In this document: piece by piece, positions 1 to 64,000 of the stretch
Layout of the letters: the number at the start of each line of letters is the position of its first letter
How positions within the stretch are numbered: position 1 is the first letter of the stretch
Source: an uncultured Dokdonia sp.
GTDB lineage: Bacteria > Bacteroidota > Bacteroidia > Flavobacteriales > Flavobacteriaceae
Length of the DNA: 64,000 nt
NCBI RefSeq assembly: GCF_947496725.1
Contig: NZ_CANMDS010000003.1
Coordinates: forward strand, 372,001-436,000
Reading direction: 5' to 3'
The notes under the pieces: model-generated
Told to the model about the DNA's origin: nothing
Database searches by the model: none
What the model saw: the letters and a program-made list of their open reading frames with translations, nothing else
Made by a program: the position numbers and the translations under genes

Positions 1-700
1 TCTTACCTGTTTTAAGATCTTTTGTAATTGCCGTCCAGTTACCATTGTCTAACGGGTCAAGATCTTCTACCTCTTTATGAAAGTGTACGGGTGTGTCAAA
101 CGCTGTTGCTAGTATTTCATATAAACGCTTGGTAAGTACGCCAAAGTTAACCTCTGTGCCACGATCTATACGTGATCCAGCCATTACCTCATCTTCTGTG
201 CGATCGTGCATTATAAGCGGGAACCAGTCCCTCATCTTACTTATTTGATCTGTATACTCTATGGTATCAAACATAAAGTGCTCTTTAAAGGCTTCAAAAC
301 GCTTTTTAAGAAACGTGACGTTCTTTTCTCCTGTTACCCAACTATGATGTGGTATGGGTTTTAAAAAGCGCTGAGGATCCTCTATAAATCCTTTTTCTAC
401 GAGATGTGCCCAAAACTGTTTTGTAATTTCAAATTGCTTACAGATTTCTATAGCCTTTTTTATGGAGACAGAACCATCTTCTTGCTCTGGGCAATAATTG
501 AGTTCACAAAGTGCCGAGTGACCGGTACCTGCATTATTCCAAGCGGCCGAACTTTCTTGAGCAACATCACCTAGACGTTCTAAAATTAAAATGCTCAAAT
601 CTGGCTTAAGCATCTTTGCCATAAGTGCAAGATTTGCACTCATAATTCCACCACCTACACAAATGAGGTCGTAATGATTTTTCGGAATTTCTCTGTTCAT
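1..700 (-). CDS. mqo: Malate:quinone oxidoreductase, N-terminal part (cut by window edge)
   Basis: The protein starts at an ATG read leftwards from base 700 and runs off the window, so only about the first 233 residues are present. An N-terminal dinucleotide-binding segment (DLICVGGGIMSANLA, about residues 11-25) is followed by SSAAWNNAGTGHSALCELNY, a stretch typical of the Mqo family. The family oxidises malate to oxaloacetate and passes electrons to quinone at the membrane; it is an FAD-dependent peripheral enzyme of the TCA cycle. The minus strand just upstream of the start has TAAGTTTA (bases 736-743), close to a flavobacterial -7 box. The gene faces away from nothing obvious in the window; the next gene is on the same strand behind a terminator. 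Family assignment is from recognisable motifs, and I consider it secure. Confidence 0.9.
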   Translation of the reverse strand, partial: MNREIPKNHYDLICVGGGIMSANLALMAKMLKPDLSILILERLGDVAQESSAAWNNAGTGHSALCELNYCPEQEDGSVSIKKAIEICKQFEITKQFWAHLVEKGFIEDPQRFLKPIPHHSWVTGEKNVTFLKKRFEAFKEHFMFDTIEYTDQISKMRDWFPLIMHDRTEDEVMAGSRIDRGTEVNFGVLTKRLYEILATAFDTPVHFHKEVEDLDPLDNGNWTAITKDLKTGK

Positions 701-1021
701 AAAAAAGGGTTTATGGTATAAAGGTATCGAAATCTAAACTTACAATTTGAACCCTCATTTATTAATAAAATATACAAGCTGCTATGTTACTCAATTGGTC
801 TCAAAAACCCAGTATAGACATCTCTTATACGTTAAATTTTAACTTAAAATCACTATTTTGAGAGTAATAGGGTTTCTCTATAAAGCACATATTTAGTATT
901 AAATAAAAACTTTATATAAATCCTATAAGTATTTGATTATAAGTGTTTAGAATAAATATGTTTAATCAAAAACCCCCACTATAAACAATGTCTATAGTGG
1001 GGGTTTTAGACAAATGATGTA
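701..1021. other. Intergenic region upstream of mqo
   Basis: About 320 AT-rich bases without a convincing ORF. It contains the mqo promoter region near the left end and the terminator of the following gene at its right end (969-1007). I see nothing else in it. Confidence 0.6.
969..1007 (-). terminator. Rho-independent terminator of the FAD oxidoreductase gene
   Basis: Perfect 15-bp stem (969-983 with 993-1007), GC-rich in the middle (five C:G pairs), 9-nt loop and A/T tracts at both ends. It lies 15 nt beyond the stop of the minus-strand gene at 1022. Confidence 0.85.
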
Positions 1022-2275
1022 CTACTGTAGCAATCCTTCTATTTTTTCTATAACAGCTTGAGCAGCTCTTTCTCCAGAGATCATTGCGGCGTTAAGAGAG
1101 CCGTTAAGAAGATGGTCTCCAGCAAGAAAAATTGTGTCTTTAAGTTGCGTTTCAGACGCTTCACAATCCATACGTAAATTGTCAAGTTTAGGTAAAGCTC
1201 GCGGAATCACATATGATTTTAAGAAAGTAACATCTGTGATATTACAGTAAGTTGCAAGTTCTGAAGTAACGGTTGCAACAAGTGCTTTTTCAGATAAATC
1301 TTGATCGTCTACTACGGTTACAGAGAGTAGATTTTTTGCTCCAGTAGTTGCAGTTTCTAGCGCATCTACATAGAAGAGATTGTTAATTCGCGTATTCTCA
1401 TCTGCTACAAGTTGGATCAAGGGTTGCTTCTTCCCTACTGCTTCTACCTCGTAATACAGGTTCACACAAGACTTCCAGGGAGTCTCTTGGCCTCTTAGGT
1501 TTGCTATAAACTGGCTAGCTTCTGTAGCTATAATGGTATAATCGCTCTCTAGGGCGGTTCCGTTTGTGAGGGTGATGGTGTTATCTTCTACACTTGCTAC
1601 ACTCGTATTAAACATAAAAGTGGTGTTTTTTAGCTGTGAAGAGAGTTGTTTAGGTATTGCTTCTATTCCAGCTTTTGGCACAGTGGCCATCCCTTCTCCA
1701 AACATTTTATACACAAACTCAAACATACGGCTTGAGGTGCTAAGCGCTGTCTCTAAGAAAATACCACTGAAAAACGGCTTAAAGAAATCTGTAATCATCG
1801 CTTGGCTAAAGCCTCTCTTGCGCAGGTAAACTAGCGTAGAGCTTTCTGGAGTATTAAAAATCTCTTCTATAGATTTGTTTTTTAAATCCTTATTAAGCTT
1901 AAGTACCTTAACCTTGTCACCTAGTTTACCTACAGATGAGGTCATTGTAGGTATAAGCATCTTGATACTGCGTGTAGGGTCGCCTATAGATTGAGATTTA
2001 CGATTTTTAAATATGGTAGCGCCTGGTAAAAAAGATTGTAGCTCTAAGGCCTTATAATCTAGATATTCCTTTGCTTTTGGGTATGCGTCTAGTAGCACTT
2101 GAAAACCGTGATCTAGCTGGTAACCGTTTACAACATCTGTCTTTACACGACCACCAGCACGATCTGTAGCTTCTATAATGGTAGGTGCATATCCCTTCTG
2201 TTCCAGTTGTATGGCAGCAATGAGGCCACTTATTCCGGCGCCTATGATGTGTATTTTATGAGTAGAATTGTTCAT
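1022..2275 (-). CDS. FAD-dependent amine oxidase / phytoene desaturase-like oxidoreductase
   Basis: A 417-residue flavoprotein. The N-terminus has the classic FAD-binding fold: HIIGAGISGLIAAIQLEQKG (residues about 9-28), followed by an acidic residue ending the second strand (E35) and the RAGGRVKTD segment seen in flavin amine oxidases, protoporphyrinogen oxidases and carotenoid desaturases. The C-terminus carries the second FAD contact, FLAGDHLLNGSLNAAMISGE, with an alanine/glycine-rich helix. No signal peptide is visible, so it is probably cytoplasmic or membrane-peripheral. The substrate cannot be told from the sequence; there is no carotenoid or haem gene beside it. A copy of the interspersed palindrome lies between its start and the next gene upstream. 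Confidence 0.8.
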   Translation of the reverse strand: MNNSTHKIHIIGAGISGLIAAIQLEQKGYAPTIIEATDRAGGRVKTDVVNGYQLDHGFQVLLDAYPKAKEYLDYKALELQSFLPGATIFKNRKSQSIGDPTRSIKMLIPTMTSSVGKLGDKVKVLKLNKDLKNKSIEEIFNTPESSTLVYLRKRGFSQAMITDFFKPFFSGIFLETALSTSSRMFEFVYKMFGEGMATVPKAGIEAIPKQLSSQLKNTTFMFNTSVASVEDNTITLTNGTALESDYTIIATEASQFIANLRGQETPWKSCVNLYYEVEAVGKKQPLIQLVADENTRINNLFYVDALETATTGAKNLLSVTVVDDQDLSEKALVATVTSELATYCNITDVTFLKSYVIPRALPKLDNLRMDCEASETQLKDTIFLAGDHLLNGSLNAAMISGERAAQAVIEKIEGLLQ

Positions 2276-2305
2276 ATATGAAGTAGTAAGAGTGTTATTT
2301 TTTTT

Positions 2306-2319
2306 GCTTTCGCGAAAGC
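2306..2319. repeat. Interspersed palindrome, copy 1
   Basis: GCTTTCGCGAAAGC, intergenic, 10 nt downstream of the tamL stop codon. Confidence 0.9.
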
Positions 2320-2328
2320 GTAAATTAT

Positions 2329-4599
2329 TTAAAAAGGGTAACCAATAGCAAAATTAAAGATAGGTTCATCAAATTTGAAATCCCAGCGTTCTCCCTCTGC
2401 AAGCGATGGATCGTGAAAAGGAGCAGCGAGATCAAAACGTATTACAAAGCCTTGTACATCTACACGTAGCCCAAAACCACCACCTATACCAAGCTCGTTT
2501 ATAAAATCTGAGGTAAACTTATCTTTACCCGGCAGATCTTCGTTCTCAACGCTATTCCAGATATTACCTGCATCTACAAAAAAGGCTCCTTTAAGGTAAT
2601 TAAAGATAGGAAATCTATACTCTGCATTTGCCTCTAGGCGTATGTTACCTATCTGATCAAAAAAGCTCCCACTCTCAGAGTTACCTGTTGACGTACCAGG
2701 CCCTAAAGAGCGTATTCTGAACGCTCGCACGCTGTATGGACCGCCTGCATAATATTGCTTTACAAAGGGTAATATCTCTGAGTTGCCGTATGCATACCCA
2801 TAACCAGCAAATAAGCGAGTGGCAATTTTTTGCTCCTTACCAAAGTTAAAGTGATACCTAAAATCTGCATCTATCTTTGCAAACTGTGCATACTCTAGTC
2901 CTAAAAAGGTGTTGTTTTCTGTATCCTCATTTTCTTGGCCAAGTAGACTTACCGTGTTACCAGCAATCTCAACATTTGTGTTAAGAAATACTTGATATGT
3001 ATCACTAGTATCTACCATCCCGTTGTAGGTAAAACTATAGGTAAGACCGGCGATAAATTGCTGCTCAAAACTCTGTTCTAAAAATGGATTTTCTGCAAGT
3101 ATCTCGTCAAAGGCTTCTGTGGTGTTTGACAATCTCGTGTAACTTAGTGAGATAGGGTTTATTTTATGCGTCACATATTTATTTGCATCCCAAGTGTAGC
3201 CAAAGCCTGCGTTACCAGAGAGAAGCGTGTATAGCTTTGACCTGTTTAAATAATCAAAACCTAGGGCCGTGACGGTTTTTGGGATGTTGTATTTAAAGAA
3301 ATCTGTATTAATCTTAATTGGAAAAATCACTCTAGGGAATACAAGCTCACTTGCAAGACCCAGCTCAATACTGCTCAAAGACTCGCCACCACCTACTTGC
3401 ACTTCATAACCTGCAGAGCCTGTAATATTAAGTACTTCTCCCCCTTTAAAGAGGTTTCGGTTGCTGTAGGTAAGTGCAAGGCCCGGCCCAGCAAAATTAT
3501 TAGACTTTGTAACCGCTTGTATCTCTGCTCTTATGGCTCTTTTATTAAGAGGTGATAAGTATATGTTTGCCTCTAGAATCCCTAAACTATCTGTGCGCAG
3601 GCTATCTACTTCTTCATACTGGATATTTACAAATTTATAAGCTCCTATGGTAGATAATCTTCTGGCTGTATTGCGGGAGATATCTGGATTATAAAGCGAT
3701 CCTTCTTTAAGTGTAATGTATGGCGCAAGATATTTGGGTTTAAAATAGGTCTCGTTTTGTATCATATTGAGACTATCGTAGCGGACTATATTTTGCTGTA
3801 AGGTATCCTTTAGCTCATAGTTAGGATACACATTAATTTTTTGCACTTTGTAAGGCACAATGACCTTGTTAGGAACATCTTTTTTAATCTTTAAGAACAT
3901 ATCAAAACGCTTGTTCTTATATTGATTTGTGTCAATCTCAAAAATGAGAAACGATGGGTTAAAGTTGTAATATCCCTTTCTCTTAAGCTTGTAGTCTATG
4001 CGGTCGCGCTCTTGTTTTAGATTTGAGAGGTCATAGCGCATTCCCTTTTTGAATGGCGAACTCTTAACCGTACTTATCATCTCTCTATAAATAGGCGGCG
4101 AGAGTGTGTCGAGCTGGTATGTTTCCATACGGTATGGTGTAGGCACCTTAACCATATATGCTATAGAGGCTCTTTTCTTTGTTTCGCTTTCGCGAAAGCG
4201 AGAACTCACATCACTATAAAAGAAGCCACGGTTCTCAAGTCTGTTTCTCAACAATGCCTCTACCTCAAACTCCTCTACATCTGACTGGTAAACAGGCTCC
4301 TCTCCTATTTTTTTATTGAGCCACTTATTTATCACTCCAGGATTTTCTCGCTGTGCTTTGTAGTGTATACTTAGGTTAGGATACATCCCTAAAACCTTAG
4401 TGTTAGGAGATGGTCTTAAAACACTTTCTAACTCTGCCTTGAGTAAATTTTGATTAACTATAGTACTATCTGAGTTAATTATAACCTCACCACCCGTATA
4501 TAATCGTTCTCCCTCAGTTATATACTTTTCTACACTACACGAGCAGAGTGTGATACTTACTATGACAAGGACTATGTGTATTAATTTACGGTACTGCAC
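2329..4599 (-). CDS. tamL: TamL: lipid-anchored BamA/TamA (Omp85) family outer-membrane assembly protein
   Basis: A 756-residue Omp85-family protein. It begins with a lipoprotein signal (hydrophobic stretch, then LCSC with the lipidated cysteine at about residue 22), which is the hallmark of the Bacteroidota-specific TamA variant called TamL. The middle (about 30-350) looks like POTRA domains; the C-terminal half is rich in alternating strands, with the conserved GPYSVRAFR-type segment (Omp85 lid-lock motif region) and a C-terminal FNFAIGYPF ending typical of a membrane barrel. It lies 4 nt downstream of tamB and on the same strand, so the two are surely cotranscribed and the pair should span the periplasm to insert outer-membrane proteins. 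A copy of the interspersed palindrome sits inside the gene and encodes RFRES near residue 136. Confidence 0.88.
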   Translation of the reverse strand: MQYRKLIHIVLVIVSITLCSCSVEKYITEGERLYTGGEVIINSDSTIVNQNLLKAELESVLRPSPNTKVLGMYPNLSIHYKAQRENPGVINKWLNKKIGEEPVYQSDVEEFEVEALLRNRLENRGFFYSDVSSRFRESETKKRASIAYMVKVPTPYRMETYQLDTLSPPIYREMISTVKSSPFKKGMRYDLSNLKQERDRIDYKLKRKGYYNFNPSFLIFEIDTNQYKNKRFDMFLKIKKDVPNKVIVPYKVQKINVYPNYELKDTLQQNIVRYDSLNMIQNETYFKPKYLAPYITLKEGSLYNPDISRNTARRLSTIGAYKFVNIQYEEVDSLRTDSLGILEANIYLSPLNKRAIRAEIQAVTKSNNFAGPGLALTYSNRNLFKGGEVLNITGSAGYEVQVGGGESLSSIELGLASELVFPRVIFPIKINTDFFKYNIPKTVTALGFDYLNRSKLYTLLSGNAGFGYTWDANKYVTHKINPISLSYTRLSNTTEAFDEILAENPFLEQSFEQQFIAGLTYSFTYNGMVDTSDTYQVFLNTNVEIAGNTVSLLGQENEDTENNTFLGLEYAQFAKIDADFRYHFNFGKEQKIATRLFAGYGYAYGNSEILPFVKQYYAGGPYSVRAFRIRSLGPGTSTGNSESGSFFDQIGNIRLEANAEYRFPIFNYLKGAFFVDAGNIWNSVENEDLPGKDKFTSDFINELGIGGGFGLRVDVQGFVIRFDLAAPFHDPSLAEGERWDFKFDEPIFNFAIGYPF
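4185..4200. repeat. Interspersed palindrome, copy 2 (inside tamL)
   Basis: Perfect CGCTTTCGCGAAAGCG inside the tamL coding region, read in the frame that gives RFRES. Confidence 0.92.
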
Positions 4600-4603
4600 G
4601 TGC

Positions 4604-7600
4604 TTAATCTATCTTATTAGTTTTTCTATTTTCTTGGGAAGGTTTAAGTTCTTCCTTTTGCTCTTCTTCTTGAAGGAGTTGTTGTTGCTTCTTTTTCAAA
4701 ATAGCACTCCACAACTGACTAAATTTATTAAACTCTTGCTGGAATATGAGCGAGATCCCACTTACAATGGTCTGTCCATCTATCACGTTTTCAAACTCAC
4801 TACGTCTAAAGCCTTTGAGACGGTACTGTCCATCTTCAGTAAGTTCATACTCTAGGCTTACATTACCTATAAGCGGTGTGGCATCACCACTTGCACTCTC
4901 GCCCGCCACGTCTACACTACTCCCCACACGTACGGTAAGCTTATCATTAAAGAATTTACGTTGTGCAGCAATATCCAGCTGTGTGCGTTCTTGTGGAGTT
5001 GTGCCTTGATAGTCTGTAAATGTATCGAGTCCAAAATCCAACTGGAACCCTGTGTTGCCTAATAATTTATCAGAAAAAATATTAAGCTGATCAGACAGGG
5101 CATCATTAAGGTTATCTCTAGCAATACTAGCAAACCCTCCCTGACTCCCATCTGAGTTAGAGTCAGGATAAAATCTATTAAGTACTAAGAGTGAAAAGAC
5201 CTGTCTGTTTAACTCTCCAGTTTGTTGATTAACTTGTTGTACGCGACTATATACCTCACCTCCTAGTGCTCCTTGCTCATCTTCTGGCAGGTCTAATGCA
5301 AAGTTTATCTCTGGACTAAGAAGGTCCCCGTCGATGTTTAGGTATACTAAAAACGGCAATTGCTGCCTGTATTGTGACTGGGCCGAGGGATCATCACTAG
5401 TACTTGTAATAGCCATAAGTGGCGCCGCAGAAGCATCAACCGAATATACGGCACGCACATCAAGTTTTGCGTCAAAAGGATCTCCAGACCAAGATACTCG
5501 GCTGCTTGGGTCAAGTGTAAATGTGCGGTTTACCAAGTTATATAAGTTCATCTCATACTGGCCACCAGCCACGTCGTACACCCCTGTTAGATTCATACGC
5601 CCATTGGGTTGTAGTGTGAAATTTAAATCTGCATCACCATTTACCTTTAGATTATCACCTGTCTCTTCATCTATAAGTATGGTTACTTGTGCATCTCTAT
5701 TTACCTTAAGTAGTGATTTTATATCAAAACCTGTAATTGTTCCCGTTTCTTCTTCGGTGCGTGTGAGAATGGCGTCTGGATTTTCTCTATTAACAAACAC
5801 TACAATACCATCACTAGACTCTATGTTTGCCGCTGCCGTAGGCATTATGTAGGTGATATCTGTACTACCGCCCACGGTGGCGTCAAGATCTATTACGGGG
5901 ATTTGTAAATCACCGGTGATGGAGGCAGTAGCGTCAAAAACCGCTGTCCCGTATACAAAGTCGTTATCGCCTTTTTTAGCATTAAGGGCTTGAAAGTCAT
6001 TTGCAACCACTTTTAAATCAAACGTTGGGTTTATAAAACGCTCTGTACCTACAAGACCGTCAACTGTTAGTTTATTGTCCTTATCATCACGTATGGTAAA
6101 ATTTGACATTGAGATTCCCTCATTGTCTATAGAAACGGTTTCTTTAAGTAATGTAAATGGTGCATTAAGCTTAGTAACAGTAAATCCTGCATTAGTAAAA
6201 CGTAAGAAACCTTGGTATTCTAGATCAATAAGCTTCCCGTTCATTTTAAAATTACCATTGAGCGTTCCGGAACCATCTTTAAGCTCGCCTAGAGAAAAAC
6301 CATCTAAGGCTTCCATTTTGAGTTCATTTATATCTAGATCCATATTAATGGTAGCGCCATCTATATCTGCAATGTAGTCTCCGGTAAGTTCTAGATCTGC
6401 AACCCCTTCAGAAACAGCTAGATTAAAGTCGTATTTATTACCATTAATAGACCTACCTGTGAGTTCTAAAATGCCTAGATCTTCTTCTAGTACTCGTAGC
6501 TTTTCAACATATATATCTGCCAGAAAACCTATGTCACCAAAGGGTTCTTCTAGTACAAAATCTCCATTAAGGTTACCACTAGCAAGTTTTTCGTCTGGGT
6601 TGAGATATGCAAGAAACTCACTTATTTTAAAATTCTGAAAATCGATAGCTATGTGATCCTTTTCAATGGTAGGAAGTTTGTCTGTAAATTCTACAGATTG
6701 CAACTTTCGCGTAAAGCGAAAATCATTAAAAGCCAATTTTCCATCTGTAATAAGAACTTCATTACTCGACGGAGTTTTCCAATCTTTTTTATTAAAAATA
6801 AGACTGTCTTCACTTACGTGAAAACGTAATCGCTCCCTGCTCCCCGTAATGTCTGACTGTACTTGTATAAGTTTTTCATCATTTGCATAGGCAAGAAAAT
6901 CTAGTGAAAGCTCATTGTTAGTTTGATTACCCTTTATACGTGTTTCTTGTATAGCGATAGGTCCTGCAGTTAAGCCGTTAAAACCTAAATCAAAGGTAAA
7001 TGCATCTCGGTCTGTGTTCATACTAAATGAGAGGCTATCCAGCTCATTACCTGCATAATTAATGTGTGGTGCTTTTATCGAGGCATCTAGTTTACGAGTA
7101 GCCTCACTAAAAGCAAGGTCAACAGCAATCGTGTCTAGATCTTTCATATTTACTAGAAAAACCTCATTGAGTAAGGGTGATTGTCTCACCTTCCCTTTAA
7201 GTACAACATTTACTGGGTTTGTAATGGTATCTTTTATAATAGCATCTCTGTAAAAATAACTGTTTACGTGATTTTGTAAAGCAGTTGCTATCCTCGCTGG
7301 GTCAGCATTAGATCTTAAATCAAGGTTCAATATCTTGTTGTCAAATTGTACAGAAGTACTATCTGGACGTACACGTGCAGACCCTTCTAGATTACCTATT
7401 AAATACGTGCGGTCGTCATAAACAATTACACCATCATCCATTACTGCTGTTACATCATAACTCGCGGTACTCCCTTTAAAAGTGCTCGTGAGTTTAAAAC
7501 CAGTACGTACATCACGTTGCATTAATCCTAGAGCTTGTAAATCTGCTCCTATGACATCAAGATTAATACTAGCTGCAGTTGCAATTGTGTCTAGCACAAC

Positions 7601-9646
7601 GAGGCCTGTAAGGTTTGTATTAAGATTACTGTCTTTGTAGCTTGATGTAATAGCACCTTCACCATCTTTTATTTTACTAGTAATCGTTAGGTCTTTTATA
7701 GCATAGTCATTGTATAAAAATGAAGCTACAGTAGCATCTACATTTGCATCAAGCGTGTTTAATGAAGTGCCCGAGCCCTGGCCCTTGAGCGTGAGATTGA
7801 GGTTCCCTATGCTATTGTTTTGAAGAAGCTCACCTAGGTTATACTCTTCTATTGCCAGTGTGGTGTTAAAAGCAATGGTATTATTATTTTTAAAAGTACC
7901 ATCTATGGTTGCGAGACCTTGTGTAGTCGTAAGGCTTGCAGTAGTCGTAATATTTGTAAGGGTACCTTTTGCGGCAGCTACTAGCTTTAAGTCTTGCGGC
8001 AGATTAATACTTAAAGAATCTGTTGCTATAAATTTTGATATGTCGTTCTTACTAGTAGAAGCATTAATGTTAGGCAGATTAAAATATAGACTCTCTATAT
8101 CATTTATATTCTTAAGGTTACCATTTGCCTTTAAATCAGTGTTAGACCAACTTAAAGCAAGATTAGGAACCGTCAAATCTGCTAGCGTGCCTGATGCCGT
8201 TATTGCCCCAGCAATAGGATTTTTACTTACTGTCTGTAAATACGTGTTAGATCTTAGAGATGGTTGGAATAGAAATAAATCACCCAGCGCTACCTTTACG
8301 TCTGTAATGTTAAGGTCTAATTGCACATTTTCTGGTTGTGTCGCTATCTTATCTAGCGAAGGGTAACTCATCACGATATCTCCTCTCAGTGTGTTTGAGT
8401 TGATAGCCGCATTCATATTTTCAAGCTGTAAATCTGTATCAGAAACAAGAAAATTTGTAGAAACTGATTTGACATTTATACCAGAGACTTCTCTTCCTGA
8501 CAGACTTTTCACATTACCACCCGCCACAAAATCTTTTAGATAAGTGTCTGTACTTTCTAGATTCACATTAGAGAGAAACACCGCTTCAGGATTAAAGACA
8601 CCTTTTGTAGCTACCGCACCATTTACGGTATAACGTATACTTGTATTAGTCACGCTAGCCTTATCTACTGTAATATTATAGTCTGGAAATGGGGAATTGC
8701 TAGATTCAATAGGTACTTGTGATGCGGTAGTACTAAACATATCAATACCTATCGCGCTATCATTTATTACAATGTCATTTATAGCAATGACAAAGCTGTT
8801 AAAATCTGCTTTGGGAATACTTGTTTCAAGCTCCTTAAAATCAAAATCAAAAGACACGCCTACCTCCTCACCTGTATAGTTTCCGCTTACGTCTTTTAGG
8901 GTAAGCTTGTTAAAAGCTAGGTATGGCAGTGGTATTTCTTCGGCATCTGGGTCTGATGGTACTGGTACCTGATTAACCTTAATTTGAGCATTTTCTATAT
9001 ATCCCTCACTGGCAGTAAATCTCATCTCATCCAGGTTTACTGTATCTGGTGATATGCGTAGCTCTTTAAAAGTGTACCTACTATCTATACCTGTAATAAC
9101 ATCGTTATACACTACATCAAAATCTTTGAGGTCTAGATCACCTATAATAAGATCCATTGGTGCCGTGCTAGTTGTATCTGTTTGTTGAGATGGTGGAGTT
9201 GCAAAAGCAGCTGCAATAAAGTCAAAGTTGAATCCGCTTAGGGTGTCTTTTCTAATAATATTTGCTCGTAGACCTTCCCATTGTGCATTCTCTATGCCTA
9301 TACCAGTACCATTTATAATGGGCCACAAAGGGATATCTGCCTCTAGAGACCTACTGTATACAAGCGTGTCGCCTTGCTTATCTTCGAGATATAGCCCTTC
9401 TATGGCAACATCTCCGTCAAAGGTTATAAAAGCCCTTTCGAGCTCAACCTTAGTTTGCGTTTTTTCAGAAAAATAACTCACTGCCTTAGAAACAACAATG
9501 TTTTGTCCCCACTCACTTCGTATAAATAAAAGTAAGAGTATAATAAGTACAAGAAGAACAAATAACGTGCGAGCCAGAATGCGTAGCCACCTAAATTTTC
9601 GTTTAGGTTTTTTTGTTTGTGGCGCTTTGTTTTCAGGGTTTGTCAC
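4604..9646 (-). CDS. tamB: TamB-like translocation and assembly module protein (DUF490)
   Basis: A 1680-residue protein with one N-terminal membrane anchor (about residues 26-43, LARTLFVLLVLIILLLLF) followed by a very long chain of short beta strands, the expected beta-taco/groove that bridges inner and outer membranes. The C-terminal 350 residues match the DUF490/TamB domain style: GGQYEMNLYNLVNRTFTLD, then DLPEDEQGALGGEVYSRVQQ and an end part with LDFGLDTFTDYQ and RVGSSVDVAG. The tail (last 30 residues) is highly charged and Gln/Lys/Glu rich. Its partner tamL follows 4 nt later. TamB proteins support outer-membrane protein insertion and phospholipid transport; which applies here is not visible. 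Several long open frames on the opposite strand are shadows of this gene. Confidence 0.88.
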   Translation of the reverse strand: MTNPENKAPQTKKPKRKFRWLRILARTLFVLLVLIILLLLFIRSEWGQNIVVSKAVSYFSEKTQTKVELERAFITFDGDVAIEGLYLEDKQGDTLVYSRSLEADIPLWPIINGTGIGIENAQWEGLRANIIRKDTLSGFNFDFIAAAFATPPSQQTDTTSTAPMDLIIGDLDLKDFDVVYNDVITGIDSRYTFKELRISPDTVNLDEMRFTASEGYIENAQIKVNQVPVPSDPDAEEIPLPYLAFNKLTLKDVSGNYTGEEVGVSFDFDFKELETSIPKADFNSFVIAINDIVINDSAIGIDMFSTTASQVPIESSNSPFPDYNITVDKASVTNTSIRYTVNGAVATKGVFNPEAVFLSNVNLESTDTYLKDFVAGGNVKSLSGREVSGINVKSVSTNFLVSDTDLQLENMNAAINSNTLRGDIVMSYPSLDKIATQPENVQLDLNITDVKVALGDLFLFQPSLRSNTYLQTVSKNPIAGAITASGTLADLTVPNLALSWSNTDLKANGNLKNINDIESLYFNLPNINASTSKNDISKFIATDSLSINLPQDLKLVAAAKGTLTNITTTASLTTTQGLATIDGTFKNNNTIAFNTTLAIEEYNLGELLQNNSIGNLNLTLKGQGSGTSLNTLDANVDATVASFLYNDYAIKDLTITSKIKDGEGAITSSYKDSNLNTNLTGLVVLDTIATAASINLDVIGADLQALGLMQRDVRTGFKLTSTFKGSTASYDVTAVMDDGVIVYDDRTYLIGNLEGSARVRPDSTSVQFDNKILNLDLRSNADPARIATALQNHVNSYFYRDAIIKDTITNPVNVVLKGKVRQSPLLNEVFLVNMKDLDTIAVDLAFSEATRKLDASIKAPHINYAGNELDSLSFSMNTDRDAFTFDLGFNGLTAGPIAIQETRIKGNQTNNELSLDFLAYANDEKLIQVQSDITGSRERLRFHVSEDSLIFNKKDWKTPSSNEVLITDGKLAFNDFRFTRKLQSVEFTDKLPTIEKDHIAIDFQNFKISEFLAYLNPDEKLASGNLNGDFVLEEPFGDIGFLADIYVEKLRVLEEDLGILELTGRSINGNKYDFNLAVSEGVADLELTGDYIADIDGATINMDLDINELKMEALDGFSLGELKDGSGTLNGNFKMNGKLIDLEYQGFLRFTNAGFTVTKLNAPFTLLKETVSIDNEGISMSNFTIRDDKDNKLTVDGLVGTERFINPTFDLKVVANDFQALNAKKGDNDFVYGTAVFDATASITGDLQIPVIDLDATVGGSTDITYIMPTAAANIESSDGIVVFVNRENPDAILTRTEEETGTITGFDIKSLLKVNRDAQVTILIDEETGDNLKVNGDADLNFTLQPNGRMNLTGVYDVAGGQYEMNLYNLVNRTFTLDPSSRVSWSGDPFDAKLDVRAVYSVDASAAPLMAITSTSDDPSAQSQYRQQLPFLVYLNIDGDLLSPEINFALDLPEDEQGALGGEVYSRVQQVNQQTGELNRQVFSLLVLNRFYPDSNSDGSQGGFASIARDNLNDALSDQLNIFSDKLLGNTGFQLDFGLDTFTDYQGTTPQERTQLDIAAQRKFFNDKLTVRVGSSVDVAGESASGDATPLIGNVSLEYELTEDGQYRLKGFRRSEFENVIDGQTIVSGISLIFQQEFNKFSQLWSAILKKKQQQLLQEEEQKEELKPSQENRKTNKID

Positions 9647-9770
9647 CAGAGGGCTTCAATTTTTTAACAAATTAACGCCGTTTGCTCATTTTAACATAAT
9701 TTGCCGCTGTAAAGTATTGTTAAAACGCCATCTATGATACTATAAAGCTGTTTTTTGAGTGTTTTTATTG

Positions 9771-9786
9771 CGCTTTCGCGAAAGCG
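9771..9786. repeat. Interspersed palindrome, copy 3
   Basis: Perfect CGCTTTCGCGAAAGCG between tamB and the type IX secreted protein, 15 nt downstream of the latter's stop. Confidence 0.92.
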
Positions 9787-9800
9787 TGTATCTATTTATC

Positions 9801-12128
9801 TTACCTCAGTAAAGAGAAGTGACCTCGAAAGATACGACCACCCTGTAGCTCTACAAGATACCAATAGTCATTTCGCGGAAGCGTAGACCCTTTGTACTTC
9901 CCGTTCCATCCATTACCCATTGCACGTGATTGATACAGTTTCTTCCCAAAACGGTCAAATATGATAAACCTGACCGTAGTGGTGAGGTCTTGACCAGCAC
10001 CTTCAAGCTTCCAGGTGTCATTTATACCATCACCATTAGGTGTGAAATAGGTAGGGAAACCTATAACAGATAGCTCTTGGGTAACAATACCGCAACCATT
10101 AAGATCGCGTATAAATACGTTATATAAACCAGCGGATACGTTTTGAAAGGTAGATTCTTCTTGATAGGGACCTAAAATACTTCCCAAGGCATACTCATAA
10201 ACGCCACTACCTTCTGCAGTGATCGTTACGGTATTATTTTCTCCTCCGTCTACAACCGAAACATTAGTTATAGTTGCTGTACTTGATGGAGTTACATTAA
10301 TACTTCTTGACGACTCACAGCCATTAGCTCCTACGGCGGTTACGAGATAGTTACCCGGTTCATTAATCCCAATAGTTGATGTGTTATCTATAAGTAGCGT
10401 GCCATTGTGCTGCCAGGTATACTGTAAACCAGCAGTATTGCTTATTACTCCCGCACTAAGCGTTATAGTCTCAGGAAAGTTATTTAAACAATAAAAACGC
10501 AATTCATCATCGGCCATTACTGGTGGAGACAGAATAACTATATCTGCCGTTGTGATAGACAGGCACTGCCCATTATCATTAACACGGATATAAATGGTTT
10601 GATTAAAAGCCTCAGTGTTAGTAAATGAAGTAGTGATTTCCCCTTGCTGATTAAATGCAGCCTCCTCGTTCTCATAAAAGCTTACGGTTGCTCCTGCAGG
10701 CACTTGGTCTTGTACCTGTGATGAGAGCGTGCTTAAATCAATCTCTGTAATACCATCTATAAAACCATCTGTGTCGCACACTTCTAGTGAATCTAAAACT
10801 AGCGTACTATTGCCCGTAGTAAGCTGTACGCTAGCAATAGCACTACATCCTGATTGTGATGCAACACGTGCGTATACAACCTGGTTTGCTTGTGTGTTTT
10901 GAAATGTATTAGGATTTGCAATTACATTTACTTCACTTTCGGCATCTGTGAGGCTGTAATAAAATCCTGTTATGAAAAGGCTACTATCGTTTACTGTTAC
11001 GTCATCTAATGCGTCAAATAAGTTATACTGCGATAAGCCGTCTCCACTTGCATCACACTGCTGTAACGTACTATTAGAAACGGTAGGGTTCTGAGCAAAC
11101 TCTATTGTGACTTCTCCAAAGGCTTCACAACCATTATCAAGCGTAATCTCTACAGTATAGAATCCATCTTGGTTAACGGTAAGTTCATTAGAAGTTTCTG
11201 ATAGTGGTACACCGTCACGTTGCCACATAAATGCTGTTGCCAGAGGTTCATTTACTACAAGTGTGGTTTCTCCTGCACCGCATATGGGATTTCCCCCGGC
11301 TACGGTTCTGTCTGGACCTAAATCTGTACCTAACTGAAAACTTCCCGCCTCTAAAAAGACAGCAGAGTCAAATCTAAAGTTTTGCTCATCTGCTATTACT
11401 AGCTTAACTTGATAGTTTACATTAGGCTGTATAATTGCTTTTGCTTCAATGACTTTGGTTTGACCATTAAAGTTAATGGGTGCTGTGTTTTCATTAAAGC
11501 TTTCAAAGTAAAACTCGTTTATGGCAGGGCAGCCATTAGGTATTTCTGGATGTACGGTTGTAACCTTTACAGGGGTAGTTGTGTCTGGAACTAAGGCAAT
11601 ATTTTCATACCCTTGCTCGCCTTCTTCTCTTATAAGAAACCCAAATAAATCTGAAAAATTACAAGTGTTAGGATTGCCCTCTTGATACTCTTCTGAGGCA
11701 AATACATATCTAAAACGTACCTCTGAGGCTGTAGATTGAAAAGTAAACTCTAGTATAGTTGCGTTAGTCGTATTTTCTTCATCAAGTACAAACTCAAGAT
11801 CTGCATCTCCTAGCCAGTCTGGAGCATCATCATCACTGAGACTTGTGTTAGGACCTTGCACATTCTGCAATCTTCCGGTACTTAAAACAATACCTTCTTG
11901 AAGAGGGAAGTTACTACCGTTTGCATTAAAGTAGCCATAGCTCTGCTCCTGCCCTCCAAAATCTCCTCCTACAACGTTTGTGACCTGTATGTTTGAGATA
12001 CAGTTACTATCTATGAGAATATCTTCTATTAATTGCTGTGGAGTATATGTTTGACTATCTACCACCACATTTTGCGCTATGAGACTCGTAGATATAATAA
12101 GAAAGCAAAAAACTATAAAGTGCCGCAT
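9801..12128 (-). CDS. Secreted protein with choice-of-anchor L domain and type IX (type B) sorting domain
   Basis: A 775-residue exported protein. I place the start at base 12128 (MRHFIVFCFLIISTSLIAQ, a clean signal peptide) rather than at the longer open frame up to 12212, because a good promoter lies just upstream, between the two. After the signal comes a domain of about 250 residues with RFRYVFASEEYQEGNPNTCN and the surrounding pattern of the choice-of-anchor L family, then several Ig-like/PKD-like beta modules (about 270-680). The last 90 residues are the gliding-motility-associated type B C-terminal domain: YFTPNGDGINDTWKLEG, IFDRFGKKLYQ, GWNGKYKG. Such proteins are exported by the Sec system, then carried across the outer membrane by the type IX system and often form adhesins or surface filaments. 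Function beyond surface exposure is not visible. Confidence 0.88.
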   Translation of the reverse strand: MRHFIVFCFLIISTSLIAQNVVVDSQTYTPQQLIEDILIDSNCISNIQVTNVVGGDFGGQEQSYGYFNANGSNFPLQEGIVLSTGRLQNVQGPNTSLSDDDAPDWLGDADLEFVLDEENTTNATILEFTFQSTASEVRFRYVFASEEYQEGNPNTCNFSDLFGFLIREEGEQGYENIALVPDTTTPVKVTTVHPEIPNGCPAINEFYFESFNENTAPINFNGQTKVIEAKAIIQPNVNYQVKLVIADEQNFRFDSAVFLEAGSFQLGTDLGPDRTVAGGNPICGAGETTLVVNEPLATAFMWQRDGVPLSETSNELTVNQDGFYTVEITLDNGCEAFGEVTIEFAQNPTVSNSTLQQCDASGDGLSQYNLFDALDDVTVNDSSLFITGFYYSLTDAESEVNVIANPNTFQNTQANQVVYARVASQSGCSAIASVQLTTGNSTLVLDSLEVCDTDGFIDGITEIDLSTLSSQVQDQVPAGATVSFYENEEAAFNQQGEITTSFTNTEAFNQTIYIRVNDNGQCLSITTADIVILSPPVMADDELRFYCLNNFPETITLSAGVISNTAGLQYTWQHNGTLLIDNTSTIGINEPGNYLVTAVGANGCESSRSINVTPSSTATITNVSVVDGGENNTVTITAEGSGVYEYALGSILGPYQEESTFQNVSAGLYNVFIRDLNGCGIVTQELSVIGFPTYFTPNGDGINDTWKLEGAGQDLTTTVRFIIFDRFGKKLYQSRAMGNGWNGKYKGSTLPRNDYWYLVELQGGRIFRGHFSLLR

Positions 12129-12147
12129 TAGTAGTTTATGGATATTA

Positions 12148-12179
12148 CAAATGTAAATACTACTGCTTTTATATTGCAA
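12148..12179 (-). promoter_or_regulatory. Flavobacterial promoter for the type IX secreted protein
   Basis: On the minus strand TTG (12177-12179), a 21-nt spacer and TACATTTG (12148-12155) match the Bacteroidota TTG-N17-23-TAnnTTTG consensus. It lies 20 nt upstream of the ATG at 12128 and supports that start. Confidence 0.6.
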
Positions 12180-12224
12180 TGAACTTTTTAATAACAGAAA
12201 GATGGATCTCAAACGTAGGGTTAT

Positions 12225-12256
12225 AAAAAAAGCGAACTTAAAAGTTCGCTTTTTTT
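12225..12256 (-). terminator. Terminator downstream of the alcohol dehydrogenase gene
   Basis: AGCGAACTT / AAGTTCGCT hairpin (12231-12239 with 12242-12250), 2-nt spacer loop, with A and T tracts on both sides; it lies 15 nt beyond the stop of the gene at 12272. Confidence 0.85.
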
Positions 12257-12271
12257 AATTGTAATATGACT

Positions 12272-13318
12272 TTAACTCAATGATTCCATATCGATTACAA
12301 ATCGGTATTTCACATCGTTGTTTTGTACACGTTCATAAGCCTCGTTAATGCTAGACATATCTATCATCTCAATATCACTTACAATATTGTGCTCACCACA
12401 AAAATCAAGCATTTCTTGAGTTTCTTTTATGCCTCCTATAAGAGATCCAGCTACACTTTTACGCCCAGAAATAAGGTTACCGCCGTGCACATCTGGTAGC
12501 GGCTCTATGGCTCCTACCATACACATTGTACCATCTATGGCTAGCAGCTCTAGGTATGGATTAATGTCGTGGCTTACCGGTACTGTATTAAGAATAAAGT
12601 CAAAAGACCCTTTATGAGCTTTCATAGCGTCTTTATCTTTTGAGATAAGTACATCATCTGCGCCTAGTCTCCTTGCATCTTCTGCCTTTCCTTGAGAAGT
12701 TGTAATCATTACTGTCTCTGCTCCCATTGCGTGAGAAAATTTAAGTCCCATATGACCTAAACCTCCTAGACCTACCACCCCTACTTTCATTCCTTCCTTT
12801 ACACCCCAGTGATGCAATGGAGAGAAGGTTGTAATACCAGCACATAATAGTGGTGCTACTGCCTTTGTGTCAAGGTTTTTTGGGATGTTAAGTACAAAAT
12901 TTTGATCAACCACTACCTCTTGAGAATACCCTCCAAAGGTGTGCCCATCTGTATGCTTGTCTTTACTGTTATAGGTCCACGTAGCGCCGTTGAGGCAAAA
13001 TTGCTCTAGATCGCTCTCACAAGATGAGCACTCCTGGCAAGAATCTACTAGACATCCTACGCCTACTAGGTCTCCTTTTTTGAATTTTGAAACTTCGTCT
13101 CCTACTTCTATTACTTCACCTACAATCTCGTGACCAGGTACTACTGGGTACATAGATGGTCCCCAGTCACTGCGTACAGTGTGTATATCACTGTGACAAA
13201 CGCCACAATAGGTTATTTTAATTTTTACATCTGTAGGCAAGGTATCACGACGTTGTATTGTCATTTCCTTTAAATCTGCCTCTTTATCTTGAGCACCGTA
13301 TGCTTTTACTTCTGTCAT
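12272..13318 (-). CDS. Zinc-dependent NADP-type alcohol dehydrogenase (YahK / cinnamyl alcohol dehydrogenase-like)
   Basis: A 348-residue medium-chain dehydrogenase. The catalytic zinc site is visible as CGVCHSDIHT (Cys at about 38) and GHEIVGEV (about 62-69); the structural zinc has the four-cysteine loop CQECSSCESDLEQFC. The nucleotide-binding turn is GLGGLGHMGLKF. This arrangement and length match the YahK/cinnamyl alcohol dehydrogenase branch, which reduces a broad range of aldehydes with NADPH. The neighbour upstream is an Old Yellow Enzyme in the same orientation, 72 nt away with an interspersed palindrome in between; together they look like a detoxification pair for reactive aldehydes and enones, which is inference from family roles. 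Confidence 0.88.
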   Translation of the reverse strand: MTEVKAYGAQDKEADLKEMTIQRRDTLPTDVKIKITYCGVCHSDIHTVRSDWGPSMYPVVPGHEIVGEVIEVGDEVSKFKKGDLVGVGCLVDSCQECSSCESDLEQFCLNGATWTYNSKDKHTDGHTFGGYSQEVVVDQNFVLNIPKNLDTKAVAPLLCAGITTFSPLHHWGVKEGMKVGVVGLGGLGHMGLKFSHAMGAETVMITTSQGKAEDARRLGADDVLISKDKDAMKAHKGSFDFILNTVPVSHDINPYLELLAIDGTMCMVGAIEPLPDVHGGNLISGRKSVAGSLIGGIKETQEMLDFCGEHNIVSDIEMIDMSSINEAYERVQNNDVKYRFVIDMESLS

Positions 13319-13352
13319 AATATTTTTTTTAAACTAATTAGTTAGTGTTTTT

Positions 13353-13366
13353 GCTTTCGCGAAAGC
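13353..13366. repeat. Interspersed palindrome, copy 4
   Basis: GCTTTCGCGAAAGC in the 71-nt gap, 24 nt downstream of the ene-reductase stop. Confidence 0.9.
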
Positions 13367-13389
13367 GTAATTATAACCACTCTTAGGGT

Positions 13390-14490
13390 TTACTTACTTT
13401 CTTCAAGCGTTGGGTAATCTGTGTATCCTTCTTTACCCGGAGTATAAAATGTATCTTGATTTGGTTCATTAAGGGATGCATCTTTTTTAAATCGCGTTAC
13501 CAAATCTGGATTTGCAATAAATTTACGGCCAAAGGCAACAAGATTACCTTTATTATCTTCTAAGGCTTTATTTGCGCTCTGAGCATCATATCCTCCACTT
13601 AAGAGAAGTATACCGTTATAATTGTTACGTATATTAGTACGTATGTCATCTGGTAAAGCTGGCGCTCCCATAGAGCCGTGATTTACGAGGTGTATATAAA
13701 CTACATCTAGTTTTTCTAGCTCTTTTGATAGATAATCAAACGTCTCTTCTTGCCCTTCAAAAGGTCCTAAATCATTCATCGCCCCATTAGGAGATAAGCG
13801 TATCCCTACTTTATCTTTTCCTATAGCCTCAATAACTTTTGCAGTGACTTCTAGTGTTAATCTGCTTCTGTTTTCGGCAGAGCCTCCGTAATTGTCTGTT
13901 CTTTTATTTGTACCAGCGTTTACAAATTGGTCCAGTAAATAGCCATTTGCGCTGTGTACCTCTACTCCGTCAAAACCAGCTTCAATAGCATTTTTTGCTG
14001 CTTGTACATATTCCTCAATCACAGTATTAATATCGTCTTGAGTCATCGCGGTAGGCTCTGGGATTTCTAACTCACCCTTACCATCCACATACATCTTTGT
14101 ATCTTCTGGTTGTATGGCAGATGGTGCAAGTATTTTTGCCCCTTCTGGCATATTATCTGGATGCGAGATTCTACCCGTATGCATAAGTTGCATAAAGATC
14201 TTACCACCTTTATTATGAACGGCCTCTGTTGCAGGCTTCCAAGCTTCTACTTGATCACTATTATATATACCTGGTATGCGTGCATAGCCCACACCATTAA
14301 GTGAAGGAGCTGTTCCTTCTGTAATTATTAATCCAGCACCAGCGCGTTGCCCGTAATAGAGTGACATTATTGCTGTAGGTATATGCTCTTGCGTAGCTCT
14401 AGACCTTGTGAGAGGTGCCATTACTACTTTATTTTTAAGCTCTAGACGACTATTGCTAAGAGGAGATAATAGCTGGTTATTAATATCCAT
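13390..14490 (-). CDS. Alkene reductase, Old Yellow Enzyme family (NemA-like)
   Basis: A 366-residue FMN-dependent TIM-barrel enzyme. Motifs: KNKVVMAPLTRSRA near the N-terminus (FMN-binding), GAGLIITEGTAPS, FDGVEVHSANGYLLDQF and NKRTDNYGGSAENRSRL, all standard for the NemA / xenobiotic reductase branch, and FGRKFIANPDL near the end for phosphate binding. It uses NAD(P)H to reduce electron-poor double bonds or nitro-esters. The open frame extends to a TTG at 14508, but I prefer the ATG at 14490 because a TAnnTTTG promoter box overlaps the TTG. It is followed on the same strand by the alcohol dehydrogenase. Confidence 0.88.
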   Translation of the reverse strand: MDINNQLLSPLSNSRLELKNKVVMAPLTRSRATQEHIPTAIMSLYYGQRAGAGLIITEGTAPSLNGVGYARIPGIYNSDQVEAWKPATEAVHNKGGKIFMQLMHTGRISHPDNMPEGAKILAPSAIQPEDTKMYVDGKGELEIPEPTAMTQDDINTVIEEYVQAAKNAIEAGFDGVEVHSANGYLLDQFVNAGTNKRTDNYGGSAENRSRLTLEVTAKVIEAIGKDKVGIRLSPNGAMNDLGPFEGQEETFDYLSKELEKLDVVYIHLVNHGSMGAPALPDDIRTNIRNNYNGILLLSGGYDAQSANKALEDNKGNLVAFGRKFIANPDLVTRFKKDASLNEPNQDTFYTPGKEGYTDYPTLEESK

Positions 14491-14505
14491 AGTTTCTTTT
14501 TTTAA

Positions 14506-14513
14506 CAAATTTA
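14506..14513 (-). promoter_or_regulatory. Flavobacterial -7 box for the ene-reductase
   Basis: TAAATTTG on the minus strand, 15 nt upstream of the chosen ATG at 14490. No clear -33 TTG at the right spacing. Confidence 0.4.
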
Positions 14514-14697
14514 GAGCGTCTCAACGTGCTTCTCCGTTAACGCGTTGTTAAATGAAAATAAAGGGTTTCACAAAGAATTTCACTTTCGTGAAAATGGAAA
14601 CTCTCACTATTTAAGCCGAGCAATAGACAATAGATTATGTATTTTTAAAATGCGACAAGCATAGAAAAACAGATATATAATTTAAAATAATACAGTT

Positions 14698-14973
14698 ATG
14701 GCTACCAAAGATATGATCCTCAATAAACTGCAAATCCTCATAACTCAAGAATTTGATAGCCCAGAGCAGGCTTTTGCGTTTTTTGATAAAGATGGAAATG
14801 GCACACTCTCTAAAAGTGAAATCAAGACCCTGCTAAAAAAAGCTGAAATAAGCGGATTTATAAGATCTATCGTGGCAAATGCCTTAATAGATGGGTATAG
14901 CAAAGATGGAAATGATAATGTGAGCTGGGAAGAATTTAAGGCAGCACTTGATGAAATTAAAGATAAAGACTAA
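14698..14973 (+). CDS. Small EF-hand calcium-binding protein
   Basis: A 91-residue cytoplasmic protein without signal peptide. Residues 30-41 (DKDGNGTLSKSE) form a textbook EF-hand loop with ligands at positions 1, 3, 5 and 12. A second loop at about 68-79 (SKDGNDNVSWEE) has Ser at position 1 instead of Asp but keeps Asp, Asn and Glu at 3, 5 and 12. The spacing of about 38 residues between loops is the usual EF-hand pair. Function is unknown; it could be a calcium buffer or sensor. It stands alone, with divergent transcription from the ene-reductase upstream. Confidence 0.82.
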   Translation: MATKDMILNKLQILITQEFDSPEQAFAFFDKDGNGTLSKSEIKTLLKKAEISGFIRSIVANALIDGYSKDGNDNVSWEEFKAALDEIKDKD

Positions 14974-15052
14974 TGAGTTCACATTTTGTCCAATAGAGCG
15001 CATATTTTATTCCATTTTTTAGGAATAATTCCTAATAGTCAAAAATAAAGTG

Positions 15053-15060
15053 TAGTTTTG
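15053..15060 (+). promoter_or_regulatory. Flavobacterial -7 box before the exonuclease/GIY-YIG gene
   Basis: TAGTTTTG, matching TAnnTTTG, 10 nt upstream of the ATG at 15071, implying a very short leader. No -33 element is clear. Confidence 0.4.
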
Positions 15061-15070
15061 TTACTCAATT

Positions 15071-16471
15071 ATGACTGAGTTAGCACCTACATATCATTGT
15101 ATTATAGACGTTGAGACCACGGGTAAAGGAATAAACGGTAATCGCATTACCGAGTTTTGCGCCGTACGTCTTAAAGATGGAGAAATAATAGACAAGTTTA
15201 CATCGCTTGTAAATCCTGAGCAATACATTCCACCATTTATTACTAATCTTACTGGTATAGATGATGCAATGGTAGAAGATGCACCCCTCTTTGAAGAAAT
15301 CGCTCAGCGCGTTTTGGAAATTACAGAGGGTGCCATTTTTGTAGCTCACAATGTCAACTTTGACTTTAATGTGATTAAAGGAGAGTTTAAAAGACTTGGG
15401 GTTTCATTTGTGCGTAAAAAATTGTGCACGGTACGTCTTTCGCGCAAGCTTATTCCTAATTTATTTAGTTACTCACTAGGTAATCTTTGTGCGTCAATAG
15501 GGATTCCTCTTAATAACAGACACCGAGCAGAAGGTGATACAGATGCTACTGTTATTCTTTTTAAAAGGTTGCTAGATCTAGATGAGGGCAAAAAGGTTAT
15601 GAACGCATTTTTAAATGTACGGTCTAAAGAGGCTACATTACCTCCTCACCTACCTTCACGTATTATTCAAGAGCTTCCAGAAACGGCAGGTATTTATTTA
15701 TTTAAGGACCGTGCTGGTAAAATCATTTATGTAGGGAAAGCGATTAATATCAAGAAGCGCGTATTATCACATTTTTATGATAAAAAGAATAAGGAATATC
15801 TCCTAGGTCAAGAAACATATCAAATAGATTATGAAGTAACAGGTAATGAGCTTTGCGCACTACTTCTAGAGTCTGAATATATAGAACAGTATTTTCCAAA
15901 ATTTAATAGAGCGCAAAAAATGCCTGTGAGCACTTATGCTATTGTATCTTATGAAAATAGAAAAGGAATACTACAGCTAGCTGTTGCAAAGTCTAAGTAT
16001 CGTGCAAGTGCAACAGATAAAGTTTATACGAAAGCAAAAGCCACAGAGCGTTTAATGGAACTTTGTGACACGTATCACCTATGCGCCCGTTATTGTGGGT
16101 TACAAGCCACTTTTGGTCAGTGTTCACATTACCGTCTTAAAGGTTGTAAAGGAGTGTGTAATGACGAAGAAGCCGTCGCAAATTATAACGAGCGAGTACA
16201 TCAAGCACTAGCAGCTTATTACTCAGAAAATGAAACATATCTTATTAAAGAACGTGGCCGTACTGAAGATGAAACGGCTTTTATCTACATAGATAAAGGA
16301 GTTTATAAAGGTTTTGGTTTTGTGCCAGAGACAGAGCAGCTTAGTCATTTTGATGAAGTGGCTTCATATCTTAATCTTAAGAAAAGTACCTACCACACAG
16401 ATGTTATTTTGAGAAGTTACCTGCGTAGACATAAAAACCCAAGTATAATTCCCCTACCTATTTCTGCCTGA
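15071..16471 (+). CDS. DnaQ-type 3'-5' exonuclease fused to a GIY-YIG (UvrC/Cho-like) nuclease domain
   Basis: A 466-residue two-domain nuclease. Residues about 8-170 are a DEDD exonuclease: DVETTG (Asp13, Glu15), AHNVNFDF (His93-Asp98) and HRAEGDTDAT (His151, Asp156). Residues about 203-290 are a GIY-YIG domain: TAGIYLFKD followed by IIYVGKAINIKKRVLSHF, the pattern of the UvrC N-terminus and Cho. The C-terminal 170 residues have a cysteine cluster (CARYCG, CSHYRLKGCKGVC) resembling the UvrC/Cho cysteine region. The family is annotated as a DNA polymerase III epsilon-like exonuclease, but the GIY-YIG half suggests a DNA repair role. It is followed 1 nt later by a small unknown gene. Confidence 0.85.
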   Translation: MTELAPTYHCIIDVETTGKGINGNRITEFCAVRLKDGEIIDKFTSLVNPEQYIPPFITNLTGIDDAMVEDAPLFEEIAQRVLEITEGAIFVAHNVNFDFNVIKGEFKRLGVSFVRKKLCTVRLSRKLIPNLFSYSLGNLCASIGIPLNNRHRAEGDTDATVILFKRLLDLDEGKKVMNAFLNVRSKEATLPPHLPSRIIQELPETAGIYLFKDRAGKIIYVGKAINIKKRVLSHFYDKKNKEYLLGQETYQIDYEVTGNELCALLLESEYIEQYFPKFNRAQKMPVSTYAIVSYENRKGILQLAVAKSKYRASATDKVYTKAKATERLMELCDTYHLCARYCGLQATFGQCSHYRLKGCKGVCNDEEAVANYNERVHQALAAYYSENETYLIKERGRTEDETAFIYIDKGVYKGFGFVPETEQLSHFDEVASYLNLKKSTYHTDVILRSYLRRHKNPSIIPLPISA

Positions 16472-16472
16472 T

Positions 16473-16757
16473 ATGAACACCACATTAGATTATAAAACCT
16501 ACTACCTACAGCTACCTGATACACTAACACAAAAGTATCCAGAGCTCAATTTTGAGAACCACTGTTACTTGCGCATTGCACTAGACAATGTAGTAGGTAC
16601 AAAATGGGATAAACGTATTGCCCGGCCAGCTTATAAGAACTTATCTACAGAGCAACGCGCTCTTGTCATATCTTATTTGTCTACCTATCTGGATGATAAA
16701 AGCACACTATTGTCTCATAATATGATATCTCTCGCATACAGAGGTAAACTTGCTTAA
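16473..16757 (+). CDS. Small conserved-looking protein of unknown function
   Basis: A 94-residue protein that I do not recognise. Its ATG follows the stop of the nuclease gene by 1 nt, so it is almost certainly cotranscribed and translationally coupled. It has no signal peptide, membrane segment or known metal motif. Notable are NHCYLRIALDNVVGTKWDKR and a C-terminal part that looks helical. A role linked to the nuclease is possible only by position. Confidence 0.65.
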   Translation: MNTTLDYKTYYLQLPDTLTQKYPELNFENHCYLRIALDNVVGTKWDKRIARPAYKNLSTEQRALVISYLSTYLDDKSTLLSHNMISLAYRGKLA

Positions 16758-16812
16758 CTAGTCATAAGACGTATTTACTAAGAATTGTAAGGGGTGATAC
16801 CAGCATTAGTTG

Positions 16813-16820
16813 TAGTTTTG
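16813..16820 (+). promoter_or_regulatory. Flavobacterial -7 box before rlmF
   Basis: TAGTTTTG (TAnnTTTG) about 60 nt upstream of the rlmF ATG; the nearest TTG (16785-16787) is 25 nt away, slightly outside the usual spacing. Its place also argues against the longer rlmF start at 16820. Confidence 0.35.
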
Positions 16821-16879
16821 TGCTTCTTAAAAGCACAAGGAAATACTTAACTATTCTTATTGTGCTCAAATACAATTTT

Positions 16880-17728
16880 ATGCACCCAGATAATAAGAAT
16901 ATAGGTCCTTACCTCTTTAAACAATTACGTAAAGCAAATAAGGAGCTTGCACCTCATATACTTGAAACTAACAGAGGTATTCAAACCATAGATTTTTCTA
17001 ATCCCAAAGCTGTTTTAGAGCTTAATAGAGCCATCTTACTTAATGATTACTCTCTTAACTGGTATGACATACCAGAGGGATATCTGGCGCCTGCAATACC
17101 TGGTCGTGCAGATTATATCTTATATCTCAAAGACTTTCTTAATACAGATAAGCAAGCGCAAGGCCTTGATGTAGGTACTGGTGCAAACTTTATATATCCG
17201 TTACTAGGAGGATCATTATTTAACTGGAAAATGAAAGGTGTCGATATAGACCCAAAGGCCGTACAAAACGCAAATTTATTACTAGAAAAAAACACCCACC
17301 TCAAAGGTTTTCTCTCTGCTGTATACCAGCAACAAAGAGCTCAAATTTTTGAAGGTGCTATTCTTCCTGGTGAGCAGTATGACTTTACAATGTGTAACCC
17401 TCCTTTTTATAGCTCAGAAAAAGAGGCTTTTAAAGCAACTAAAGAAAAATCAAAAAACCTAAAGCTCAAAGAGGTAGAACGTAACTTTGCGGGGCAATCT
17501 AACGAGTTGTGGTGTAACGGTGGTGAGGCACTATTTATAAAACGTATGGTAAAAGAAAGTGTACACTTTAAAGATCAAGTAGGCTGGTTTACTACCCTAG
17601 TATCAAAAAGCGAGCACTTGCCTAAAATAAGAAAGCAACTAGAAAAACTTAAGGCAGAGCATAAAACTGTAGATATGTCTCAGGGTAATAAGAAATCAAG
17701 ATTTCTAGCTTGGCGTTTTAAAGAGTAA
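16880..17728 (+). CDS. rlmF: 23S rRNA (adenine-1618-N6)-methyltransferase RlmF
   Basis: A 282-residue SAM-dependent methyltransferase when started at MHPDNKNIGPYLFKQL; the frame is open to 16820 but that extension is unlike the family and overlaps a promoter box. SAM-binding motif I is LDVGTGANFIYPLLGG (about residues 96-111), and the catalytic amino-methylase motif is MCNPPFYSS (N-P-P-F). The N-terminal block with NPKAVLELNRAILLNDY and WYDIPEGYLAPAIPGRADY is specific to RlmF, which methylates A1618 of 23S rRNA. It acts in the cytoplasm on the ribosome. The gene ends exactly where the convergent lipoprotein gene ends. Confidence 0.9.
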   Translation: MHPDNKNIGPYLFKQLRKANKELAPHILETNRGIQTIDFSNPKAVLELNRAILLNDYSLNWYDIPEGYLAPAIPGRADYILYLKDFLNTDKQAQGLDVGTGANFIYPLLGGSLFNWKMKGVDIDPKAVQNANLLLEKNTHLKGFLSAVYQQQRAQIFEGAILPGEQYDFTMCNPPFYSSEKEAFKATKEKSKNLKLKEVERNFAGQSNELWCNGGEALFIKRMVKESVHFKDQVGWFTTLVSKSEHLPKIRKQLEKLKAEHKTVDMSQGNKKSRFLAWRFKE

Positions 17729-18232
17729 TTAGTGATGAAACTTACGGTCAGGTATGCTTAGTTCTTCACTCACAAGATAATCTGAGATTCTTCGTTTTTC
17801 ACCAAATTGTTTATGAGTATATGATAGGTGTAAAGAATCTTTACTAGCATAAAAGATTCTAAAATCCTTATAATCTTCGTCTATATGAAGGAGTTCTTTG
17901 AGTTTTACACTTGTTATTCTAATATGAGTATATCCTAGGCTATCTGTTATGACACTCCAGGTGCCAGATAATGATGGCCCACAAGATGGGTTCTGTGCAT
18001 TATTGTCTGTTACAGTGCCATTGCTATAAAAGCTTTGCCTGTAGTGTAAAAAGCAATCTCCCATATTCATACGGGTTTTACCATTGTACCTTTTGGCAAG
18101 TTTCCAAGTCTTTAAACTATCACCCGCGATAAGTTTTTTAATATCACTAGAAACCTCAAATGGAGTAGATTTCTCATTTGTACAAGAAGTTGTAAATAAG
18201 AAAATAACCAAGCATACTATTAATTTTTGCAT
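17729..18232 (-). CDS. Small lipoprotein, lipocalin-like fold possible
   Basis: A 167-residue predicted lipoprotein with signal MQKLIVCLVIFLFTTSC (lipidated Cys17). The mature part has WKLAKRYNGKTR, a run FYSNGTV, then GTWSVITDSLGY, a spacing of Trp, Asn-Gly and Gly-Thr-Trp that resembles the lipocalin-like domain of many Bacteroidota lipoproteins. I see no catalytic motif. It meets rlmF tail to tail with no gap, and the pseudouridine synthase begins divergently 57 nt upstream. Confidence 0.6.
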   Translation of the reverse strand: MQKLIVCLVIFLFTTSCTNEKSTPFEVSSDIKKLIAGDSLKTWKLAKRYNGKTRMNMGDCFLHYRQSFYSNGTVTDNNAQNPSCGPSLSGTWSVITDSLGYTHIRITSVKLKELLHIDEDYKDFRIFYASKDSLHLSYTHKQFGEKRRISDYLVSEELSIPDRKFHH

Positions 18233-18289
18233 TAATAAATATAAGAATTATAATGAATCCTATACTTTCGTTAGACTTTCTTACAATCT

Positions 18290-18862
18290 ATGCATAGACA
18301 CTTTAAATTGTTCAAACCGTATGGTTATTTAAGTCAGCTCATTACTAATGATGCAAGGCAAGCTCGTAAAAAAAAGTTTTTAAAAGAGTTTTATGATTTT
18401 CCAGAAGGCACAATGGCTGTGGGGCGACTTGATGAGCACTCAGAAGGTTTACTATTTATGACTACAGACGGTAAGCTGTCTCACACTATAAACACTTCTG
18501 GGGTAGAAAAAGAGTATTATGCTCAAGTAGATGGCGCTATTACAGATGAGGCAATTCTCGCATTAACTCAAGGAGTGGAAATAAGTGTAGAGGGTAAAAA
18601 ATATATAACAAAGCCCTGTAAAGCCAGACGTATAGATGGTGACCCTGGTTTTCCAGAACGTGCAAAAAAGATAAGAGACTTACGACACGGTCCAGCGCCG
18701 TGGATCTCAATTACCATTACTGAGGGTAAATTTAGACAAGTACGTAAGATGACTAGCGCGGTAGGTTTTGCTACACTACGACTTGTAAGAATAAGAATAG
18801 GCTCACAAACCCTAAAGGGTCTGGAGCCTAGCCAAGTTATTGAGGTAAAAGAATTACTTTAA
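18290..18862 (+). CDS. rRNA pseudouridine synthase, RsuA/RluE family
   Basis: A 190-residue protein without the S4 RNA-binding domain. It starts directly with FKLFKPYGYLSQ, the KP-Y-G strand of the family, and has the catalytic motif GRLDEHSEGLL with Asp48. The later GKFRQVRKM block is the second conserved RsuA/RluB/RluE motif. The short form without S4 matches RluE, which makes pseudouridine 2457 in 23S rRNA; the specific target is inferred. Its end overlaps the convergent cold-shock-domain gene by 4 nt. Confidence 0.85.
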   Translation: MHRHFKLFKPYGYLSQLITNDARQARKKKFLKEFYDFPEGTMAVGRLDEHSEGLLFMTTDGKLSHTINTSGVEKEYYAQVDGAITDEAILALTQGVEISVEGKKYITKPCKARRIDGDPGFPERAKKIRDLRHGPAPWISITITEGKFRQVRKMTSAVGFATLRLVRIRIGSQTLKGLEPSQVIEVKELL

Positions 18863-19305
18863 GTAATCTTATTAACGCGTACAGCGTTCATTCCTTTTTG
18901 TCCTCTTTCTATTTCGTAAGAAACTTTGTTTCCTTCTTTAAGTTCTCCTTCTATAACTTCAGATATGTGAACGAAGTACTTTTCTGGAGTATCTGCATCT
19001 TTAATAAATCCAAAACCTTTTGAAGAGTCAAAAAACTCTACAAAACCAGTTTTTATAGGATCTGGTTCATCACCTTCTACCTTTTTAGGAATTCCTAAAA
19101 CGATGTCTTCTACATCTACTTCTTCTTTCAGTGACGGGTCTGGTGGCGTATCCACTAGTTGACCTAGGTGGTTTACGTATACAAACTCATTTAATTTCTC
19201 TCCGCTCTCTTTACGGGCAAGTTTTTTCTTGCGTTTGTCTTCTGCTTTTTTAAGCCTCTTCTTTTCTCTTTCTTTTTTACCAAAGGTTTCTTGTGGTCTA
19301 GCCAT
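18859..19305 (-). CDS. Cold-shock-domain protein with a basic N-terminal extension
   Basis: A 148-residue protein. The C-terminal 65 residues are a cold shock domain: TGFVEFFDSSKGFGFIKD (RNP1-like KGFGFI) and YFVHISEV (RNP2-like), then KVSYEIERGQKGMNAVRV. The first 35 residues are nearly all charged (KKEREKKRLKKAEDKRKKK), suggesting an unstructured nucleic-acid-binding tail, and the linker is acidic. It should bind single-stranded RNA or DNA as a chaperone. The long basic extension distinguishes it from the 65-70-residue CspA type and is common among flavobacteria. Confidence 0.85.
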   Translation of the reverse strand: MARPQETFGKKEREKKRLKKAEDKRKKKLARKESGEKLNEFVYVNHLGQLVDTPPDPSLKEEVDVEDIVLGIPKKVEGDEPDPIKTGFVEFFDSSKGFGFIKDADTPEKYFVHISEVIEGELKEGNKVSYEIERGQKGMNAVRVNKIT

Positions 19306-19683
19306 TAACTCTTTTATCGTGTTTAATTATTACGTTGCGAGAATATCTCTTAACGTTCACATATTAGTCGCTATTTATTATAAGAACTTACATAAATAAC
19401 TGTGACTCTGCTTGTAGTATGCTTTGCCGTATATTGTGATTATTGTAAAGATAGGAATTAAAAGTGGTTTTTACGCTTTCGCGAAAGCGTATTTATTCTT
19501 ACAACACACTACTACGTTGTATTAAGAGCTTATTTACATAACATATAGAAGTCTTTTGGGGCCGTAAAGTCAAAAGTTAAGACAGCCCACTATTTTAACA
19601 AGTCTGTTATCTTTTTCTTAGTGGCGGGTTAAAATAGTCTTGAAAGGTGGTACATAGTCGTAACTTTAATAAAAAAGAACATT
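19306..19683. other. Divergent intergenic region with palindrome and inverted repeat
   Basis: Some 380 nt between two divergent genes. It holds a copy of the interspersed palindrome (19474-19489) and an 11-bp inverted repeat, ACTATTTTAAC at 19589-19599 and GTTAAAATAGT at 19628-19638, 28 nt apart, just upstream of the next gene. I see no ORF or RNA gene. Confidence 0.6.
19474..19489. repeat. Interspersed palindrome, copy 5
   Basis: Perfect CGCTTTCGCGAAAGCG, extended to 18 bp by A and T, between divergent genes. Confidence 0.92.
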
Positions 19684-20007
19684 ATGAAACCAATGAAAGA
19701 TACAAGCAATAAGCTTACAGCCGAAAAAACAGATACTACTTACAACTCTGATGTTACTCCAGAAGATCTTAAAGTTTTAGGTCAAGATTTTGAAAACAAT
19801 ATACGCCAAGATGGTGGAGATGATGTGGCTCTTACTAATAGAACAGAAAAAGTAGACTTTGCTGGCAAAGACCTAGATGTACCAGGAAGAATGCAGGCCA
19901 GTAAAAAAACTACAAACCGAATTAAAGATGAAGAAAATATGCTCTATAGCCAAGGAGGTGAGTCTAATGAAAACTTAGAAGAGCAAAGTAGTCAGTATAT
20001 TAAATAG
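19684..20007 (+). CDS. Small hydrophilic protein of unknown function
   Basis: A 107-residue, highly hydrophilic and probably disordered protein without Cys or Trp. Segments TPEDLKVLGQDFENNIRQDG and FAGKDLDVPGRMQASKK look conserved in style among flavobacterial hypothetical proteins. It is preceded by the 11-bp inverted repeat and a TAACTTTA box and followed by a strong terminator, so it is a monocistronic unit. Composition suggests a stress-related or desiccation-type protein, but that is only a guess. Confidence 0.65.
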   Translation: MKPMKDTSNKLTAEKTDTTYNSDVTPEDLKVLGQDFENNIRQDGGDDVALTNRTEKVDFAGKDLDVPGRMQASKKTTNRIKDEENMLYSQGGESNENLEEQSSQYIK

Positions 20008-20023
20008 ATATAATAATCATATT

Positions 20024-20047
20024 AAAAGCGACCTACGGGTCGCTTTT
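20024..20047 (+). terminator. Terminator of the small hydrophilic protein gene
   Basis: AAAAGCGACC / GGTCGCTTTT hairpin, 10-bp stem and short loop, 17 nt after the stop and followed by a T-rich run. Confidence 0.85.
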
Positions 20048-20087
20048 ATTTTATGTGGGTAGTACATTTGTAAAACAAGTATTAATT

Positions 20088-20438
20088 ATGAAAACAGCAC
20101 ATATAATTCTTATAGGTTTGATAGGGTTTTCATTCTTATACTACGGCATAAGTTGTTTATCTTCAAACTTTATGACTACCGAGTTTAAACGTTTTGGTCT
20201 CTCTGCAACACAACGTAAAATTACTGGTGTTGCACAAATACTAGGTGGTTTGGGTATTATTATAGGTTTCTTTTACAGACCATTACAAATAAGTGCCTTA
20301 ATAGGTATTTCACTTCTTATGCTATTGGGATGGTTTGTAAGACTTCGCATAAAAGATAGCTTTATTGCCTCACTACCTGCGTTTACATTTTTTGTTCTCA
20401 ATGCTTACTTAGCCTATTATCTAATAGTTCTTAGATAA
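20088..20438 (+). CDS. DoxX-like small membrane protein
   Basis: A 116-residue protein with four predicted membrane segments, starting at MKTAHIILIGLIGFSFLYYG (ATG at 20088; the upstream in-frame ATG at 20055 would overlap the promoter region and terminator). The pattern YYGISCLSSNFMTTEFKRFGLSATQRKITGVAQI matches the DoxX-like family: first helix, a loop with a polar FKRFGL segment, then helix with GLG. The function of these proteins is not well known. It overlaps its neighbour tail to tail by 8 nt, and that neighbour is a paralogue. Confidence 0.75.
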   Translation: MKTAHIILIGLIGFSFLYYGISCLSSNFMTTEFKRFGLSATQRKITGVAQILGGLGIIIGFFYRPLQISALIGISLLMLLGWFVRLRIKDSFIASLPAFTFFVLNAYLAYYLIVLR

Positions 20439-20793
20439 GAATAATTAGAACGGAAATTGCCAGAAATAAAAATGCTGGGAAAGACTTTTTAAGAGCATCA
20501 CCTACCTTAACGTGCATACTAATAGCTCCAGCCATCATTATCGCAATACCTAAGGCGCTATAAAATTCTAACGGACTATAAAAAATTGAAACTAGTAAAC
20601 CTACAGCAAGTAAACATTTTATAGTTCCTACAATCTTCATTATACTTTCTGATAGTCCATAGTGTGCAAACTCTTCTTTGAGCGTGCTCGCATTACCGCC
20701 TCTCCATTGTGAAGATGTACCGGTGCGTAGTAACCATACATTTAAGATGCTTAGTCCTACAATACACTTTAAGATAATTGATAAATAATCCAT
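20431..20793 (-). CDS. DoxX-like small membrane protein (paralogue of the convergent neighbour)
   Basis: A 120-residue protein with four membrane segments. The loop after the first helix, LKEEFAHYGLSESIMKIVGTIKCLLAVGLL, aligns with the equivalent loop of the opposite gene (EFKRFGLSATQRKITGVAQILGGLG): same F-x-x-[FY]-G-L-S spacing followed by a K-[IT]-x-G helix. It ends inside the convergent gene (8-nt overlap). The arrangement suggests an old inverted duplication. Activity unknown. Confidence 0.75.
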   Translation of the reverse strand: MDYLSIILKCIVGLSILNVWLLRTGTSSQWRGGNASTLKEEFAHYGLSESIMKIVGTIKCLLAVGLLVSIFYSPLEFYSALGIAIMMAGAISMHVKVGDALKKSFPAFLFLAISVLIILI

Positions 20794-20938
20794 TTTTAAT
20801 TTTCTTATGATTAGTTGTTTATAAATTTAGCGTTTTTATTAAACAAGGATTTACATATTGTGATAATTATAAGAAGGTATAACCGTAACTTTATATCTTT
20901 ATTAAGAACACGGTATAATCATTAACAAATTTTTAGAA

Positions 20939-21319
20939 ATGAGTCACACACCATCATCTACCATAGAATATAATGTTTACGGAGAAACACTTATAGGCTG
21001 TTGTACAGACCCTATGACTGGTTATTTTAGAGATGGTTACTGCCGCACGGCAAGTATAGATAGAGGCACACACGTAGTTTGTGCTGTTATGACCGAGGCA
21101 TTTTTAAACTACACCAAGACTAGAGGAAATGATCTTTCTACTCCTATACCTCAATATAATTTTCCCGGTCTTAAACCTAACGATGGATGGTGCCTTTGCA
21201 TAATGCGCTGGCTAGAAGCAGAAAAAGCTGGGGTTGCTCCCCTACTCAATCTAGCAGCTACACATCAAAAAGCACTAGAGTATACAACTATAGAAGTGCT
21301 TGAGGCTTACGCTTTATAA
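20939..21319 (+). CDS. DUF2237 family protein
   Basis: A 126-residue protein of the DUF2237 family, known by the conserved start YNVYGETLIGCCTDPMTGY-type segment (residues about 11-29), FRDGYCRT, and DGWCLCIMRWLEA. Cysteines are conserved in CC and CLC, suggesting metal or redox chemistry, but the family has no defined role. No signal peptide. A TAACTTTA box lies about 46 nt upstream of the start. It converges on the ABC transporter gene with an 8-nt gap. Confidence 0.85.
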   Translation: MSHTPSSTIEYNVYGETLIGCCTDPMTGYFRDGYCRTASIDRGTHVVCAVMTEAFLNYTKTRGNDLSTPIPQYNFPGLKPNDGWCLCIMRWLEAEKAGVAPLLNLAATHQKALEYTTIEVLEAYAL

Positions 21320-21327
21320 TCTTCACC

Positions 21328-23079
21328 CTATATTTTTGCTTGATAGGTATATAGATCATAATACCTTCCCTCCTGCGCTATGAGCATATCGTGAGTGCCC
21401 TGTTCTGCTATGCGCCCATCTTCTATCACTAGAATTTGATCTGCTTTTTTAATGGTGCTTAGTCTGTGGGCAATAACAATAGTAGTTCTATCTTTTACAA
21501 GCTCAGAAAGCGATTTTTGAATTAGGGCTTCGCTCTCTGTATCGAGATTTGAGGTTGCCTCATCTAGTATGATTATTTTTGGGTCTGCAAGTATTGCTCT
21601 TGCTATGGCAATGCGCTGGCGCTGTCCTCCAGAAAGTTTTACGCCACGTTCTCCTATTAAGGTATCAAGACCGTCATCAAAACGATCTGTAAACTCATTT
21701 ACATAACCTGCTTTTACAGCCTGCTGTAATTGCTCCTCACTGGCCTCTGGTCTTGGGAACAAAATATTGTCGCGTATAGTTCCCTCAAAGAGAAACTCAT
21801 CTTGTAATACAACCCCAAGATACTTTCTAAAACTTGCCAGTTTTACTTTTGATAAATCCACTCCATCTATAGAAACCACTCCTGCCTGGGGATTTAAAAA
21901 AGTAGCAGATAGTCCAGCAATGGTAGATTTTCCAGAACCCGAACTTCCTACTAGGGCTACAGTAGTGCCAGCTTTTGCTTCAAATGAGATGTTATGTATC
22001 ACTTGTTTACCTTTCTCGTAAGAGAAGGAAACATTATCAAACTTAATATCACCGTGTAGCTTGTCAAGTATAACATCTCGATTACCTAGCTCATCTTCTG
22101 GTGTCATATTCATTAACTCCTCTGTACGATCTAGACCCGCAAGCGCCTCTGTGAGCTGGCTGCCTATATTACTCATCTGCACGATGGGAGCAATCATAAA
22201 ACCTAGTAAGAGTGTAAAAAATAAAAACTCACCAGTAGTCATCTCCCCTTGTATCATAAAGTAACCACCTATACCCATTATACCTACAGAGGCAAGACCT
22301 AGTAAAAATGTAGAGCTACTGGTCATTACTGCTGTTGCAGTAAGACTTTTCTTTACATTTTGAAATAGCTTGTCTACACCTTCTTCAAAAGTTTTATTTT
22401 CTTGTGCCTCTGCTCCAAAACCTTTTATGACGCGCACCCCTGCAAGCGTTTCGGTAAGTCTTCCTTTTACTTCGGCATTTATTTTACCTCTATTTCTAAA
22501 AATGGGACGTATATACTTAAATGCTCGCAACGCTACATAGCCAAAAATGGCTACTGGTAAAAAGACAAATAACGTCATTAACGCATTAATTCTTATTAAT
22601 AATACTAGTGAGACTATGGCAGTAATCGTTCCTCCTACTAGTTGAACGAGCCCTGTACCTATAAGGTTTCTCACTCCTTCTACATCACTCATTATACGAG
22701 ATACAAGAGCTCCAGACTTGGTATTGTCAAAAAAACTAATAGGCAATGACAGTACCTTTTTTTGAACTTGAGCACGAAGTTCTGATATGAGGTATTGTGC
22801 TTGTACGCTTAGTATCCTGGTGAGTAAAAAGGAAGTGATTGCTTGTATGAGTAATGCAAAACCTACGAGCCAGAGTAGGTCATAAAGAGCACTCATATCC
22901 TTATTAGGAATGATATCATCAAGAAGTGCCTTAGATTTCCAAGGTAAAACAAGACTAGCGAGTCTACCTATAACAATTAAAATAAGACCTATAAAAACTA
23001 GCTTACGGCGCGGCCAGATAATTGATTTAAAGGCTGATGCTATAGTAACTTTACTCTTCTTATCTGTTTTCTTTGTCAT
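21328..23079 (-). CDS. ABC transporter, fused permease and ATPase (MsbA/multidrug type)
   Basis: A 583-residue half-transporter. Residues about 20-310 hold six membrane helices of the exporter type I fold; residues 340-580 are the ATPase: Walker A GSSGSGKST, Q-loop region VVLQDEFLFEG, signature LSGGQRQRIAIARAI, Walker B IIILDEATSNLD and switch histidine in IAHRLST. It would work as a homodimer in the inner membrane, exporting lipid or drugs; the substrate is not predictable. Downstream it converges with DUF2237. Confidence 0.9.
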   Translation of the reverse strand: MTKKTDKKSKVTIASAFKSIIWPRRKLVFIGLILIVIGRLASLVLPWKSKALLDDIIPNKDMSALYDLLWLVGFALLIQAITSFLLTRILSVQAQYLISELRAQVQKKVLSLPISFFDNTKSGALVSRIMSDVEGVRNLIGTGLVQLVGGTITAIVSLVLLIRINALMTLFVFLPVAIFGYVALRAFKYIRPIFRNRGKINAEVKGRLTETLAGVRVIKGFGAEAQENKTFEEGVDKLFQNVKKSLTATAVMTSSSTFLLGLASVGIMGIGGYFMIQGEMTTGEFLFFTLLLGFMIAPIVQMSNIGSQLTEALAGLDRTEELMNMTPEDELGNRDVILDKLHGDIKFDNVSFSYEKGKQVIHNISFEAKAGTTVALVGSSGSGKSTIAGLSATFLNPQAGVVSIDGVDLSKVKLASFRKYLGVVLQDEFLFEGTIRDNILFPRPEASEEQLQQAVKAGYVNEFTDRFDDGLDTLIGERGVKLSGGQRQRIAIARAILADPKIIILDEATSNLDTESEALIQKSLSELVKDRTTIVIAHRLSTIKKADQILVIEDGRIAEQGTHDMLIAQEGRYYDLYTYQAKI

Positions 23080-23103
23080 AAGGTAAAGCTAGTTATAAAT
23101 GCC

Positions 23104-23116
23104 CTTTCGCGAAAGC
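23104..23116. repeat. Interspersed palindrome, copy 6
   Basis: Core CTTTCGCGAAAG at 23104-23115; the left flank is CC instead of CG, so this copy is only the 12-bp core. It lies between a lipoprotein stop (42 nt) and the ABC transporter start. Confidence 0.85.
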
Positions 23117-23156
23117 GTACTCATACATTACATAGCATCTCTAAAGTATTTTTTAA

Positions 23157-23603
23157 CTATTGTATCTGGGTAGCATCATACACAATAACTTTCTCCCACA
23201 AATGAGCACATTCGTCGATAAATACTTTGTGAGCAGGCTCATCTTGATATGCCTCCTGCGCCTGGGCCGAATCAAAACTTAATATAAGATTGTAAGTAAA
23301 ACTATCATCTACCACATCACGCGTAGCCCTAGGTGGTGTCCCTATAAAGTTAGTCTTTGCATATTTTGACTTGTTTAAAAACGTGAGTAATGACTTCTCA
23401 AATAGTGCTCGATCGTTTTGAGTGGTACCCTCCTTAAACCAGAAATACACGACGTGTGCATATGTGGGGTCAAAAGTGGTGTATATATCACTATTTTTTG
23501 AGGTAGTTGTATCCTTAGAGTTACTTTTTTCTACATTACTACTATTATTACAAGAGACGTAACACATTAGTAATAAGAATATAACGACAAATAATCTTTT
23601 CAT
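23157..23603 (-). CDS. Lipoprotein with a Dabb (stress-responsive alpha/beta barrel) domain
   Basis: A 148-residue lipoprotein: signal MKRLFVVIFLLLMCYVSC (lipidated Cys18) then a Ser/Thr/Lys-rich linker. The domain starts at about 49 with HVVYFWFKEGTTQNDRALFEKSL, the Dabb (A/B barrel, DUF-type) signature of a His-strand and a helix, and ends with SYNLILSFDS-like and HKVFIDECAHLWEKV segments. The dimeric Dabb fold has no shared catalytic role; here it would be exposed in the periplasm or at the cell surface. Divergent to rpoD. Confidence 0.8.
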   Translation of the reverse strand: MKRLFVVIFLLLMCYVSCNNSSNVEKSNSKDTTTSKNSDIYTTFDPTYAHVVYFWFKEGTTQNDRALFEKSLLTFLNKSKYAKTNFIGTPPRATRDVVDDSFTYNLILSFDSAQAQEAYQDEPAHKVFIDECAHLWEKVIVYDATQIQ

Positions 23604-23810
23604 TTTAAATAATTTTTGTTCATAAATGTAACAAAATAGAAATTTCTACGTATAAATTAATTAGAGGCCAGAGAGTATAATGTAAAAAAGTACAAGTACT
23701 TATATATTTCTTACTTTCAGAGGCTATTAATTAACAGGTTTAGTTAAATAGTTGTTTTTAACTCTTATTTAGATTATACTAAACCATATACTTTAATTCA
23801 ATTATACCAT

Positions 23811-24677
23811 ATGAGACAACTCAAAATCACCAAGCAGGTTACTAACAGAGAGACGAAATCCCTGAATAATTATCTTCAGGATGTGAGCAAGATAGATTTG
23901 ATTACTGCCGAAGAGGAGGTTGAGTTAGCACAGCGTATTCAAAAAGGAGATGAGCGAGCACTAGATGCACTTACACGCGCAAACCTTCGTTTTGTTATAT
24001 CTGTAGCAAAGCAATATCAAAACCAAGGTCTATCACTTTCTGACCTTATTAATGAAGGAAACGTAGGGCTTGTAAAGGCTGCTAAGCGTTTTGACGAAAC
24101 TAGAGGTTTCAAATTTATATCTTATGCTGTATGGTGGATTAGACAGTCTATCTTACAAGCAATAGCAGAGCACGCACGTACGGTACGTTTACCTCTCAAT
24201 AAAATTGGAGAAATAAGCAAGATTAACAAAGCAATGGTTTACTTACAACAGGTACACGAGCGTAAGCCTACCTCTGGTGAGATTGCAAAGTATCTTGATA
24301 TCTCTGAGGAGAAAGTAAAAATATCTCTTAAAAACGTGAGTCGTAGCCTTAGTATGGATGCGCCATTTGCAGAAGGAGAAAATGATAATAACCTTTATGA
24401 CGTATTAAGTTCTAGCGAGTCACCTCGCCCAGATAGAGAGCTTATGCAAGAGTCACTAAGTATTGAGATCAATAGAGCACTAGATACACTTACAGAAAAA
24501 GAAGCAGAGGTTGTACGTCTTAACTACGGTTTAGGTAATCAACCAGCGATGACACTTCAAGAAATAGGTGATATTTTTGACCTAAGTCGTGAGCGTGTAC
24601 GTCAGATTAGAGAGAAAGCAATTAAAAGATTGCGCCATACCTCTAAGAGTAAAATCTTAATGAAATACTTAGGATAA
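23811..24677 (+). CDS. rpoD: Primary RNA polymerase sigma factor (Bacteroidota SigA/RpoD type)
   Basis: A 288-residue sigma-70 factor that lacks the long region 1.1 of the proteobacterial type, as is normal for Bacteroidota. Region 1.2 begins with LNNYLQDVSKIDLITAEEEV, region 2 has NLRFVISVAKQYQNQGL and region 2.4 YAVWWIRQSILQAIAEHAR, region 4 carries the helix-turn-helix TLQEIGDIFDLSRERVRQI. It binds RNA polymerase core and recognises TAnnTTTG-type promoters. The gene stands alone with a strong terminator after it; TATACTTTA upstream may be its own -7 box. Confidence 0.95.
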   Translation: MRQLKITKQVTNRETKSLNNYLQDVSKIDLITAEEEVELAQRIQKGDERALDALTRANLRFVISVAKQYQNQGLSLSDLINEGNVGLVKAAKRFDETRGFKFISYAVWWIRQSILQAIAEHARTVRLPLNKIGEISKINKAMVYLQQVHERKPTSGEIAKYLDISEEKVKISLKNVSRSLSMDAPFAEGENDNNLYDVLSSSESPRPDRELMQESLSIEINRALDTLTEKEAEVVRLNYGLGNQPAMTLQEIGDIFDLSRERVRQIREKAIKRLRHTSKSKILMKYLG

Positions 24678-24700
24678 TACGTAATTCTAATTCATAAAAA

Positions 24701-24724
24701 AAGCCCGTTTATACGGGCTTTTTT
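24701..24724 (+). terminator. rpoD terminator
   Basis: AAGCCCGT/ACGGGCTT hairpin (24701-24708 and 24713-24720), preceded by an A run and followed by Ts. Confidence 0.9.
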
Positions 24725-24897
24725 AGTTTAGTAGGTTAGATAAAAAATGCCCAATTTGGGGTAAGGCACTTATCAATCATTAAATCAAAATATGAATTGG
24801 GGTATTCTTAAATTAATCAACTTCTTTATGATGGTGTAAATATAAAAGATGTTTTTAAAGCTTACAAGCATTTTGTGTATTTTATCGCTATAAAATG

Positions 24898-24915
24898 CAC
24901 TTTATCGATAAAGTG
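24898..24915. promoter_or_regulatory. 18-bp perfect palindrome upstream of the ECF sigma operon
   Basis: CACTTTATCGATAAAGTG reads the same on both strands and lies about 100 nt before the proposed sigma factor start. The size fits a dimeric regulator operator; identity unknown. Confidence 0.5.
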
Positions 24916-25015
24916 GAATTTTAATGTTAAATAAAGACTGCCATAAAGTTATTATTGAAGATAATTAAACCTTCTACAAGTTATTGAGTCCAATAATTAA
25001 GAAAAGTATACTAAA

Positions 25016-25549
25016 ATAGAAGAACAAGAACTCATAGCATCTCTCCAGAAGGACGACACTAGGTCCTTCTCGTTATTACTTGACACGTATCAAAAGCCTC
25101 TCTATTGGCATATACGAGGTATTGTAAAAAATCACGAAGATGCAGATGATGTACTTCAAAATGTGTTTATAAAAGTTTACAAGAGTATAAAAAACTTTAA
25201 GGGTGATAGTAAACTGTACACCTGGCTTTATAGAATTGCGACAAATGAATCGCTCACATTCTTGAAGAAAAGAGCAAAACAAGCCCAGATATCAAGTGAG
25301 GAGTTACAAGATAGAATAATAGACAATCTAGAAAGTGATGTTTATTTCACAGGTAGTGATATACAAATCGCGCTAGAAAAGGCACTCTCACAATTACCAG
25401 AAAAGCAAAGGCTTGTCTTCCAGATGAAGTACTATCAAGATATGAAGTATGACGATATAAGCGAGATTTTAGGCACATCTGTGGGCGCATTAAAGAGTTC
25501 TTATCACATCGCAACAAAAAAATTAACAAGCATTTTAACTCAAGATTAA
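25016..25549 (+). CDS. ECF-type RNA polymerase sigma factor, apparent ATA start
   Basis: A 177-residue extracytoplasmic-function sigma factor. Region 2 is complete only if translation starts upstream of the first usual start (GTG at 25163): the frame from 25016 gives EEQELIASLQKDDTRSFSLL, LYWHIRGIVKNHEDADDVLQ and then NVFIKVYKSIKNFKGDSKLY. Region 4 is ALSQLPEKQRLVFQMKYYQD with SEILGTSVGALKSSYHIATKK. The in-frame stop at 24998 and the absence of ATG, GTG or TTG until 25163 make ATA at 25016 (equal to the expected Met-Glu-Glu start) the best guess. Downstream are a probable membrane partner and a periplasmic 'sensor', so this is an ECF signalling operon. Alternative: a point mutation or sequencing error in the start codon. 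Confidence 0.8.
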   Translation: MEEQELIASLQKDDTRSFSLLLDTYQKPLYWHIRGIVKNHEDADDVLQNVFIKVYKSIKNFKGDSKLYTWLYRIATNESLTFLKKRAKQAQISSEELQDRIIDNLESDVYFTGSDIQIALEKALSQLPEKQRLVFQMKYYQDMKYDDISEILGTSVGALKSSYHIATKKLTSILTQD

Positions 25550-25582
25550 ACCTTTAGACATTTTAAACGTCTCATAAGTAAC

Positions 25583-26119
25583 GTGAAAACAATAAACAAC
25601 ATACCAAAGGATAGAGGCTACACCACTCCAGAAAACTATTTTAAAGATAGTAAAGAGCGGTTATTAAGTCAGATAGCACTAGATGAAAAGTTGCATAATA
25701 CTGTTGTTCCAGCTTTTGAAGTACCAGAAGATTATTTTGATACGAGTAAGGAACGTATTTTGGATACGCTTTCGCGAAAGCGTAATGAAGACGCAACTAT
25801 AAATCTAAATGCTGAAGCTAGCCAGACTAAGGTTATTAGTTTAAGAAAGTACCTCTACCCTATTGCGGGTATTGCGGCAGCACTACTTATAATGGTAAGT
25901 ATTTTTTGGACCCAAGTACAAAGTTCTTCAAGTGAAGATCTCAATTCTATTGCAGCTTATTTTGATGATGACGCTGCAGACCTAGAAGGCATAGAATTTG
26001 CAGAGTGGCTCACAGAAGATGATATAAACGATCTTCAAAATGATCTCGCACTAGATGAGTCTATTATTATAGATTATCTAGATGAGCGCGTAGATGGTTT
26101 TGATTTATACATAGATTAA
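25583..26119 (+). CDS. Membrane protein of the ECF operon, possible anti-sigma factor
   Basis: A 178-residue protein starting with GTG, 34 nt after the sigma gene. The N-terminal half is cytoplasmic with two similar PE[ND]YF segments (TPENYFKDSKERLL at about 15, VPEDYFDTSKERIL at about 47), a membrane helix at about 92-108 (YPIAGIAAALLIMVSIF), and an acidic outer part of 65 residues. This layout (cytoplasmic part, one helix, periplasmic part) fits a membrane-bound anti-sigma factor, but no zinc motif is present. The interspersed palindrome is inside the gene and encodes LSRKR next to the second repeat unit. Confidence 0.65.
   Translation: MKTINNIPKDRGYTTPENYFKDSKERLLSQIALDEKLHNTVVPAFEVPEDYFDTSKERILDTLSRKRNEDATINLNAEASQTKVISLRKYLYPIAGIAAALLIMVSIFWTQVQSSSSEDLNSIAAYFDDDAADLEGIEFAEWLTEDDINDLQNDLALDESIIIDYLDERVDGFDLYID
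25765..25784. repeat. Interspersed palindrome, copy 7 (inside the ECF operon membrane protein)
   Basis: Perfect 20-bp palindrome TACGCTTTCGCGAAAGCGTA, in the frame that encodes TLSRKR. Confidence 0.92.
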
Positions 26120-26121
26120 TT

Positions 26122-26580
26122 ATGAAAGCATATATAACATTAGTACTCACATTTATCATAGCTACAACAGCTATAGCACAAGAAGATAAAGAAAGTAAAC
26201 GTGAGAAAATAAAAGCGCTTAAAGTAGCCTTTATTACAGAACGACTAGAACTTACCCCAGATGAGGCTCAAACTTTCTGGCCTGTTTATAATATTTACGA
26301 CGGCCGTATGGGTGATATCTATGATAACGAGCGTAAGGTTATGAGAGAGCTCAAGTCTGAGTTTGACTCGATGGATGAGGCTACTGCAACAACCACATTA
26401 AAGAACATACAAGCACTAGAAAAACAAAAACTTGAAGCACGCACAAAATTATTGAGCGGCTTAAAAGATAAAATCACCTCAAAGAAGATATTAGTCCTCC
26501 TGAAGGCCGAAAATGATTTTAGACGTGACTTGATACGTAAGTTACGTGGTGATAAAAATCACAAACGTGACAAAAGATAA
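26122..26580 (+). CDS. Periplasmic sensor-type protein of the ECF sigma operon
   Basis: A 152-residue exported protein with signal MKAYITLVLTFIIATTAIAQ, 2 nt after the preceding gene. The mature part is entirely helical and charged: RLELTPDEAQTFWPVYNIYD near residue 45 is characteristic of the group annotated in flavobacteria as 'sensor of ECF-type sigma factor', related in style to Spy/CpxP-type LTxxQ proteins. It likely senses envelope stress or binds misfolded proteins and modulates the membrane partner. It converges on the following gene; the stop codons are 4 nt apart. Confidence 0.75.
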   Translation: MKAYITLVLTFIIATTAIAQEDKESKREKIKALKVAFITERLELTPDEAQTFWPVYNIYDGRMGDIYDNERKVMRELKSEFDSMDEATATTTLKNIQALEKQKLEARTKLLSGLKDKITSKKILVLLKAENDFRRDLIRKLRGDKNHKRDKR

Positions 26581-26584
26581 CTCG

Positions 26585-27709
26585 CTAGTTACTACGAGTT
26601 CTTTTAAAGGTAAGTTTTGCAAGGGCATTACGACCGCCAGCATATGCAGTACTATCATTTGCAAATCTAAAACTTAAGAACGGTGCGTCTGAGATTTGTG
26701 ACCAGCTTTCTCCCCCATTTTTTGAGTAAGAAATACCTGTAAACCCTGAAGCTATAAGTTCTTGTCCATTTGAGTTTGGCACATATTGCACACAGCTTTT
26801 GTAACCATCATTTGCTCCAGAGGCTATAACCTGCCATTGTTTACCTCCATCTGTTGTTATCGCAATATTATCATTGTTATCTTGAGCTTGCTCATAATCT
26901 CCTCCATAAATAATACCGTGATTTTCATCATAAAAATCCATTGTATAAGCACCTAGTGTACTTTTACCCTGAGCAACAGGTGTATTATAAATATTCCAGC
27001 TTCTACCCTTATCTCCAGAGTAATAGACACGTGAAGTACCTCCACCAGTAATTATCCAAGTTTTATCGCCTATGGTTTTTATGTTAGTATTACTTGCTGC
27101 AAAAGCACCTTCAGAAGCTATTTGATTTGGTAAAGAGCTACACGCTAGCTTGCCCCAACTTAAACCTCCATCTCTAGTCACTATAATAGATAAACATCCA
27201 TCTAGTGAATCACCTACTGCGATACCTTCATTATCATTCCAAAACGTCATAGCATCATAGAACACATTTTCATTTTGCTCTGTATAAACTAAGGTAACAG
27301 CGTTACTCTCTTTATCATACCTATATAACAATGCAGGATTCTCTATAGACAATATGTAGAAAGCCTTGCTTGTACTTGCTATACTTCTAAAAGAAGGGTT
27401 CTTGCCTAAGAAGTCAATACGCCCTTTATTTGCCACTTCGTATTGTGATGCCACGGCGGCATCTGTAGTCTTTAAATTATTAATGTTTAGTTTATAAATG
27501 CCATAATGCCCGTTACTTCCTGCATACATTACAGCATCTTCTGTAACTTCTACAGCTCTTATACTCGTACTATCTTGGTGTAAAAATTCTATCTCAACGT
27601 TAGAAAAAGGAGTAATAACCTCATTCTCTGTTTTTTGCGTGTTTTTACTCTCTTGTTTACAAGAAAGTGATATAAGTAGTAAAAGTGATAAAATAGATAG
27701 TATTCTCAT
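26585..27709 (-). CDS. Lipoprotein beta-propeller with BNR/YCF48-like repeats
   Basis: A 374-residue lipoprotein: MRILSILSLLLLISLSC (lipidated Cys17; ATG at 27709, preferred to a longer open frame to 27742 because the lipobox needs this start). The rest is a beta-propeller with Asp-box-like turns TRDGGLSWGKL, SGDKGRSWNIYN, TTDGGKQWQVIA and SKNGGESWSQIS, spaced about 50-60 residues apart. Proteins of this kind are annotated as oxidoreductase or YCF48-like; the repeat alone gives no enzyme activity. It is divergent from the RNA methyltransferase gene, 70 nt away. Confidence 0.8.
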   Translation of the reverse strand: MRILSILSLLLLISLSCKQESKNTQKTENEVITPFSNVEIEFLHQDSTSIRAVEVTEDAVMYAGSNGHYGIYKLNINNLKTTDAAVASQYEVANKGRIDFLGKNPSFRSIASTSKAFYILSIENPALLYRYDKESNAVTLVYTEQNENVFYDAMTFWNDNEGIAVGDSLDGCLSIIVTRDGGLSWGKLACSSLPNQIASEGAFAASNTNIKTIGDKTWIITGGGTSRVYYSGDKGRSWNIYNTPVAQGKSTLGAYTMDFYDENHGIIYGGDYEQAQDNNDNIAITTDGGKQWQVIASGANDGYKSCVQYVPNSNGQELIASGFTGISYSKNGGESWSQISDAPFLSFRFANDSTAYAGGRNALAKLTFKRTRSN

Positions 27710-27753
27710 TGTCAAAATTTTAGTAAAAATAGTACTATTCATTCAAGAACCAA

Positions 27754-27761
27754 TACCTTTG
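27754..27761 (+). promoter_or_regulatory. Flavobacterial -7 box for the RsmB-type gene
   Basis: TACCTTTG (TAnnTTTG), 17 nt upstream of the ATG at 27779. Confidence 0.4.
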
Positions 27762-27778
27762 CACCTTCAAAATAAGGT

Positions 27779-28990
27779 ATGAAATTACACAGAAATCTAG
27801 TCTTTGCAGCAGTAGATGCATTGGGAATGATATTTAATGATGGAGAACAAGCAGATAAAGTACTGCGCAAGGTTCTCAAATTTGATAAACGCTGGGGATC
27901 AAGAGATCGCAGTTTTATTGCAGAAACAGTTTATGACATTGTAAGATGGAAACGTTTATACTCTGAGATTGCAGAGGTAAAAGCACCATATAGTAGACCT
28001 AATTTATTTAGGCTATTTGCAGTGTGGGCCACACTACGTGGTATAGAGGTGCCAGATTGGAAACAAATGGAGCCTATCCCTACTCGCCGTATTAAAGGAC
28101 GTTTTGATGAATTATCAAAAATTAGAAAATACAAAGAGTCTATTCCAGACTGGATGGATGAGATGGGTGAAAAAGCCCTCGGAAAAAAATGGGGAGCAGA
28201 GCTAGCAGCACTTAACACGCAAGCTCAGGTTGTATTAAGGGCAAATTCCCTTAAAGCTACGGTAAAAGAAGTGCGCAATACACTTGCAGACCAAGATATA
28301 GATACTAAAATACTTGATAACCACCCAGATGCACTCGAACTTGTAGAGCGTAAAAATGTTTTTACATCTGAAGCGTTTAAAAATGGATTTTTTGAGGTAC
28401 AAGATGCTTCATCTCAAAAGGTTGCTCGTATGCTAGAGGTAGAACCTGGTATGCGTGTGGTAGATGCTTGTGCTGGAGCTGGTGGTAAGACACTTCACCT
28501 TGCTGCTCTTATGGAAAACAAAGGGCAAATAATAGCAATGGATATTTATGCTGGTAAGCTTAAAGAGCTCAAAAGAAGATCTAAGCGTGCAGGAGCACAT
28601 AATATCGAGACAAGAGAAATTACCTCTACTAAAGTCTTTAAAAAGCTATACAACTCTGCAGATCGTGTTCTTATAGATGCACCTTGTACAGGTCTTGGTA
28701 CTATAAAACGTAACCCAGATTTAAAATGGAAATTACAACCAGACTTTGTAGATAAGGTAGTACAGCGTCAAGCAGACTTACTCCAGAGCTACAGCAAGAT
28801 TTTAAAAGAGGGTGGTAAGATGGTGTATGCAACTTGTTCTATTCTTCCTAGAGAAAATCAAGAACAAGTGCAAGCATTTTTGGCTACAGAGCAGGGTCAG
28901 AAATTTCAATTAGAAAAAGAAGAGACAGTAAGCCCAGCAAAATCTGGATATGATGGATTTTATATGGCTTTGCTTTCGCGAAAGCAATAA
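27779..28990 (+). CDS. RsmB/NOP-family RNA (cytosine-5) methyltransferase
   Basis: A 403-residue methyltransferase. SAM-binding motif I is VVDACAGAGGKTLHLA (about residue 223), the catalytic cysteine motifs are DAPCTGLGTI (Cys of motif IV) and YATCSILPRENQEQ (Cys of motif VI). The N-terminal 150 residues are an RsmB-like (NusB-like) helical domain. It makes 5-methylcytosine in rRNA or tRNA; the target is not clear. Its last five codons are built from the interspersed palindrome (ending ALLSRKQ), so the repeat has formed or replaced the C-terminus. The endonuclease gene starts 10 nt after the stop. Confidence 0.88.
   Translation: MKLHRNLVFAAVDALGMIFNDGEQADKVLRKVLKFDKRWGSRDRSFIAETVYDIVRWKRLYSEIAEVKAPYSRPNLFRLFAVWATLRGIEVPDWKQMEPIPTRRIKGRFDELSKIRKYKESIPDWMDEMGEKALGKKWGAELAALNTQAQVVLRANSLKATVKEVRNTLADQDIDTKILDNHPDALELVERKNVFTSEAFKNGFFEVQDASSQKVARMLEVEPGMRVVDACAGAGGKTLHLAALMENKGQIIAMDIYAGKLKELKRRSKRAGAHNIETREITSTKVFKKLYNSADRVLIDAPCTGLGTIKRNPDLKWKLQPDFVDKVVQRQADLLQSYSKILKEGGKMVYATCSILPRENQEQVQAFLATEQGQKFQLEKEETVSPAKSGYDGFYMALLSRKQ
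28971..28986. repeat. Interspersed palindrome, copy 8 (C-terminus of the RsmB-like gene)
   Basis: TGCTTTCGCGAAAGCA, palindromic over 16 bp with TG/CA flanks. It encodes LSRK just before the stop codon. Confidence 0.92.
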
Positions 28991-28999
28991 AAGAAGACT

Positions 29000-30034
29000 A
29001 TGAAAAGATATTCCTCACTTTTACTTTTACTCCTACCCTTTATAAGTATAGCGCAGCAATCGTATTATGATGATACAGCTGTATATCTTACGGGTACAGA
29101 ATTGTTGCAAGAGCTACGGTTAAAACTTTCTGTTTATAATGAAAATTATACTTACGGAGATTTTAGAGATACTACCAAAATTACAGATGCCAATCCTGAG
29201 GATGACTCTGAGGTTTTACTTATTTATGGTTTTAATGATAACGATGGTAACTGTAACACAGATATTACAAGATCAAATGATGAATTTGGTGGTGATAACT
29301 GTGAGTATAATAGAGAGCATACCTTCCCACGTAGCCTAGCAAACCCTGCTATGGGCTCTGCTAGTAATAGTAGTAATGGTATCGTAGCAGATCCCCATAA
29401 CTTACGACCTAGTGATGTGCAACGCAATGGTAACCGAGGCTCAAAAAAGTTTAACGATGGCACAGGAAACTCTGGTGACGTAGGTTCTGGTGACTGGTAT
29501 CCTGGTGATGAGTGGAAAGGTGATGTTGCACGTGCGATGATGTATATGTATGTGCGCTATGGTGAGCAATGTTTACCATCACTTGTGGGACAAGGTCCAT
29601 TACAGGGTGATACACAGATGTTGCAACTATTTTTAGAATGGAATGTAGAAGATCCAGTATCTGACGTAGAGATGCAACGCAATGACCCTCTAGAGACAGA
29701 ATATGGAAGTAGAAACCCTTTTATAGACAACCCTATACTGGCTACAAATATTTGGGGAGGCGAACCTGCTGAGGATTTTTGGGGAGAGCTCTCTGCTCCT
29801 TCTTCTGAGTTCATACAGGCTAGTGTTTTTCCTAACCCAGCAAATACGGTAGTTCAAATTGAAAGCAATCAAGATATTACTTCTTTAAAAATATATAACT
29901 TATTAGGACAAGTTTTATATAATGAGACTACCTCAAACCATATAAGAAATACAACACTAGACGTTTCAAATCTTACATCTGGTATGTATATATTACAAAT
30001 TAATGATGCTTCAAAGAGACTAGTCATAAAGTAG
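29000..30034 (+). CDS. Secreted endonuclease I family nuclease with type IX (type A) sorting domain
   Basis: A 344-residue protein with signal MKRYSSLLLLLLPFISIAQ. The catalytic domain (about 20-250) has the EndA/NucM motif YNREHTFPRSLA with the His and Glu expected of the beta-beta-alpha-metal fold, and DPHNLRPSD downstream. The last 80 residues are a type A sorting domain: VFPNPANTVVQIES, LKIYNLLGQVLYNE and MYILQINDASKRLVIK. It should be exported by the Sec and type IX systems and cut extracellular DNA, perhaps for nutrition. It follows the RsmB gene closely, but a relation in function is not evident. Confidence 0.88.
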   Translation: MKRYSSLLLLLLPFISIAQQSYYDDTAVYLTGTELLQELRLKLSVYNENYTYGDFRDTTKITDANPEDDSEVLLIYGFNDNDGNCNTDITRSNDEFGGDNCEYNREHTFPRSLANPAMGSASNSSNGIVADPHNLRPSDVQRNGNRGSKKFNDGTGNSGDVGSGDWYPGDEWKGDVARAMMYMYVRYGEQCLPSLVGQGPLQGDTQMLQLFLEWNVEDPVSDVEMQRNDPLETEYGSRNPFIDNPILATNIWGGEPAEDFWGELSAPSSEFIQASVFPNPANTVVQIESNQDITSLKIYNLLGQVLYNETTSNHIRNTTLDVSNLTSGMYILQINDASKRLVIK

Positions 30035-30065
30035 TTTACATAACTATATGTAGTTATTTAAAAAC

Positions 30066-30099
30066 AAAAAGGGATAGACCACTAGGTCTATCCCTTTTT
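30066..30099. terminator. Bidirectional terminator between convergent genes
   Basis: Perfect 15-bp stem (AAAAAGGGATAGACC with its complement), loop of four, A and T tracts on either side; serves the endonuclease gene and the large secreted protein gene on the other strand. Confidence 0.9.
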
Positions 30100-30119
30100 G
30101 TTTAAGCTGAAAATTGAAT

Positions 30120-33100
30120 TTACTCAACTAGAATTTTAGCTGTTTTTACAAAATCACCTCTTAAGTCATTTACCTTGATAACATAAATCCCTGAAGAAAG
30201 ACTTGATAAGTCAAGGTTGACACGATATCCGTTTGCATCTTTCGCTATAGGCTTATACTTCAATTGTTGTCCTAATATGTTTGAGAGCCCTATAAATACA
30301 CGGCCTTCAAAATTTGTAGTAAGCAACACATCAAAATTATTATTCTCAAGTTTAGTAACTGTAAGTGCCGTATAGTCTGTACTTAAGTCATCTACCGTAA
30401 GTGTAGATTCCACAGTAGTGGTAGCCGCATTATTAGTGTCATTAGAGTCAGATGCTAGTAGTGTTCTAGCTTCAAACTCATAAGTATTTATTTCACTTAA
30501 GTCTGCTTGTTGTGCAAAAGTGTATGAGATAGACGACCCAGGACCTATTGCAGTATCAATAGTTTCTACAACTGGAGTACCTCCATTAACAGTATACTGT
30601 ACATCAAAATTAATTTGCTCTAATGAACCAAAATTTGACATCTCGATGGTAACATCTTGATTACCTAGCTCTACACCAGACTCTGGTGCTGTGATAGCAA
30701 CTACACCAATATCTGCTGTTTGTAATTGATCTGTGATTACCACCGTATAATCTTGTACTTCTCCAAATGAAAAATCACTACAAGGATTATTTATGTCACC
30801 ATTTTCAGATGTATCAATTGCTTTTGCGCGAAGTCTGTGAGAACCTAGAGCCGCTCCTTCAGGTATAGTAAGTGTAAAGTCTTCTAATACATTTGATGAT
30901 TGAAAAAACTCACCAGCTATAAGCTGTTCTTCTGGTTCAAAACCTCCATTGTCATTAAAATCAATCCAAACAGAAAGCGCTTCAACACCGGCTCCGCCTC
31001 CCCAGTTTTGTCTTGCTCTCAGTGTATATACATTTGACCCTGCAAGATTACTTAATTCTGTACTAAGGTCTGTTCTATCTGCATATCCAGCTGGGCTGCC
31101 GTCTGGCTCAGTATTACAACCATCTGCCCCATCATCTGCACTTATTGTATTAAGAATAAATTGCTTGATACCGTCTACATTACAACCACTTAATGCATTG
31201 GGAAGGCAAACTTGATTCTCAATAGTCGTAGAAAATGCATCATTTGCTACTACTTGATCACCAGTTAAAGCAGTTTCAATCACAAAATCATAAGAACCTA
31301 TGCTAGAAAGATCTGCAGTGGTAGCAAAGGAGAATGAAGCTGTGCTAGCTACAGCTAGAGTCTCAGTATAAGTCTCTACAATAGGAGTACTTCCATTTAT
31401 TGTGTATTGTACCGGGAATCCTGTTTGATCTTGAGAACCAAAGTTTGTAATATCTACAGTTATAGTTTCAACATCTGTTAATCCCGATGCATCTACAGGT
31501 GCTATTAGTGCTGTAACCCCTACATCTGTCTTAAATAAGTGCATTACTTCTTTAATCGCAGAGTCATTAACAGCAGCTTGATCTCCAGATAAGCCAGTCG
31601 TAGCTTCAAGTATATAAGTCTGTCCTTCTGTAGACATATCTGCTGTAGCAGTAAATGTGTAATTTATAGCAGTACCCGGTTCAATAGGCCCAGGGATAAC
31701 TTCATTTGCAATCTCGACAGCGTCTAAGGTTAAGGTAACAGGGATATCACTTTGAGCTACTGTTCCAAAGTTACGTACAGTAACTTCTACAGTTTCTGCA
31801 TTGGTAAGTGCCCCATCTTCTGGTGTTACTATAGAAAGAACACCTAAATCTGTTTCAAAACCAGCAGAAAGATTAAAAGACGCGATGCGTGTATTCCAAA
31901 AATTGTCAGCAGAAAAATATTCTGAAGTATGCCAGAATGTAAAGTTATCTGGATCCATAGTAAGGTGAGAATAATCTCCAAAGCGGTTTGTATTAGATTG
32001 TACTCCTCCACCTTCTACAATGATTTGCTCGGCTGCTGTCATTTCTCCTAGAGTATCACCGTCAAAACGTCCAGTATAACTAATACCTACTTCTAGATCT
32101 GGTCCACCTACATTAAAGGCAAGCCCTATATTACCTTGTGCATCCATAGCACCACTTCCCATAAAACGGCTATTACCATCATCTGGTGCGTAGGTTCCTT
32201 CTTGAAAAATTGACCAAGGCTCTGTGTCGCTATTACGTAACTCTATCCAGCGTATACCAGATGTGGTATTATCACTATTTACATCTACATTAAAAGTGAT
32301 AAGCCAAGAGTTGTGATCTTCAAAAGTTCTATAATTTGCTGCATAAGAAATAATACCACTTAGCATATCAATTTTATTCGTAGTACCTGGTTGATCAAGT
32401 TCTCCAGCTCCAAAAGGTGCAATAAAAGAATCAAAAGGTGCAGTTGGTATTTCTAAAGGTGCAGATACCGTTGAGTTTGCTGAGTTTTCAAAATCTATAT
32501 CTAGCTCCCATACTTTAAGGTGGTCAAAAGCCGCACCCCATCCGTCATCTTGTAAATAAACAATGTAGCCTGGCACATCACCCTGAGGAAATGAAAATCC
32601 TGTTAGATTTGCCGGTTCTGGGCTAAATACTGTATTAGGGTTTGCAATAACACCAGGTAAATTAAAACCTTGTATTGCGGGATTTGCTTCACCAGCAAGT
32701 AATGCATCACGGTCTAATGCGTATGTGGTTGCACCACCCTTGTTTGATGTAAGGTAATAAGCATCTGGCCAGATTGCATAGTGTGGATAATCTGGAAATG
32801 AATCTAGCGGATATTCATATAAGAAATAAGCACCAGTAGGGTCTGGAGTTTCAGATATACCTATAATTAATGCATTATTTGAAGTTTGAAATTGGCTTAC
32901 AAACCATCTATCTGCAAGTTGATCATACATTATAATAGGATCTCCATTATTTGCGCCATTTCCTAAAAATTCTCCTAATGATGTAGGCCCCGCGAGTAGG
33001 TTACCTGTTTTGTCATATATTTTGATAACAATGTTAACACCTTGTACATAGTGATTAGGTCCTACAGCGCCAGATGGATCTGGTGGTGTAGCTTGACCTT

Positions 33101-33416
33101 CAGAAGCATTTGCTCCATCAAAGTTTACTATGGGCGCATAGCTCATATTTTCTCCCATCGTACGCTGCCCTATTGGATCTCCATTAAGCGGTAACGCATT
33201 TTCTGATGCGCCGGGTGACACACCAAAATTATTTTCTACAATATTGAGTTCAGAAAATCCATAACTTGGACTTGAAGAAAGAGTGGGGAAATCTCGTAGG
33301 GGTTCAGTTTTACCTAAATAAGTTCCAGTGCCAACAGTAGAAACAGGTTGTGTTTCTTGTGCAAATACCGACATACTCATTACTAGTAAAGAAATTGCAA
33401 GTAATTTTCTTATCAT
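30120..33416 (-). CDS. Large secreted protein with CARDB-like repeats, GEVED domain and type IX sorting tail
   Basis: A 1098-residue exported protein. Signal MIRKLLAISLLVMSMSVFAQ, then a large N-terminal globular part of about 500 residues that shows no catalytic motif I recognise. From about 520 three CARDB-like beta modules follow (each has 'DVETITVDITNFGSQDQTG'-like strands with P-V-Q-YT-[IV]-NG), interrupted at about 790-890 by a GEVED-like domain (WIDFNDNGGFEPEEQLIAGE and a following FGEVQDYTV). The C-terminal 75 residues form a type A-like sorting domain with LSNILGQQLKYKP and GIYVIKVNDLRGDF. Most likely a surface adhesin or structural protein; a hydrolase activity in the N-terminal half is not excluded. 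Confidence 0.82.
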   Translation of the reverse strand: MIRKLLAISLLVMSMSVFAQETQPVSTVGTGTYLGKTEPLRDFPTLSSSPSYGFSELNIVENNFGVSPGASENALPLNGDPIGQRTMGENMSYAPIVNFDGANASEGQATPPDPSGAVGPNHYVQGVNIVIKIYDKTGNLLAGPTSLGEFLGNGANNGDPIIMYDQLADRWFVSQFQTSNNALIIGISETPDPTGAYFLYEYPLDSFPDYPHYAIWPDAYYLTSNKGGATTYALDRDALLAGEANPAIQGFNLPGVIANPNTVFSPEPANLTGFSFPQGDVPGYIVYLQDDGWGAAFDHLKVWELDIDFENSANSTVSAPLEIPTAPFDSFIAPFGAGELDQPGTTNKIDMLSGIISYAANYRTFEDHNSWLITFNVDVNSDNTTSGIRWIELRNSDTEPWSIFQEGTYAPDDGNSRFMGSGAMDAQGNIGLAFNVGGPDLEVGISYTGRFDGDTLGEMTAAEQIIVEGGGVQSNTNRFGDYSHLTMDPDNFTFWHTSEYFSADNFWNTRIASFNLSAGFETDLGVLSIVTPEDGALTNAETVEVTVRNFGTVAQSDIPVTLTLDAVEIANEVIPGPIEPGTAINYTFTATADMSTEGQTYILEATTGLSGDQAAVNDSAIKEVMHLFKTDVGVTALIAPVDASGLTDVETITVDITNFGSQDQTGFPVQYTINGSTPIVETYTETLAVASTASFSFATTADLSSIGSYDFVIETALTGDQVVANDAFSTTIENQVCLPNALSGCNVDGIKQFILNTISADDGADGCNTEPDGSPAGYADRTDLSTELSNLAGSNVYTLRARQNWGGGAGVEALSVWIDFNDNGGFEPEEQLIAGEFFQSSNVLEDFTLTIPEGAALGSHRLRAKAIDTSENGDINNPCSDFSFGEVQDYTVVITDQLQTADIGVVAITAPESGVELGNQDVTIEMSNFGSLEQINFDVQYTVNGGTPVVETIDTAIGPGSSISYTFAQQADLSEINTYEFEARTLLASDSNDTNNAATTTVESTLTVDDLSTDYTALTVTKLENNNFDVLLTTNFEGRVFIGLSNILGQQLKYKPIAKDANGYRVNLDLSSLSSGIYVIKVNDLRGDFVKTAKILVE

Positions 33417-33588
33417 TTTGGATACATTTTATTGTGAGTCTTTAAGATACAGCTTTAATAATAATTTATTCACATTTGTGGTTAACAACTCATTTAATAA
33501 ACATTTCAATCTCCTTAATTCCTACCATTAACATAAATAAATATTAAGTAATTTTACTTTTTCAAAAACACACAACAAAACCACTCGG

Positions 33589-36500
33589 ATGATCCACTTT
33601 TTTGGTAACCCTCAGAGCACTGTGTATGCGGTGCAAACCACACAAGACTTTACACAAGAAGATATTGCTAAGCTTGTATGGCTTTTTGGCAACTCCCCAC
33701 AAATTGAAGCGTCTACTATTGACGCTTTTTTTATTGGCCCTCGTGCAGCTATGATTACTCCGTGGAGTACTAATGCGGTTGAGATTACTCAAAATATGGG
33801 TATTACGGGTATTGTGAGAATAGAAGAGTTCGCTTTCGCGAAAGCGGAAACAACTTTTGACCCAATGATATCTCAACAGTTTGAATCATTAGACCAAACT
33901 ATTTTTGATATTGAGGTTACACCAGAAGAAATTCTCCCTATAACAGACATTGCCGCATATAATGAAAAAGAAGGGCTATCGCTAAGTGATGAGGAAGTGG
34001 CATATCTAGAAGGTGTAGCTGCCAAAATAGGAAGACCGCTCACAGACTCTGAAGTTTTTGGTTTTAGCCAAGTAAATTCTGAGCACTGTCGCCACAAGAT
34101 TTTTAATGGAACTTTTGTGATAGACGGAGAAGAAATGCCATCTTCACTATTTAAGCTTATTAAAAAGACCTCTGCCGAAAATCCGAATACGATTGTCTCT
34201 GCTTATAAAGATAATGTTGCATTTATAGAAGGGCCTAAGGCTACTCAGTTTGCACCAAATACGGCAGACAAACCAGATTACTACACAGAAAAAGAGTTTG
34301 AATCTGTGATTTCTATTAAAGCTGAGACTCACAACTTCCCTACTACGGTTGAGCCGTTTAATGGTGCTGCTACAGGTTCTGGTGGTGAGATAAGAGATAG
34401 ACTAGCAGGTGGTAAAGGATCTTTACCACTAGCAGGTACAGCTGTGTATATGACGCCGTACTCAAGGCTTGAGCAAGACCGCCCTTGGGAACAGGGTATG
34501 CAAGAAAGAAAGTGGCTTTATCAAAACCCAATAGACCTTCTTATAAAAGCATCAAATGGAGCTTCAGACTTTGGAAATAAATTTGGACAACCACTTATAG
34601 TTGGTTCAGTTCTCACTTTTGAGCATCAAGAAGATGGGCAACGTCTAGGTTATGACAAAGTAATTATGCAAGCCGGAGGTATAGGTTACGGAAAGAAAGA
34701 ACAGGCATTAAAGGATACACCCCAAGATGGTGACAAAATTGTAATACTAGGTGGTGAGAATTATAGAATAGGTATGGGTGGTGCTGCAGTATCAAGTGCA
34801 GATACAGGCGCTCTAGACTCTGGTATTGAACTTAATGCCGTACAACGCTCTAATCCAGAAATGCAAAAGCGTGCTGCAAATGCTGTACGTGGTATGGTGG
34901 AGAGTGATGTAAACCCTATTGTATCTATTCACGATCACGGTGCTGGTGGACACTTAAACTGTCTGTCAGAACTTGTAGAAGATACTGGGGGTCTTATAGA
35001 TTTAGATAAACTTCCTGTAGGTGACCCTACCCTATCTGCAAAAGAGATTATAGGTAATGAGTCTCAAGAGCGTATGGGACTAGTTATAGGAAAGGAAGAC
35101 ATTGATACACTACAACGTATAGCAGACCGTGAGAGATCTCCTATGTATGAAGTAGGTGACGTGACGACAGATCACAGGTTTACATTTAAAAGTGCTACCA
35201 CAGGAAAAAGTCCTATGGATTTACACCTAGATGATATGTTTGGTAGTTCGCCTAAAACAGTAATGACAGATGTTACGGTAGCACGTAATTATAAAGAGCC
35301 TACTTATGAGTTAGGTAAGATACACGATTATTTAGAGCAGGTCTTGCAGCTAGAAGCAGTAGCTTGTAAAGACTGGCTTACTAACAAAGTAGATCGCTGT
35401 GTAGGTGGTAGAGTAGCAAAGCAACAATGTGTTGGACCGTTACAACTTCCTTTAAATAATGTAGGTGTGATGGCTATGGATTTTAAGAGTACAAAGGGTA
35501 TTGCAACCTCTATAGGTCATTCACCAGTATCTGGACTTATAAACCCAGTAGCTGGTAGTAAAAACAGTATCGCAGAGTCACTTACTAATATAGTTTGGGC
35601 ACCACTTACAGATGGATTACAGTCTGTGAGTCTATCTGCAAACTGGATGTGGCCTTGTAAAAATGAAGGAGAAGATGCTAGACTTTACAAAGCTGTAGAA
35701 GCTATATCTGAGATGGCTATTAACCTAGGTATAAACGTACCTACAGGTAAAGACAGTCTCTCTATGAAGCAAAAATATCCAGATGGAGATGTAATTGCTC
35801 CAGGTACCGTTGTGATAAGTGCAGCTGGTAGCTGTAATAATATCAATCAAGTAGTAGAACCAGTACTTCAAAAGGATGGTGGCGCCATTTATTACATCAA
35901 TATGTCTGGTGATAGTCATAAACTAGGTGGTTCTAGTTTTGCACAAGTATGCCATAGCATAGGTAATGAAGCTCCTACTGTTGTAAGTGATGATAACTTT
36001 AAAACAGCTTTTAACACATTACAGGAGTTAATAAAAGATAATAAAATACAAGCAGGACACGATGTAGCTAGTGGTGGTCTTATCACAACACTTCTTGAAC
36101 TTTGCTTTGCAGATACAAATCTTGGTGCAAGTCTTGATCTCACAGAAATAGGAGAACAAGATCTTATAAAATTACTCTTCTCAGAAAATGCTGGTGTTGT
36201 CTTTCAGGCAGATGCTGGTGTAGAAGATATTCTTACAGCAAATAATGTAGCCTTCTTTAAAATAGGAAATGTAACAGATACCGCAGAGCTTGTGATTAAA
36301 AGCAATGGTGTCGAGATGGGTCTTAACGTGAGTTCACTACGTGATACTTGGTTTAAAACTTCATTCTTACTAGATAATAAGCAAACAGCAAGTGGACTTG
36401 CTCAAGATCGTTTTGACAACTATAAAAATCAAGCGCTAGATTATACATTTCCTGCACACTTTACAGGTAAAAAACCAGTACTTGACACAAGTAAACCTAG

Positions 36501-37248
36501 ACCTAAAGCCGCTATACTAAGAGAGAAAGGAAGTAACTCTGAGCGTGAAATGGCAAATGCAATGTACCTAGCTGGTTTTGATGTTAAGGATGTGCATATG
36601 ACAGACTTAATAGAAGGACGTGAGACGCTAGAAGACATCCAGTTTTTAGGAGCTGTAGGTGGTTTTTCAAATAGTGATGTGCTTGGATCTGCAAAGGGTT
36701 GGGCAGGTGCTATAAAATATAATGAGAAGGCAAATAAGGCCATAAAGAATTTCTTTGCTCGTGAGGATACGCTCTCAGTAGGTATTTGTAATGGTTGCCA
36801 GTTGTTTTTAGAACTTGACCTTATCAATCCAGAGCATAAGCAACTTGCAAAGATGTCTCATAATGATAGTCACAAGCACGAGAGCAATTTTACCTCTGTA
36901 AAAATTGAAAAGAACAATAGTGTAATGTTATCTTCACTAGAAGGTACTACGCTAGGCGTATGGATATCACACGGAGAAGGTAAGTTTAACTTACCTATGG
37001 GCAAAGATGCTTATGATATAGTAGCAACCTACGGTTATGAAGGGTACCCTGCAAATCCTAATGGATCTGACTTTAATACCGCAATGATTTGTGATACTAC
37101 AGGACGTCACCTTGCAACTATGCCGCACATAGAGCGATCTACTTTCCCTTGGAACTGGGCACACTACCCTGCTCAACATACAGACGAGGTAAGTCCTTGG
37201 CTAGAGGCTTTTGTAAATGCAAGACTTTGGGTAGAGAAGAATAAATAA
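33589..37248 (+). CDS. purL: Phosphoribosylformylglycinamidine synthase (FGAM synthase, large form)
   Basis: A 1219-residue purine biosynthesis enzyme that combines an N-terminal domain, two AIRS-like ATP-binding halves and a C-terminal glutamine amidotransferase. Motifs: FSQVNSEHCRHKIFNG, ETHNFPTTVEPFNGAATGSG and GGEIRDRL for the FGAM centre; GICNGCQLFLELDL for the glutaminase with its Cys; ISHGEGKF and later HIERSTFPWNWAH for the His and Glu parts. It converts FGAR, glutamine and ATP to FGAM. The length is normal. The interspersed palindrome is in the N-terminal domain and encodes AFAKA in frame. Confidence 0.95.
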   Translation: MIHFFGNPQSTVYAVQTTQDFTQEDIAKLVWLFGNSPQIEASTIDAFFIGPRAAMITPWSTNAVEITQNMGITGIVRIEEFAFAKAETTFDPMISQQFESLDQTIFDIEVTPEEILPITDIAAYNEKEGLSLSDEEVAYLEGVAAKIGRPLTDSEVFGFSQVNSEHCRHKIFNGTFVIDGEEMPSSLFKLIKKTSAENPNTIVSAYKDNVAFIEGPKATQFAPNTADKPDYYTEKEFESVISIKAETHNFPTTVEPFNGAATGSGGEIRDRLAGGKGSLPLAGTAVYMTPYSRLEQDRPWEQGMQERKWLYQNPIDLLIKASNGASDFGNKFGQPLIVGSVLTFEHQEDGQRLGYDKVIMQAGGIGYGKKEQALKDTPQDGDKIVILGGENYRIGMGGAAVSSADTGALDSGIELNAVQRSNPEMQKRAANAVRGMVESDVNPIVSIHDHGAGGHLNCLSELVEDTGGLIDLDKLPVGDPTLSAKEIIGNESQERMGLVIGKEDIDTLQRIADRERSPMYEVGDVTTDHRFTFKSATTGKSPMDLHLDDMFGSSPKTVMTDVTVARNYKEPTYELGKIHDYLEQVLQLEAVACKDWLTNKVDRCVGGRVAKQQCVGPLQLPLNNVGVMAMDFKSTKGIATSIGHSPVSGLINPVAGSKNSIAESLTNIVWAPLTDGLQSVSLSANWMWPCKNEGEDARLYKAVEAISEMAINLGINVPTGKDSLSMKQKYPDGDVIAPGTVVISAAGSCNNINQVVEPVLQKDGGAIYYINMSGDSHKLGGSSFAQVCHSIGNEAPTVVSDDNFKTAFNTLQELIKDNKIQAGHDVASGGLITTLLELCFADTNLGASLDLTEIGEQDLIKLLFSENAGVVFQADAGVEDILTANNVAFFKIGNVTDTAELVIKSNGVEMGLNVSSLRDTWFKTSFLLDNKQTASGLAQDRFDNYKNQALDYTFPAHFTGKKPVLDTSKPRPKAAILREKGSNSEREMANAMYLAGFDVKDVHMTDLIEGRETLEDIQFLGAVGGFSNSDVLGSAKGWAGAIKYNEKANKAIKNFFAREDTLSVGICNGCQLFLELDLINPEHKQLAKMSHNDSHKHESNFTSVKIEKNNSVMLSSLEGTTLGVWISHGEGKFNLPMGKDAYDIVATYGYEGYPANPNGSDFNTAMICDTTGRHLATMPHIERSTFPWNWAHYPAQHTDEVSPWLEAFVNARLWVEKNK
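33831..33846. repeat. Interspersed palindrome, copy 9 (inside purL)
   Basis: Perfect CGCTTTCGCGAAAGCG, read as FAFAKAE near residue 85 of PurL. Confidence 0.92.
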
Positions 37249-37272
37249 GAAAGCAACATCGCATATTTATAG

Positions 37273-37307
37273 ACTCCCACGCTCTTTTAAAGATAGTGGG
37301 AGTTTTT
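37273..37307 (+). terminator. purL terminator
   Basis: ACTCCCAC / GTGGGAGT hairpin (37273-37280 with 37296-37303), 15-nt loop and T tract. Confidence 0.8.
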
Positions 37308-37312
37308 ATTTT

Positions 37313-37326
37313 GCTTTCGCGAAAGC
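37313..37326. repeat. Interspersed palindrome, copy 10
   Basis: GCTTTCGCGAAAGC between the purL terminator and the Crp-like gene. Confidence 0.9.
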
Positions 37327-37359
37327 GTATATTTACTCAAACCGCCACACTTTATAATC

Positions 37360-37941
37360 CTGGAAAATCAAAATATCATAACCCAAATTTTTAAGAACGT
37401 AGATCTTGATACCATAGCCATAAGCCTTATAAATCAAGGAATGGAGCGCATTGAAGTAAAAAAAGGAGAAATTCTTATAGATGTAAACCAGGTTGTAATA
37501 GATCAATACTATGTGCATAGTGGCTGTCTACGCTCCTATTTTACAGATACTGTGGGTAAGGAGCACACACTTATGTTTGCCATAAATGACTGGTGGATAA
37601 GTGACTATACAGCATACTTTACAAAGGCGCCGGCCATTGTCACTATAGAGTGTCTTCAAGATGCGGTGATTTATAAATTACCTAAGGAAAAACTAGATAA
37701 TCTCTACGAGAACATCCCATCGCTTGAATCTTTTTTTAGAAAGAAAATGGAAGGAGCTTTTGCTAGTTTTCAGAAGCGTATTCTGGGTAATATCTCCTTA
37801 TCTGCCAGGGAGCGTTACCACAGTTTTATTACCACCTACCCTACTATAGAAAAAACGGTAAAGAACTATCATATAGCATCTTACTTAGGGATAACTACCG
37901 AAAGTTTAAGCCGCATACGCAAGGAAATTGCCAAAGGATAG
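37360..37941 (+). CDS. Crp/Fnr-family transcriptional regulator, apparent CTG start
   Basis: A regulator of about 193 residues. The cyclic-nucleotide-binding-like barrel (about residues 25-120) has EVKKGEILIDVNQ, YYVHSGCLRSYFTD and a C-terminal HTH with YHIASYLGITTESLSRIRKE. The first canonical start is the ATG at 37441, which would remove the N-terminal helix of the fold. The upstream frame is open to a stop at 37294 with ENQNIITQIFKNVDLDTIAI before the ATG, exactly the helical start of this family, but contains no ATG, GTG or TTG. CTG at 37360 is one change from ATG and gives (M)ENQ-type start. Bacteroidota Crp-like proteins usually control oxidative or metabolic responses; the target may be the neighbouring DJ-1-like gene. 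Confidence 0.75.
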   Translation: MENQNIITQIFKNVDLDTIAISLINQGMERIEVKKGEILIDVNQVVIDQYYVHSGCLRSYFTDTVGKEHTLMFAINDWWISDYTAYFTKAPAIVTIECLQDAVIYKLPKEKLDNLYENIPSLESFFRKKMEGAFASFQKRILGNISLSARERYHSFITTYPTIEKTVKNYHIASYLGITTESLSRIRKEIAKG

Positions 37942-37993
37942 TTAAAAATCCCTTTTATTATCATAAATCAATTTTTTGAGAAATTGAGCACTG

Positions 37994-38001
37994 TATTTTT
38001 G
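37994..38001 (+). promoter_or_regulatory. Flavobacterial -7 box before the DJ-1-like gene
   Basis: TATTTTTG (TAnnTTTG), 19 nt upstream of the ATG at 38021; no good -33 TTG at the right spacing. Confidence 0.4.
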
Positions 38002-38020
38002 TGTCAACTAAAAAATACTA

Positions 38021-38818
38021 ATGAAAAAAACGCTCACAGCGATTGTATTACTTGCAGTTGCATTGTCTTGTAAACAAGGAAATGAAAACGAAGTAACTAC
38101 TTTGACTAATGTAGAATCAAAAAAAGAAAATGCTATGAAAAAGGTACTATTTGTTTTAACAAGTCACGAAGACTTAGGAGACACAGGAGAAAAAACAGGA
38201 TTTTGGGTAGAGGAGTTTGCTGCACCATATTACTTACTTAAGGACAAAGGTGTAGATATCACACTTGCTTCGCCTAAAGGTGGACAACCGCCTATAGACC
38301 CAAAAAGTAATACAGAAGATGCACAAACACCTGCAACCAAAAGATACTTTGCAGACCAAGAAACGCAAGATAAACTTGCTGCTACTATTAAGCTAGAGAC
38401 GGTTAGTCAAGAAGATTATGACGCTGTTTTTTATCCAGGAGGTCACGGGCCATTATGGGATCTTGCAGAAGACAAAAATTCTATCGCCCTTATTGAGAGC
38501 TTTTATGCAAATGAGAAGCCAGTAGCTGCTGTATGTCACGCACCAGCTATCTTCAAGAACACAAAAAATGAAGATGGTACACCACTAGTAAGCGGTAAAC
38601 GTGTTACAGGTTTTACAAATTCTGAAGAAGATGCTGTACAACTTACAGATGTAGTGCCATTCTTAGTAGAAGATATGCTCATTGCAAATGGAGGAAAGTA
38701 TGAAAAAGTTGCAGACTGGGGTGAGTTTGCTGTAGAAGATGGACTTCTTATTACTGGACAAAACCCAGCTTCTTCTGAGCTAGTAGCAGAAAAACTATTA
38801 CATAAATTATCCCTATAA
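38021..38818 (+). CDS. DJ-1/PfpI (Hsp31-like) family lipoprotein
   Basis: A 265-residue protein. It begins with MKKTLTAIVLLAVALSC, a lipoprotein signal with Cys17, followed by a linker of about 20 residues. The fold starts at Met39 (MKKVLFVLTSHE) with FWVEEFAAPYYLLKDKG (Glu64, active-site acid) and YPGGHGPLWDL; the nucleophile is Cys172 in AAVCHAP. This matches the Hsp31-like group of class I glutamine amidotransferase-like proteins, which detoxify glyoxal-like compounds or act as chaperones. Being lipidated is unusual for a DJ-1-type enzyme; an alternative translation start at Met39 would give a cytoplasmic form. It follows the Crp-like regulator. Confidence 0.85.
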   Translation: MKKTLTAIVLLAVALSCKQGNENEVTTLTNVESKKENAMKKVLFVLTSHEDLGDTGEKTGFWVEEFAAPYYLLKDKGVDITLASPKGGQPPIDPKSNTEDAQTPATKRYFADQETQDKLAATIKLETVSQEDYDAVFYPGGHGPLWDLAEDKNSIALIESFYANEKPVAAVCHAPAIFKNTKNEDGTPLVSGKRVTGFTNSEEDAVQLTDVVPFLVEDMLIANGGKYEKVADWGEFAVEDGLLITGQNPASSELVAEKLLHKLSL

Positions 38819-38846
38819 TTCCCCCTCAATATAGTGGATATTCCAG

Positions 38847-38876
38847 AGCCTAAGCTTTATAAGCTTAGGCTTTTTT
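38847..38876 (+). terminator. Terminator of the DJ-1-like gene
   Basis: Perfect 11-bp stem AGCCTAAGCTT/AAGCTTAGGCT, 3-nt loop and run of T. Confidence 0.9.
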
Positions 38877-38950
38877 CTTACCATAAAAGTAGGAAAATCA
38901 TAAGCTTAGGTGTTATATCTTTATAAACCTTATTGTATAAAGACTACTAG

Positions 38951-41329
38951 ATGAAAAAACTACTTACGCTGCTTGTTGTTATAACATTTTACGCTTTCGC
39001 GAAAGCGCAACAAACCCCTTTAACATATCATAAAGCAAAAATATATCTATCTAGCAGCCACACGCTTCAAAATCTTAAAAATCTAGATGTAGCCGTAGAC
39101 CACGTAGTCCATAAGGAAGGTACTTTTGTAATCTCAGACTTCTCTACAGATGAGATTAATCTGGCTAGACAAAGTGGTTATAAAGTGGACGTTTTAATAA
39201 ATGATGTAGCCTCATTTTATAAATCTCAAAGCAATAGATCACAATCTCAACAACAAAACACAAGCTGCTCAACAAGTGAAACTAGTTACCCTACCCCAGT
39301 AAATTTTAATCAAGGTTCTATGGGAGGATATCTCACCTACCAAGAGTTTCTGGAAGAAGTAGATGCAATGGCGGCTCAGTACCCAGAACTTATCACTGCA
39401 AAGTCACCTATAAGTGATTTTCTTACAGAAGGCGAGCCAGATACCTCTGTAACACCATCCATAGGTTCTAACCCTATATATTGGCTTAAAATAAGTGATA
39501 ACCCTAACGTAGATGAAACCGAACCAGAAATACTATATACGGCTATACATCACGCACGTGAGCCTATGTCACTTATGCAGCTTGTTTATTATATGTGGTA
39601 TTTATTAGAAAATTATGAAGATAATCTAGAAGTAAAAGCGATTGTAGATAATACTGAGCTCTATTTTGTACCTGTGATTAACCCAGATGGTTATTTATAT
39701 AATCAAGTGACCGATCCTAATGGAGGTGGACTATGGCGTAAAAATAGAAAAAATGGCAACGGTGTAGATAACAATAGAAATTATGATTACCATATAAATG
39801 GAGATCCTAATAATGGCTCTTGGGGAGGCCCAGGATCATCTACAAATCCGGGATCTAACACTTATCACGGTACAGGGCCATTTTCTGAGATAGAAAATCA
39901 GGCAATAAAATGGTTTGTAGAGCAACATAACTTTGTGCTGGCACTTAATAATCACACCTTTGGTGAGTTGTTGTATTATCCATTTGGCTATGCAGATGTC
40001 GCAACGGCAGATGATGCACTTTATCAAGGTCTAGGTGCGCAACTCACATCTATAAACGGTTATACTCCTATACGAGACAATCCATTTGCTGGTGAGAGTG
40101 ATGATTTTATGTATGGTACAGTAGGTACGCACGATAAGATTTTTGCCTTCACTCCAGAGATAGGGACTTCTTTCTGGCCACCAGCAAGTGACATTATATC
40201 TATTTCACAAGAGATGATGTTTATGAACCTTACGGCTGCACAGGTGGTAACAAACTATGGTGCTCTTGTAGAAACTACAAATAGCTTTGTAGGAGAAAAT
40301 ACGTCTCTCTCGACCTCTTTTGATTTAAAACGATTAGGAGTTGCAAGTACTGGGGACTTTATCGTAAGCTTTAGCCCTGTATCAAGCAATATTACTAGTA
40401 ATGGTAGTGCGGTAAATTTTGATGCGCTAGCGCCATTAGAAACTGCTAGCGGAACAATCACTTATACACTAGACCCTACTATTGAGATAGGTGATAGTAT
40501 AGAATTTGATCTCGTGGTTAACAATGGGTTTTATGATAATAATATCCGTGTAAGTAAAGTATATGGAGCGTTAACTAATGTATTTCTTGATAATGGAGAT
40601 ACAATAGATAGTTATGAGAATACTAGCTGGGGAGTAACAAGTTCCACTTTTGTATCACCTTCATCATCTATTACAGATTCACCTTCTGGTAATTATAGCG
40701 ATAATGAAAATAGTAGTATCACACTTACAGACCCCATAGATCTTACTCAAAGCACAGCCGCAGCTATATCATTTTATGCAAAGTGGGATATTGAAAATAC
40801 TTGGGATTATGTACAATTTGAAATATCTACAGATAATGGTGTCAGCTGGCAACCACAATGTGGTAATTTTACAAGTGCAGGAACTAATGCACAACCAGTA
40901 GGAGAGCCTTTATATGATGGGGTACAGAATGACTGGGTATTTGAGGAAATTAATTTAAGTGATTATATAGGAGAGGTTATCTTGGCCAGATTCAGACTTG
41001 TTTCTGATGGAGCTGTAACAAGAGATGGCTTTTATTATGATGACCTTAATTTTTCTGTAATTACAGATGAGGCGCTGCAGGTAGAAAATGTAAATTTTAA
41101 AGCAGGTTTTGAGTTATTTCCTAATCCTGTAAAGAACCTATTAACAGTACGTACTTCTCTAGGTTCATATACAAGTAGTGTTTATAATGTCTTAGGTCAA
41201 GAAGTTTCAAACGCTACAGTACAGCAAGGAAATGCGTTTATAGATTATACTGGTCTACCAGATGGAATTTACTTTTTGAGACTAGAAACAGAGGAAAACA
41301 GTGCAATTTTTAAAATTGTTAAGAATTAA
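38951..41329 (+). CDS. Secreted M14 zinc carboxypeptidase with type IX sorting domain
   Basis: A 792-residue exported metallopeptidase. The signal is MKKLLTLLVVITFYAFAKAQ, whose end (YAFAKAQ) is encoded by a copy of the interspersed palindrome. The peptidase domain (about 120-440) has the zinc motif HHAREPMS (HxxE), a later His in LNNHTFGELLYYPFGY, and the catalytic Glu in FTPEIGTSFWP. After this come Ig/MAM-like modules and a C-terminal type A sorting domain: ELFPNPVKNLLTV, VYNVLGQEVSN and GIYFLRLETEENSAIFK. It should be released or attached outside the cell and remove C-terminal residues from peptides. A TATCTTTA box lies about 30 nt upstream. Confidence 0.9.
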   Translation: MKKLLTLLVVITFYAFAKAQQTPLTYHKAKIYLSSSHTLQNLKNLDVAVDHVVHKEGTFVISDFSTDEINLARQSGYKVDVLINDVASFYKSQSNRSQSQQQNTSCSTSETSYPTPVNFNQGSMGGYLTYQEFLEEVDAMAAQYPELITAKSPISDFLTEGEPDTSVTPSIGSNPIYWLKISDNPNVDETEPEILYTAIHHAREPMSLMQLVYYMWYLLENYEDNLEVKAIVDNTELYFVPVINPDGYLYNQVTDPNGGGLWRKNRKNGNGVDNNRNYDYHINGDPNNGSWGGPGSSTNPGSNTYHGTGPFSEIENQAIKWFVEQHNFVLALNNHTFGELLYYPFGYADVATADDALYQGLGAQLTSINGYTPIRDNPFAGESDDFMYGTVGTHDKIFAFTPEIGTSFWPPASDIISISQEMMFMNLTAAQVVTNYGALVETTNSFVGENTSLSTSFDLKRLGVASTGDFIVSFSPVSSNITSNGSAVNFDALAPLETASGTITYTLDPTIEIGDSIEFDLVVNNGFYDNNIRVSKVYGALTNVFLDNGDTIDSYENTSWGVTSSTFVSPSSSITDSPSGNYSDNENSSITLTDPIDLTQSTAAAISFYAKWDIENTWDYVQFEISTDNGVSWQPQCGNFTSAGTNAQPVGEPLYDGVQNDWVFEEINLSDYIGEVILARFRLVSDGAVTRDGFYYDDLNFSVITDEALQVENVNFKAGFELFPNPVKNLLTVRTSLGSYTSSVYNVLGQEVSNATVQQGNAFIDYTGLPDGIYFLRLETEENSAIFKIVKN
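38992..39007. repeat. Interspersed palindrome, copy 11 (in the carboxypeptidase signal peptide)
   Basis: Perfect CGCTTTCGCGAAAGCG encoding AFAKA at the signal-peptidase site. Confidence 0.92.
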
Positions 41330-41449
41330 GTAAAAAACGCATCTTATAGAAAATCAATGTAATATCTCCAAATTGTAAAATATAGCGCCTTATTTTAAGA
41401 ATAACTCAATAGAAACCGTGCATTTTTTCATATTTTGTCACCGAATTAA

Positions 41450-43228
41450 ATGAAACTTATGGAAATTACTAGATTATTTGACTTTCCTTATCATCAACTG
41501 GAAACAAACAACCTGCCTGATGCCCTATGTACGAAAGTAAATGGAGAATGGATTAAGACATCTACGCAAGAATATATTGATAAAGCAAATGCTTTTAGTA
41601 GAGGACTATTACGATTAGGTGTAAAACCTAATGATAAAATTGCAGTTATCTCAATGACTAACCGCACAGAGTGGCATATCTGTGATGTAGGTATTTTACA
41701 AATAGGTGCTCAAAACGTGCCTATGTACCCTACCATCTCTGCCGAAGATTATGCATATGTACTTAATCACTCTGAAAGTAAATATGTATTTGTTTCTTGT
41801 ACAGAAACACTAGCAAAAGTTAGAGAAGCTCAAGATAAAGTACCATCATTACAAGGAGTATACTCTTTTGATGATATAGACGGTTGTGATAACTGGCAAC
41901 AGGTATTAGATCAAGGAGCAGATGATAGTAATCAACCAGAAGTGCAAGCGCTTATGGATTCTGTAAAGACAGATGACCTTGCTACGCTTATTTATACATC
42001 TGGAACTACCGGTAGACCTAAAGGCGTGATGCTATCGCATAGAAATATTGTGAGTAACGCCATATCAAGTACAGAACGTGTACCTACTGGCGGCGAAGGC
42101 ATAAAGGCATTGAGCTTTTTACCTATTTGCCACATATATGAGCGTATGATTACGTATCTATATCAGTACAATAGTGTAGCAATCTACTTTGCAGAGTCGC
42201 TAGAGACTATCTCAGACAACCTTAAGGAGGTAAAGCCTGAGATTATGACAGCTGTACCTAGATTACTAGAGAAGGTATACGACAAGATTATTGCAAAGGG
42301 AGCAGATCTTACAGGTATAAAGAAAAAACTATTTTTCTGGGCTGTAGATGTAGGTTTAGAATATGAGCCATATGGTCAAAATGGATGGTTATATGAGCGT
42401 AAACTTGCAATTGCCCGTAAATTAATCTTTTCAAAATGGCAAGAGGCATTAGGAGGTAATCTTAAAGTGATTGCTTCTGGTAGTGCTGCACTACAACCAC
42501 GTCTAGCTAGAATATACAATGCTGCGCAGATGGGTGTTATGGAAGGTTACGGTCTTACCGAAACATCACCAGTATGTTCTGTAAATGATATGCGAGGTGG
42601 TAATTTTAGAATTGGTACTGTAGGAAAGCTTATAAAGGACGTAGAAGTAAAAATAGCAGAAGATGGAGAGATCCTTGTAAAAGGACCTAATGTAATGCTA
42701 GGTTATTATAAGGATGCAGAAAAGACAAACGAAGTCCTTAAAAATGGCTACTTCCACACAGGTGATATAGGTCATATAGATGAAGATGGTTTCCTTAAAA
42801 TTACAGATCGTAAGAAGGAAATGTTTAAAACATCTGGAGGTAAATATGTTGCACCACAATTATTAGAAAACAGATTTAAGCAATCACGTTTTATAGAGCA
42901 AATAATGGTTATAGGTGAAGGGCAAAAAATGCCAGCTGCATTAATACAACCTAATTTTGAGTTCCTAGAAGACTGGGCAAAGATGAAAAATGTGACTTAC
43001 ACCTCACAAAAAGATCTTATTGCAAACCCAGAAGTGCAAGCGCGCTACCAAAAGGAAGTTGATGAGGCAAACGAGAGCTTTGCAAAATGGGAAAAGGTAA
43101 AAGCCTTTAGACTTACGCCAGATGCTTGGACCGTAGAAGGTGGTCACCTCACTCCTACTATGAAGCTTAAACGTAAAATCATTAAAGAGAATTACGTTCA
43201 TCTTTACAATGACATCTACGGATTATAA
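41450..43228 (+). CDS. Long-chain fatty acid-CoA ligase (AMP-binding)
   Basis: A 592-residue adenylating enzyme. ATP motif LIYTSGTTGRPKGVMLSHRN (about 182-201), second motif YGLTETSPVC, then YFHTGDIGHIDEDGFLKITD and RKKEMFKTSGGKYVAP near the C-terminus, all standard for long-chain acyl-CoA synthetases of the FadD15 type. It activates fatty acids for beta-oxidation or lipid synthesis; the thiolase later in the window may be part of the same catabolic pathway, but they are 12 kb apart. The ATG at 41450 or the one nine bases later may start it. A terminator follows. Confidence 0.9.
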   Translation: MKLMEITRLFDFPYHQLETNNLPDALCTKVNGEWIKTSTQEYIDKANAFSRGLLRLGVKPNDKIAVISMTNRTEWHICDVGILQIGAQNVPMYPTISAEDYAYVLNHSESKYVFVSCTETLAKVREAQDKVPSLQGVYSFDDIDGCDNWQQVLDQGADDSNQPEVQALMDSVKTDDLATLIYTSGTTGRPKGVMLSHRNIVSNAISSTERVPTGGEGIKALSFLPICHIYERMITYLYQYNSVAIYFAESLETISDNLKEVKPEIMTAVPRLLEKVYDKIIAKGADLTGIKKKLFFWAVDVGLEYEPYGQNGWLYERKLAIARKLIFSKWQEALGGNLKVIASGSAALQPRLARIYNAAQMGVMEGYGLTETSPVCSVNDMRGGNFRIGTVGKLIKDVEVKIAEDGEILVKGPNVMLGYYKDAEKTNEVLKNGYFHTGDIGHIDEDGFLKITDRKKEMFKTSGGKYVAPQLLENRFKQSRFIEQIMVIGEGQKMPAALIQPNFEFLEDWAKMKNVTYTSQKDLIANPEVQARYQKEVDEANESFAKWEKVKAFRLTPDAWTVEGGHLTPTMKLKRKIIKENYVHLYNDIYGL

Positions 43229-43235
43229 AATTTTC

Positions 43236-43265
43236 AAAAGGGTTACGATATCGTAACCCTTTTTT
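43236..43265 (+). terminator. Terminator of the acyl-CoA ligase gene
   Basis: Palindromic AAAAGGGTTACGA/TCGTAACCCTTTT with a T run, 8 nt after the stop. Confidence 0.88.
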
Positions 43266-43295
43266 AATACATAAAACCCTAGTAAATTTAACATC

Positions 43296-43730
43296 GTGTC
43301 TCGATCTTCTTTATTACTCGTCATTGCTCAAGGTTTCCTCATAGGCGCCCTACTCTACAATTCAGATAGTTTTAGTGTGGAGTATATACCGCTCTTGTTT
43401 AAGGTATGTGGGTTTGCGATAGCTTTGTGGGGAGTGCTTGCAATGCGTATCGGTAATTTTAATATTCAGCCAGAGGTTAAATCTGAGGCTTTAGTAACCC
43501 GTGGTCCTTATCAAATCTTGCGCAATCCTATGTATACAGGCATTCTCTTATTTTTTATCCCAGCTGCTTTTATTCCTTTGAGTATTATAAATTTAATGCT
43601 ATATATAGCACTTGTGGTAGTTCTAGTTTTAAAGATTTACAAAGAAGAGCAACTGCTGTTAAGTCATTTTGGAGCAACCTATAAGGCATATAAGAAGACA
43701 ACATACCGTCTTATTCCGTTATTGTTTTAA
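43296..43730 (+). CDS. Membrane methyltransferase-like protein, isoprenylcysteine carboxyl methyltransferase family
   Basis: A 144-residue protein starting with GTG. It has four membrane segments and the family motif LVTRGPYQILRNPMYTG (about 67-83; the RxPxYxx core binds the cofactor carboxylate region), then EEQLLLSHFGATYKAYKK near the end, as in PEMT/ICMT-like proteins. The substrate is not known; in bacteria these proteins probably methylate lipids or thiols. It stands after a terminator and before a palindrome copy. Confidence 0.8.
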   Translation: MSRSSLLLVIAQGFLIGALLYNSDSFSVEYIPLLFKVCGFAIALWGVLAMRIGNFNIQPEVKSEALVTRGPYQILRNPMYTGILLFFIPAAFIPLSIINLMLYIALVVVLVLKIYKEEQLLLSHFGATYKAYKKTTYRLIPLLF

Positions 43731-43774
43731 AAAAAATATCTTGCAATTTCATATAGTTTTATGCGGTAGAATCA

Positions 43775-43790
43775 CGCTTTCGCGAAAGCG
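43775..43790. repeat. Interspersed palindrome, copy 12
   Basis: Perfect CGCTTTCGCGAAAGCG extended to 18 bp, 44 nt after the methyltransferase-like gene's stop. Confidence 0.92.
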
Positions 43791-43867
43791 TAAAAAAACC
43801 ACGCTCAGGCATTAATATTAACAATCTCTTATAGTAGTACTCACTTTCTAATTAAGCCTTAAAGCGG

Positions 43868-43875
43868 TAAATTTG
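43868..43875 (+). promoter_or_regulatory. Flavobacterial -7 box for uvrA
   Basis: TAAATTTG (TAnnTTTG), 18 nt upstream of the ATG. Confidence 0.45.
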
Positions 43876-43893
43876 TTACTTGCCTAAAATTCT

Positions 43894-46725
43894 ATGATAG
43901 AACAAGAAGAACGTATTGAAGTATATGGTGCTCGCGCTCATAACCTAAAGAATATTGATGTAATGATACCTAGAGAAAAACTGGTTGTTATTACCGGTCT
44001 TTCGGGTAGTGGTAAGAGCTCGCTTGCTTTTGATACGATTTATGCAGAGGGACAACGTCGTTATATCGAAACTTTTTCGGCTTATGCTAGACAATTTCTG
44101 GGTGGGTTAGAGCGTCCAGATGTAGATCAAATTTTAGGTTTATCTCCAGTAATTGCCATTGAGCAAAAAACCACGAGTAAAAGCCCGCGTTCTACCGTTG
44201 GGACTATTACAGAGATTTATGACTTTTTACGCCTACTCTATGCCCGTGCAGCAGATGCTTACTCGTACAATACGGGGGAGAAAATGGTGAGCTATAGTGA
44301 TGAGCAAATACAGGAGCTCATTACAGAGAGTTATGAGGGTAAACGTATAAATATACTGGCTCCTACCATACGCTCTCGTAAAGGGCATTACAGGGAGCTT
44401 TTTGAACAAATTGCGAAGCAGGGATTTGTAAAAGTGAGTGTAGATGGTGAAGTGCGTGATATTACAAAAGGAATGAAGGTAGACCGCTACAAGGTGCACG
44501 ACATTGAGATTGTGATAGACCGTATGCAGGTTAAAAAAAGTGATGAGGATAGTAAACGCTTGCGCGAAAGTATAAATACTGCGATGTATCACGGTGATGA
44601 TGTACTTATGGTGCTAGATCACGATACACAAGAGGTGCGCTATTTTAGCCGTAACTTGATGTGTCCTACTTCCGGCATCTCATACCCTAATCCTGAGCCT
44701 AATAATTTTTCTTTTAATTCGCCAAAGGGTGCTTGTCCTAATTGTAATGGTATAGGTGAGCTTTATAAGGTAAACCCCAAAAAGATTGTTCCAGATCCTA
44801 AAAAGTCTATAAATGCTGGAGGGCTTGACCCACACGGTCCAAAAAAGAATAATTGGATTTTTAAACAGTTACAGCTCATAGCAGAGCGTTTTGACTTTAA
44901 ACTTACAGACCCCATAGAAAGCATCCCACAAGAGGCGATGGACTTTATCTTTTACGGAGGTAATGAGAAATTTTCTGTTTCTTCAAAACAACTAGGAGTT
45001 ACAAGAGATTATAAAATAGATTTTGAAGGTGTCGCAAATTTTATAGAAAGCACCTATAAAGATAGTGAGTCTACCTCTCTCGTAAGATGGGCAAAAAGCT
45101 ATATGAATAAAGTAGCTTGTCCAGTTTGTGAGGGATCACGATTACGTAAAGAATCTCTTTATTTTAAAGTAGATAACCAGAGCATTGCAGACCTCGCATC
45201 TATGGATATCCTTGAGCTCAAAGACTGGTTTGAAACGGTAGACTCAAGACTTTCAGAAAAGCAACTCAAGATAGGTTCTGAAATTATAAAAGAAATAAAA
45301 TCAAGAATACAATTCCTTGTAGATGTAGGTCTTACCTATTTAAACTTAAACAGAAGCTCTAAGTCTCTTTCTGGTGGAGAAGCACAACGTATACGTCTAG
45401 CTACTCAAATAGGTTCACAACTTGTAGGTGTACTTTACATTCTAGATGAGCCCAGTATAGGGCTTCACCAGCGAGATAATGAGAAGCTTATAAACTCCCT
45501 TGTATCACTTAGAGATATAGGGAACTCTGTGATAGTTGTAGAGCACGATAAGGATATGATAGAGCGTGCAGATCACGTGATAGACATAGGTCCAAAAGCT
45601 GGTAATTACGGAGGTGAAGTCATAAGTGAAGGAACACCAGAAGAACTTTTAAATCACAGCACCCTTACTGCACAATATCTCAATGGAGAAAAGGAAATAA
45701 CAATCCCTAAAAAACGTAGAAAAGGAAACGGAAAATTTATAGAGCTTAAAGGTGCTACGGGTAATAATCTCAAAAATGTATCTATAAAAATACCGCTAGG
45801 TAAAATGATAGCGGTCACCGGTGTTTCTGGTAGTGGTAAGTCTACACTTATTAATGAGACCCTCTACCCTATTATGAATGCACATTATTTTAATGGCGTA
45901 AAGAAACCTATGCCCTATAAGAGTATAAAGGGTCTAGATGAATGTGACAAGGTTATAGATATAAATCAATCACCTATAGGTAGAACGCCTAGATCAAATC
46001 CTGCTACTTATACAAAGGCCTTTGATGAGATACGTAGTCTATTTGCAAAAACTCCAGAAGCACTTATAAGAGGCTACAAGCCTGGACGTTTTAGTTTTAA
46101 CGTTACAGGAGGTAGGTGTGAGACCTGTAAAGGTGGCGGCCTTAGGGTTATAGAGATGAATTTTCTACCAGATGTGTATGTAGAATGTGAGACCTGTCAA
46201 GGTAAACGTTTTAATAGAGAGACACTTGAGATACGTTATAAAGGTAAGTCTATCGCAGATGTTCTAGAAATGACGATGAATGAGGCGACAGACTTCTTTG
46301 AAAACATCCCCAAAATACACCGAAAGTTAAAAACTATAAAAGATGTAGGGCTAGGCTATATAACTCTGGGACAGCAAAGTACTACCCTTTCTGGTGGAGA
46401 GGCACAACGTATCAAGCTGGCTTCAGAGCTTAGTAAGCGTGATACTGGCAATACTTTTTATATATTAGATGAGCCTACCACGGGACTCCATTTTGAAGAT
46501 ATACGAGTATTAATGGAAGTTCTCAATAAGCTTGTAGATAAAGGAAACACCATTCTTATCATTGAGCACAATCTGGATGTTGTAAAAATGGCAGACCATA
46601 TAATTGATATAGGTTATGAAGGTGGTAAAGGCGGTGGCGAGGTAGTGGCCGTAGGTACGCCAGAACAAATAATTAAAAAGAATAAAGGCTACACGGCTGA
46701 GTTCTTAAAAAAAGAAATGAACTAG
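43894..46725 (+). CDS. uvrA: Excinuclease ABC subunit A
   Basis: A 943-residue DNA damage recognition ATPase, normal length for UvrA. Two ATPase modules are visible: Walker A GLSGSGKSSLAF and GVSGSGKSTLIN, signature SLSGGEAQRIRLA and TLSGGEAQRIKLA, Walker B ILDEPSIGLH and ILDEPTTGLH. Zinc clusters: GACPNCNGIG with the earlier Cys in the first half, and CETCKGGG...CETCQGKR in the second, which bind DNA. It works with UvrB and UvrC in nucleotide excision repair. The LOG-family gene follows 52 nt later on the same strand. Confidence 0.97.
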   Translation: MIEQEERIEVYGARAHNLKNIDVMIPREKLVVITGLSGSGKSSLAFDTIYAEGQRRYIETFSAYARQFLGGLERPDVDQILGLSPVIAIEQKTTSKSPRSTVGTITEIYDFLRLLYARAADAYSYNTGEKMVSYSDEQIQELITESYEGKRINILAPTIRSRKGHYRELFEQIAKQGFVKVSVDGEVRDITKGMKVDRYKVHDIEIVIDRMQVKKSDEDSKRLRESINTAMYHGDDVLMVLDHDTQEVRYFSRNLMCPTSGISYPNPEPNNFSFNSPKGACPNCNGIGELYKVNPKKIVPDPKKSINAGGLDPHGPKKNNWIFKQLQLIAERFDFKLTDPIESIPQEAMDFIFYGGNEKFSVSSKQLGVTRDYKIDFEGVANFIESTYKDSESTSLVRWAKSYMNKVACPVCEGSRLRKESLYFKVDNQSIADLASMDILELKDWFETVDSRLSEKQLKIGSEIIKEIKSRIQFLVDVGLTYLNLNRSSKSLSGGEAQRIRLATQIGSQLVGVLYILDEPSIGLHQRDNEKLINSLVSLRDIGNSVIVVEHDKDMIERADHVIDIGPKAGNYGGEVISEGTPEELLNHSTLTAQYLNGEKEITIPKKRRKGNGKFIELKGATGNNLKNVSIKIPLGKMIAVTGVSGSGKSTLINETLYPIMNAHYFNGVKKPMPYKSIKGLDECDKVIDINQSPIGRTPRSNPATYTKAFDEIRSLFAKTPEALIRGYKPGRFSFNVTGGRCETCKGGGLRVIEMNFLPDVYVECETCQGKRFNRETLEIRYKGKSIADVLEMTMNEATDFFENIPKIHRKLKTIKDVGLGYITLGQQSTTLSGGEAQRIKLASELSKRDTGNTFYILDEPTTGLHFEDIRVLMEVLNKLVDKGNTILIIEHNLDVVKMADHIIDIGYEGGKGGGEVVAVGTPEQIIKKNKGYTAEFLKKEMN

Positions 46726-46777
46726 ACGCAACGCTTACATAGCAAAAACGTCTTACTAACAATATAAAAATACTAGA

Positions 46778-47467
46778 ATGCGCAACGAAAGTAGACCAAA
46801 AGGTTGGAACGAGAAAAAAACAAACGACTCTTGGGCCATATTTAAAATAATGGGTGAGTTTGTAAATGGTTTTGAAAAAATGAGCCGTATAGGGCCTTGT
46901 GTATCCATTTTTGGAAGTGCACGCACAAAACCAGACCACAAATATTACAAACTAGCCGTAGAGGTTGCCGAAAAGATTGCAGATAACGGTTACGGAGTCA
47001 TCACAGGTGGAGGGCCAGGTATTATGGAAGCTGGTAACCGCGGTGCTCACCTTGCAGGAGGAACATCTGTTGGGCTTAATATTGAACTACCGTTTGAGCA
47101 ACACGATAACCCATATATAGACAGTGATAAAAGTCTAGACTTTGATTACTTCTTTGTAAGAAAAGTAATGTTTGTTAAGTACTCTCAGGGCTTTGTGGTA
47201 ATGCCAGGAGGATTTGGTACGTTAGATGAACTCTTTGAAGCAATCACACTTATACAAACTCATAAAATTCAGAAGTTTCCTATCATTCTTGTGGGTACTG
47301 AGTTTTGGGGAGGTTTAATGGACTGGGTAAAAGAAACTTTGCTTGACTCATTTAATAATATAAGTGCAGGAGATTTAGATCTCATACACCTTGTAGACAC
47401 ATCTGACGAGGTTATTGAAGTACTCAACAACTTCTATGATGAGTATAAATTAAGTCCTAACTTCTAG
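46778..47467 (+). CDS. LOG-family Rossmann-fold protein (TIGR00730-like nucleotide phosphoribohydrolase)
   Basis: A 229-residue protein with ITGGGPGIMEAGNRGA and MPGGFGTLDELFEA, the PGGxGTxxE motif of the LOG family, which hydrolyses nucleoside 5'-monophosphates such as cytokinin ribotides in plants and related nucleotides in bacteria. The N-terminal extension before ISIFGSAR-type strand (SIFGSARTKPDHKYYK) resembles the longer type. It follows uvrA on the same strand. A palindrome copy and a long hairpin lie after the stop. Confidence 0.85.
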   Translation: MRNESRPKGWNEKKTNDSWAIFKIMGEFVNGFEKMSRIGPCVSIFGSARTKPDHKYYKLAVEVAEKIADNGYGVITGGGPGIMEAGNRGAHLAGGTSVGLNIELPFEQHDNPYIDSDKSLDFDYFFVRKVMFVKYSQGFVVMPGGFGTLDELFEAITLIQTHKIQKFPIILVGTEFWGGLMDWVKETLLDSFNNISAGDLDLIHLVDTSDEVIEVLNNFYDEYKLSPNF

Positions 47468-47472
47468 TAGGT

Positions 47473-47494
47473 TTACGCTTTCGCGAAAGCGTAA
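47473..47494. repeat. Interspersed palindrome, copy 13 (longest, 22 bp)
   Basis: Perfect CGCTTTCGCGAAAGCG with TTA and TAA on the sides, 22 bp in total, beginning 6 nt after the LOG gene stop. Confidence 0.93.
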
Positions 47495-47520
47495 CTTACA
47501 CCATACAAGATTACTAAGAG

Positions 47521-47580
47521 ATATTAAGGAGATTTATACAGTGTTTAAACACCGTGCATATCATAAATCTCCTTTAATAT
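47521..47580. repeat. Long inverted repeat with a palindromic centre
   Basis: Arms 47521-47537 and 47563-47580 pair over 17 bp with one bulged A; the 25-nt middle contains GTGTTTAAACAC, a 12-bp palindrome. No T run follows directly, so it may be a leader structure for the next gene rather than a simple terminator. Confidence 0.7.
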
Positions 47581-47612
47581 CGTTTTAATAATAAACCCCA
47601 TTTACATCTATA

Positions 47613-50444
47613 TTGAAACATTTTTACTCATTTCTATTTTTGATTATATCTAGCTTTGTTGCGGTAGGTCAGAATGCGATGACCATAAATGCTCAATTAC
47701 AGCCAGATGATAGATCCATTATCATCCAGCAACAAATCTCTATACAAAACAACTCTACAGATGTTTGGGAAGAGGTATATCTCACAGACTGGGCAAATAG
47801 TTTTTCTAGTAAGACTACTCCCCTAGCAAAAAGATTTGCTGAGTCCTTTGAGAAAAAATTTCACTTAGCAACAGATGCCGAACGTGGCTTTACAAAAGTT
47901 AAAGCAATATCTAGCTCAGACGGTATTTTACAATATACACGCCCAGAACGCTTTCCAGATATAATTAAAGTGCTTCTCAAAACGGCTATACAACCTGGCA
48001 CGACGGTTTCTTTAAACTTACAATACACCATCACACTACCAGATGCTAAGTTTACAGATTATGGAATTACTCGCAATGGAGATTATAACCTGCGATACTG
48101 GTTTATGACACCCGCGGTTTATGATGGAGGATGGCAATTTTACAGTAATAAAAATCTTAATGACAGATACTTCCCGCAGTCTGATATTACCGTTAGTTTT
48201 TCTATACCTAATGGTTTTACACTAGTAACAGATCTAGAAAAAGCAATTCAAGGTTCTTCATACGCTCAAGGCGAAAAGCTAACACGTCTCACCGGAAAAA
48301 AGCGTACAGATGCCAAAATATTTCTTCTTAAAAATTCCAATTACCAAGAAGTACAAACAGACTATGTAACTATTGTGTCAAACTTGCATAATGGTACACT
48401 CCCACCTCAAATAAGAGCGGTTATAACAGATCGTATTGCGGGTTATCTTGATAAAAACTTAGGGGCTTATCCGTTTGATAAAATTCTCGTAACAGATTTA
48501 GATTATAGGGAGCAACCTGTTTATGGTCTTAATGAGTTGCCTAGCTTTATAAGCCCATTTCCAGATGGATTTAAGTATGAGATTAAACTCCTTAAAACTA
48601 CCATAAACAATTATGTAAATAATACACTACTTGTAAACCCTCGTACAGATAGGTGGCTTATAGATGGTATAAAAGTATACCTACTGCAGAATTATATAGA
48701 CACTTTTTATCCAGACTTAAAAGTTGTGGGTGGCTTAGATAAATACTGGCTTGTAAGGCAGTTTTATGCATCACAGCTAGAGTTTAATGATCAGTTTTCT
48801 GTGTTGTACAGTCATATATCAAGACTCAACCTTGATCAAGGTCTTAATACTCCATATGATAAGCTCATAAAGTACAACAAGAATATAGGCTATTCTTATA
48901 AAAGTGGTGTGGGCTTAGTTTATCTTAATGAGTATCTTGATAATGACGCGCTAGATGGAATCATAAAATCATTTTATGAGGCAAACGCCTCTATGCCTCT
49001 TAAATCTGAGGCTTTTAAGGATTTAGTTCTTGAAAAGACGGAGAAGGATGTTAGTTGGTTTTTTAATGACTACATCACCTCAAATGAGCGTATAGATTAT
49101 GCGCTTAAAAACTCTAAGGTAAAAGGAGATTCTATCTATGTAACTGTAAAGAATAAAAAGAGACGTAAAACTCCTATACCAGTTTATAGTTTTAAAGATG
49201 ATAGTCTTACAAGTACACGTTGGGTTTCTGGAAAAGAAAAGCTTACTACCCTTTCATACCCTAAGGGAGAAGCAGATCGTTTTGTTCTCAATTATAAAAA
49301 TATAGTTCCCGAAAATAATCTTAGAAATAATTATGAAAAGCCTGGAGCTTTATTAGGTATAGACAAGCCATTGCAATTTAAATTTTTTCAAGATTTTGAA
49401 AATCCTTCAAAAAACCAGTTATTCTTTATGCCTGTGGCAGAGTTTAATATATATGATGGCTTTTCTCCAGGAGTAAAATTGTATAATAAAACATTACTTA
49501 CAAAAGCACTTAACTATAAAATAGAACCACAGATAGGGCTCAAATCAAAAAAGCTCATAGGTAGTGCCTCTATATCATACCGACACGATTTTCAAAACCA
49601 AGGGCTTTATGGACTGCGCTATGGTATTTCTGGTAATAGATTTTCTTATGCTCCAGATTTACTATTTACTAGGGTCACTCCCTTTGTAAACTTGAGGTTT
49701 AGAACTTCAAATTTACGAGCAGATAAGCGTCAATTTGTGTCTGCAAGGTATGTGAGTGTGCAGCGTCAAGAAGACCCACTAGTACCGCTGCCTACACCTA
49801 ATTATGATGTACTTAATTTAAGATATAGTCGGTTTAATCCAGGTATTATTCACACACTTAATCTTATGGGTGATGTGCAATTTGCAAGAAACTTTGGTAA
49901 GCTCTCGGGAAGCATCTTTTATAGAAGACTCTTTTTAAACAACAGACAGCTTAATGTGCGCCTTTTTGGAGGAGTGTTTACGTATAACAAAACACAGTCT
50001 GACGGCAATTTCTTTAGTTTTGCACTTGACAGACCTACAGACTATCTTTTTGATTATAATTATTATGGTCGTTCTGAAAGTAGTGGATTGTTCTCTCAAC
50101 AAATAATTATAGCAGAAGGTGGTTTTAAATCGCAACTCGATGCAGTTGCACCTGTATTTGCAAACGAGTGGATGTTTACAGCAAATGCGAGTACGACTCT
50201 TTGGAAATACTTCTATGCATATGGAGACGTAGGTGTTGTAAAAAATAAAAGAGCAAATGGCGAGCTTGTATATGACTCCGGGATACAAGTAAGTTTACTA
50301 GATGACTACTTTGAGTTGTACTTCCCGATTTATTCAAACCTTGGGTGGGAAATTGGTCAACCCAACTATGATCAAAAAATAAGATTTCAACTTCAATTAA
50401 GTGTTGATACTGTTATAGGGTTGTTTTCACGAAAGTGGTATTAA
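47613..50444 (+). CDS. M1-like (gluzincin) protein without zinc motif, fused to a C-terminal barrel-like domain
   Basis: A 943-residue exported protein starting at TTG (MKHFYSFLFLIISSFVAVGQ, signal peptide). Residues about 20-520 look like an M1 aminopeptidase fold: N-terminal beta domain with VWEEVYLTDWANSFSS, then a helical part. The zinc motif HExxH is absent; the corresponding place reads INNYVNNTLLVNPRTDRWLIDGIKVYLLQ, where the second glutamate of the WxxEG-type helix is Asp. Residues about 600-943 alternate strands (LIGSASISYRHDF, LRYGISGNRFSY, KLSGSIFYRRLF) and end with an aromatic residue (KWY), like an outer-membrane barrel. So this is a probable pseudo-peptidase anchored in the outer membrane. 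Role unknown. Confidence 0.75.
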   Translation: MKHFYSFLFLIISSFVAVGQNAMTINAQLQPDDRSIIIQQQISIQNNSTDVWEEVYLTDWANSFSSKTTPLAKRFAESFEKKFHLATDAERGFTKVKAISSSDGILQYTRPERFPDIIKVLLKTAIQPGTTVSLNLQYTITLPDAKFTDYGITRNGDYNLRYWFMTPAVYDGGWQFYSNKNLNDRYFPQSDITVSFSIPNGFTLVTDLEKAIQGSSYAQGEKLTRLTGKKRTDAKIFLLKNSNYQEVQTDYVTIVSNLHNGTLPPQIRAVITDRIAGYLDKNLGAYPFDKILVTDLDYREQPVYGLNELPSFISPFPDGFKYEIKLLKTTINNYVNNTLLVNPRTDRWLIDGIKVYLLQNYIDTFYPDLKVVGGLDKYWLVRQFYASQLEFNDQFSVLYSHISRLNLDQGLNTPYDKLIKYNKNIGYSYKSGVGLVYLNEYLDNDALDGIIKSFYEANASMPLKSEAFKDLVLEKTEKDVSWFFNDYITSNERIDYALKNSKVKGDSIYVTVKNKKRRKTPIPVYSFKDDSLTSTRWVSGKEKLTTLSYPKGEADRFVLNYKNIVPENNLRNNYEKPGALLGIDKPLQFKFFQDFENPSKNQLFFMPVAEFNIYDGFSPGVKLYNKTLLTKALNYKIEPQIGLKSKKLIGSASISYRHDFQNQGLYGLRYGISGNRFSYAPDLLFTRVTPFVNLRFRTSNLRADKRQFVSARYVSVQRQEDPLVPLPTPNYDVLNLRYSRFNPGIIHTLNLMGDVQFARNFGKLSGSIFYRRLFLNNRQLNVRLFGGVFTYNKTQSDGNFFSFALDRPTDYLFDYNYYGRSESSGLFSQQIIIAEGGFKSQLDAVAPVFANEWMFTANASTTLWKYFYAYGDVGVVKNKRANGELVYDSGIQVSLLDDYFELYFPIYSNLGWEIGQPNYDQKIRFQLQLSVDTVIGLFSRKWY

Positions 50445-50628
50445 AAGTCTACAAAAAACACGCTCTACAGTTGACATATCCGCAATAGAAAAGAAGATTG
50501 TTGCATTTTTTTAAAAATAAAGTCAAATCAAGCCAGCTTTAGTGCGAATTTTATAAGTATTTAACGCATTGCTGTATTGCATTACGACAATCTTTTGGCT
50601 ATTTTTACGACTTAATCCAAATATACCT

Positions 50629-53037
50629 ATGGCAAGTAAACCAGATACTAAAGCAGCTTTATCTTATGAAGATTTTAAACAATCTGTACTTAACGATTAT
50701 CGCATTGCGGTAACGAGTAGAGAGTGTAGCTTGTTGGGACGAAGAGAAGTTCTTACAGGTAAGGCAAAGTTTGGAATTTTTGGTGATGGTAAGGAGTTGC
50801 CGCAACTTGCTTGGGCTCGTGCTTTTCAAAATGGTGACTTTAGATCAGGGTACTACCGTGATCAAACATTTATGATGGCCATAGACCATCTCTCTATAGA
50901 AGAGTTTTTTGCAGGTCTGTATGCTCATACAGATATCGCTTTTGACCCTATGAGTGCCGGGAAGCAAATGGGTGGACATTTTGCCACTCATAGTCTTGAT
51001 CCAGATGGAAATTGGAAAAACCTACTACAACAAAAGAACTCAAGTTCTGATATATCACCTACGGCTGGGCAAATGCCTAGATTATTAGGTCTTGCACAAG
51101 CATCAAAGATTTACAGAAATGTAAAAGAAGCTCAAGGCGAAAATTTCTCAAACAACGGTGATGAAGTAGCTTGGGGAACTATAGGTAACGCAAGTACCAG
51201 TGAAGGTTTATTTTTTGAAACTATAAACGCTGCTGGTGTACTACAAGTACCTATGGTAATAAGTGTATGGGATGATGAGTATGGGATCTCAGTACACGCC
51301 AGACATCAAACTACAAAAGAAAGCATATCAAAAATTCTTGCAGGCTTCCAGCGTGATGAAGAAGATAATGGTTATGAGATTATAAAAGTAAAAGGATGGG
51401 ACTACCCTGCCCTAGTAGATGCTTATGAACGTGCTGGTGCTATTGCTCGTAAAGAGCACGTACCTGTTTTAGTACACGTGGTAGAACTTACACAGCCACA
51501 AGGACACTCTACGTCTGGGTCTCACGAGCGTTATAAAGATCAAGATAGATTACAGTGGGAGCGTGAGTCTGACTGTAATGTACAGTTTAGAACCTGGATT
51601 ATAGATCAAGGGCTCGCTACAGATGAAGAGCTTAAGGTGATAGATAAAGACCTTAAGAAAAAAGTAAGAGATGGTAAAAAAGCTGCTTGGGAAGCATTTT
51701 TACATCCTATCAAAAATGAAAAGCAAAAAATTGTAACCATATTAGAAACACTTATAAGTAATTCTAGTAACGGTAGTTTTATAAAGCCACTACTCACACC
51801 ACTAGTAGAAAATAAAGAAGCTCTTAAGTCTGATCTTTTAGGCACAGCTAGAAAGGCCCTTAGGTTTACAATAGGAGAAGATACTCCAGCTAGAACTCAA
51901 CTCATAGAGTGGATAGATAACTACACAGCAAAAATACAGCCTCAATACAGTGCTCATTTATATAATGAGAATGGTAATGGTGCAACATCTGTACCTGCTA
52001 TAGCTCCTACTTACGGAGAAGAAAACCTAGTAGATGGTCGTGTTGTATTAAGAGATAACTTTGATGCAATTTTTGCAAAGTATCCTAATACATTAGTTTT
52101 TGGAGAAGATGCAGGAGCTATAGGTGATGTAAACCAAGGTCTTGAGGGAATGCAAGAAAAGTATGGTGAGCTGCGCGTGGCAGATGTAGGTATACGAGAA
52201 GCAACAATTATAGGTCAAGGTATTGGTATGGCTATGAGAGGTCTCCGCCCTATTGCAGAGATTCAATATTTAGATTACATACTATATGCTATCCAAATAA
52301 TGAGTGATGACCTTGCCACATTAAGATATAGAACTCACGGTAAGCAAAAAGCGCCACTAATAGTGCGAACTCGTGGTCACAGGCTAGAAGGTATCTGGCA
52401 TAGTGGGTCTCAAATGGGAGCGATTATACACCTGTTAAGAGGTATGTATGTCCTTACCCCACGTAATATGGTAAAAGCAGCAGGTTTTTATAACACACTT
52501 TTAGAAAGTGATGAACCTGCACTAGTTGTAGAGTGTCTTAATGGCTATAGACTAAAAGAAAACTTGCCTACTAATATAGGAGAGTTTAAAACACCTATAG
52601 GAGTTGTAGAGACTGTAAAAGAAGGTACAGATATTACAATTTTATCGTACGGTAGTACTTTGCGTATTATTATGGACGTAGCAAAAGATCTATTATCTGT
52701 AGGTATTAATGCAGAAGTTATAGATGCACAATCACTACTACCTTTTGACCTTAATCACGATGTCGTTGAGAGTATAAAGAAAACAAATCGCTTTATCGTA
52801 ATAGATGAGGATATGCCTGGAGGGGCAAGTGCTTATCTTCTTGATGAAGTGCTTAACAAGCAAGATGCTTATAAATATCTTGACAGTAAGCCAGAAACAC
52901 TCGCTGCACAACAGCATAGACCAGCATATGGTACCGATGGTGATTACTTCTCAAAACCATCTGCAGATGATATTTTTGAAAAGATATATGGAATGATGCA
53001 CGAGGCAAATCCTTCTAGTTTTCCAAAACTACGATAG
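50629..53037 (+). CDS. 2-oxoacid dehydrogenase E1 component, alpha and beta fused
   Basis: An 802-residue enzyme starting at MASKPDTKAALSYEDF; the open frame extends 60 nt upstream but that part is not conserved in style. The alpha half (about 1-400) has GDGKELPQLAWARAFQNGDF, TAGQMPRLLGLAQASK and the TPP region WGTIGNASTSEGLFFETINA. The usual NN of the TPP-diphosphate motif is replaced by VWDDEYGISV. The beta half (from about 460) has VFGEDAGAIGDVNQGL, VADVGIREATIIGQGIGMAM and EIQYLDYILYAIQ. It matches the branched-chain or pyruvate-type E1, forming acyl groups on a lipoylated E2 encoded elsewhere. Confidence 0.88.
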   Translation: MASKPDTKAALSYEDFKQSVLNDYRIAVTSRECSLLGRREVLTGKAKFGIFGDGKELPQLAWARAFQNGDFRSGYYRDQTFMMAIDHLSIEEFFAGLYAHTDIAFDPMSAGKQMGGHFATHSLDPDGNWKNLLQQKNSSSDISPTAGQMPRLLGLAQASKIYRNVKEAQGENFSNNGDEVAWGTIGNASTSEGLFFETINAAGVLQVPMVISVWDDEYGISVHARHQTTKESISKILAGFQRDEEDNGYEIIKVKGWDYPALVDAYERAGAIARKEHVPVLVHVVELTQPQGHSTSGSHERYKDQDRLQWERESDCNVQFRTWIIDQGLATDEELKVIDKDLKKKVRDGKKAAWEAFLHPIKNEKQKIVTILETLISNSSNGSFIKPLLTPLVENKEALKSDLLGTARKALRFTIGEDTPARTQLIEWIDNYTAKIQPQYSAHLYNENGNGATSVPAIAPTYGEENLVDGRVVLRDNFDAIFAKYPNTLVFGEDAGAIGDVNQGLEGMQEKYGELRVADVGIREATIIGQGIGMAMRGLRPIAEIQYLDYILYAIQIMSDDLATLRYRTHGKQKAPLIVRTRGHRLEGIWHSGSQMGAIIHLLRGMYVLTPRNMVKAAGFYNTLLESDEPALVVECLNGYRLKENLPTNIGEFKTPIGVVETVKEGTDITILSYGSTLRIIMDVAKDLLSVGINAEVIDAQSLLPFDLNHDVVESIKKTNRFIVIDEDMPGGASAYLLDEVLNKQDAYKYLDSKPETLAAQQHRPAYGTDGDYFSKPSADDIFEKIYGMMHEANPSSFPKLR

Positions 53038-53062
53038 ATTAAAACAGAAATAGATAGTTATA

Positions 53063-53095
53063 AAAAAACGAGATACATAATGTGTCTCGTTTTTT
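53063..53095. terminator. Bidirectional terminator after the E1 gene
   Basis: AAAAAACGAGA / TCTCGTTTTTT stem, A and T tracts on both sides, between convergent E1 and HD-domain genes. Confidence 0.85.
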
Positions 53096-53103
53096 AGTTT
53101 TAT

Positions 53104-53117
53104 GCTTTCGCGAAAGC
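53104..53117. repeat. Interspersed palindrome, copy 14
   Basis: GCTTTCGCGAAAGC between convergent genes, 19 nt beyond the stop of the HD-domain gene. Confidence 0.9.
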
Positions 53118-53135
53118 GGAATAATACCGCACTCC

Positions 53136-55184
53136 CTACTCTGGGTACTCTATTCTAAGGTGATAGATGTTATTGAGCTTCTTTTTAAGTACTTTCTTAA
53201 TCTGCTGGATTTCTTTAAATGTAATATCGGCATTTAGATACTGATCTTCATCCATTTGCTTCTTGATAATCTTCTCCACAAAAGCATCTATGAGTGTTGA
53301 TGTAGGATTCTTAAGACTCTTACTTGCCGCTTCAACACTATCTGCCATCATTAAAATAGCGGTTTCCTTACTAAATGGTAGAGGTCCTGGGTACTGAAAA
53401 TCTTCAATGGCAGCATCTTCATTTTTTTCTTTTTCCTTAAAGTAGAAATATTGCACAGTACTGGTACCGTGATGAGTTCTTATAAAATCTATGACACGAT
53501 CTGGTAGATTATACTTTCGCGCAAGCTCAATACCATTAAGAACGTGATCTATAATGATACGTGCACTTTCCTTTGGTGATAAGTCGTCGTGACTATTAAT
53601 CCCTGTGGCTTGATTTTCTGTAAAATCTGTAGGGTTTTCTATCTTTCCTATATCGTGATAGAGAGCTCCTACGCGAACTAGCATTGCATTTGCCCCTATT
53701 TCATTTGCTGCCGCTTCTGAGAGATTTGCAACGTTAAGACTATGGTGAAAAGTCCCTGGAGCCTCATCTGCAAGTCTTTTTAAAAGCTTACTATTTGTGT
53801 CTGAAAGTTCAAGAAGTGAGACGTCACTCACGAGCCCAAACATTTTTTCATATATATATATGAGCGGTTGTACAAAGAGTGTGGCGAGCCCTGCAAGCAT
53901 AAACATACCAAAATCTGGCCAGGCAAGCCCCTCTACTCCTCCCTCACTAATAATATGAAATGCAAAATATGCAAGTATGTAAATTAATGTTATTTGACCA
54001 ACAGAAATAAACAAGTTTGCTCTCTTATAAAGTTCTGGTACGGTAAGAATAGTTACTATACCTGCAATAACTTGTAAGAAGAAATATTCAAAACTGTCTG
54101 GAACTATAAAACCTAAAAGAAGTATAGCAATAACGTGTGTAAAAAGCCCTAATCGCGCATCAAAAAATGCCTTTATAATAAGTGGTAGTATACACATAGG
54201 TACAGCATATACATACTGTGGGCTCCATTTTATCACAATGGTTGTAAGTAAAACCATAAGCAGGACATTAAAGAATACAAAGGTCACTTTTGTGTTATTA
54301 AGAAACACAGAAGGTCTATAAGTTCTTATAAAAAGGAGCAGCATTACTAAGGCTAGCAATACAAGCAACACATAACCAAAAAGTACCCAGTTATATCTAG
54401 ACTCGCTTATGTTTTGTGATTCATACTTCTCTTTGAGAGATAATAATTTTTGAAGGTTTTCTCCTTCTACTAGTTCTCCTCTTGCAATAATGATACTTCC
54501 CTTAGGAACTATATTATGAGTTTCTGATATACTCGACAACTCAAGATCAAGTGTCTCTCTAGTAAGCTCTTGGTCTAAAGAAATATTAGCCTCTAAACCA
54601 TCAAAAAATGCTTGTAGATATTTGTTTGAGTAGTCCCTGTAGGTGCTAGATTGGGTTGCAGCACTTAATGCGTCTGGTAAGTTACTCAACACAGTAATCT
54701 CATCCAGCTTCATTTCTGAAACTTCGTTACCTCTTTTTAAATAGACTAGTCTACCGGTATTATAAACTGGTTTATCTTTTACGACTCCTTTTTTATAAAA
54801 ACTACTAAGAAGGTTGTTACCATAATCTCTAAGCTCTTGCTTTGCAAACTTATAAGTTATGCTATCTGGAAAGACCTTATCAAAATTTGTATTAAAAACA
54901 GACTGTACTTGACCTAATACATCTTGATTATAATCATAGTACACTGCAGATTGTGACTTAATTTGCTCTCTTTCTTCTGCTATCTCGTCTGCACTTTTGA
55001 GTATTGCAAAATCTTCGTCTGCATAAAGGTTTTCATACTGCCACGGGAAACCTTTTTGGATCTCATATTTAAATTTTCCACTCTTAGGGAAAAAGTACAC
55101 TATAAAACCAGCACATATTATGATAAGCAAGAATTTATATAAAAGATCTTGATGTTTATAAAACTTCTGTGCGGTTGTACTCAT
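53136..55184 (-). CDS. Seven-transmembrane HD-domain phosphodiesterase (PgpH-like)
   Basis: A 682-residue membrane protein. One helix at about 14-31, an extracytoplasmic domain of about 230 residues (7TMR-HDED type), seven membrane helices (about 265-450), then a cytoplasmic HD domain: FHHSLNVANLSEAA, ALYHDIGKI (HD pair), and IRTHHGTSTVQYFY. The layout matches PgpH, which hydrolyses cyclic di-AMP in Firmicutes; cyclic dinucleotide hydrolysis here is an inference from the domain layout. It converges with the E1 gene and is divergent from thiolase. Confidence 0.88.
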   Translation of the reverse strand: MSTTAQKFYKHQDLLYKFLLIIICAGFIVYFFPKSGKFKYEIQKGFPWQYENLYADEDFAILKSADEIAEEREQIKSQSAVYYDYNQDVLGQVQSVFNTNFDKVFPDSITYKFAKQELRDYGNNLLSSFYKKGVVKDKPVYNTGRLVYLKRGNEVSEMKLDEITVLSNLPDALSAATQSSTYRDYSNKYLQAFFDGLEANISLDQELTRETLDLELSSISETHNIVPKGSIIIARGELVEGENLQKLLSLKEKYESQNISESRYNWVLFGYVLLVLLALVMLLLFIRTYRPSVFLNNTKVTFVFFNVLLMVLLTTIVIKWSPQYVYAVPMCILPLIIKAFFDARLGLFTHVIAILLLGFIVPDSFEYFFLQVIAGIVTILTVPELYKRANLFISVGQITLIYILAYFAFHIISEGGVEGLAWPDFGMFMLAGLATLFVQPLIYIYEKMFGLVSDVSLLELSDTNSKLLKRLADEAPGTFHHSLNVANLSEAAANEIGANAMLVRVGALYHDIGKIENPTDFTENQATGINSHDDLSPKESARIIIDHVLNGIELARKYNLPDRVIDFIRTHHGTSTVQYFYFKEKEKNEDAAIEDFQYPGPLPFSKETAILMMADSVEAASKSLKNPTSTLIDAFVEKIIKKQMDEDQYLNADITFKEIQQIKKVLKKKLNNIYHLRIEYPE

Positions 55185-55322
55185 AAGGTATATTAGTGAG
55201 AAGCTAAAGTACTAAAATAATATCGCTTCAAATAGCCTTAGACACTGATGTCGAGCCTCAAAAATCTTAGAATTTTTCTTACATTCGCAAGACTAAAATT
55301 AAGCACTTCAAACACAAAAAAT

Positions 55323-56504
55323 ATGAGTAAAAACGTTGTTATAGTTGCTGCGGCACGTACACCTATAGGTAGTTTTATGGGGTCATTATCCTCTGTAACT
55401 GCAAGTAAGCTAGGAGCTATCGCTATAAAAGGAGCTCTAGATAAAATTAATCTTGACCCCACTTCTGTAAATGAAGTATTTATGGGCAATGTTGTACAAG
55501 CTGGTGTAGGTCAAGCTCCTGCTAGACAAGCGGCACTAGGTGCTGGTATTCCAGATACTGTTCCTTGTACAACGGTAAACAAAGTATGTGCCTCAGGTAT
55601 GAAAGCCGTGATGATGGCAGCTCAAGCTGTTGCTCTAGGAGATGCAGATGTTGTAGTAGCCGGTGGTATGGAAAATATGAGTAGAATCCCTCATTATGTA
55701 CACCTACGCAACGGTCATAAATTTGGACCACAATCTATGATAGACGGTATGCAAAAAGACGGTCTTGTAGATGCCTATGACGGTAATGCTATGGGCGTAT
55801 GTGCAGATGCTTGTGCTACAGAGTATGAGTTTTCTCGTGAAGATCAAGATAATTATGCTATTCAATCATACAAGCGTAGTGCGGCTGCTTGGGATGCAGG
55901 AAAATTTGACAATGAGGTTGTACCTGTACCAGTACCACAAAGACGTGGTGACGATATTATTGTAAATCGTGACGAGGAGTACACAAATGTAAAGATGGAG
56001 AAAATACCAGCTTTACGTCCAGCTTTTACAAAAGACGGAACCGTAACAGCTGCAAACGCATCTACTATAAACGATGGTGCTGGAGCTGTGATTGTTATGA
56101 GTGAAGAAAAGGCAAAAGAGCTCAACCTCACACCGCTATGTACAATAAAAGGATATGCAGATGCTGCTCACGAACCAGAATGGTTTACCACTGCTCCATC
56201 TAAGGCTTTACCTAAAGCACTTGCAAAAGCTGGAGTTTCTCAAGATGAGATAGACTTTTTTGAATTTAACGAAGCATTTTCTGTAGTAGGTCTTGCAAAT
56301 ATGAAAATATTAGGTCTTACAGATCAAAATACAAATGTAAACGGTGGTGCAGTGTCATTAGGACATCCATTAGGATGTAGTGGTGTACGTATACTTATCA
56401 CCCTTATGAATGTTTTAAAACAAAATAATGCTACACTAGGTGCAGCAGCCATTTGTAATGGTGGCGGTGGCGCATCTGCAATGGTTATAGAAAATCACAA
56501 CTAA
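55323..56504 (+). CDS. Acetyl-CoA C-acyltransferase (thiolase)
   Basis: A 393-residue thiolase, starting at MSKNVVIVAAARTPIGSFMG; the frame is open to 55248 but 393 residues is the family length. Catalytic Cys89 is in VNKVCASGMKAVM; the second half has NEAFSVVGLANM, GGAVSLGHPLGCSGVRI (His and Cys) and CNGGGGASAMVIE. It condenses or cleaves acetyl-CoA and acyl-CoA; degradation versus biosynthesis cannot be told. Starts divergently from the HD-domain gene, and the NlpC/P60 gene follows 18 nt later. Confidence 0.93.
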   Translation: MSKNVVIVAAARTPIGSFMGSLSSVTASKLGAIAIKGALDKINLDPTSVNEVFMGNVVQAGVGQAPARQAALGAGIPDTVPCTTVNKVCASGMKAVMMAAQAVALGDADVVVAGGMENMSRIPHYVHLRNGHKFGPQSMIDGMQKDGLVDAYDGNAMGVCADACATEYEFSREDQDNYAIQSYKRSAAAWDAGKFDNEVVPVPVPQRRGDDIIVNRDEEYTNVKMEKIPALRPAFTKDGTVTAANASTINDGAGAVIVMSEEKAKELNLTPLCTIKGYADAAHEPEWFTTAPSKALPKALAKAGVSQDEIDFFEFNEAFSVVGLANMKILGLTDQNTNVNGGAVSLGHPLGCSGVRILITLMNVLKQNNATLGAAAICNGGGGASAMVIENHN

Positions 56505-56522
56505 GAGAATTTTATAAAAACT

Positions 56523-57272
56523 ATGCGTTACGGTATCTGCCAGCTTAGTATTGTCCCAATGCGTGCCGAACCTTCGGACCCTAGCGAACTTGTAAACCAG
56601 GTTCTCTATGGTGAACATTTTAAAGTTGTAGAGCAACGTAAAAAATGGAGCCGCATTAAGCTTTCACACGATAAGTATGAGGGCTGGATAGATAACAAGC
56701 AATATATAGAAATAAGTGAGGATGAATACGCTTTCGCGAAAGCGCAACCCATCACCCTCACTACAGATCCCGTACAGTTTATAACCACAGAGCACAAGCA
56801 ACTACTTACCGTGGTTCTAGGAGCTGCTGTAGAAAATATAAGCTTGCTTAAGGATACCTATGAAGGAAACAGCTTCACAGGAAAAACCAGTAAGGAACAG
56901 CTTATAGAAACAGCTATGCTTTATTTAAAATCTCCTTACCTATGGGGTGGTAGAACTCCTTTTGGGATAGACTGTAGTGGTTTTACACAAATGGTTTATA
57001 GACTTAATGGTTATAGTCTTAAAAGAGATGCATCACAGCAAGCTACGCAAGGCGAAGCTTTAAGTTTTATAGAAGAGAGTGAACCAGGAGATCTTGCATT
57101 TTTTGATAATGCAGAGGGTGCTATAACACACGTAGGTATTATTATGGAAGATAATTATATCATACACGCTCACGGTGAAGTACGTATAGATAGATTAGAT
57201 CACTCTGGTATATATAATGTGCATAAACGTACACATACACATAAACTAAGAGTTATCAAGAAGATCATCTAA
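56523..57272 (+). CDS. NlpC/P60 (C40) peptidoglycan endopeptidase with SH3 domain
   Basis: A 249-residue protein. Residues about 1-60 are an SH3-like domain (RYGICQLSIVPMRAEPSDPS), the peptidase domain (about 120-249) has PYLWGGRTPFGIDCSGFTQM with the catalytic Cys, THVGIIMEDNYIIHAHG with His, and a DR pair after it. It cleaves cell-wall peptides. No signal peptide is seen, which is common among Bacteroidota relatives; it may act in recycling or be exported otherwise. The interspersed palindrome lies in the linker between SH3 domains, encoding YAFAKAQ. Starts 18 nt after thiolase. Confidence 0.88.
   Translation: MRYGICQLSIVPMRAEPSDPSELVNQVLYGEHFKVVEQRKKWSRIKLSHDKYEGWIDNKQYIEISEDEYAFAKAQPITLTTDPVQFITTEHKQLLTVVLGAAVENISLLKDTYEGNSFTGKTSKEQLIETAMLYLKSPYLWGGRTPFGIDCSGFTQMVYRLNGYSLKRDASQQATQGEALSFIEESEPGDLAFFDNAEGAITHVGIIMEDNYIIHAHGEVRIDRLDHSGIYNVHKRTHTHKLRVIKKII
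56729..56744. repeat. Interspersed palindrome, copy 15 (inside the NlpC/P60 gene)
   Basis: Perfect CGCTTTCGCGAAAGCG, in frame for YAFAKAQ, the same peptide as in the carboxypeptidase signal. Confidence 0.92.
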
Positions 57273-57310
57273 TTATATATTTTCTTAAAGAGGATATTGT
57301 AAAACAAAAA

Positions 57311-57336
57311 ACCCGCCAGTAAGGCGGGTTTTTTTA
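57311..57336. terminator. Terminator between convergent genes
   Basis: ACCCGCC/GGCGGGT hairpin with A run before and T run after, serving the NlpC/P60 gene and the TPR gene. Confidence 0.88.
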
Positions 57337-57353
57337 TGGATATGAAACAATGA

Positions 57354-58601
57354 TTAGTTCATTGCGTCAATTTTTGCTTTCATAGCGTCTGCTTTATTTG
57401 TATCCTCAAGTACTTGATACAGGTTAAGTAGGTTGTTTGCTATCTCTGCATTATCTGGTTTAAGCTCTAATACTTTCTCCATATAAGTTACCGCTTTTCT
57501 GATATTTGCTTTACGCTCAACTTTAAGAGATTCATACTTATCAAAATCTGCATTTGAAGTACCTAAGCTGTTCATCTGATCTACAAATGTTGCATCTTTT
57601 CTTAAAATAAGTGCTCCAAGGTTATTATATGCATTTGCATAACCAGCATCTAGTTCAATTGCTTTATTGTAGTATTCAACAGCTGTCGCGTCATCACCTT
57701 GTTGATCTGCAGTTACACCTAGGTTATAGTGAAGTTCTGCATTGTTAGGATCAAGTTGTAATACTTTTTCAATGATAGCTCTGTACTCATCTTTCTTATC
57801 CATCTTTAAATAGATATTAGATTTTGAAGTAAGAAGCTTTACATCGTTTGGCTTTTTCTCTAGTGCAGTATCTAGCATTGCAAGTGCTTTGTCATTCTGA
57901 TCTTGAAAAGAGTAGATGCTGATTAAATATTCAGTAATAACATTTTCTTTAGACTCGCTCAACCTTTCGCTAGGCTTTACATATTCCTTAGAAAGAACTA
58001 CGATATCTCTTTCTTGTTTGTTATCAAACTTCTTTTCTTCTCCAGAAGCAGCATTTACTGCATAAAACTCATTTACTTGACCAGTATAACCGGTAGCCAT
58101 TAGATCTTCAAAGATAGCAGCAGCTTTATCATACTCTTTTGAGTTAAGATAGTTTGAAGCTGCATAGTATTGATAATCTTTATTATCATTACTAAAAGCA
58201 TACGCTTTTTCTAGCTTTGCTCCAGCATCGCTAAATTTGTCTGTGTTTTGATCTTGTACTGCACTATTTACAAGTGCTGCTACAACGTTAGATAGTCCAG
58301 TTTGTGCTTGACCATCCATTTTTGTTCCTACAAGAGCCTTAAATGCTTCACCAGCCTTAGTTAAGTCTGCTACATTTTTATTATCAACTCCTAAAAATGC
58401 TTGAGCTTTTAAAAGCATAAACTTGCTTTTAGTCTTATCGTCCATCTGGCCTAAAAGAGCATCTGCTGCTCCTACTAAAGACTTAGCCTCTCCATAGCTA
58501 CCAGATTTGATAGCTTTTTCGATTGCTTTTACTTCCTTCTTTTGTGCAAAAGCCATAGACGTTACGGCAAATGCTATTGCAAATAAAATTTTAGTTTTCA
58601 T
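57354..58601 (-). CDS. Tetratricopeptide-repeat protein, exported
   Basis: A 415-residue protein with signal MKTKILFAIAFAVTSMAFAQ. TPR units are clear in the C-terminal half: NAELHYNLGVTADQQGDDAT and YYNKAIELDAGYANAYNNLG, then VTYMEKVLELKPDNAEIANN. The first half has less regular helical repeats. It lies downstream of gyrA on the same strand, 63 nt away, and is probably cotranscribed. It likely acts as a periplasmic scaffold; no enzyme motif is visible. Confidence 0.88.
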   Translation of the reverse strand: MKTKILFAIAFAVTSMAFAQKKEVKAIEKAIKSGSYGEAKSLVGAADALLGQMDDKTKSKFMLLKAQAFLGVDNKNVADLTKAGEAFKALVGTKMDGQAQTGLSNVVAALVNSAVQDQNTDKFSDAGAKLEKAYAFSNDNKDYQYYAASNYLNSKEYDKAAAIFEDLMATGYTGQVNEFYAVNAASGEEKKFDNKQERDIVVLSKEYVKPSERLSESKENVITEYLISIYSFQDQNDKALAMLDTALEKKPNDVKLLTSKSNIYLKMDKKDEYRAIIEKVLQLDPNNAELHYNLGVTADQQGDDATAVEYYNKAIELDAGYANAYNNLGALILRKDATFVDQMNSLGTSNADFDKYESLKVERKANIRKAVTYMEKVLELKPDNAEIANNLLNLYQVLEDTNKADAMKAKIDAMN

Positions 58602-58664
58602 TATAAGTGTTTAATTAATATAAGGGTTTCAAAATTACTCTTTTTTTTCTCAACCCTTATGTGT

Positions 58665-61211
58665 CTATTCTTCTTCTTCAGAAGAGTTTTCGTTTTGGGT
58701 TGTTTCTGAAGCAGTTGTCCCTCCTTCTACTGGAGTTCCATCTACTGTGTCATCTTCATCGTCTATATCGTCCTCATCACTTTTTACTTTCGCGACAGCG
58801 GCAATAGAATCGTTTCCTTTAAGGTTAATAAGTCGTACTCCTTGTGTTGCACGTCCCATAACTCTTAGTGAAGCTACTTCCATTCTTATAGCGATACCTG
58901 ATTTATTGATAATCATAAGATCATCTGCATCAGTAACGTTTTTAATAGATACTAGTTCTCCAGTCTTTTCGGTAACAGAGATTGTTTTTACTCCTTTACC
59001 TCCACGGTTTGTAATTCTGTAATCTTCAAGACTACTGCGCTTACCATACCCTTTTTCTGAAACAACTAGGATATTACTTTCTGTATCGTTTACAGACACC
59101 ATTCCTACTACTTCATCTTCATCATTAGCAAGAGTTATGCCACGAACACCAGAGGCGTTTCTTCCCATAGGTCTTGTCTTACTTTCTTCAAAGCGTATTG
59201 CCTTACCAGATTTAAGCGCAAGCATCACTTGACTCTCTCCTGTTGTAAGCTTTGCAGACAGTAGCTCATCATTGTCCTTAATAGTAATCGCGTTGATACC
59301 GTTAGTACGAGGACGTGAGTATTGCTCTAGTGCTGTTTTCTTCACTTGTCCTTTTTTGGTCGCCATAATGATGTAGTGATTATTTATATAATCTTCATCT
59401 TTAAGGTCTCCTGTACATACAAATGCTTTTACCTCGTCATCTTGCTCTATATTAATAAGGTTCTGGATAGCTCTACCTTTTGAAGTCTTACTTCCTTCTG
59501 GTATTTCAAATACACGCATCCAGAAACATTTACCCTTTTGTGTAAAGAATAACATATACTGGTGGTTAGTTCCTACAAATAGATGCTCTAAGAAATCTTC
59601 ATTACGAGTAGTAGATGCTTTTGTACCTACTCCTCCTCTATTTTGAGTTTTGTATTCTGTAAGTGATGTACGTTTTATGTAACCTGCATTTGAGATAGTA
59701 ATCACTACCTTTTTATCTGGAATAAGGTCTGTGATGCTTACATCACCTCCAGCATACTCTATAATAGAGCGACGCTCATCTCCATACTTATCTTTTATTT
59801 CTTGAAGCTCTTCTCTAATGATAGACATACGACGCTCCTTCTTTGCAAGGATATCTTTTAAGTCTTCTATAGTCTTCATTATCTCTTCGTACTCACTACG
59901 TAGTTTGTCTTGCTCTAGACCTGTAAGCTGGCGTAAACGCATCTCTACGATAGCCTTTGCTTGAATCTCTGAGAGTTTAAAACGCTCTATTAAGTTTTGT
60001 CTCGCCTCATCACCATTTGCACTTGCACGTATGATGGCTATTACTTCATCTATATTATCTGAAGCAATGATAAGACCTTCTAGTATGTGAGCACGAGCTT
60101 CTGCTTTTTTAAGCTCAAACTCTGTTCTTCTCACTACTACCTCGTGGCGGTGCTCAACAAAGTGGTGTATCATATCCTTAAGATTTAACATCTCAGGACG
60201 CCCGTTTACAAGAGCAATGTTATTTACACTAAATGATGATTGTAGTGCCGTGTACTTATATAACTTGTTAAGTACGATATTTGGAATAGCATCACGTTTT
60301 ATAACATAAACGATACGCATACCATTACGGTCTGACTCGTCACGTATGGCAGATATACCCTCGATTTTCTTATCGTTGATCATATCGGCCGTTTTCTTAA
60401 TCATATCAGCCTTATTGACTTGATATGGTATTTCGGTCACAATGATACACTCTCTACCTTTTACTTCTTCAAACTCTGCCTTTGCGCGCATTACAACACG
60501 ACCACGCCCTGTTTTAAAAGCCTCACGTACTCCGTCATAACCGTAAATAGTTCCTCCGGTAGGAAAATCTGGAGCCTTTACGTGCTCCATAAGTTCATCT
60601 ATAGTAACGTCATTATTATCTATGTAAGCGTGTATACCGTCTACAACTTCAGAAAGGTTGTGTGGCGGCATATTAGTCGCCATACCCACAGCAATACCAG
60701 ATGCACCATTTATAAGTAACCCTGGTACACGTGTAGGTAATACGGTAGGTTCTTTAAGCGTATCATCAAAGTTAAGTTGGTGATCTACTGTGTCTTTTTC
60801 AATATCTGCAAGCATATCTTCAGATATCTTGCGCATTCTAGCCTCGGTATAACGCATTGCTGCTGGGCTATCACCATCTACAGACCCAAAGTTACCTTGA
60901 CCATCTACAAGCATATAACGTAAACTCCACTCTTGAGCCATACGTACCATTGCATCATATACAGAGGTGTCACCGTGTGGGTGATACTTACCTAGTACCT
61001 CTCCTACTATTCTTGCAGATTTTTTGTGAGCACCACTCGCTCGTATTCCTAACTCGTGCATTCCGTAAAGAACACGACGGTGTACTGGTTTTAGACCATC
61101 ACGCACGTCAGGTAGTGCACGTGATACGATAACTGACATCGAGTAATCGATGTAAGCAGATTTCATTTCATCTTCAATATTAATCGAGATCAGCTTTTCT
61201 CCTTCAGCCAT
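58665..61211 (-). CDS. gyrA: DNA gyrase subunit A
   Basis: An 848-residue type II topoisomerase subunit. The catalytic Tyr121 is in [12 protein letters not shown]; the fluoroquinolone-determining segment [13 protein letters not shown] is at about 74-86. The C-terminal domain is a beta-pinwheel with repeats like NRGGVGTKA and [10 protein letters not shown]. The second resembles the GyrA-box, but the expected glutamine before the Arg is absent, as TN comes before RGGKG. The C-terminal tail is acidic. With GyrB it introduces negative supercoils. A decayed palindrome (AVAKV) lies near the C-terminus. Divergent from clpC. Confidence 0.95.
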
Positions 61212-61288
61212 ATATAAATTGATTAGATTTTAAGTCAAATTTTTTACAATTAGCAATGTAACCATTTTCGTTATTTTTTATGGGGTTA

Positions 61289-61304
61289 CGCTTTCGCGAA
61301 AGCG
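61289..61304. repeat. Interspersed palindrome, copy 16
   Basis: Perfect CGCTTTCGCGAAAGCG, extended to 20 bp (61287-61306), between the divergent gyrA and clpC genes. Confidence 0.92.
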
Positions 61305-61464
61305 TACTATTTATCAACAAATTTTAACACGTTCTTTTAATAACTACCCTGTTAATTGTAGGGCAAACTGTCAGGTATTTTTGGTAATTTGGACTGAGGA
61401 CTTTAAGCGGAATGATTTTTGAACCAGTTTGCTTAAATTTACATAAGAACGAACGAGGAAAGAT

Positions 61465-64000
61465 ATGGATGATAATTTTTCGCCAAGAGTAAAAGATGTT
61501 ATTGCTTATAGTAAGGAAGAGGCATTGCGCCTGGGCCACGATTTTATAGGTACAGAACACTTACTGCTTGGTTTATTAAGAGATGGTAGCGGTAAAGCGA
61601 TAGATATACTAGGAGCTCTAGAAATAGACCTTGAGCACTTGAGACGTAAGGTAGAAATCTTAAGTCCAGCAAATCCTAATGTGAGCTTGCAAAATAATGA
61701 CAAGAAGAACTTACATCTTACCAGACAGGCAGAGCGCGCCCTAAAAACAACATTTTTAGAAGCAAAACTTTTTCAAAGCTCTGCTATAAATACGGCTCAC
61801 CTCCTACTTTGTGTTTTACGCAATGAGAATGACCCAACAACAAAGTTGTTAAACCGCCTCAAGGTAGATTATGACAACGTAAAAGACCAATTTAAACTAA
61901 TGATGGCAAACGAAAGCGACGAATATATAGAACCTATAAAGTCTGAATCATTTAGCGATGATGCAGATAATGGTGATGAGCAGTCTAAGGAAAACCCCTT
62001 TAACAGCCCTACAACCCCTAAGGGTACTAAAAAAAGTAAAACTCCGGTTCTTGATAACTTTGGACGTGATCTTACTGCAATGGCAGACGAGGGCAAACTA
62101 GATCCCGTTGTAGGCCGTAGTAAAGAGATTGAGCGTGTATCACAGATACTGAGTAGACGTAAGAAAAATAACCCTCTCCTTATAGGTGAGCCTGGAGTAG
62201 GTAAATCTGCCATAGCAGAAGGACTTGCGCTACGTATTGTACAACGTAAGGTATCTCGTATCCTTTTTGACAAGCGAGTGGTTACTCTTGATCTTGCTAG
62301 CCTTGTAGCTGGTACAAAGTATAGAGGACAGTTTGAAGAGCGTATGAAAGCCGTTATGAACGAGCTTGAAAAGAATGATGACATTATCTTATTTATAGAT
62401 GAGATACATACCATTGTAGGGGCTGGAGGAGCAACAGGATCTCTTGATGCTTCAAATATGTTTAAACCTGCTCTCGCTCGAGGCGAAATACAATGTGTAG
62501 GCGCAACAACGCTTGATGAATTCCGCCAGCACATTGAGAAAGATGGTGCTTTAGAGCGACGTTTTCAAAAAGTAATTGTAGAACCTACGTCTGTAGAAGA
62601 AACAATTGAGATATTACAAAATATTAAAGGTAAGTATGAAGAGCACCATAATGTCTCATATACAGATGAGGCACTTGAAGCTTGTGTAAAACTTACTAAT
62701 AGATATATGACCGATAGATTTCTTCCAGATAAGGCTATAGATGCTCTAGACGAAGCAGGATCTCGTGTGCATATTACTAATATTGATGTTCCTAAAAAGA
62801 TTTTAGAATTAGAAAATAAGCTAGAAGAGGTAAGAGAACTCAAAACCTCTGTGGTAAAGAAGCAGAAATATGAAGAGGCTGCAAAGCTGCGTGATGATGA
62901 GAAAAATTTAGAAAAAGAACTTGCAATCGCACAAGAGCGATGGGAAGAAGATTCTAAACTTCATAAAGAAGTTGTCTCAGAAGATAATGTGGCAGATGTA
63001 GTAAGTATGATGACTGGTATACCTGTTAACCGCATTGCACAAACAGAAAGTAACAAACTTGCAGAACTACCAGCAACAATAAAAGAAAACGTAATAGGTC
63101 AAGATGAGGCGGTTGCAAAGGTTGCAAAAGCAATACAACGTAACAGAGCTGGATTAAAAGACCCTAACAAACCTATAGGCTCATTTATATTCTTAGGACA
63201 GACTGGTGTAGGTAAAACGCAACTTGCAAAGGTTCTTGCAAAAGAGCTTTTTGATAATCAAGATGCACTCATCCGTATCGATATGAGTGAGTATATGGAG
63301 AAGTTTTCTATCTCAAGACTTGTAGGAGCTCCTCCTGGATACGTAGGATATGAAGAGGGTGGTCAACTCACAGAAAAAGTAAGACGTAAGCCTTACTCTG
63401 TAGTTTTACTAGATGAGATAGAAAAAGCGCATCCAGATGTCTTTAATATGTTACTGCAAGTGCTAGATGATGGTTTCTTAACAGATTCTCTAGGCCGTAA
63501 GATAGATTTTAGAAATACTATTATCATAATGACATCAAATATCGGGGCAAGAAAGCTTAAAGACTTTGGTCAAGGAGTAGGTTTTGGCACATCATCTCGT
63601 AAAACTCAAGCAGATGAAAACGCACGTAGTGTTATTCAAAATGCACTTAAAAAGGCATTTGCTCCAGAATTCTTAAACCGTATAGATGACGTTGTAGTAT
63701 TTAATGCACTAGAGCGTGAGGATATCCATAAAATTATTGATATCGAGCTAGAAAAACTCTTTACAAGAATCAAAGGACTTGGTTACAACCTATCTTTAAG
63801 TGAGAAAGCTAAAGATTACATAAGTGACAAAGGTTTTGATAAAGAGTATGGAGCCAGACCTCTTAAAAGAGCTATACAGAAGTATATAGAAGATGCACTA
63901 GCTGAAGAGATTATAAACTCTAAGCTAGAAGAAGGAGATAGCATCTTTATGGATTTTGATACAGATAAGGATGAACTTATTATAGATATCAAAAAAGGAG
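61465..64000 (+). CDS. clpC: ATP-dependent Clp protease ATP-binding subunit ClpC, N-terminal 845 residues
   Basis: The frame is open from ATG at 61465 to the window end, so the C-terminus is missing. The N-domain (about 1-145) has [15 protein letters not shown] and a second copy of the repeat; the first ATPase has [15 protein letters not shown] and [15 protein letters not shown]; the UVR-like middle region has [19 protein letters not shown]; the second ATPase has [20 protein letters not shown] and [14 protein letters not shown]. This order is that of ClpC. It unfolds substrates for ClpP. TAAATTTA (61434-61441) may be its -7 box. Confidence 0.95.

What the first reader, a model, noticed from the sequence alone, without database searches (positions are those of the whole stretch)
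2306..61304. A perfect 12-22 bp palindrome is repeated 16 times across the window
Seen in sequence: CTTTCGCGAAAG, usually as CGCTTTCGCGAAAGCG, has cores starting at 2307, 4187, 9773, 13354, 19476, 23104, 25769, 28973, 33833, 37314, 38994, 43777, 47478, 53105, 56731 and 61291. A given 12-mer is expected about 0.004 times in 64 kb, so this is a strong excess in an AT-rich genome. It is dyad-symmetric with no loop, so it suits a dimeric DNA-binding protein more than an RNA hairpin. Candidate roles: chromosome-organising sites (as Noc or matS sites elsewhere, different sequences), an uptake or recognition sequence, a methylation target (the centre TCGCGA), or a self-spreading palindromic element like HIP1 in cyanobacteria. 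None of these is demonstrated here.
Basis: partly seen in the sequence, partly recalled or inferred. Interest (0 to 1): 0.85.

Follow-up and report, generated by a model that had tools for sequence, protein, structure and literature searches.

The report
Evenly spaced genome-wide DNA palindrome, Dokdonia
Marine bacteria of the genus Dokdonia, and a few relatives, carry the same short mirror-like DNA word about every three and a half thousand letters in the stretches examined, kept almost unchanged by evolution, so it is very likely a recognition signal for a protein that has not been identified.

Summary
All 16 cores are present. The genome (Dokdonia, by published chromosome lengths of relatives) holds 937 copies in 3.29 Mb, reversed control 0. 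All 18 sampled Dokdonia genomes have 383-937. In samples of 299 family and 396 class genomes, only two more genera reach hundreds.

Sites are evenly spaced (CV 0.45, random 1.06, in 464 kb) and have C-poor 5' arms. In 356 kb aligned to D. donghaensis DSW-1, 104 of 108 cores are intact, the other four differing by one substitution. Island copies in low-copy hosts are partly degraded. Some phages carry sites; relatives at 20-58% capsid identity do not. The 12-mer is in no paper of the library searched.

Rejected: terminator, RNA stem, recent insertion element, extra ParB. Chi is unlikely. Best reading (0.42): a protein-recognition signal working like the DNA uptake sequences of Neisseria and Haemophilus. 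Rivals: chromosome-organising site; methylation-linked palindrome like HIP1. The reader protein was not found, and uptake was not tested.

The parts
2306..2319 (.). site 1, 14-bp perfect palindrome, intergenic
4184..4201 (.). site 2, 18-bp palindrome, coding (ORF 2329-4386 with ATG start, 2329-4599 with GTG start, - strand)
9771..9786 (.). site 3, 16-bp palindrome, intergenic; core kept in G001 (DSW-1)
13353..13366 (.). site 4, 14-bp palindrome, intergenic; kept in G001
19472..19491 (.). site 5, 20-bp palindrome, intergenic; kept in G001
23104..23115 (.). site 6, 12-bp palindrome, intergenic; core kept in G001, G004, G005, G007 (4 of 4 aligned)
25765..25784 (.). site 7, 20-bp palindrome; called intergenic by the ATG-only caller, inside a GTG-start ORF 25583-26119; core kept in 4 of 5 aligned relatives
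28970..28987 (.). site 8, 18-bp palindrome with TTGC..GCAA ends, last codons of an RsmB/F-like methyltransferase ORF 27779-28990 +
33831..33846 (.). site 9, 16-bp palindrome, coding in a purL-type gene (PF18076, PF13507), reads AFAKA
37313..37326 (.). site 10, 14-bp palindrome, downstream of purL
38992..39007 (.). site 11, 16-bp palindrome, 5' end of ORF 38951-41329 +
43774..43791 (.). site 12, 18-bp palindrome, intergenic
47473..47494 (.). site 13, 22-bp palindrome, intergenic
53104..53117 (.). site 14, 14-bp palindrome between convergent ORFs
56729..56744 (.). site 15, 16-bp palindrome, coding, ORF 56523-57272 +; core kept in 4 of 4 aligned relatives
61287..61306 (.). site 16, 20-bp palindrome, intergenic; lies in a tract 90-98% identical to G005, against 68-84% in the other aligned kb bins

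Best explanation
It is a genome-wide cis-acting recognition signal: a 12-bp palindromic core (CTTTCGCGAAAG, best as the 16-mer CGCTTTCGCGAAAGCG) with C-poor, T/G-rich 5' arms of about 25 nt on each strand, read as DNA by a sequence-specific, probably dimeric, protein that these hosts have and most relatives lack. Shown: number, evenness, strict conservation, turnover by substitution, partial degradation of island copies in low-copy hosts, presence in some phages. The use I think most likely is recognition of own DNA for uptake and homologous recombination, i.e. it works like the DUS/USS of Neisseria and Pasteurellaceae: DNA with a site is preferentially taken in or recombined, so sites spread into permissive places about once per recombining fragment, are restored when lost, and also accumulate in phages and islands that stay with the host.
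For: Density, mixed coding/intergenic placement and preference for permissive places. Even spacing: CV 0.452 over 132 gaps against 1.062 +- 0.087 for random placement keeping coding/intergenic numbers, 2000 draws, minimum 0.795; even spacing of USS is reported by Karlin et al., as quoted in PMC1939737 (passage). Conservation near that of DUS: 104 of 108 cores intact at 93.8% background identity and 21 of 33 aligned cases intact in more distant Dokdonia (my count of the listing, G001 and G009 left out); PMC2397512 reports >90% exact conservation within N. meningitidis and 71% across all genomes at about 85% average identity (passages). In-place replacement without a matching net insertion at larger distance in purL, as described for many DUS. 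Genus-specific flanks around one core (25 sites of G206, 42 of G256). Some phages carry sites while 30 of 35 loci with a related capsid gene, all those at 20-58% identity, have none; PMC6776037 reports that temperate Pasteurellaceae phages accumulate USS (passages). ComEC is in 21 of 21 genomes; Riemerella columbina, placed in Flavobacteriaceae by its authors, is naturally competent and prefers its own DNA (PMC7965970, abstract and passages).
Against: No DUS/USS described in what I read is a palindrome (PMC1939737 says so for DUES). The type IV pilus/type II secretion ATPase family PF00437 reaches its cut-off in only 3 of 7 high-copy genomes tested and not in the window's own, so the known kind of receptor, a minor pilin, is unlikely there. 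Competence of Dokdonia was not found in what I read and is untested; the same Riemerella paper found Flavobacterium johnsoniae not competent. Exact sites outnumber one-mismatch forms 135 to 18, sharper than a USS (438 to 947 in A. pleuropneumoniae, PMC1939737; word lengths differ). No rise of identity near sites; near-identical tracts were too few to test. [quoted passage not shown] Phages: a temperate life is shown only for L196, which has an integrase gene.
Confidence: 0.42

Rival explanations
1. Chromosome-organising site: a dimeric nucleoid-associated protein binds the palindrome about every 3.5 kb and helps fold or insulate the chromosome, without regional bias.
For: Palindrome and symmetric arms suit a dimer; spacing is far more even than random, longest gap 7,926 against a random mean of 19,938; no positional trend in 20 samples of the DSW-1 chromosome, ori and ter not located; strong constraint on each core; sharp sequence requirement.
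Against: No reader found. A second ParB is absent in 7 of 7 high-copy genomes, and no helix-turn-helix change is shared by them. Two separate lineages (Dokdonia with G206; and g11) share the exact core, hard to start from a genome without sites. Phages and mobile islands carry sites at similar spacing.
Confidence: 0.25
2. HIP-type palindrome: the site exists because of a solitary DNA methyltransferase (and repair linked to it) that recognises the inner part such as TCGCGA, as proposed for HIP1 in cyanobacteria.
For: Palindrome changing by substitution, in genes and between them. One-base deviations are biased to the first and last base, 9 of 18, as reported for HIP1 (PMC4390886, abstract). Alternate HIPs with cognate methyltransferases are reported there.
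Against: TCGCGA outside the sites is neither avoided nor enriched (34 seen, 32.3 expected), and C-poor arms of about 25 nt are not explained by a short methylation target. A motif scan of the held DNA (own 464 kb, DSW-1 796 kb, 17 loci of other Dokdonia, 200 kb each of G206 and G256) printed 7 hits: one clear m5C methyltransferase, in DSW-1, in a site-free 8.2-kb stretch beside a GHKL-ATPase gene and so probably an accessory restriction system; one DPPY-type hit (L268:2662-4137) that I did not follow; five unconvincing. Most of each genome was not scanned.
Confidence: 0.2
3. Chi-like recombination signal: AddAB (or another helicase-nuclease) switches at the site; a palindrome works from both sides and T/G-rich arms would favour RecA loading.
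For: AddB-type nuclease family PF12705 in 21 of 21 genomes; T/G-rich 5' arms on both strands.
Against: E. coli Chi spacing in 300 kb is random (79 sites, CV 1.00) and its flanks are not skewed. Known Chi sites are short and not palindromic (recalled). AddB is shared by low-copy genomes, and its sequenced part shows no residue fixed in the high-copy genomes only. No identity peak at sites.
Confidence: 0.06
4. Selfish insertion element (REP/RAYT type) or hairpin terminator.
For: Repeated palindrome, intergenic enrichment, convergent gaps preferred (16 sites in 44 gaps).
Against: 5 of 5 differences between the two closest genomes compared are single substitutions, none an insertion. T-rich DNA precedes and A-rich DNA follows the palindrome on each strand, the reverse of an intrinsic terminator. 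76 of 135 sites are in genes.
Confidence: 0.02

Closest known systems
DNA uptake sequences (DUS of Neisseriaceae, USS of Pasteurellaceae)
   Same: about 10-12 bp word in hundreds of copies, coding and intergenic, in permissive places, highly conserved in place, flank dialects, carried by some phages
   Different: palindromic; C-poor arms on both sides; far fewer one-mismatch copies; no pilus/secretion ATPase over cut-off in the window's own genome; uptake role untested; other phylum
HIP1, highly iterated palindrome of cyanobacteria
   Same: palindrome, hundreds of copies per Mb (937 in 3.29 Mb here; 300-2700 per Mb in PMC4390886), changing by substitution, in genes too, deviations at the outer bases
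   Different: 12-16 bp instead of 8-10; symmetric arms; no cognate methyltransferase identified; found in Bacteroidota
Noc/NBS, SlmA/SBS, MatP/matS, ParB/parS (recalled)
   Same: palindromic sites of about 12-16 bp for dimeric chromosome proteins
   Different: about 930 copies rather than tens, no positional trend seen, no second ParB; sequence differs from parS in half-site spacing (parS recalled)
Chi (GCTGGTGG, E. coli)
   Same: about one copy per 3.7 kb in the 300 kb examined, over-represented
   Different: Chi is asymmetric and randomly spaced

Membership tests
DUS/USS | short word present in hundreds of copies, far above expectation | tested here: met
   937 copies, reversed control 0
DUS/USS | sites conserved in place, changing by point mutation, placed in permissive DNA | tested here: met
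DUS/USS | host-adapted temperate phages carry the word | tested here: inconclusive
   phages carry it and 30 of 35 capsid-related loci do not; hosts of the contigs are unknown and an integrase was seen in one contig only
DUS/USS | many single-mismatch intermediates | tested here: inconclusive
   18 one-mismatch to 135 exact in the own sample, 4 to 42 in G256, 18 to 25 in G206; composition expects 0.75 in the own sample, so an excess exists but it is small
DUS/USS | type IV pilus machinery with a minor-pilin receptor | tested here: not met
   only the ATPase family PF00437 was sought: over cut-off in 3 of 7 high-copy genomes, not in G000, G001, G027, G206
DUS/USS | the word raises DNA uptake | not testable with these tools
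   needs experiment
HIP | palindrome, highly iterated, changing by substitution | tested here: met
HIP | solitary methyltransferase specific for the inner palindrome | not tested
   only a motif scan of held DNA; no methylation data
Noc/ParB | extra ParB-like protein, or a specificity helix changed in the hosts | tested here: not met
   one ParB in 7 of 7; no helix-turn-helix change shared by the high-copy genomes, g11 alone differs at two residues
Chi | asymmetric word read by RecBCD/AddAB | tested here: not met
   the word is a palindrome; RecC absent in 21 of 21, AddB-type nuclease in 21 of 21; spacing CV 0.45 against 1.00 for Chi
REP/RAYT or other insertion element | new copies arise by insertion | tested here: not met
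   0 of 5 differences are insertions
intrinsic terminator | hairpin followed by T run, at gene ends | tested here: not met
   T-rich before, A-rich after; 76 of 135 in genes

The most novel reading that the evidence does not exclude
A previously undescribed kind of chromosome system: a palindromic site placed at near-regular intervals of about 3.5 kb around the chromosome, and in phages and islands that live there, bound by an unknown dimeric protein that organises or licenses all DNA in the cell. It would, to my knowledge, be the first site-specific, evenly spaced, genome-wide binding grid described in bacteria.
Probability: 0.27. Interest if true: 0.92.

Novelty: new variant of a known kind. 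Interest (0 to 1): 0.76.

Why it matters
A word of 12-16 letters kept intact at hundreds of places across a genus means a strong, unknown selective force in a well-studied group of proteorhodopsin bacteria. If it is an uptake signal, it is the first palindromic one I know of, in a group where natural competence is little known, and it could help explain gene exchange among Dokdonia species. If it is an organising site, it shows that a bacterial chromosome can carry an even grid of binding sites. Either way the sites may mark which phages and islands have lived in these hosts, and the question can be tested in culturable strains with published closed genomes.

Tried and rejected
Terminator and RNA stem: arms run T-rich then A-rich, and symmetric coupling is positive only at -2 and -3 and weakly at -15, -17, -18 (z 2.0-2.4). 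Insertion element: no insertion differences. Extra ParB or shared ParB change: none (one search compared 20 of the 21 genomes, G093 left out). RecC: absent in 21 of 21. AddB: 5 columns separate high- from low-copy genomes against 0-3 in 12 random groupings, none fixed; the loci cover only part of AddB and the groupings are not matched for relatedness, so I draw nothing from it. Recombination tracts: too few (2 or fewer of 103 sites inside them). Other words in 80 named relatives, loci of 5-24 kb around purL: none carries this core; with at least two G/C, the only 10-bp palindrome seen four times was AAAAGCTTTT in L106. Hidden orientation of sites: EM gain 159 against 119-134 in 10 arm shuffles, weak, not interpreted. 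Canonical parS in held DNA: no copy within two mismatches, not pursued. Methyltransferase as reader. Literature: the 12-mer anywhere, 0 papers; its inner 10-mer, 10 papers with unrelated titles, not opened; Dokdonia plus palindrom, 5 papers, listing only; (20 of 86 shown), listings only, nothing on this word in titles or abstract starts; the PRO95 genome paper searched for six terms, nothing relevant.

Counting notes: the 296-site arm profile pools own, DSW-1 and other Dokdonia DNA, so orthologous sites are not independent. Two of the 20 DSW-1 samples were chosen because they looked site-poor. Coding/intergenic calls use an ATG-only ORF caller. The 104 of 108 count is conditioned on sites intact in the own genome; about half of the 6.2% divergence is the fair yardstick, giving roughly ten-fold constraint. 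The 21 of 33 count is likewise conditioned on window sites; the same call lists 11 sites of relatives that the window lacks, all at one purL place. Island comparison: by my count 24 shared and 28 one-sided sites in 35 pairwise rows that are not independent; some one-sided cases may be gains, and this share of shared sites is not far below that in distant Dokdonia, so it is weak evidence for decay. In one search the row L051 is a wrong ORF and is disregarded.
Full report
OBSERVATION. The 12-mer CTTTCGCGAAAG occurs 16 times in the window at exactly the stated places, with none in 100 dinucleotide shuffles. The perfect palindromes run from 12 to 22 bp, and 10 of 16 hold the 16-mer. The window is C3:372001-436000 of a 3.29-Mb genome in 121 contigs that holds 937 copies; the pattern read backwards gives 0.

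ORGANISM. GC is 0.375 in the window.

WHO HAS IT. All 18 Dokdonia genomes searched have 383 to 937 copies; a 3.29-Mb and a 5.5-Mb genome have 937 and 933, so the count does not simply follow genome size. In 299 family genomes, hundreds are found only in Dokdonia, in two genomes of genus g11 (586, 685) and in one of genus g190 (445); all others have 21 or fewer. In 396 class genomes nothing but the own genome exceeds 10. In a PurL tree (one gene, quick method) Dokdonia and g190 fall in one clade with the low-copy genera g160 (G176) and g144 (G160), whereas g11 lies far away beside the low-copy genus g43.

ANATOMY. In 464 kb of the own genome there are 135 exact copies, 18 with one mismatch and 25 with two; the reversed word gives 0, 4 and 31. 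Nine of the 18 one-mismatch copies differ at the first or last base. Beyond the core, -1 is G and -2 is C in most sites; further out the 5' side of each strand is poor in C and rich in T and G, fading by about 25-30 nt (296 pooled sites). This holds for coding and intergenic sites alike (C 0.096 and 0.075 against 0.197 in the genome). Symmetric coupling of the arms is clear at -2 (z 4.3), weak at -3 and at -15, -17, -18 (z 2.0-2.4), and negative at -5 to -9. G256 (g11) and G206 (g190) share core and arms but differ at -3 and -4; G206 has 18 one-mismatch copies to 25 exact ones, mostly with one half-site altered.

PLACEMENT. By a crude gene caller 76 of 135 sites are coding and 59 intergenic in DNA that is 88% coding; gaps between convergent genes are preferred (16 sites for 44 gaps, against 20 for 105, 12 for 73 and 11 for 65 in the other orientations). 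In genes of at least 150 codons the frame reading xFAKx is commonest (39 of 67). Spacing is strikingly even: CV 0.452 over 132 gaps, longest gap 7,926; random placement with the same coding/intergenic numbers gives CV 1.062 +- 0.087, smallest 0.795, and a mean longest gap of 19,938. In DSW-1 three contiguous stretches give CV 0.56, 0.47 and 0.78; the last includes part of a region with two giant ORFs of 4,431 and 5,060 codons and almost no sites. In G256 two stretches give 0.56 and 0.39. Twenty 20-kb samples of the DSW-1 chromosome hold 2 to 8 sites each without a visible positional trend; ori and ter were not located.

EVOLUTION. Between the own genome and DSW-1, 356 kb align at 93.8%. Of 108 own cores 104 are intact; the four others and the one DSW-1-only site differ by a single substitution. 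Core identity is 99.7%, flanks about 93.5%; corrected for conditioning on the own genome this is about ten-fold constraint. Identity does not rise near sites. In more distant Dokdonia, 21 of 33 aligned cases are intact (counted from the listing, G001 and G009 left out). Within purL one codon position carries the site (AFAKAF) in 11 of 14 Dokdonia rows and, as AFAKA, in G206, G256 and G027, while the own genome, G001, G009 and the correctly aligned low-copy rows have other codons there. Of 8 alignable coding sites of G206 and G256 (40 tried), 2 meet a Dokdonia site at the same place, one of them in another reading frame, 1 meets a copy with one extra base, and 2 are the purL position. In low-copy G160, one of two testable dispersed sites sits at a Dokdonia site position, so the clade's ancestor may have had the system and G160 may keep relics.

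HOST DEPENDENCE. Several low-copy genomes with 4 to 21 copies have them clustered, for example 19 of 19 in one 78-kb stretch of G093, in islands with multicopper oxidase, ACR_tran-type efflux and outer-membrane efflux genes; in others, such as G160, part of them are dispersed. A pair 933 bp apart recurs in several genera. Between island copies in low-copy hosts I count 24 shared and 28 one-sided sites, several of the latter one or two substitutions from the core. This is consistent with loss of maintenance outside high-copy hosts, but gains cannot be excluded and the share kept is not far below that in distant Dokdonia.

PHAGES. The 16-mer occurs in 41 stretches of the viral contig collection. 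Several belong to real phages: portal and terminase in L211, tape measure, capsid and portal in L221, integrase and tape measure in L196. Three phage lineages about 64-75% identical in aligned DNA share one exact site in all three comparisons and others in pairs, and differ at further ones. Of 35 loci with a related capsid protein, the five at 99-100% identity carry sites and the 30 at 20-58% have none. Published USS profiles behave alike: phages lysogenising Pasteurellaceae accumulate USS, large and likely lytic ones do not (PMC6776037, passages).

READER. Not found. ComEC is in 21 of 21 genomes tested, AddB-type nuclease in 21 of 21, RecC in none. The pilus/secretion ATPase passes its cut-off in G008, G017, G256 and the low-copy G229 only. 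Each of 7 high-copy genomes has exactly one ParB; in Dokdonia and G206 its helix-turn-helix is of the low-copy form, in g11 two residues differ, and one column elsewhere separates the groups without a shared residue.

VERDICT. The pattern needs a sequence-specific reader acting on DNA. I commit to a signal that works like DUS/USS at 0.42, mainly from the match in conservation level, placement, dialects and phage carriage with published DUS/USS data (PMC2397512, PMC1939737, PMC6776037; passages read). I do not file it as a member: the pilus feature was tested and not met, and uptake was not tested. The palindrome and the evenness keep an organising protein at 0.25 and a methylation-linked HIP-type origin at 0.20. 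As a kind it is a new variant of the highly iterated short genomic words, to my knowledge the first described in Bacteroidota; searches for it in print are.

Noticed in passing
window 58000-62000: This stretch is 90-98% identical to Dokdonia G005 (PRO95 by length) while the other aligned kb bins are 68-84%: recent gene exchange between species; it holds site 16.
   Followed up: partly
L260-L261 (G001 C1:285001-323000): Two giant ORFs of 4,431 and 5,060 codons with duplicated neighbours (653- and 318-codon ORFs), GC skew about -0.19, almost free of sites.
   Followed up: partly
L277:11089-15661: DSW-1 m5C DNA methyltransferase gene followed by a GHKL-ATPase ORF and an ORF without Pfam match, in an 8.2-kb site-free gap: probably an accessory restriction system.
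   Followed up: partly
window 33589-37248 (purL): Several Dokdonia species (G003, G004, G005, G007, G008) have about 25 extra codons in PurL directly beside the palindrome.
   Followed up: no
L356-L358 (G093 C3:30001-90000): Island with multicopper oxidase, a Fic-domain protein and a MmeI/Eco57I-like restriction-methylase; sites at chromosome-like density.
   Followed up: partly
L394, L395, L396 (viral contigs): Phage contigs whose portal-type protein is distantly related to Winogradskyella phage Peternella_1 (38.5% identity, searched with the L211 protein) carry the palindrome at partly conserved places; possibly phages of these hosts.
   Followed up: partly
L268:2662-4137: DSW-1 ORF with a DPPY-type methyltransferase motif.
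   Followed up: no
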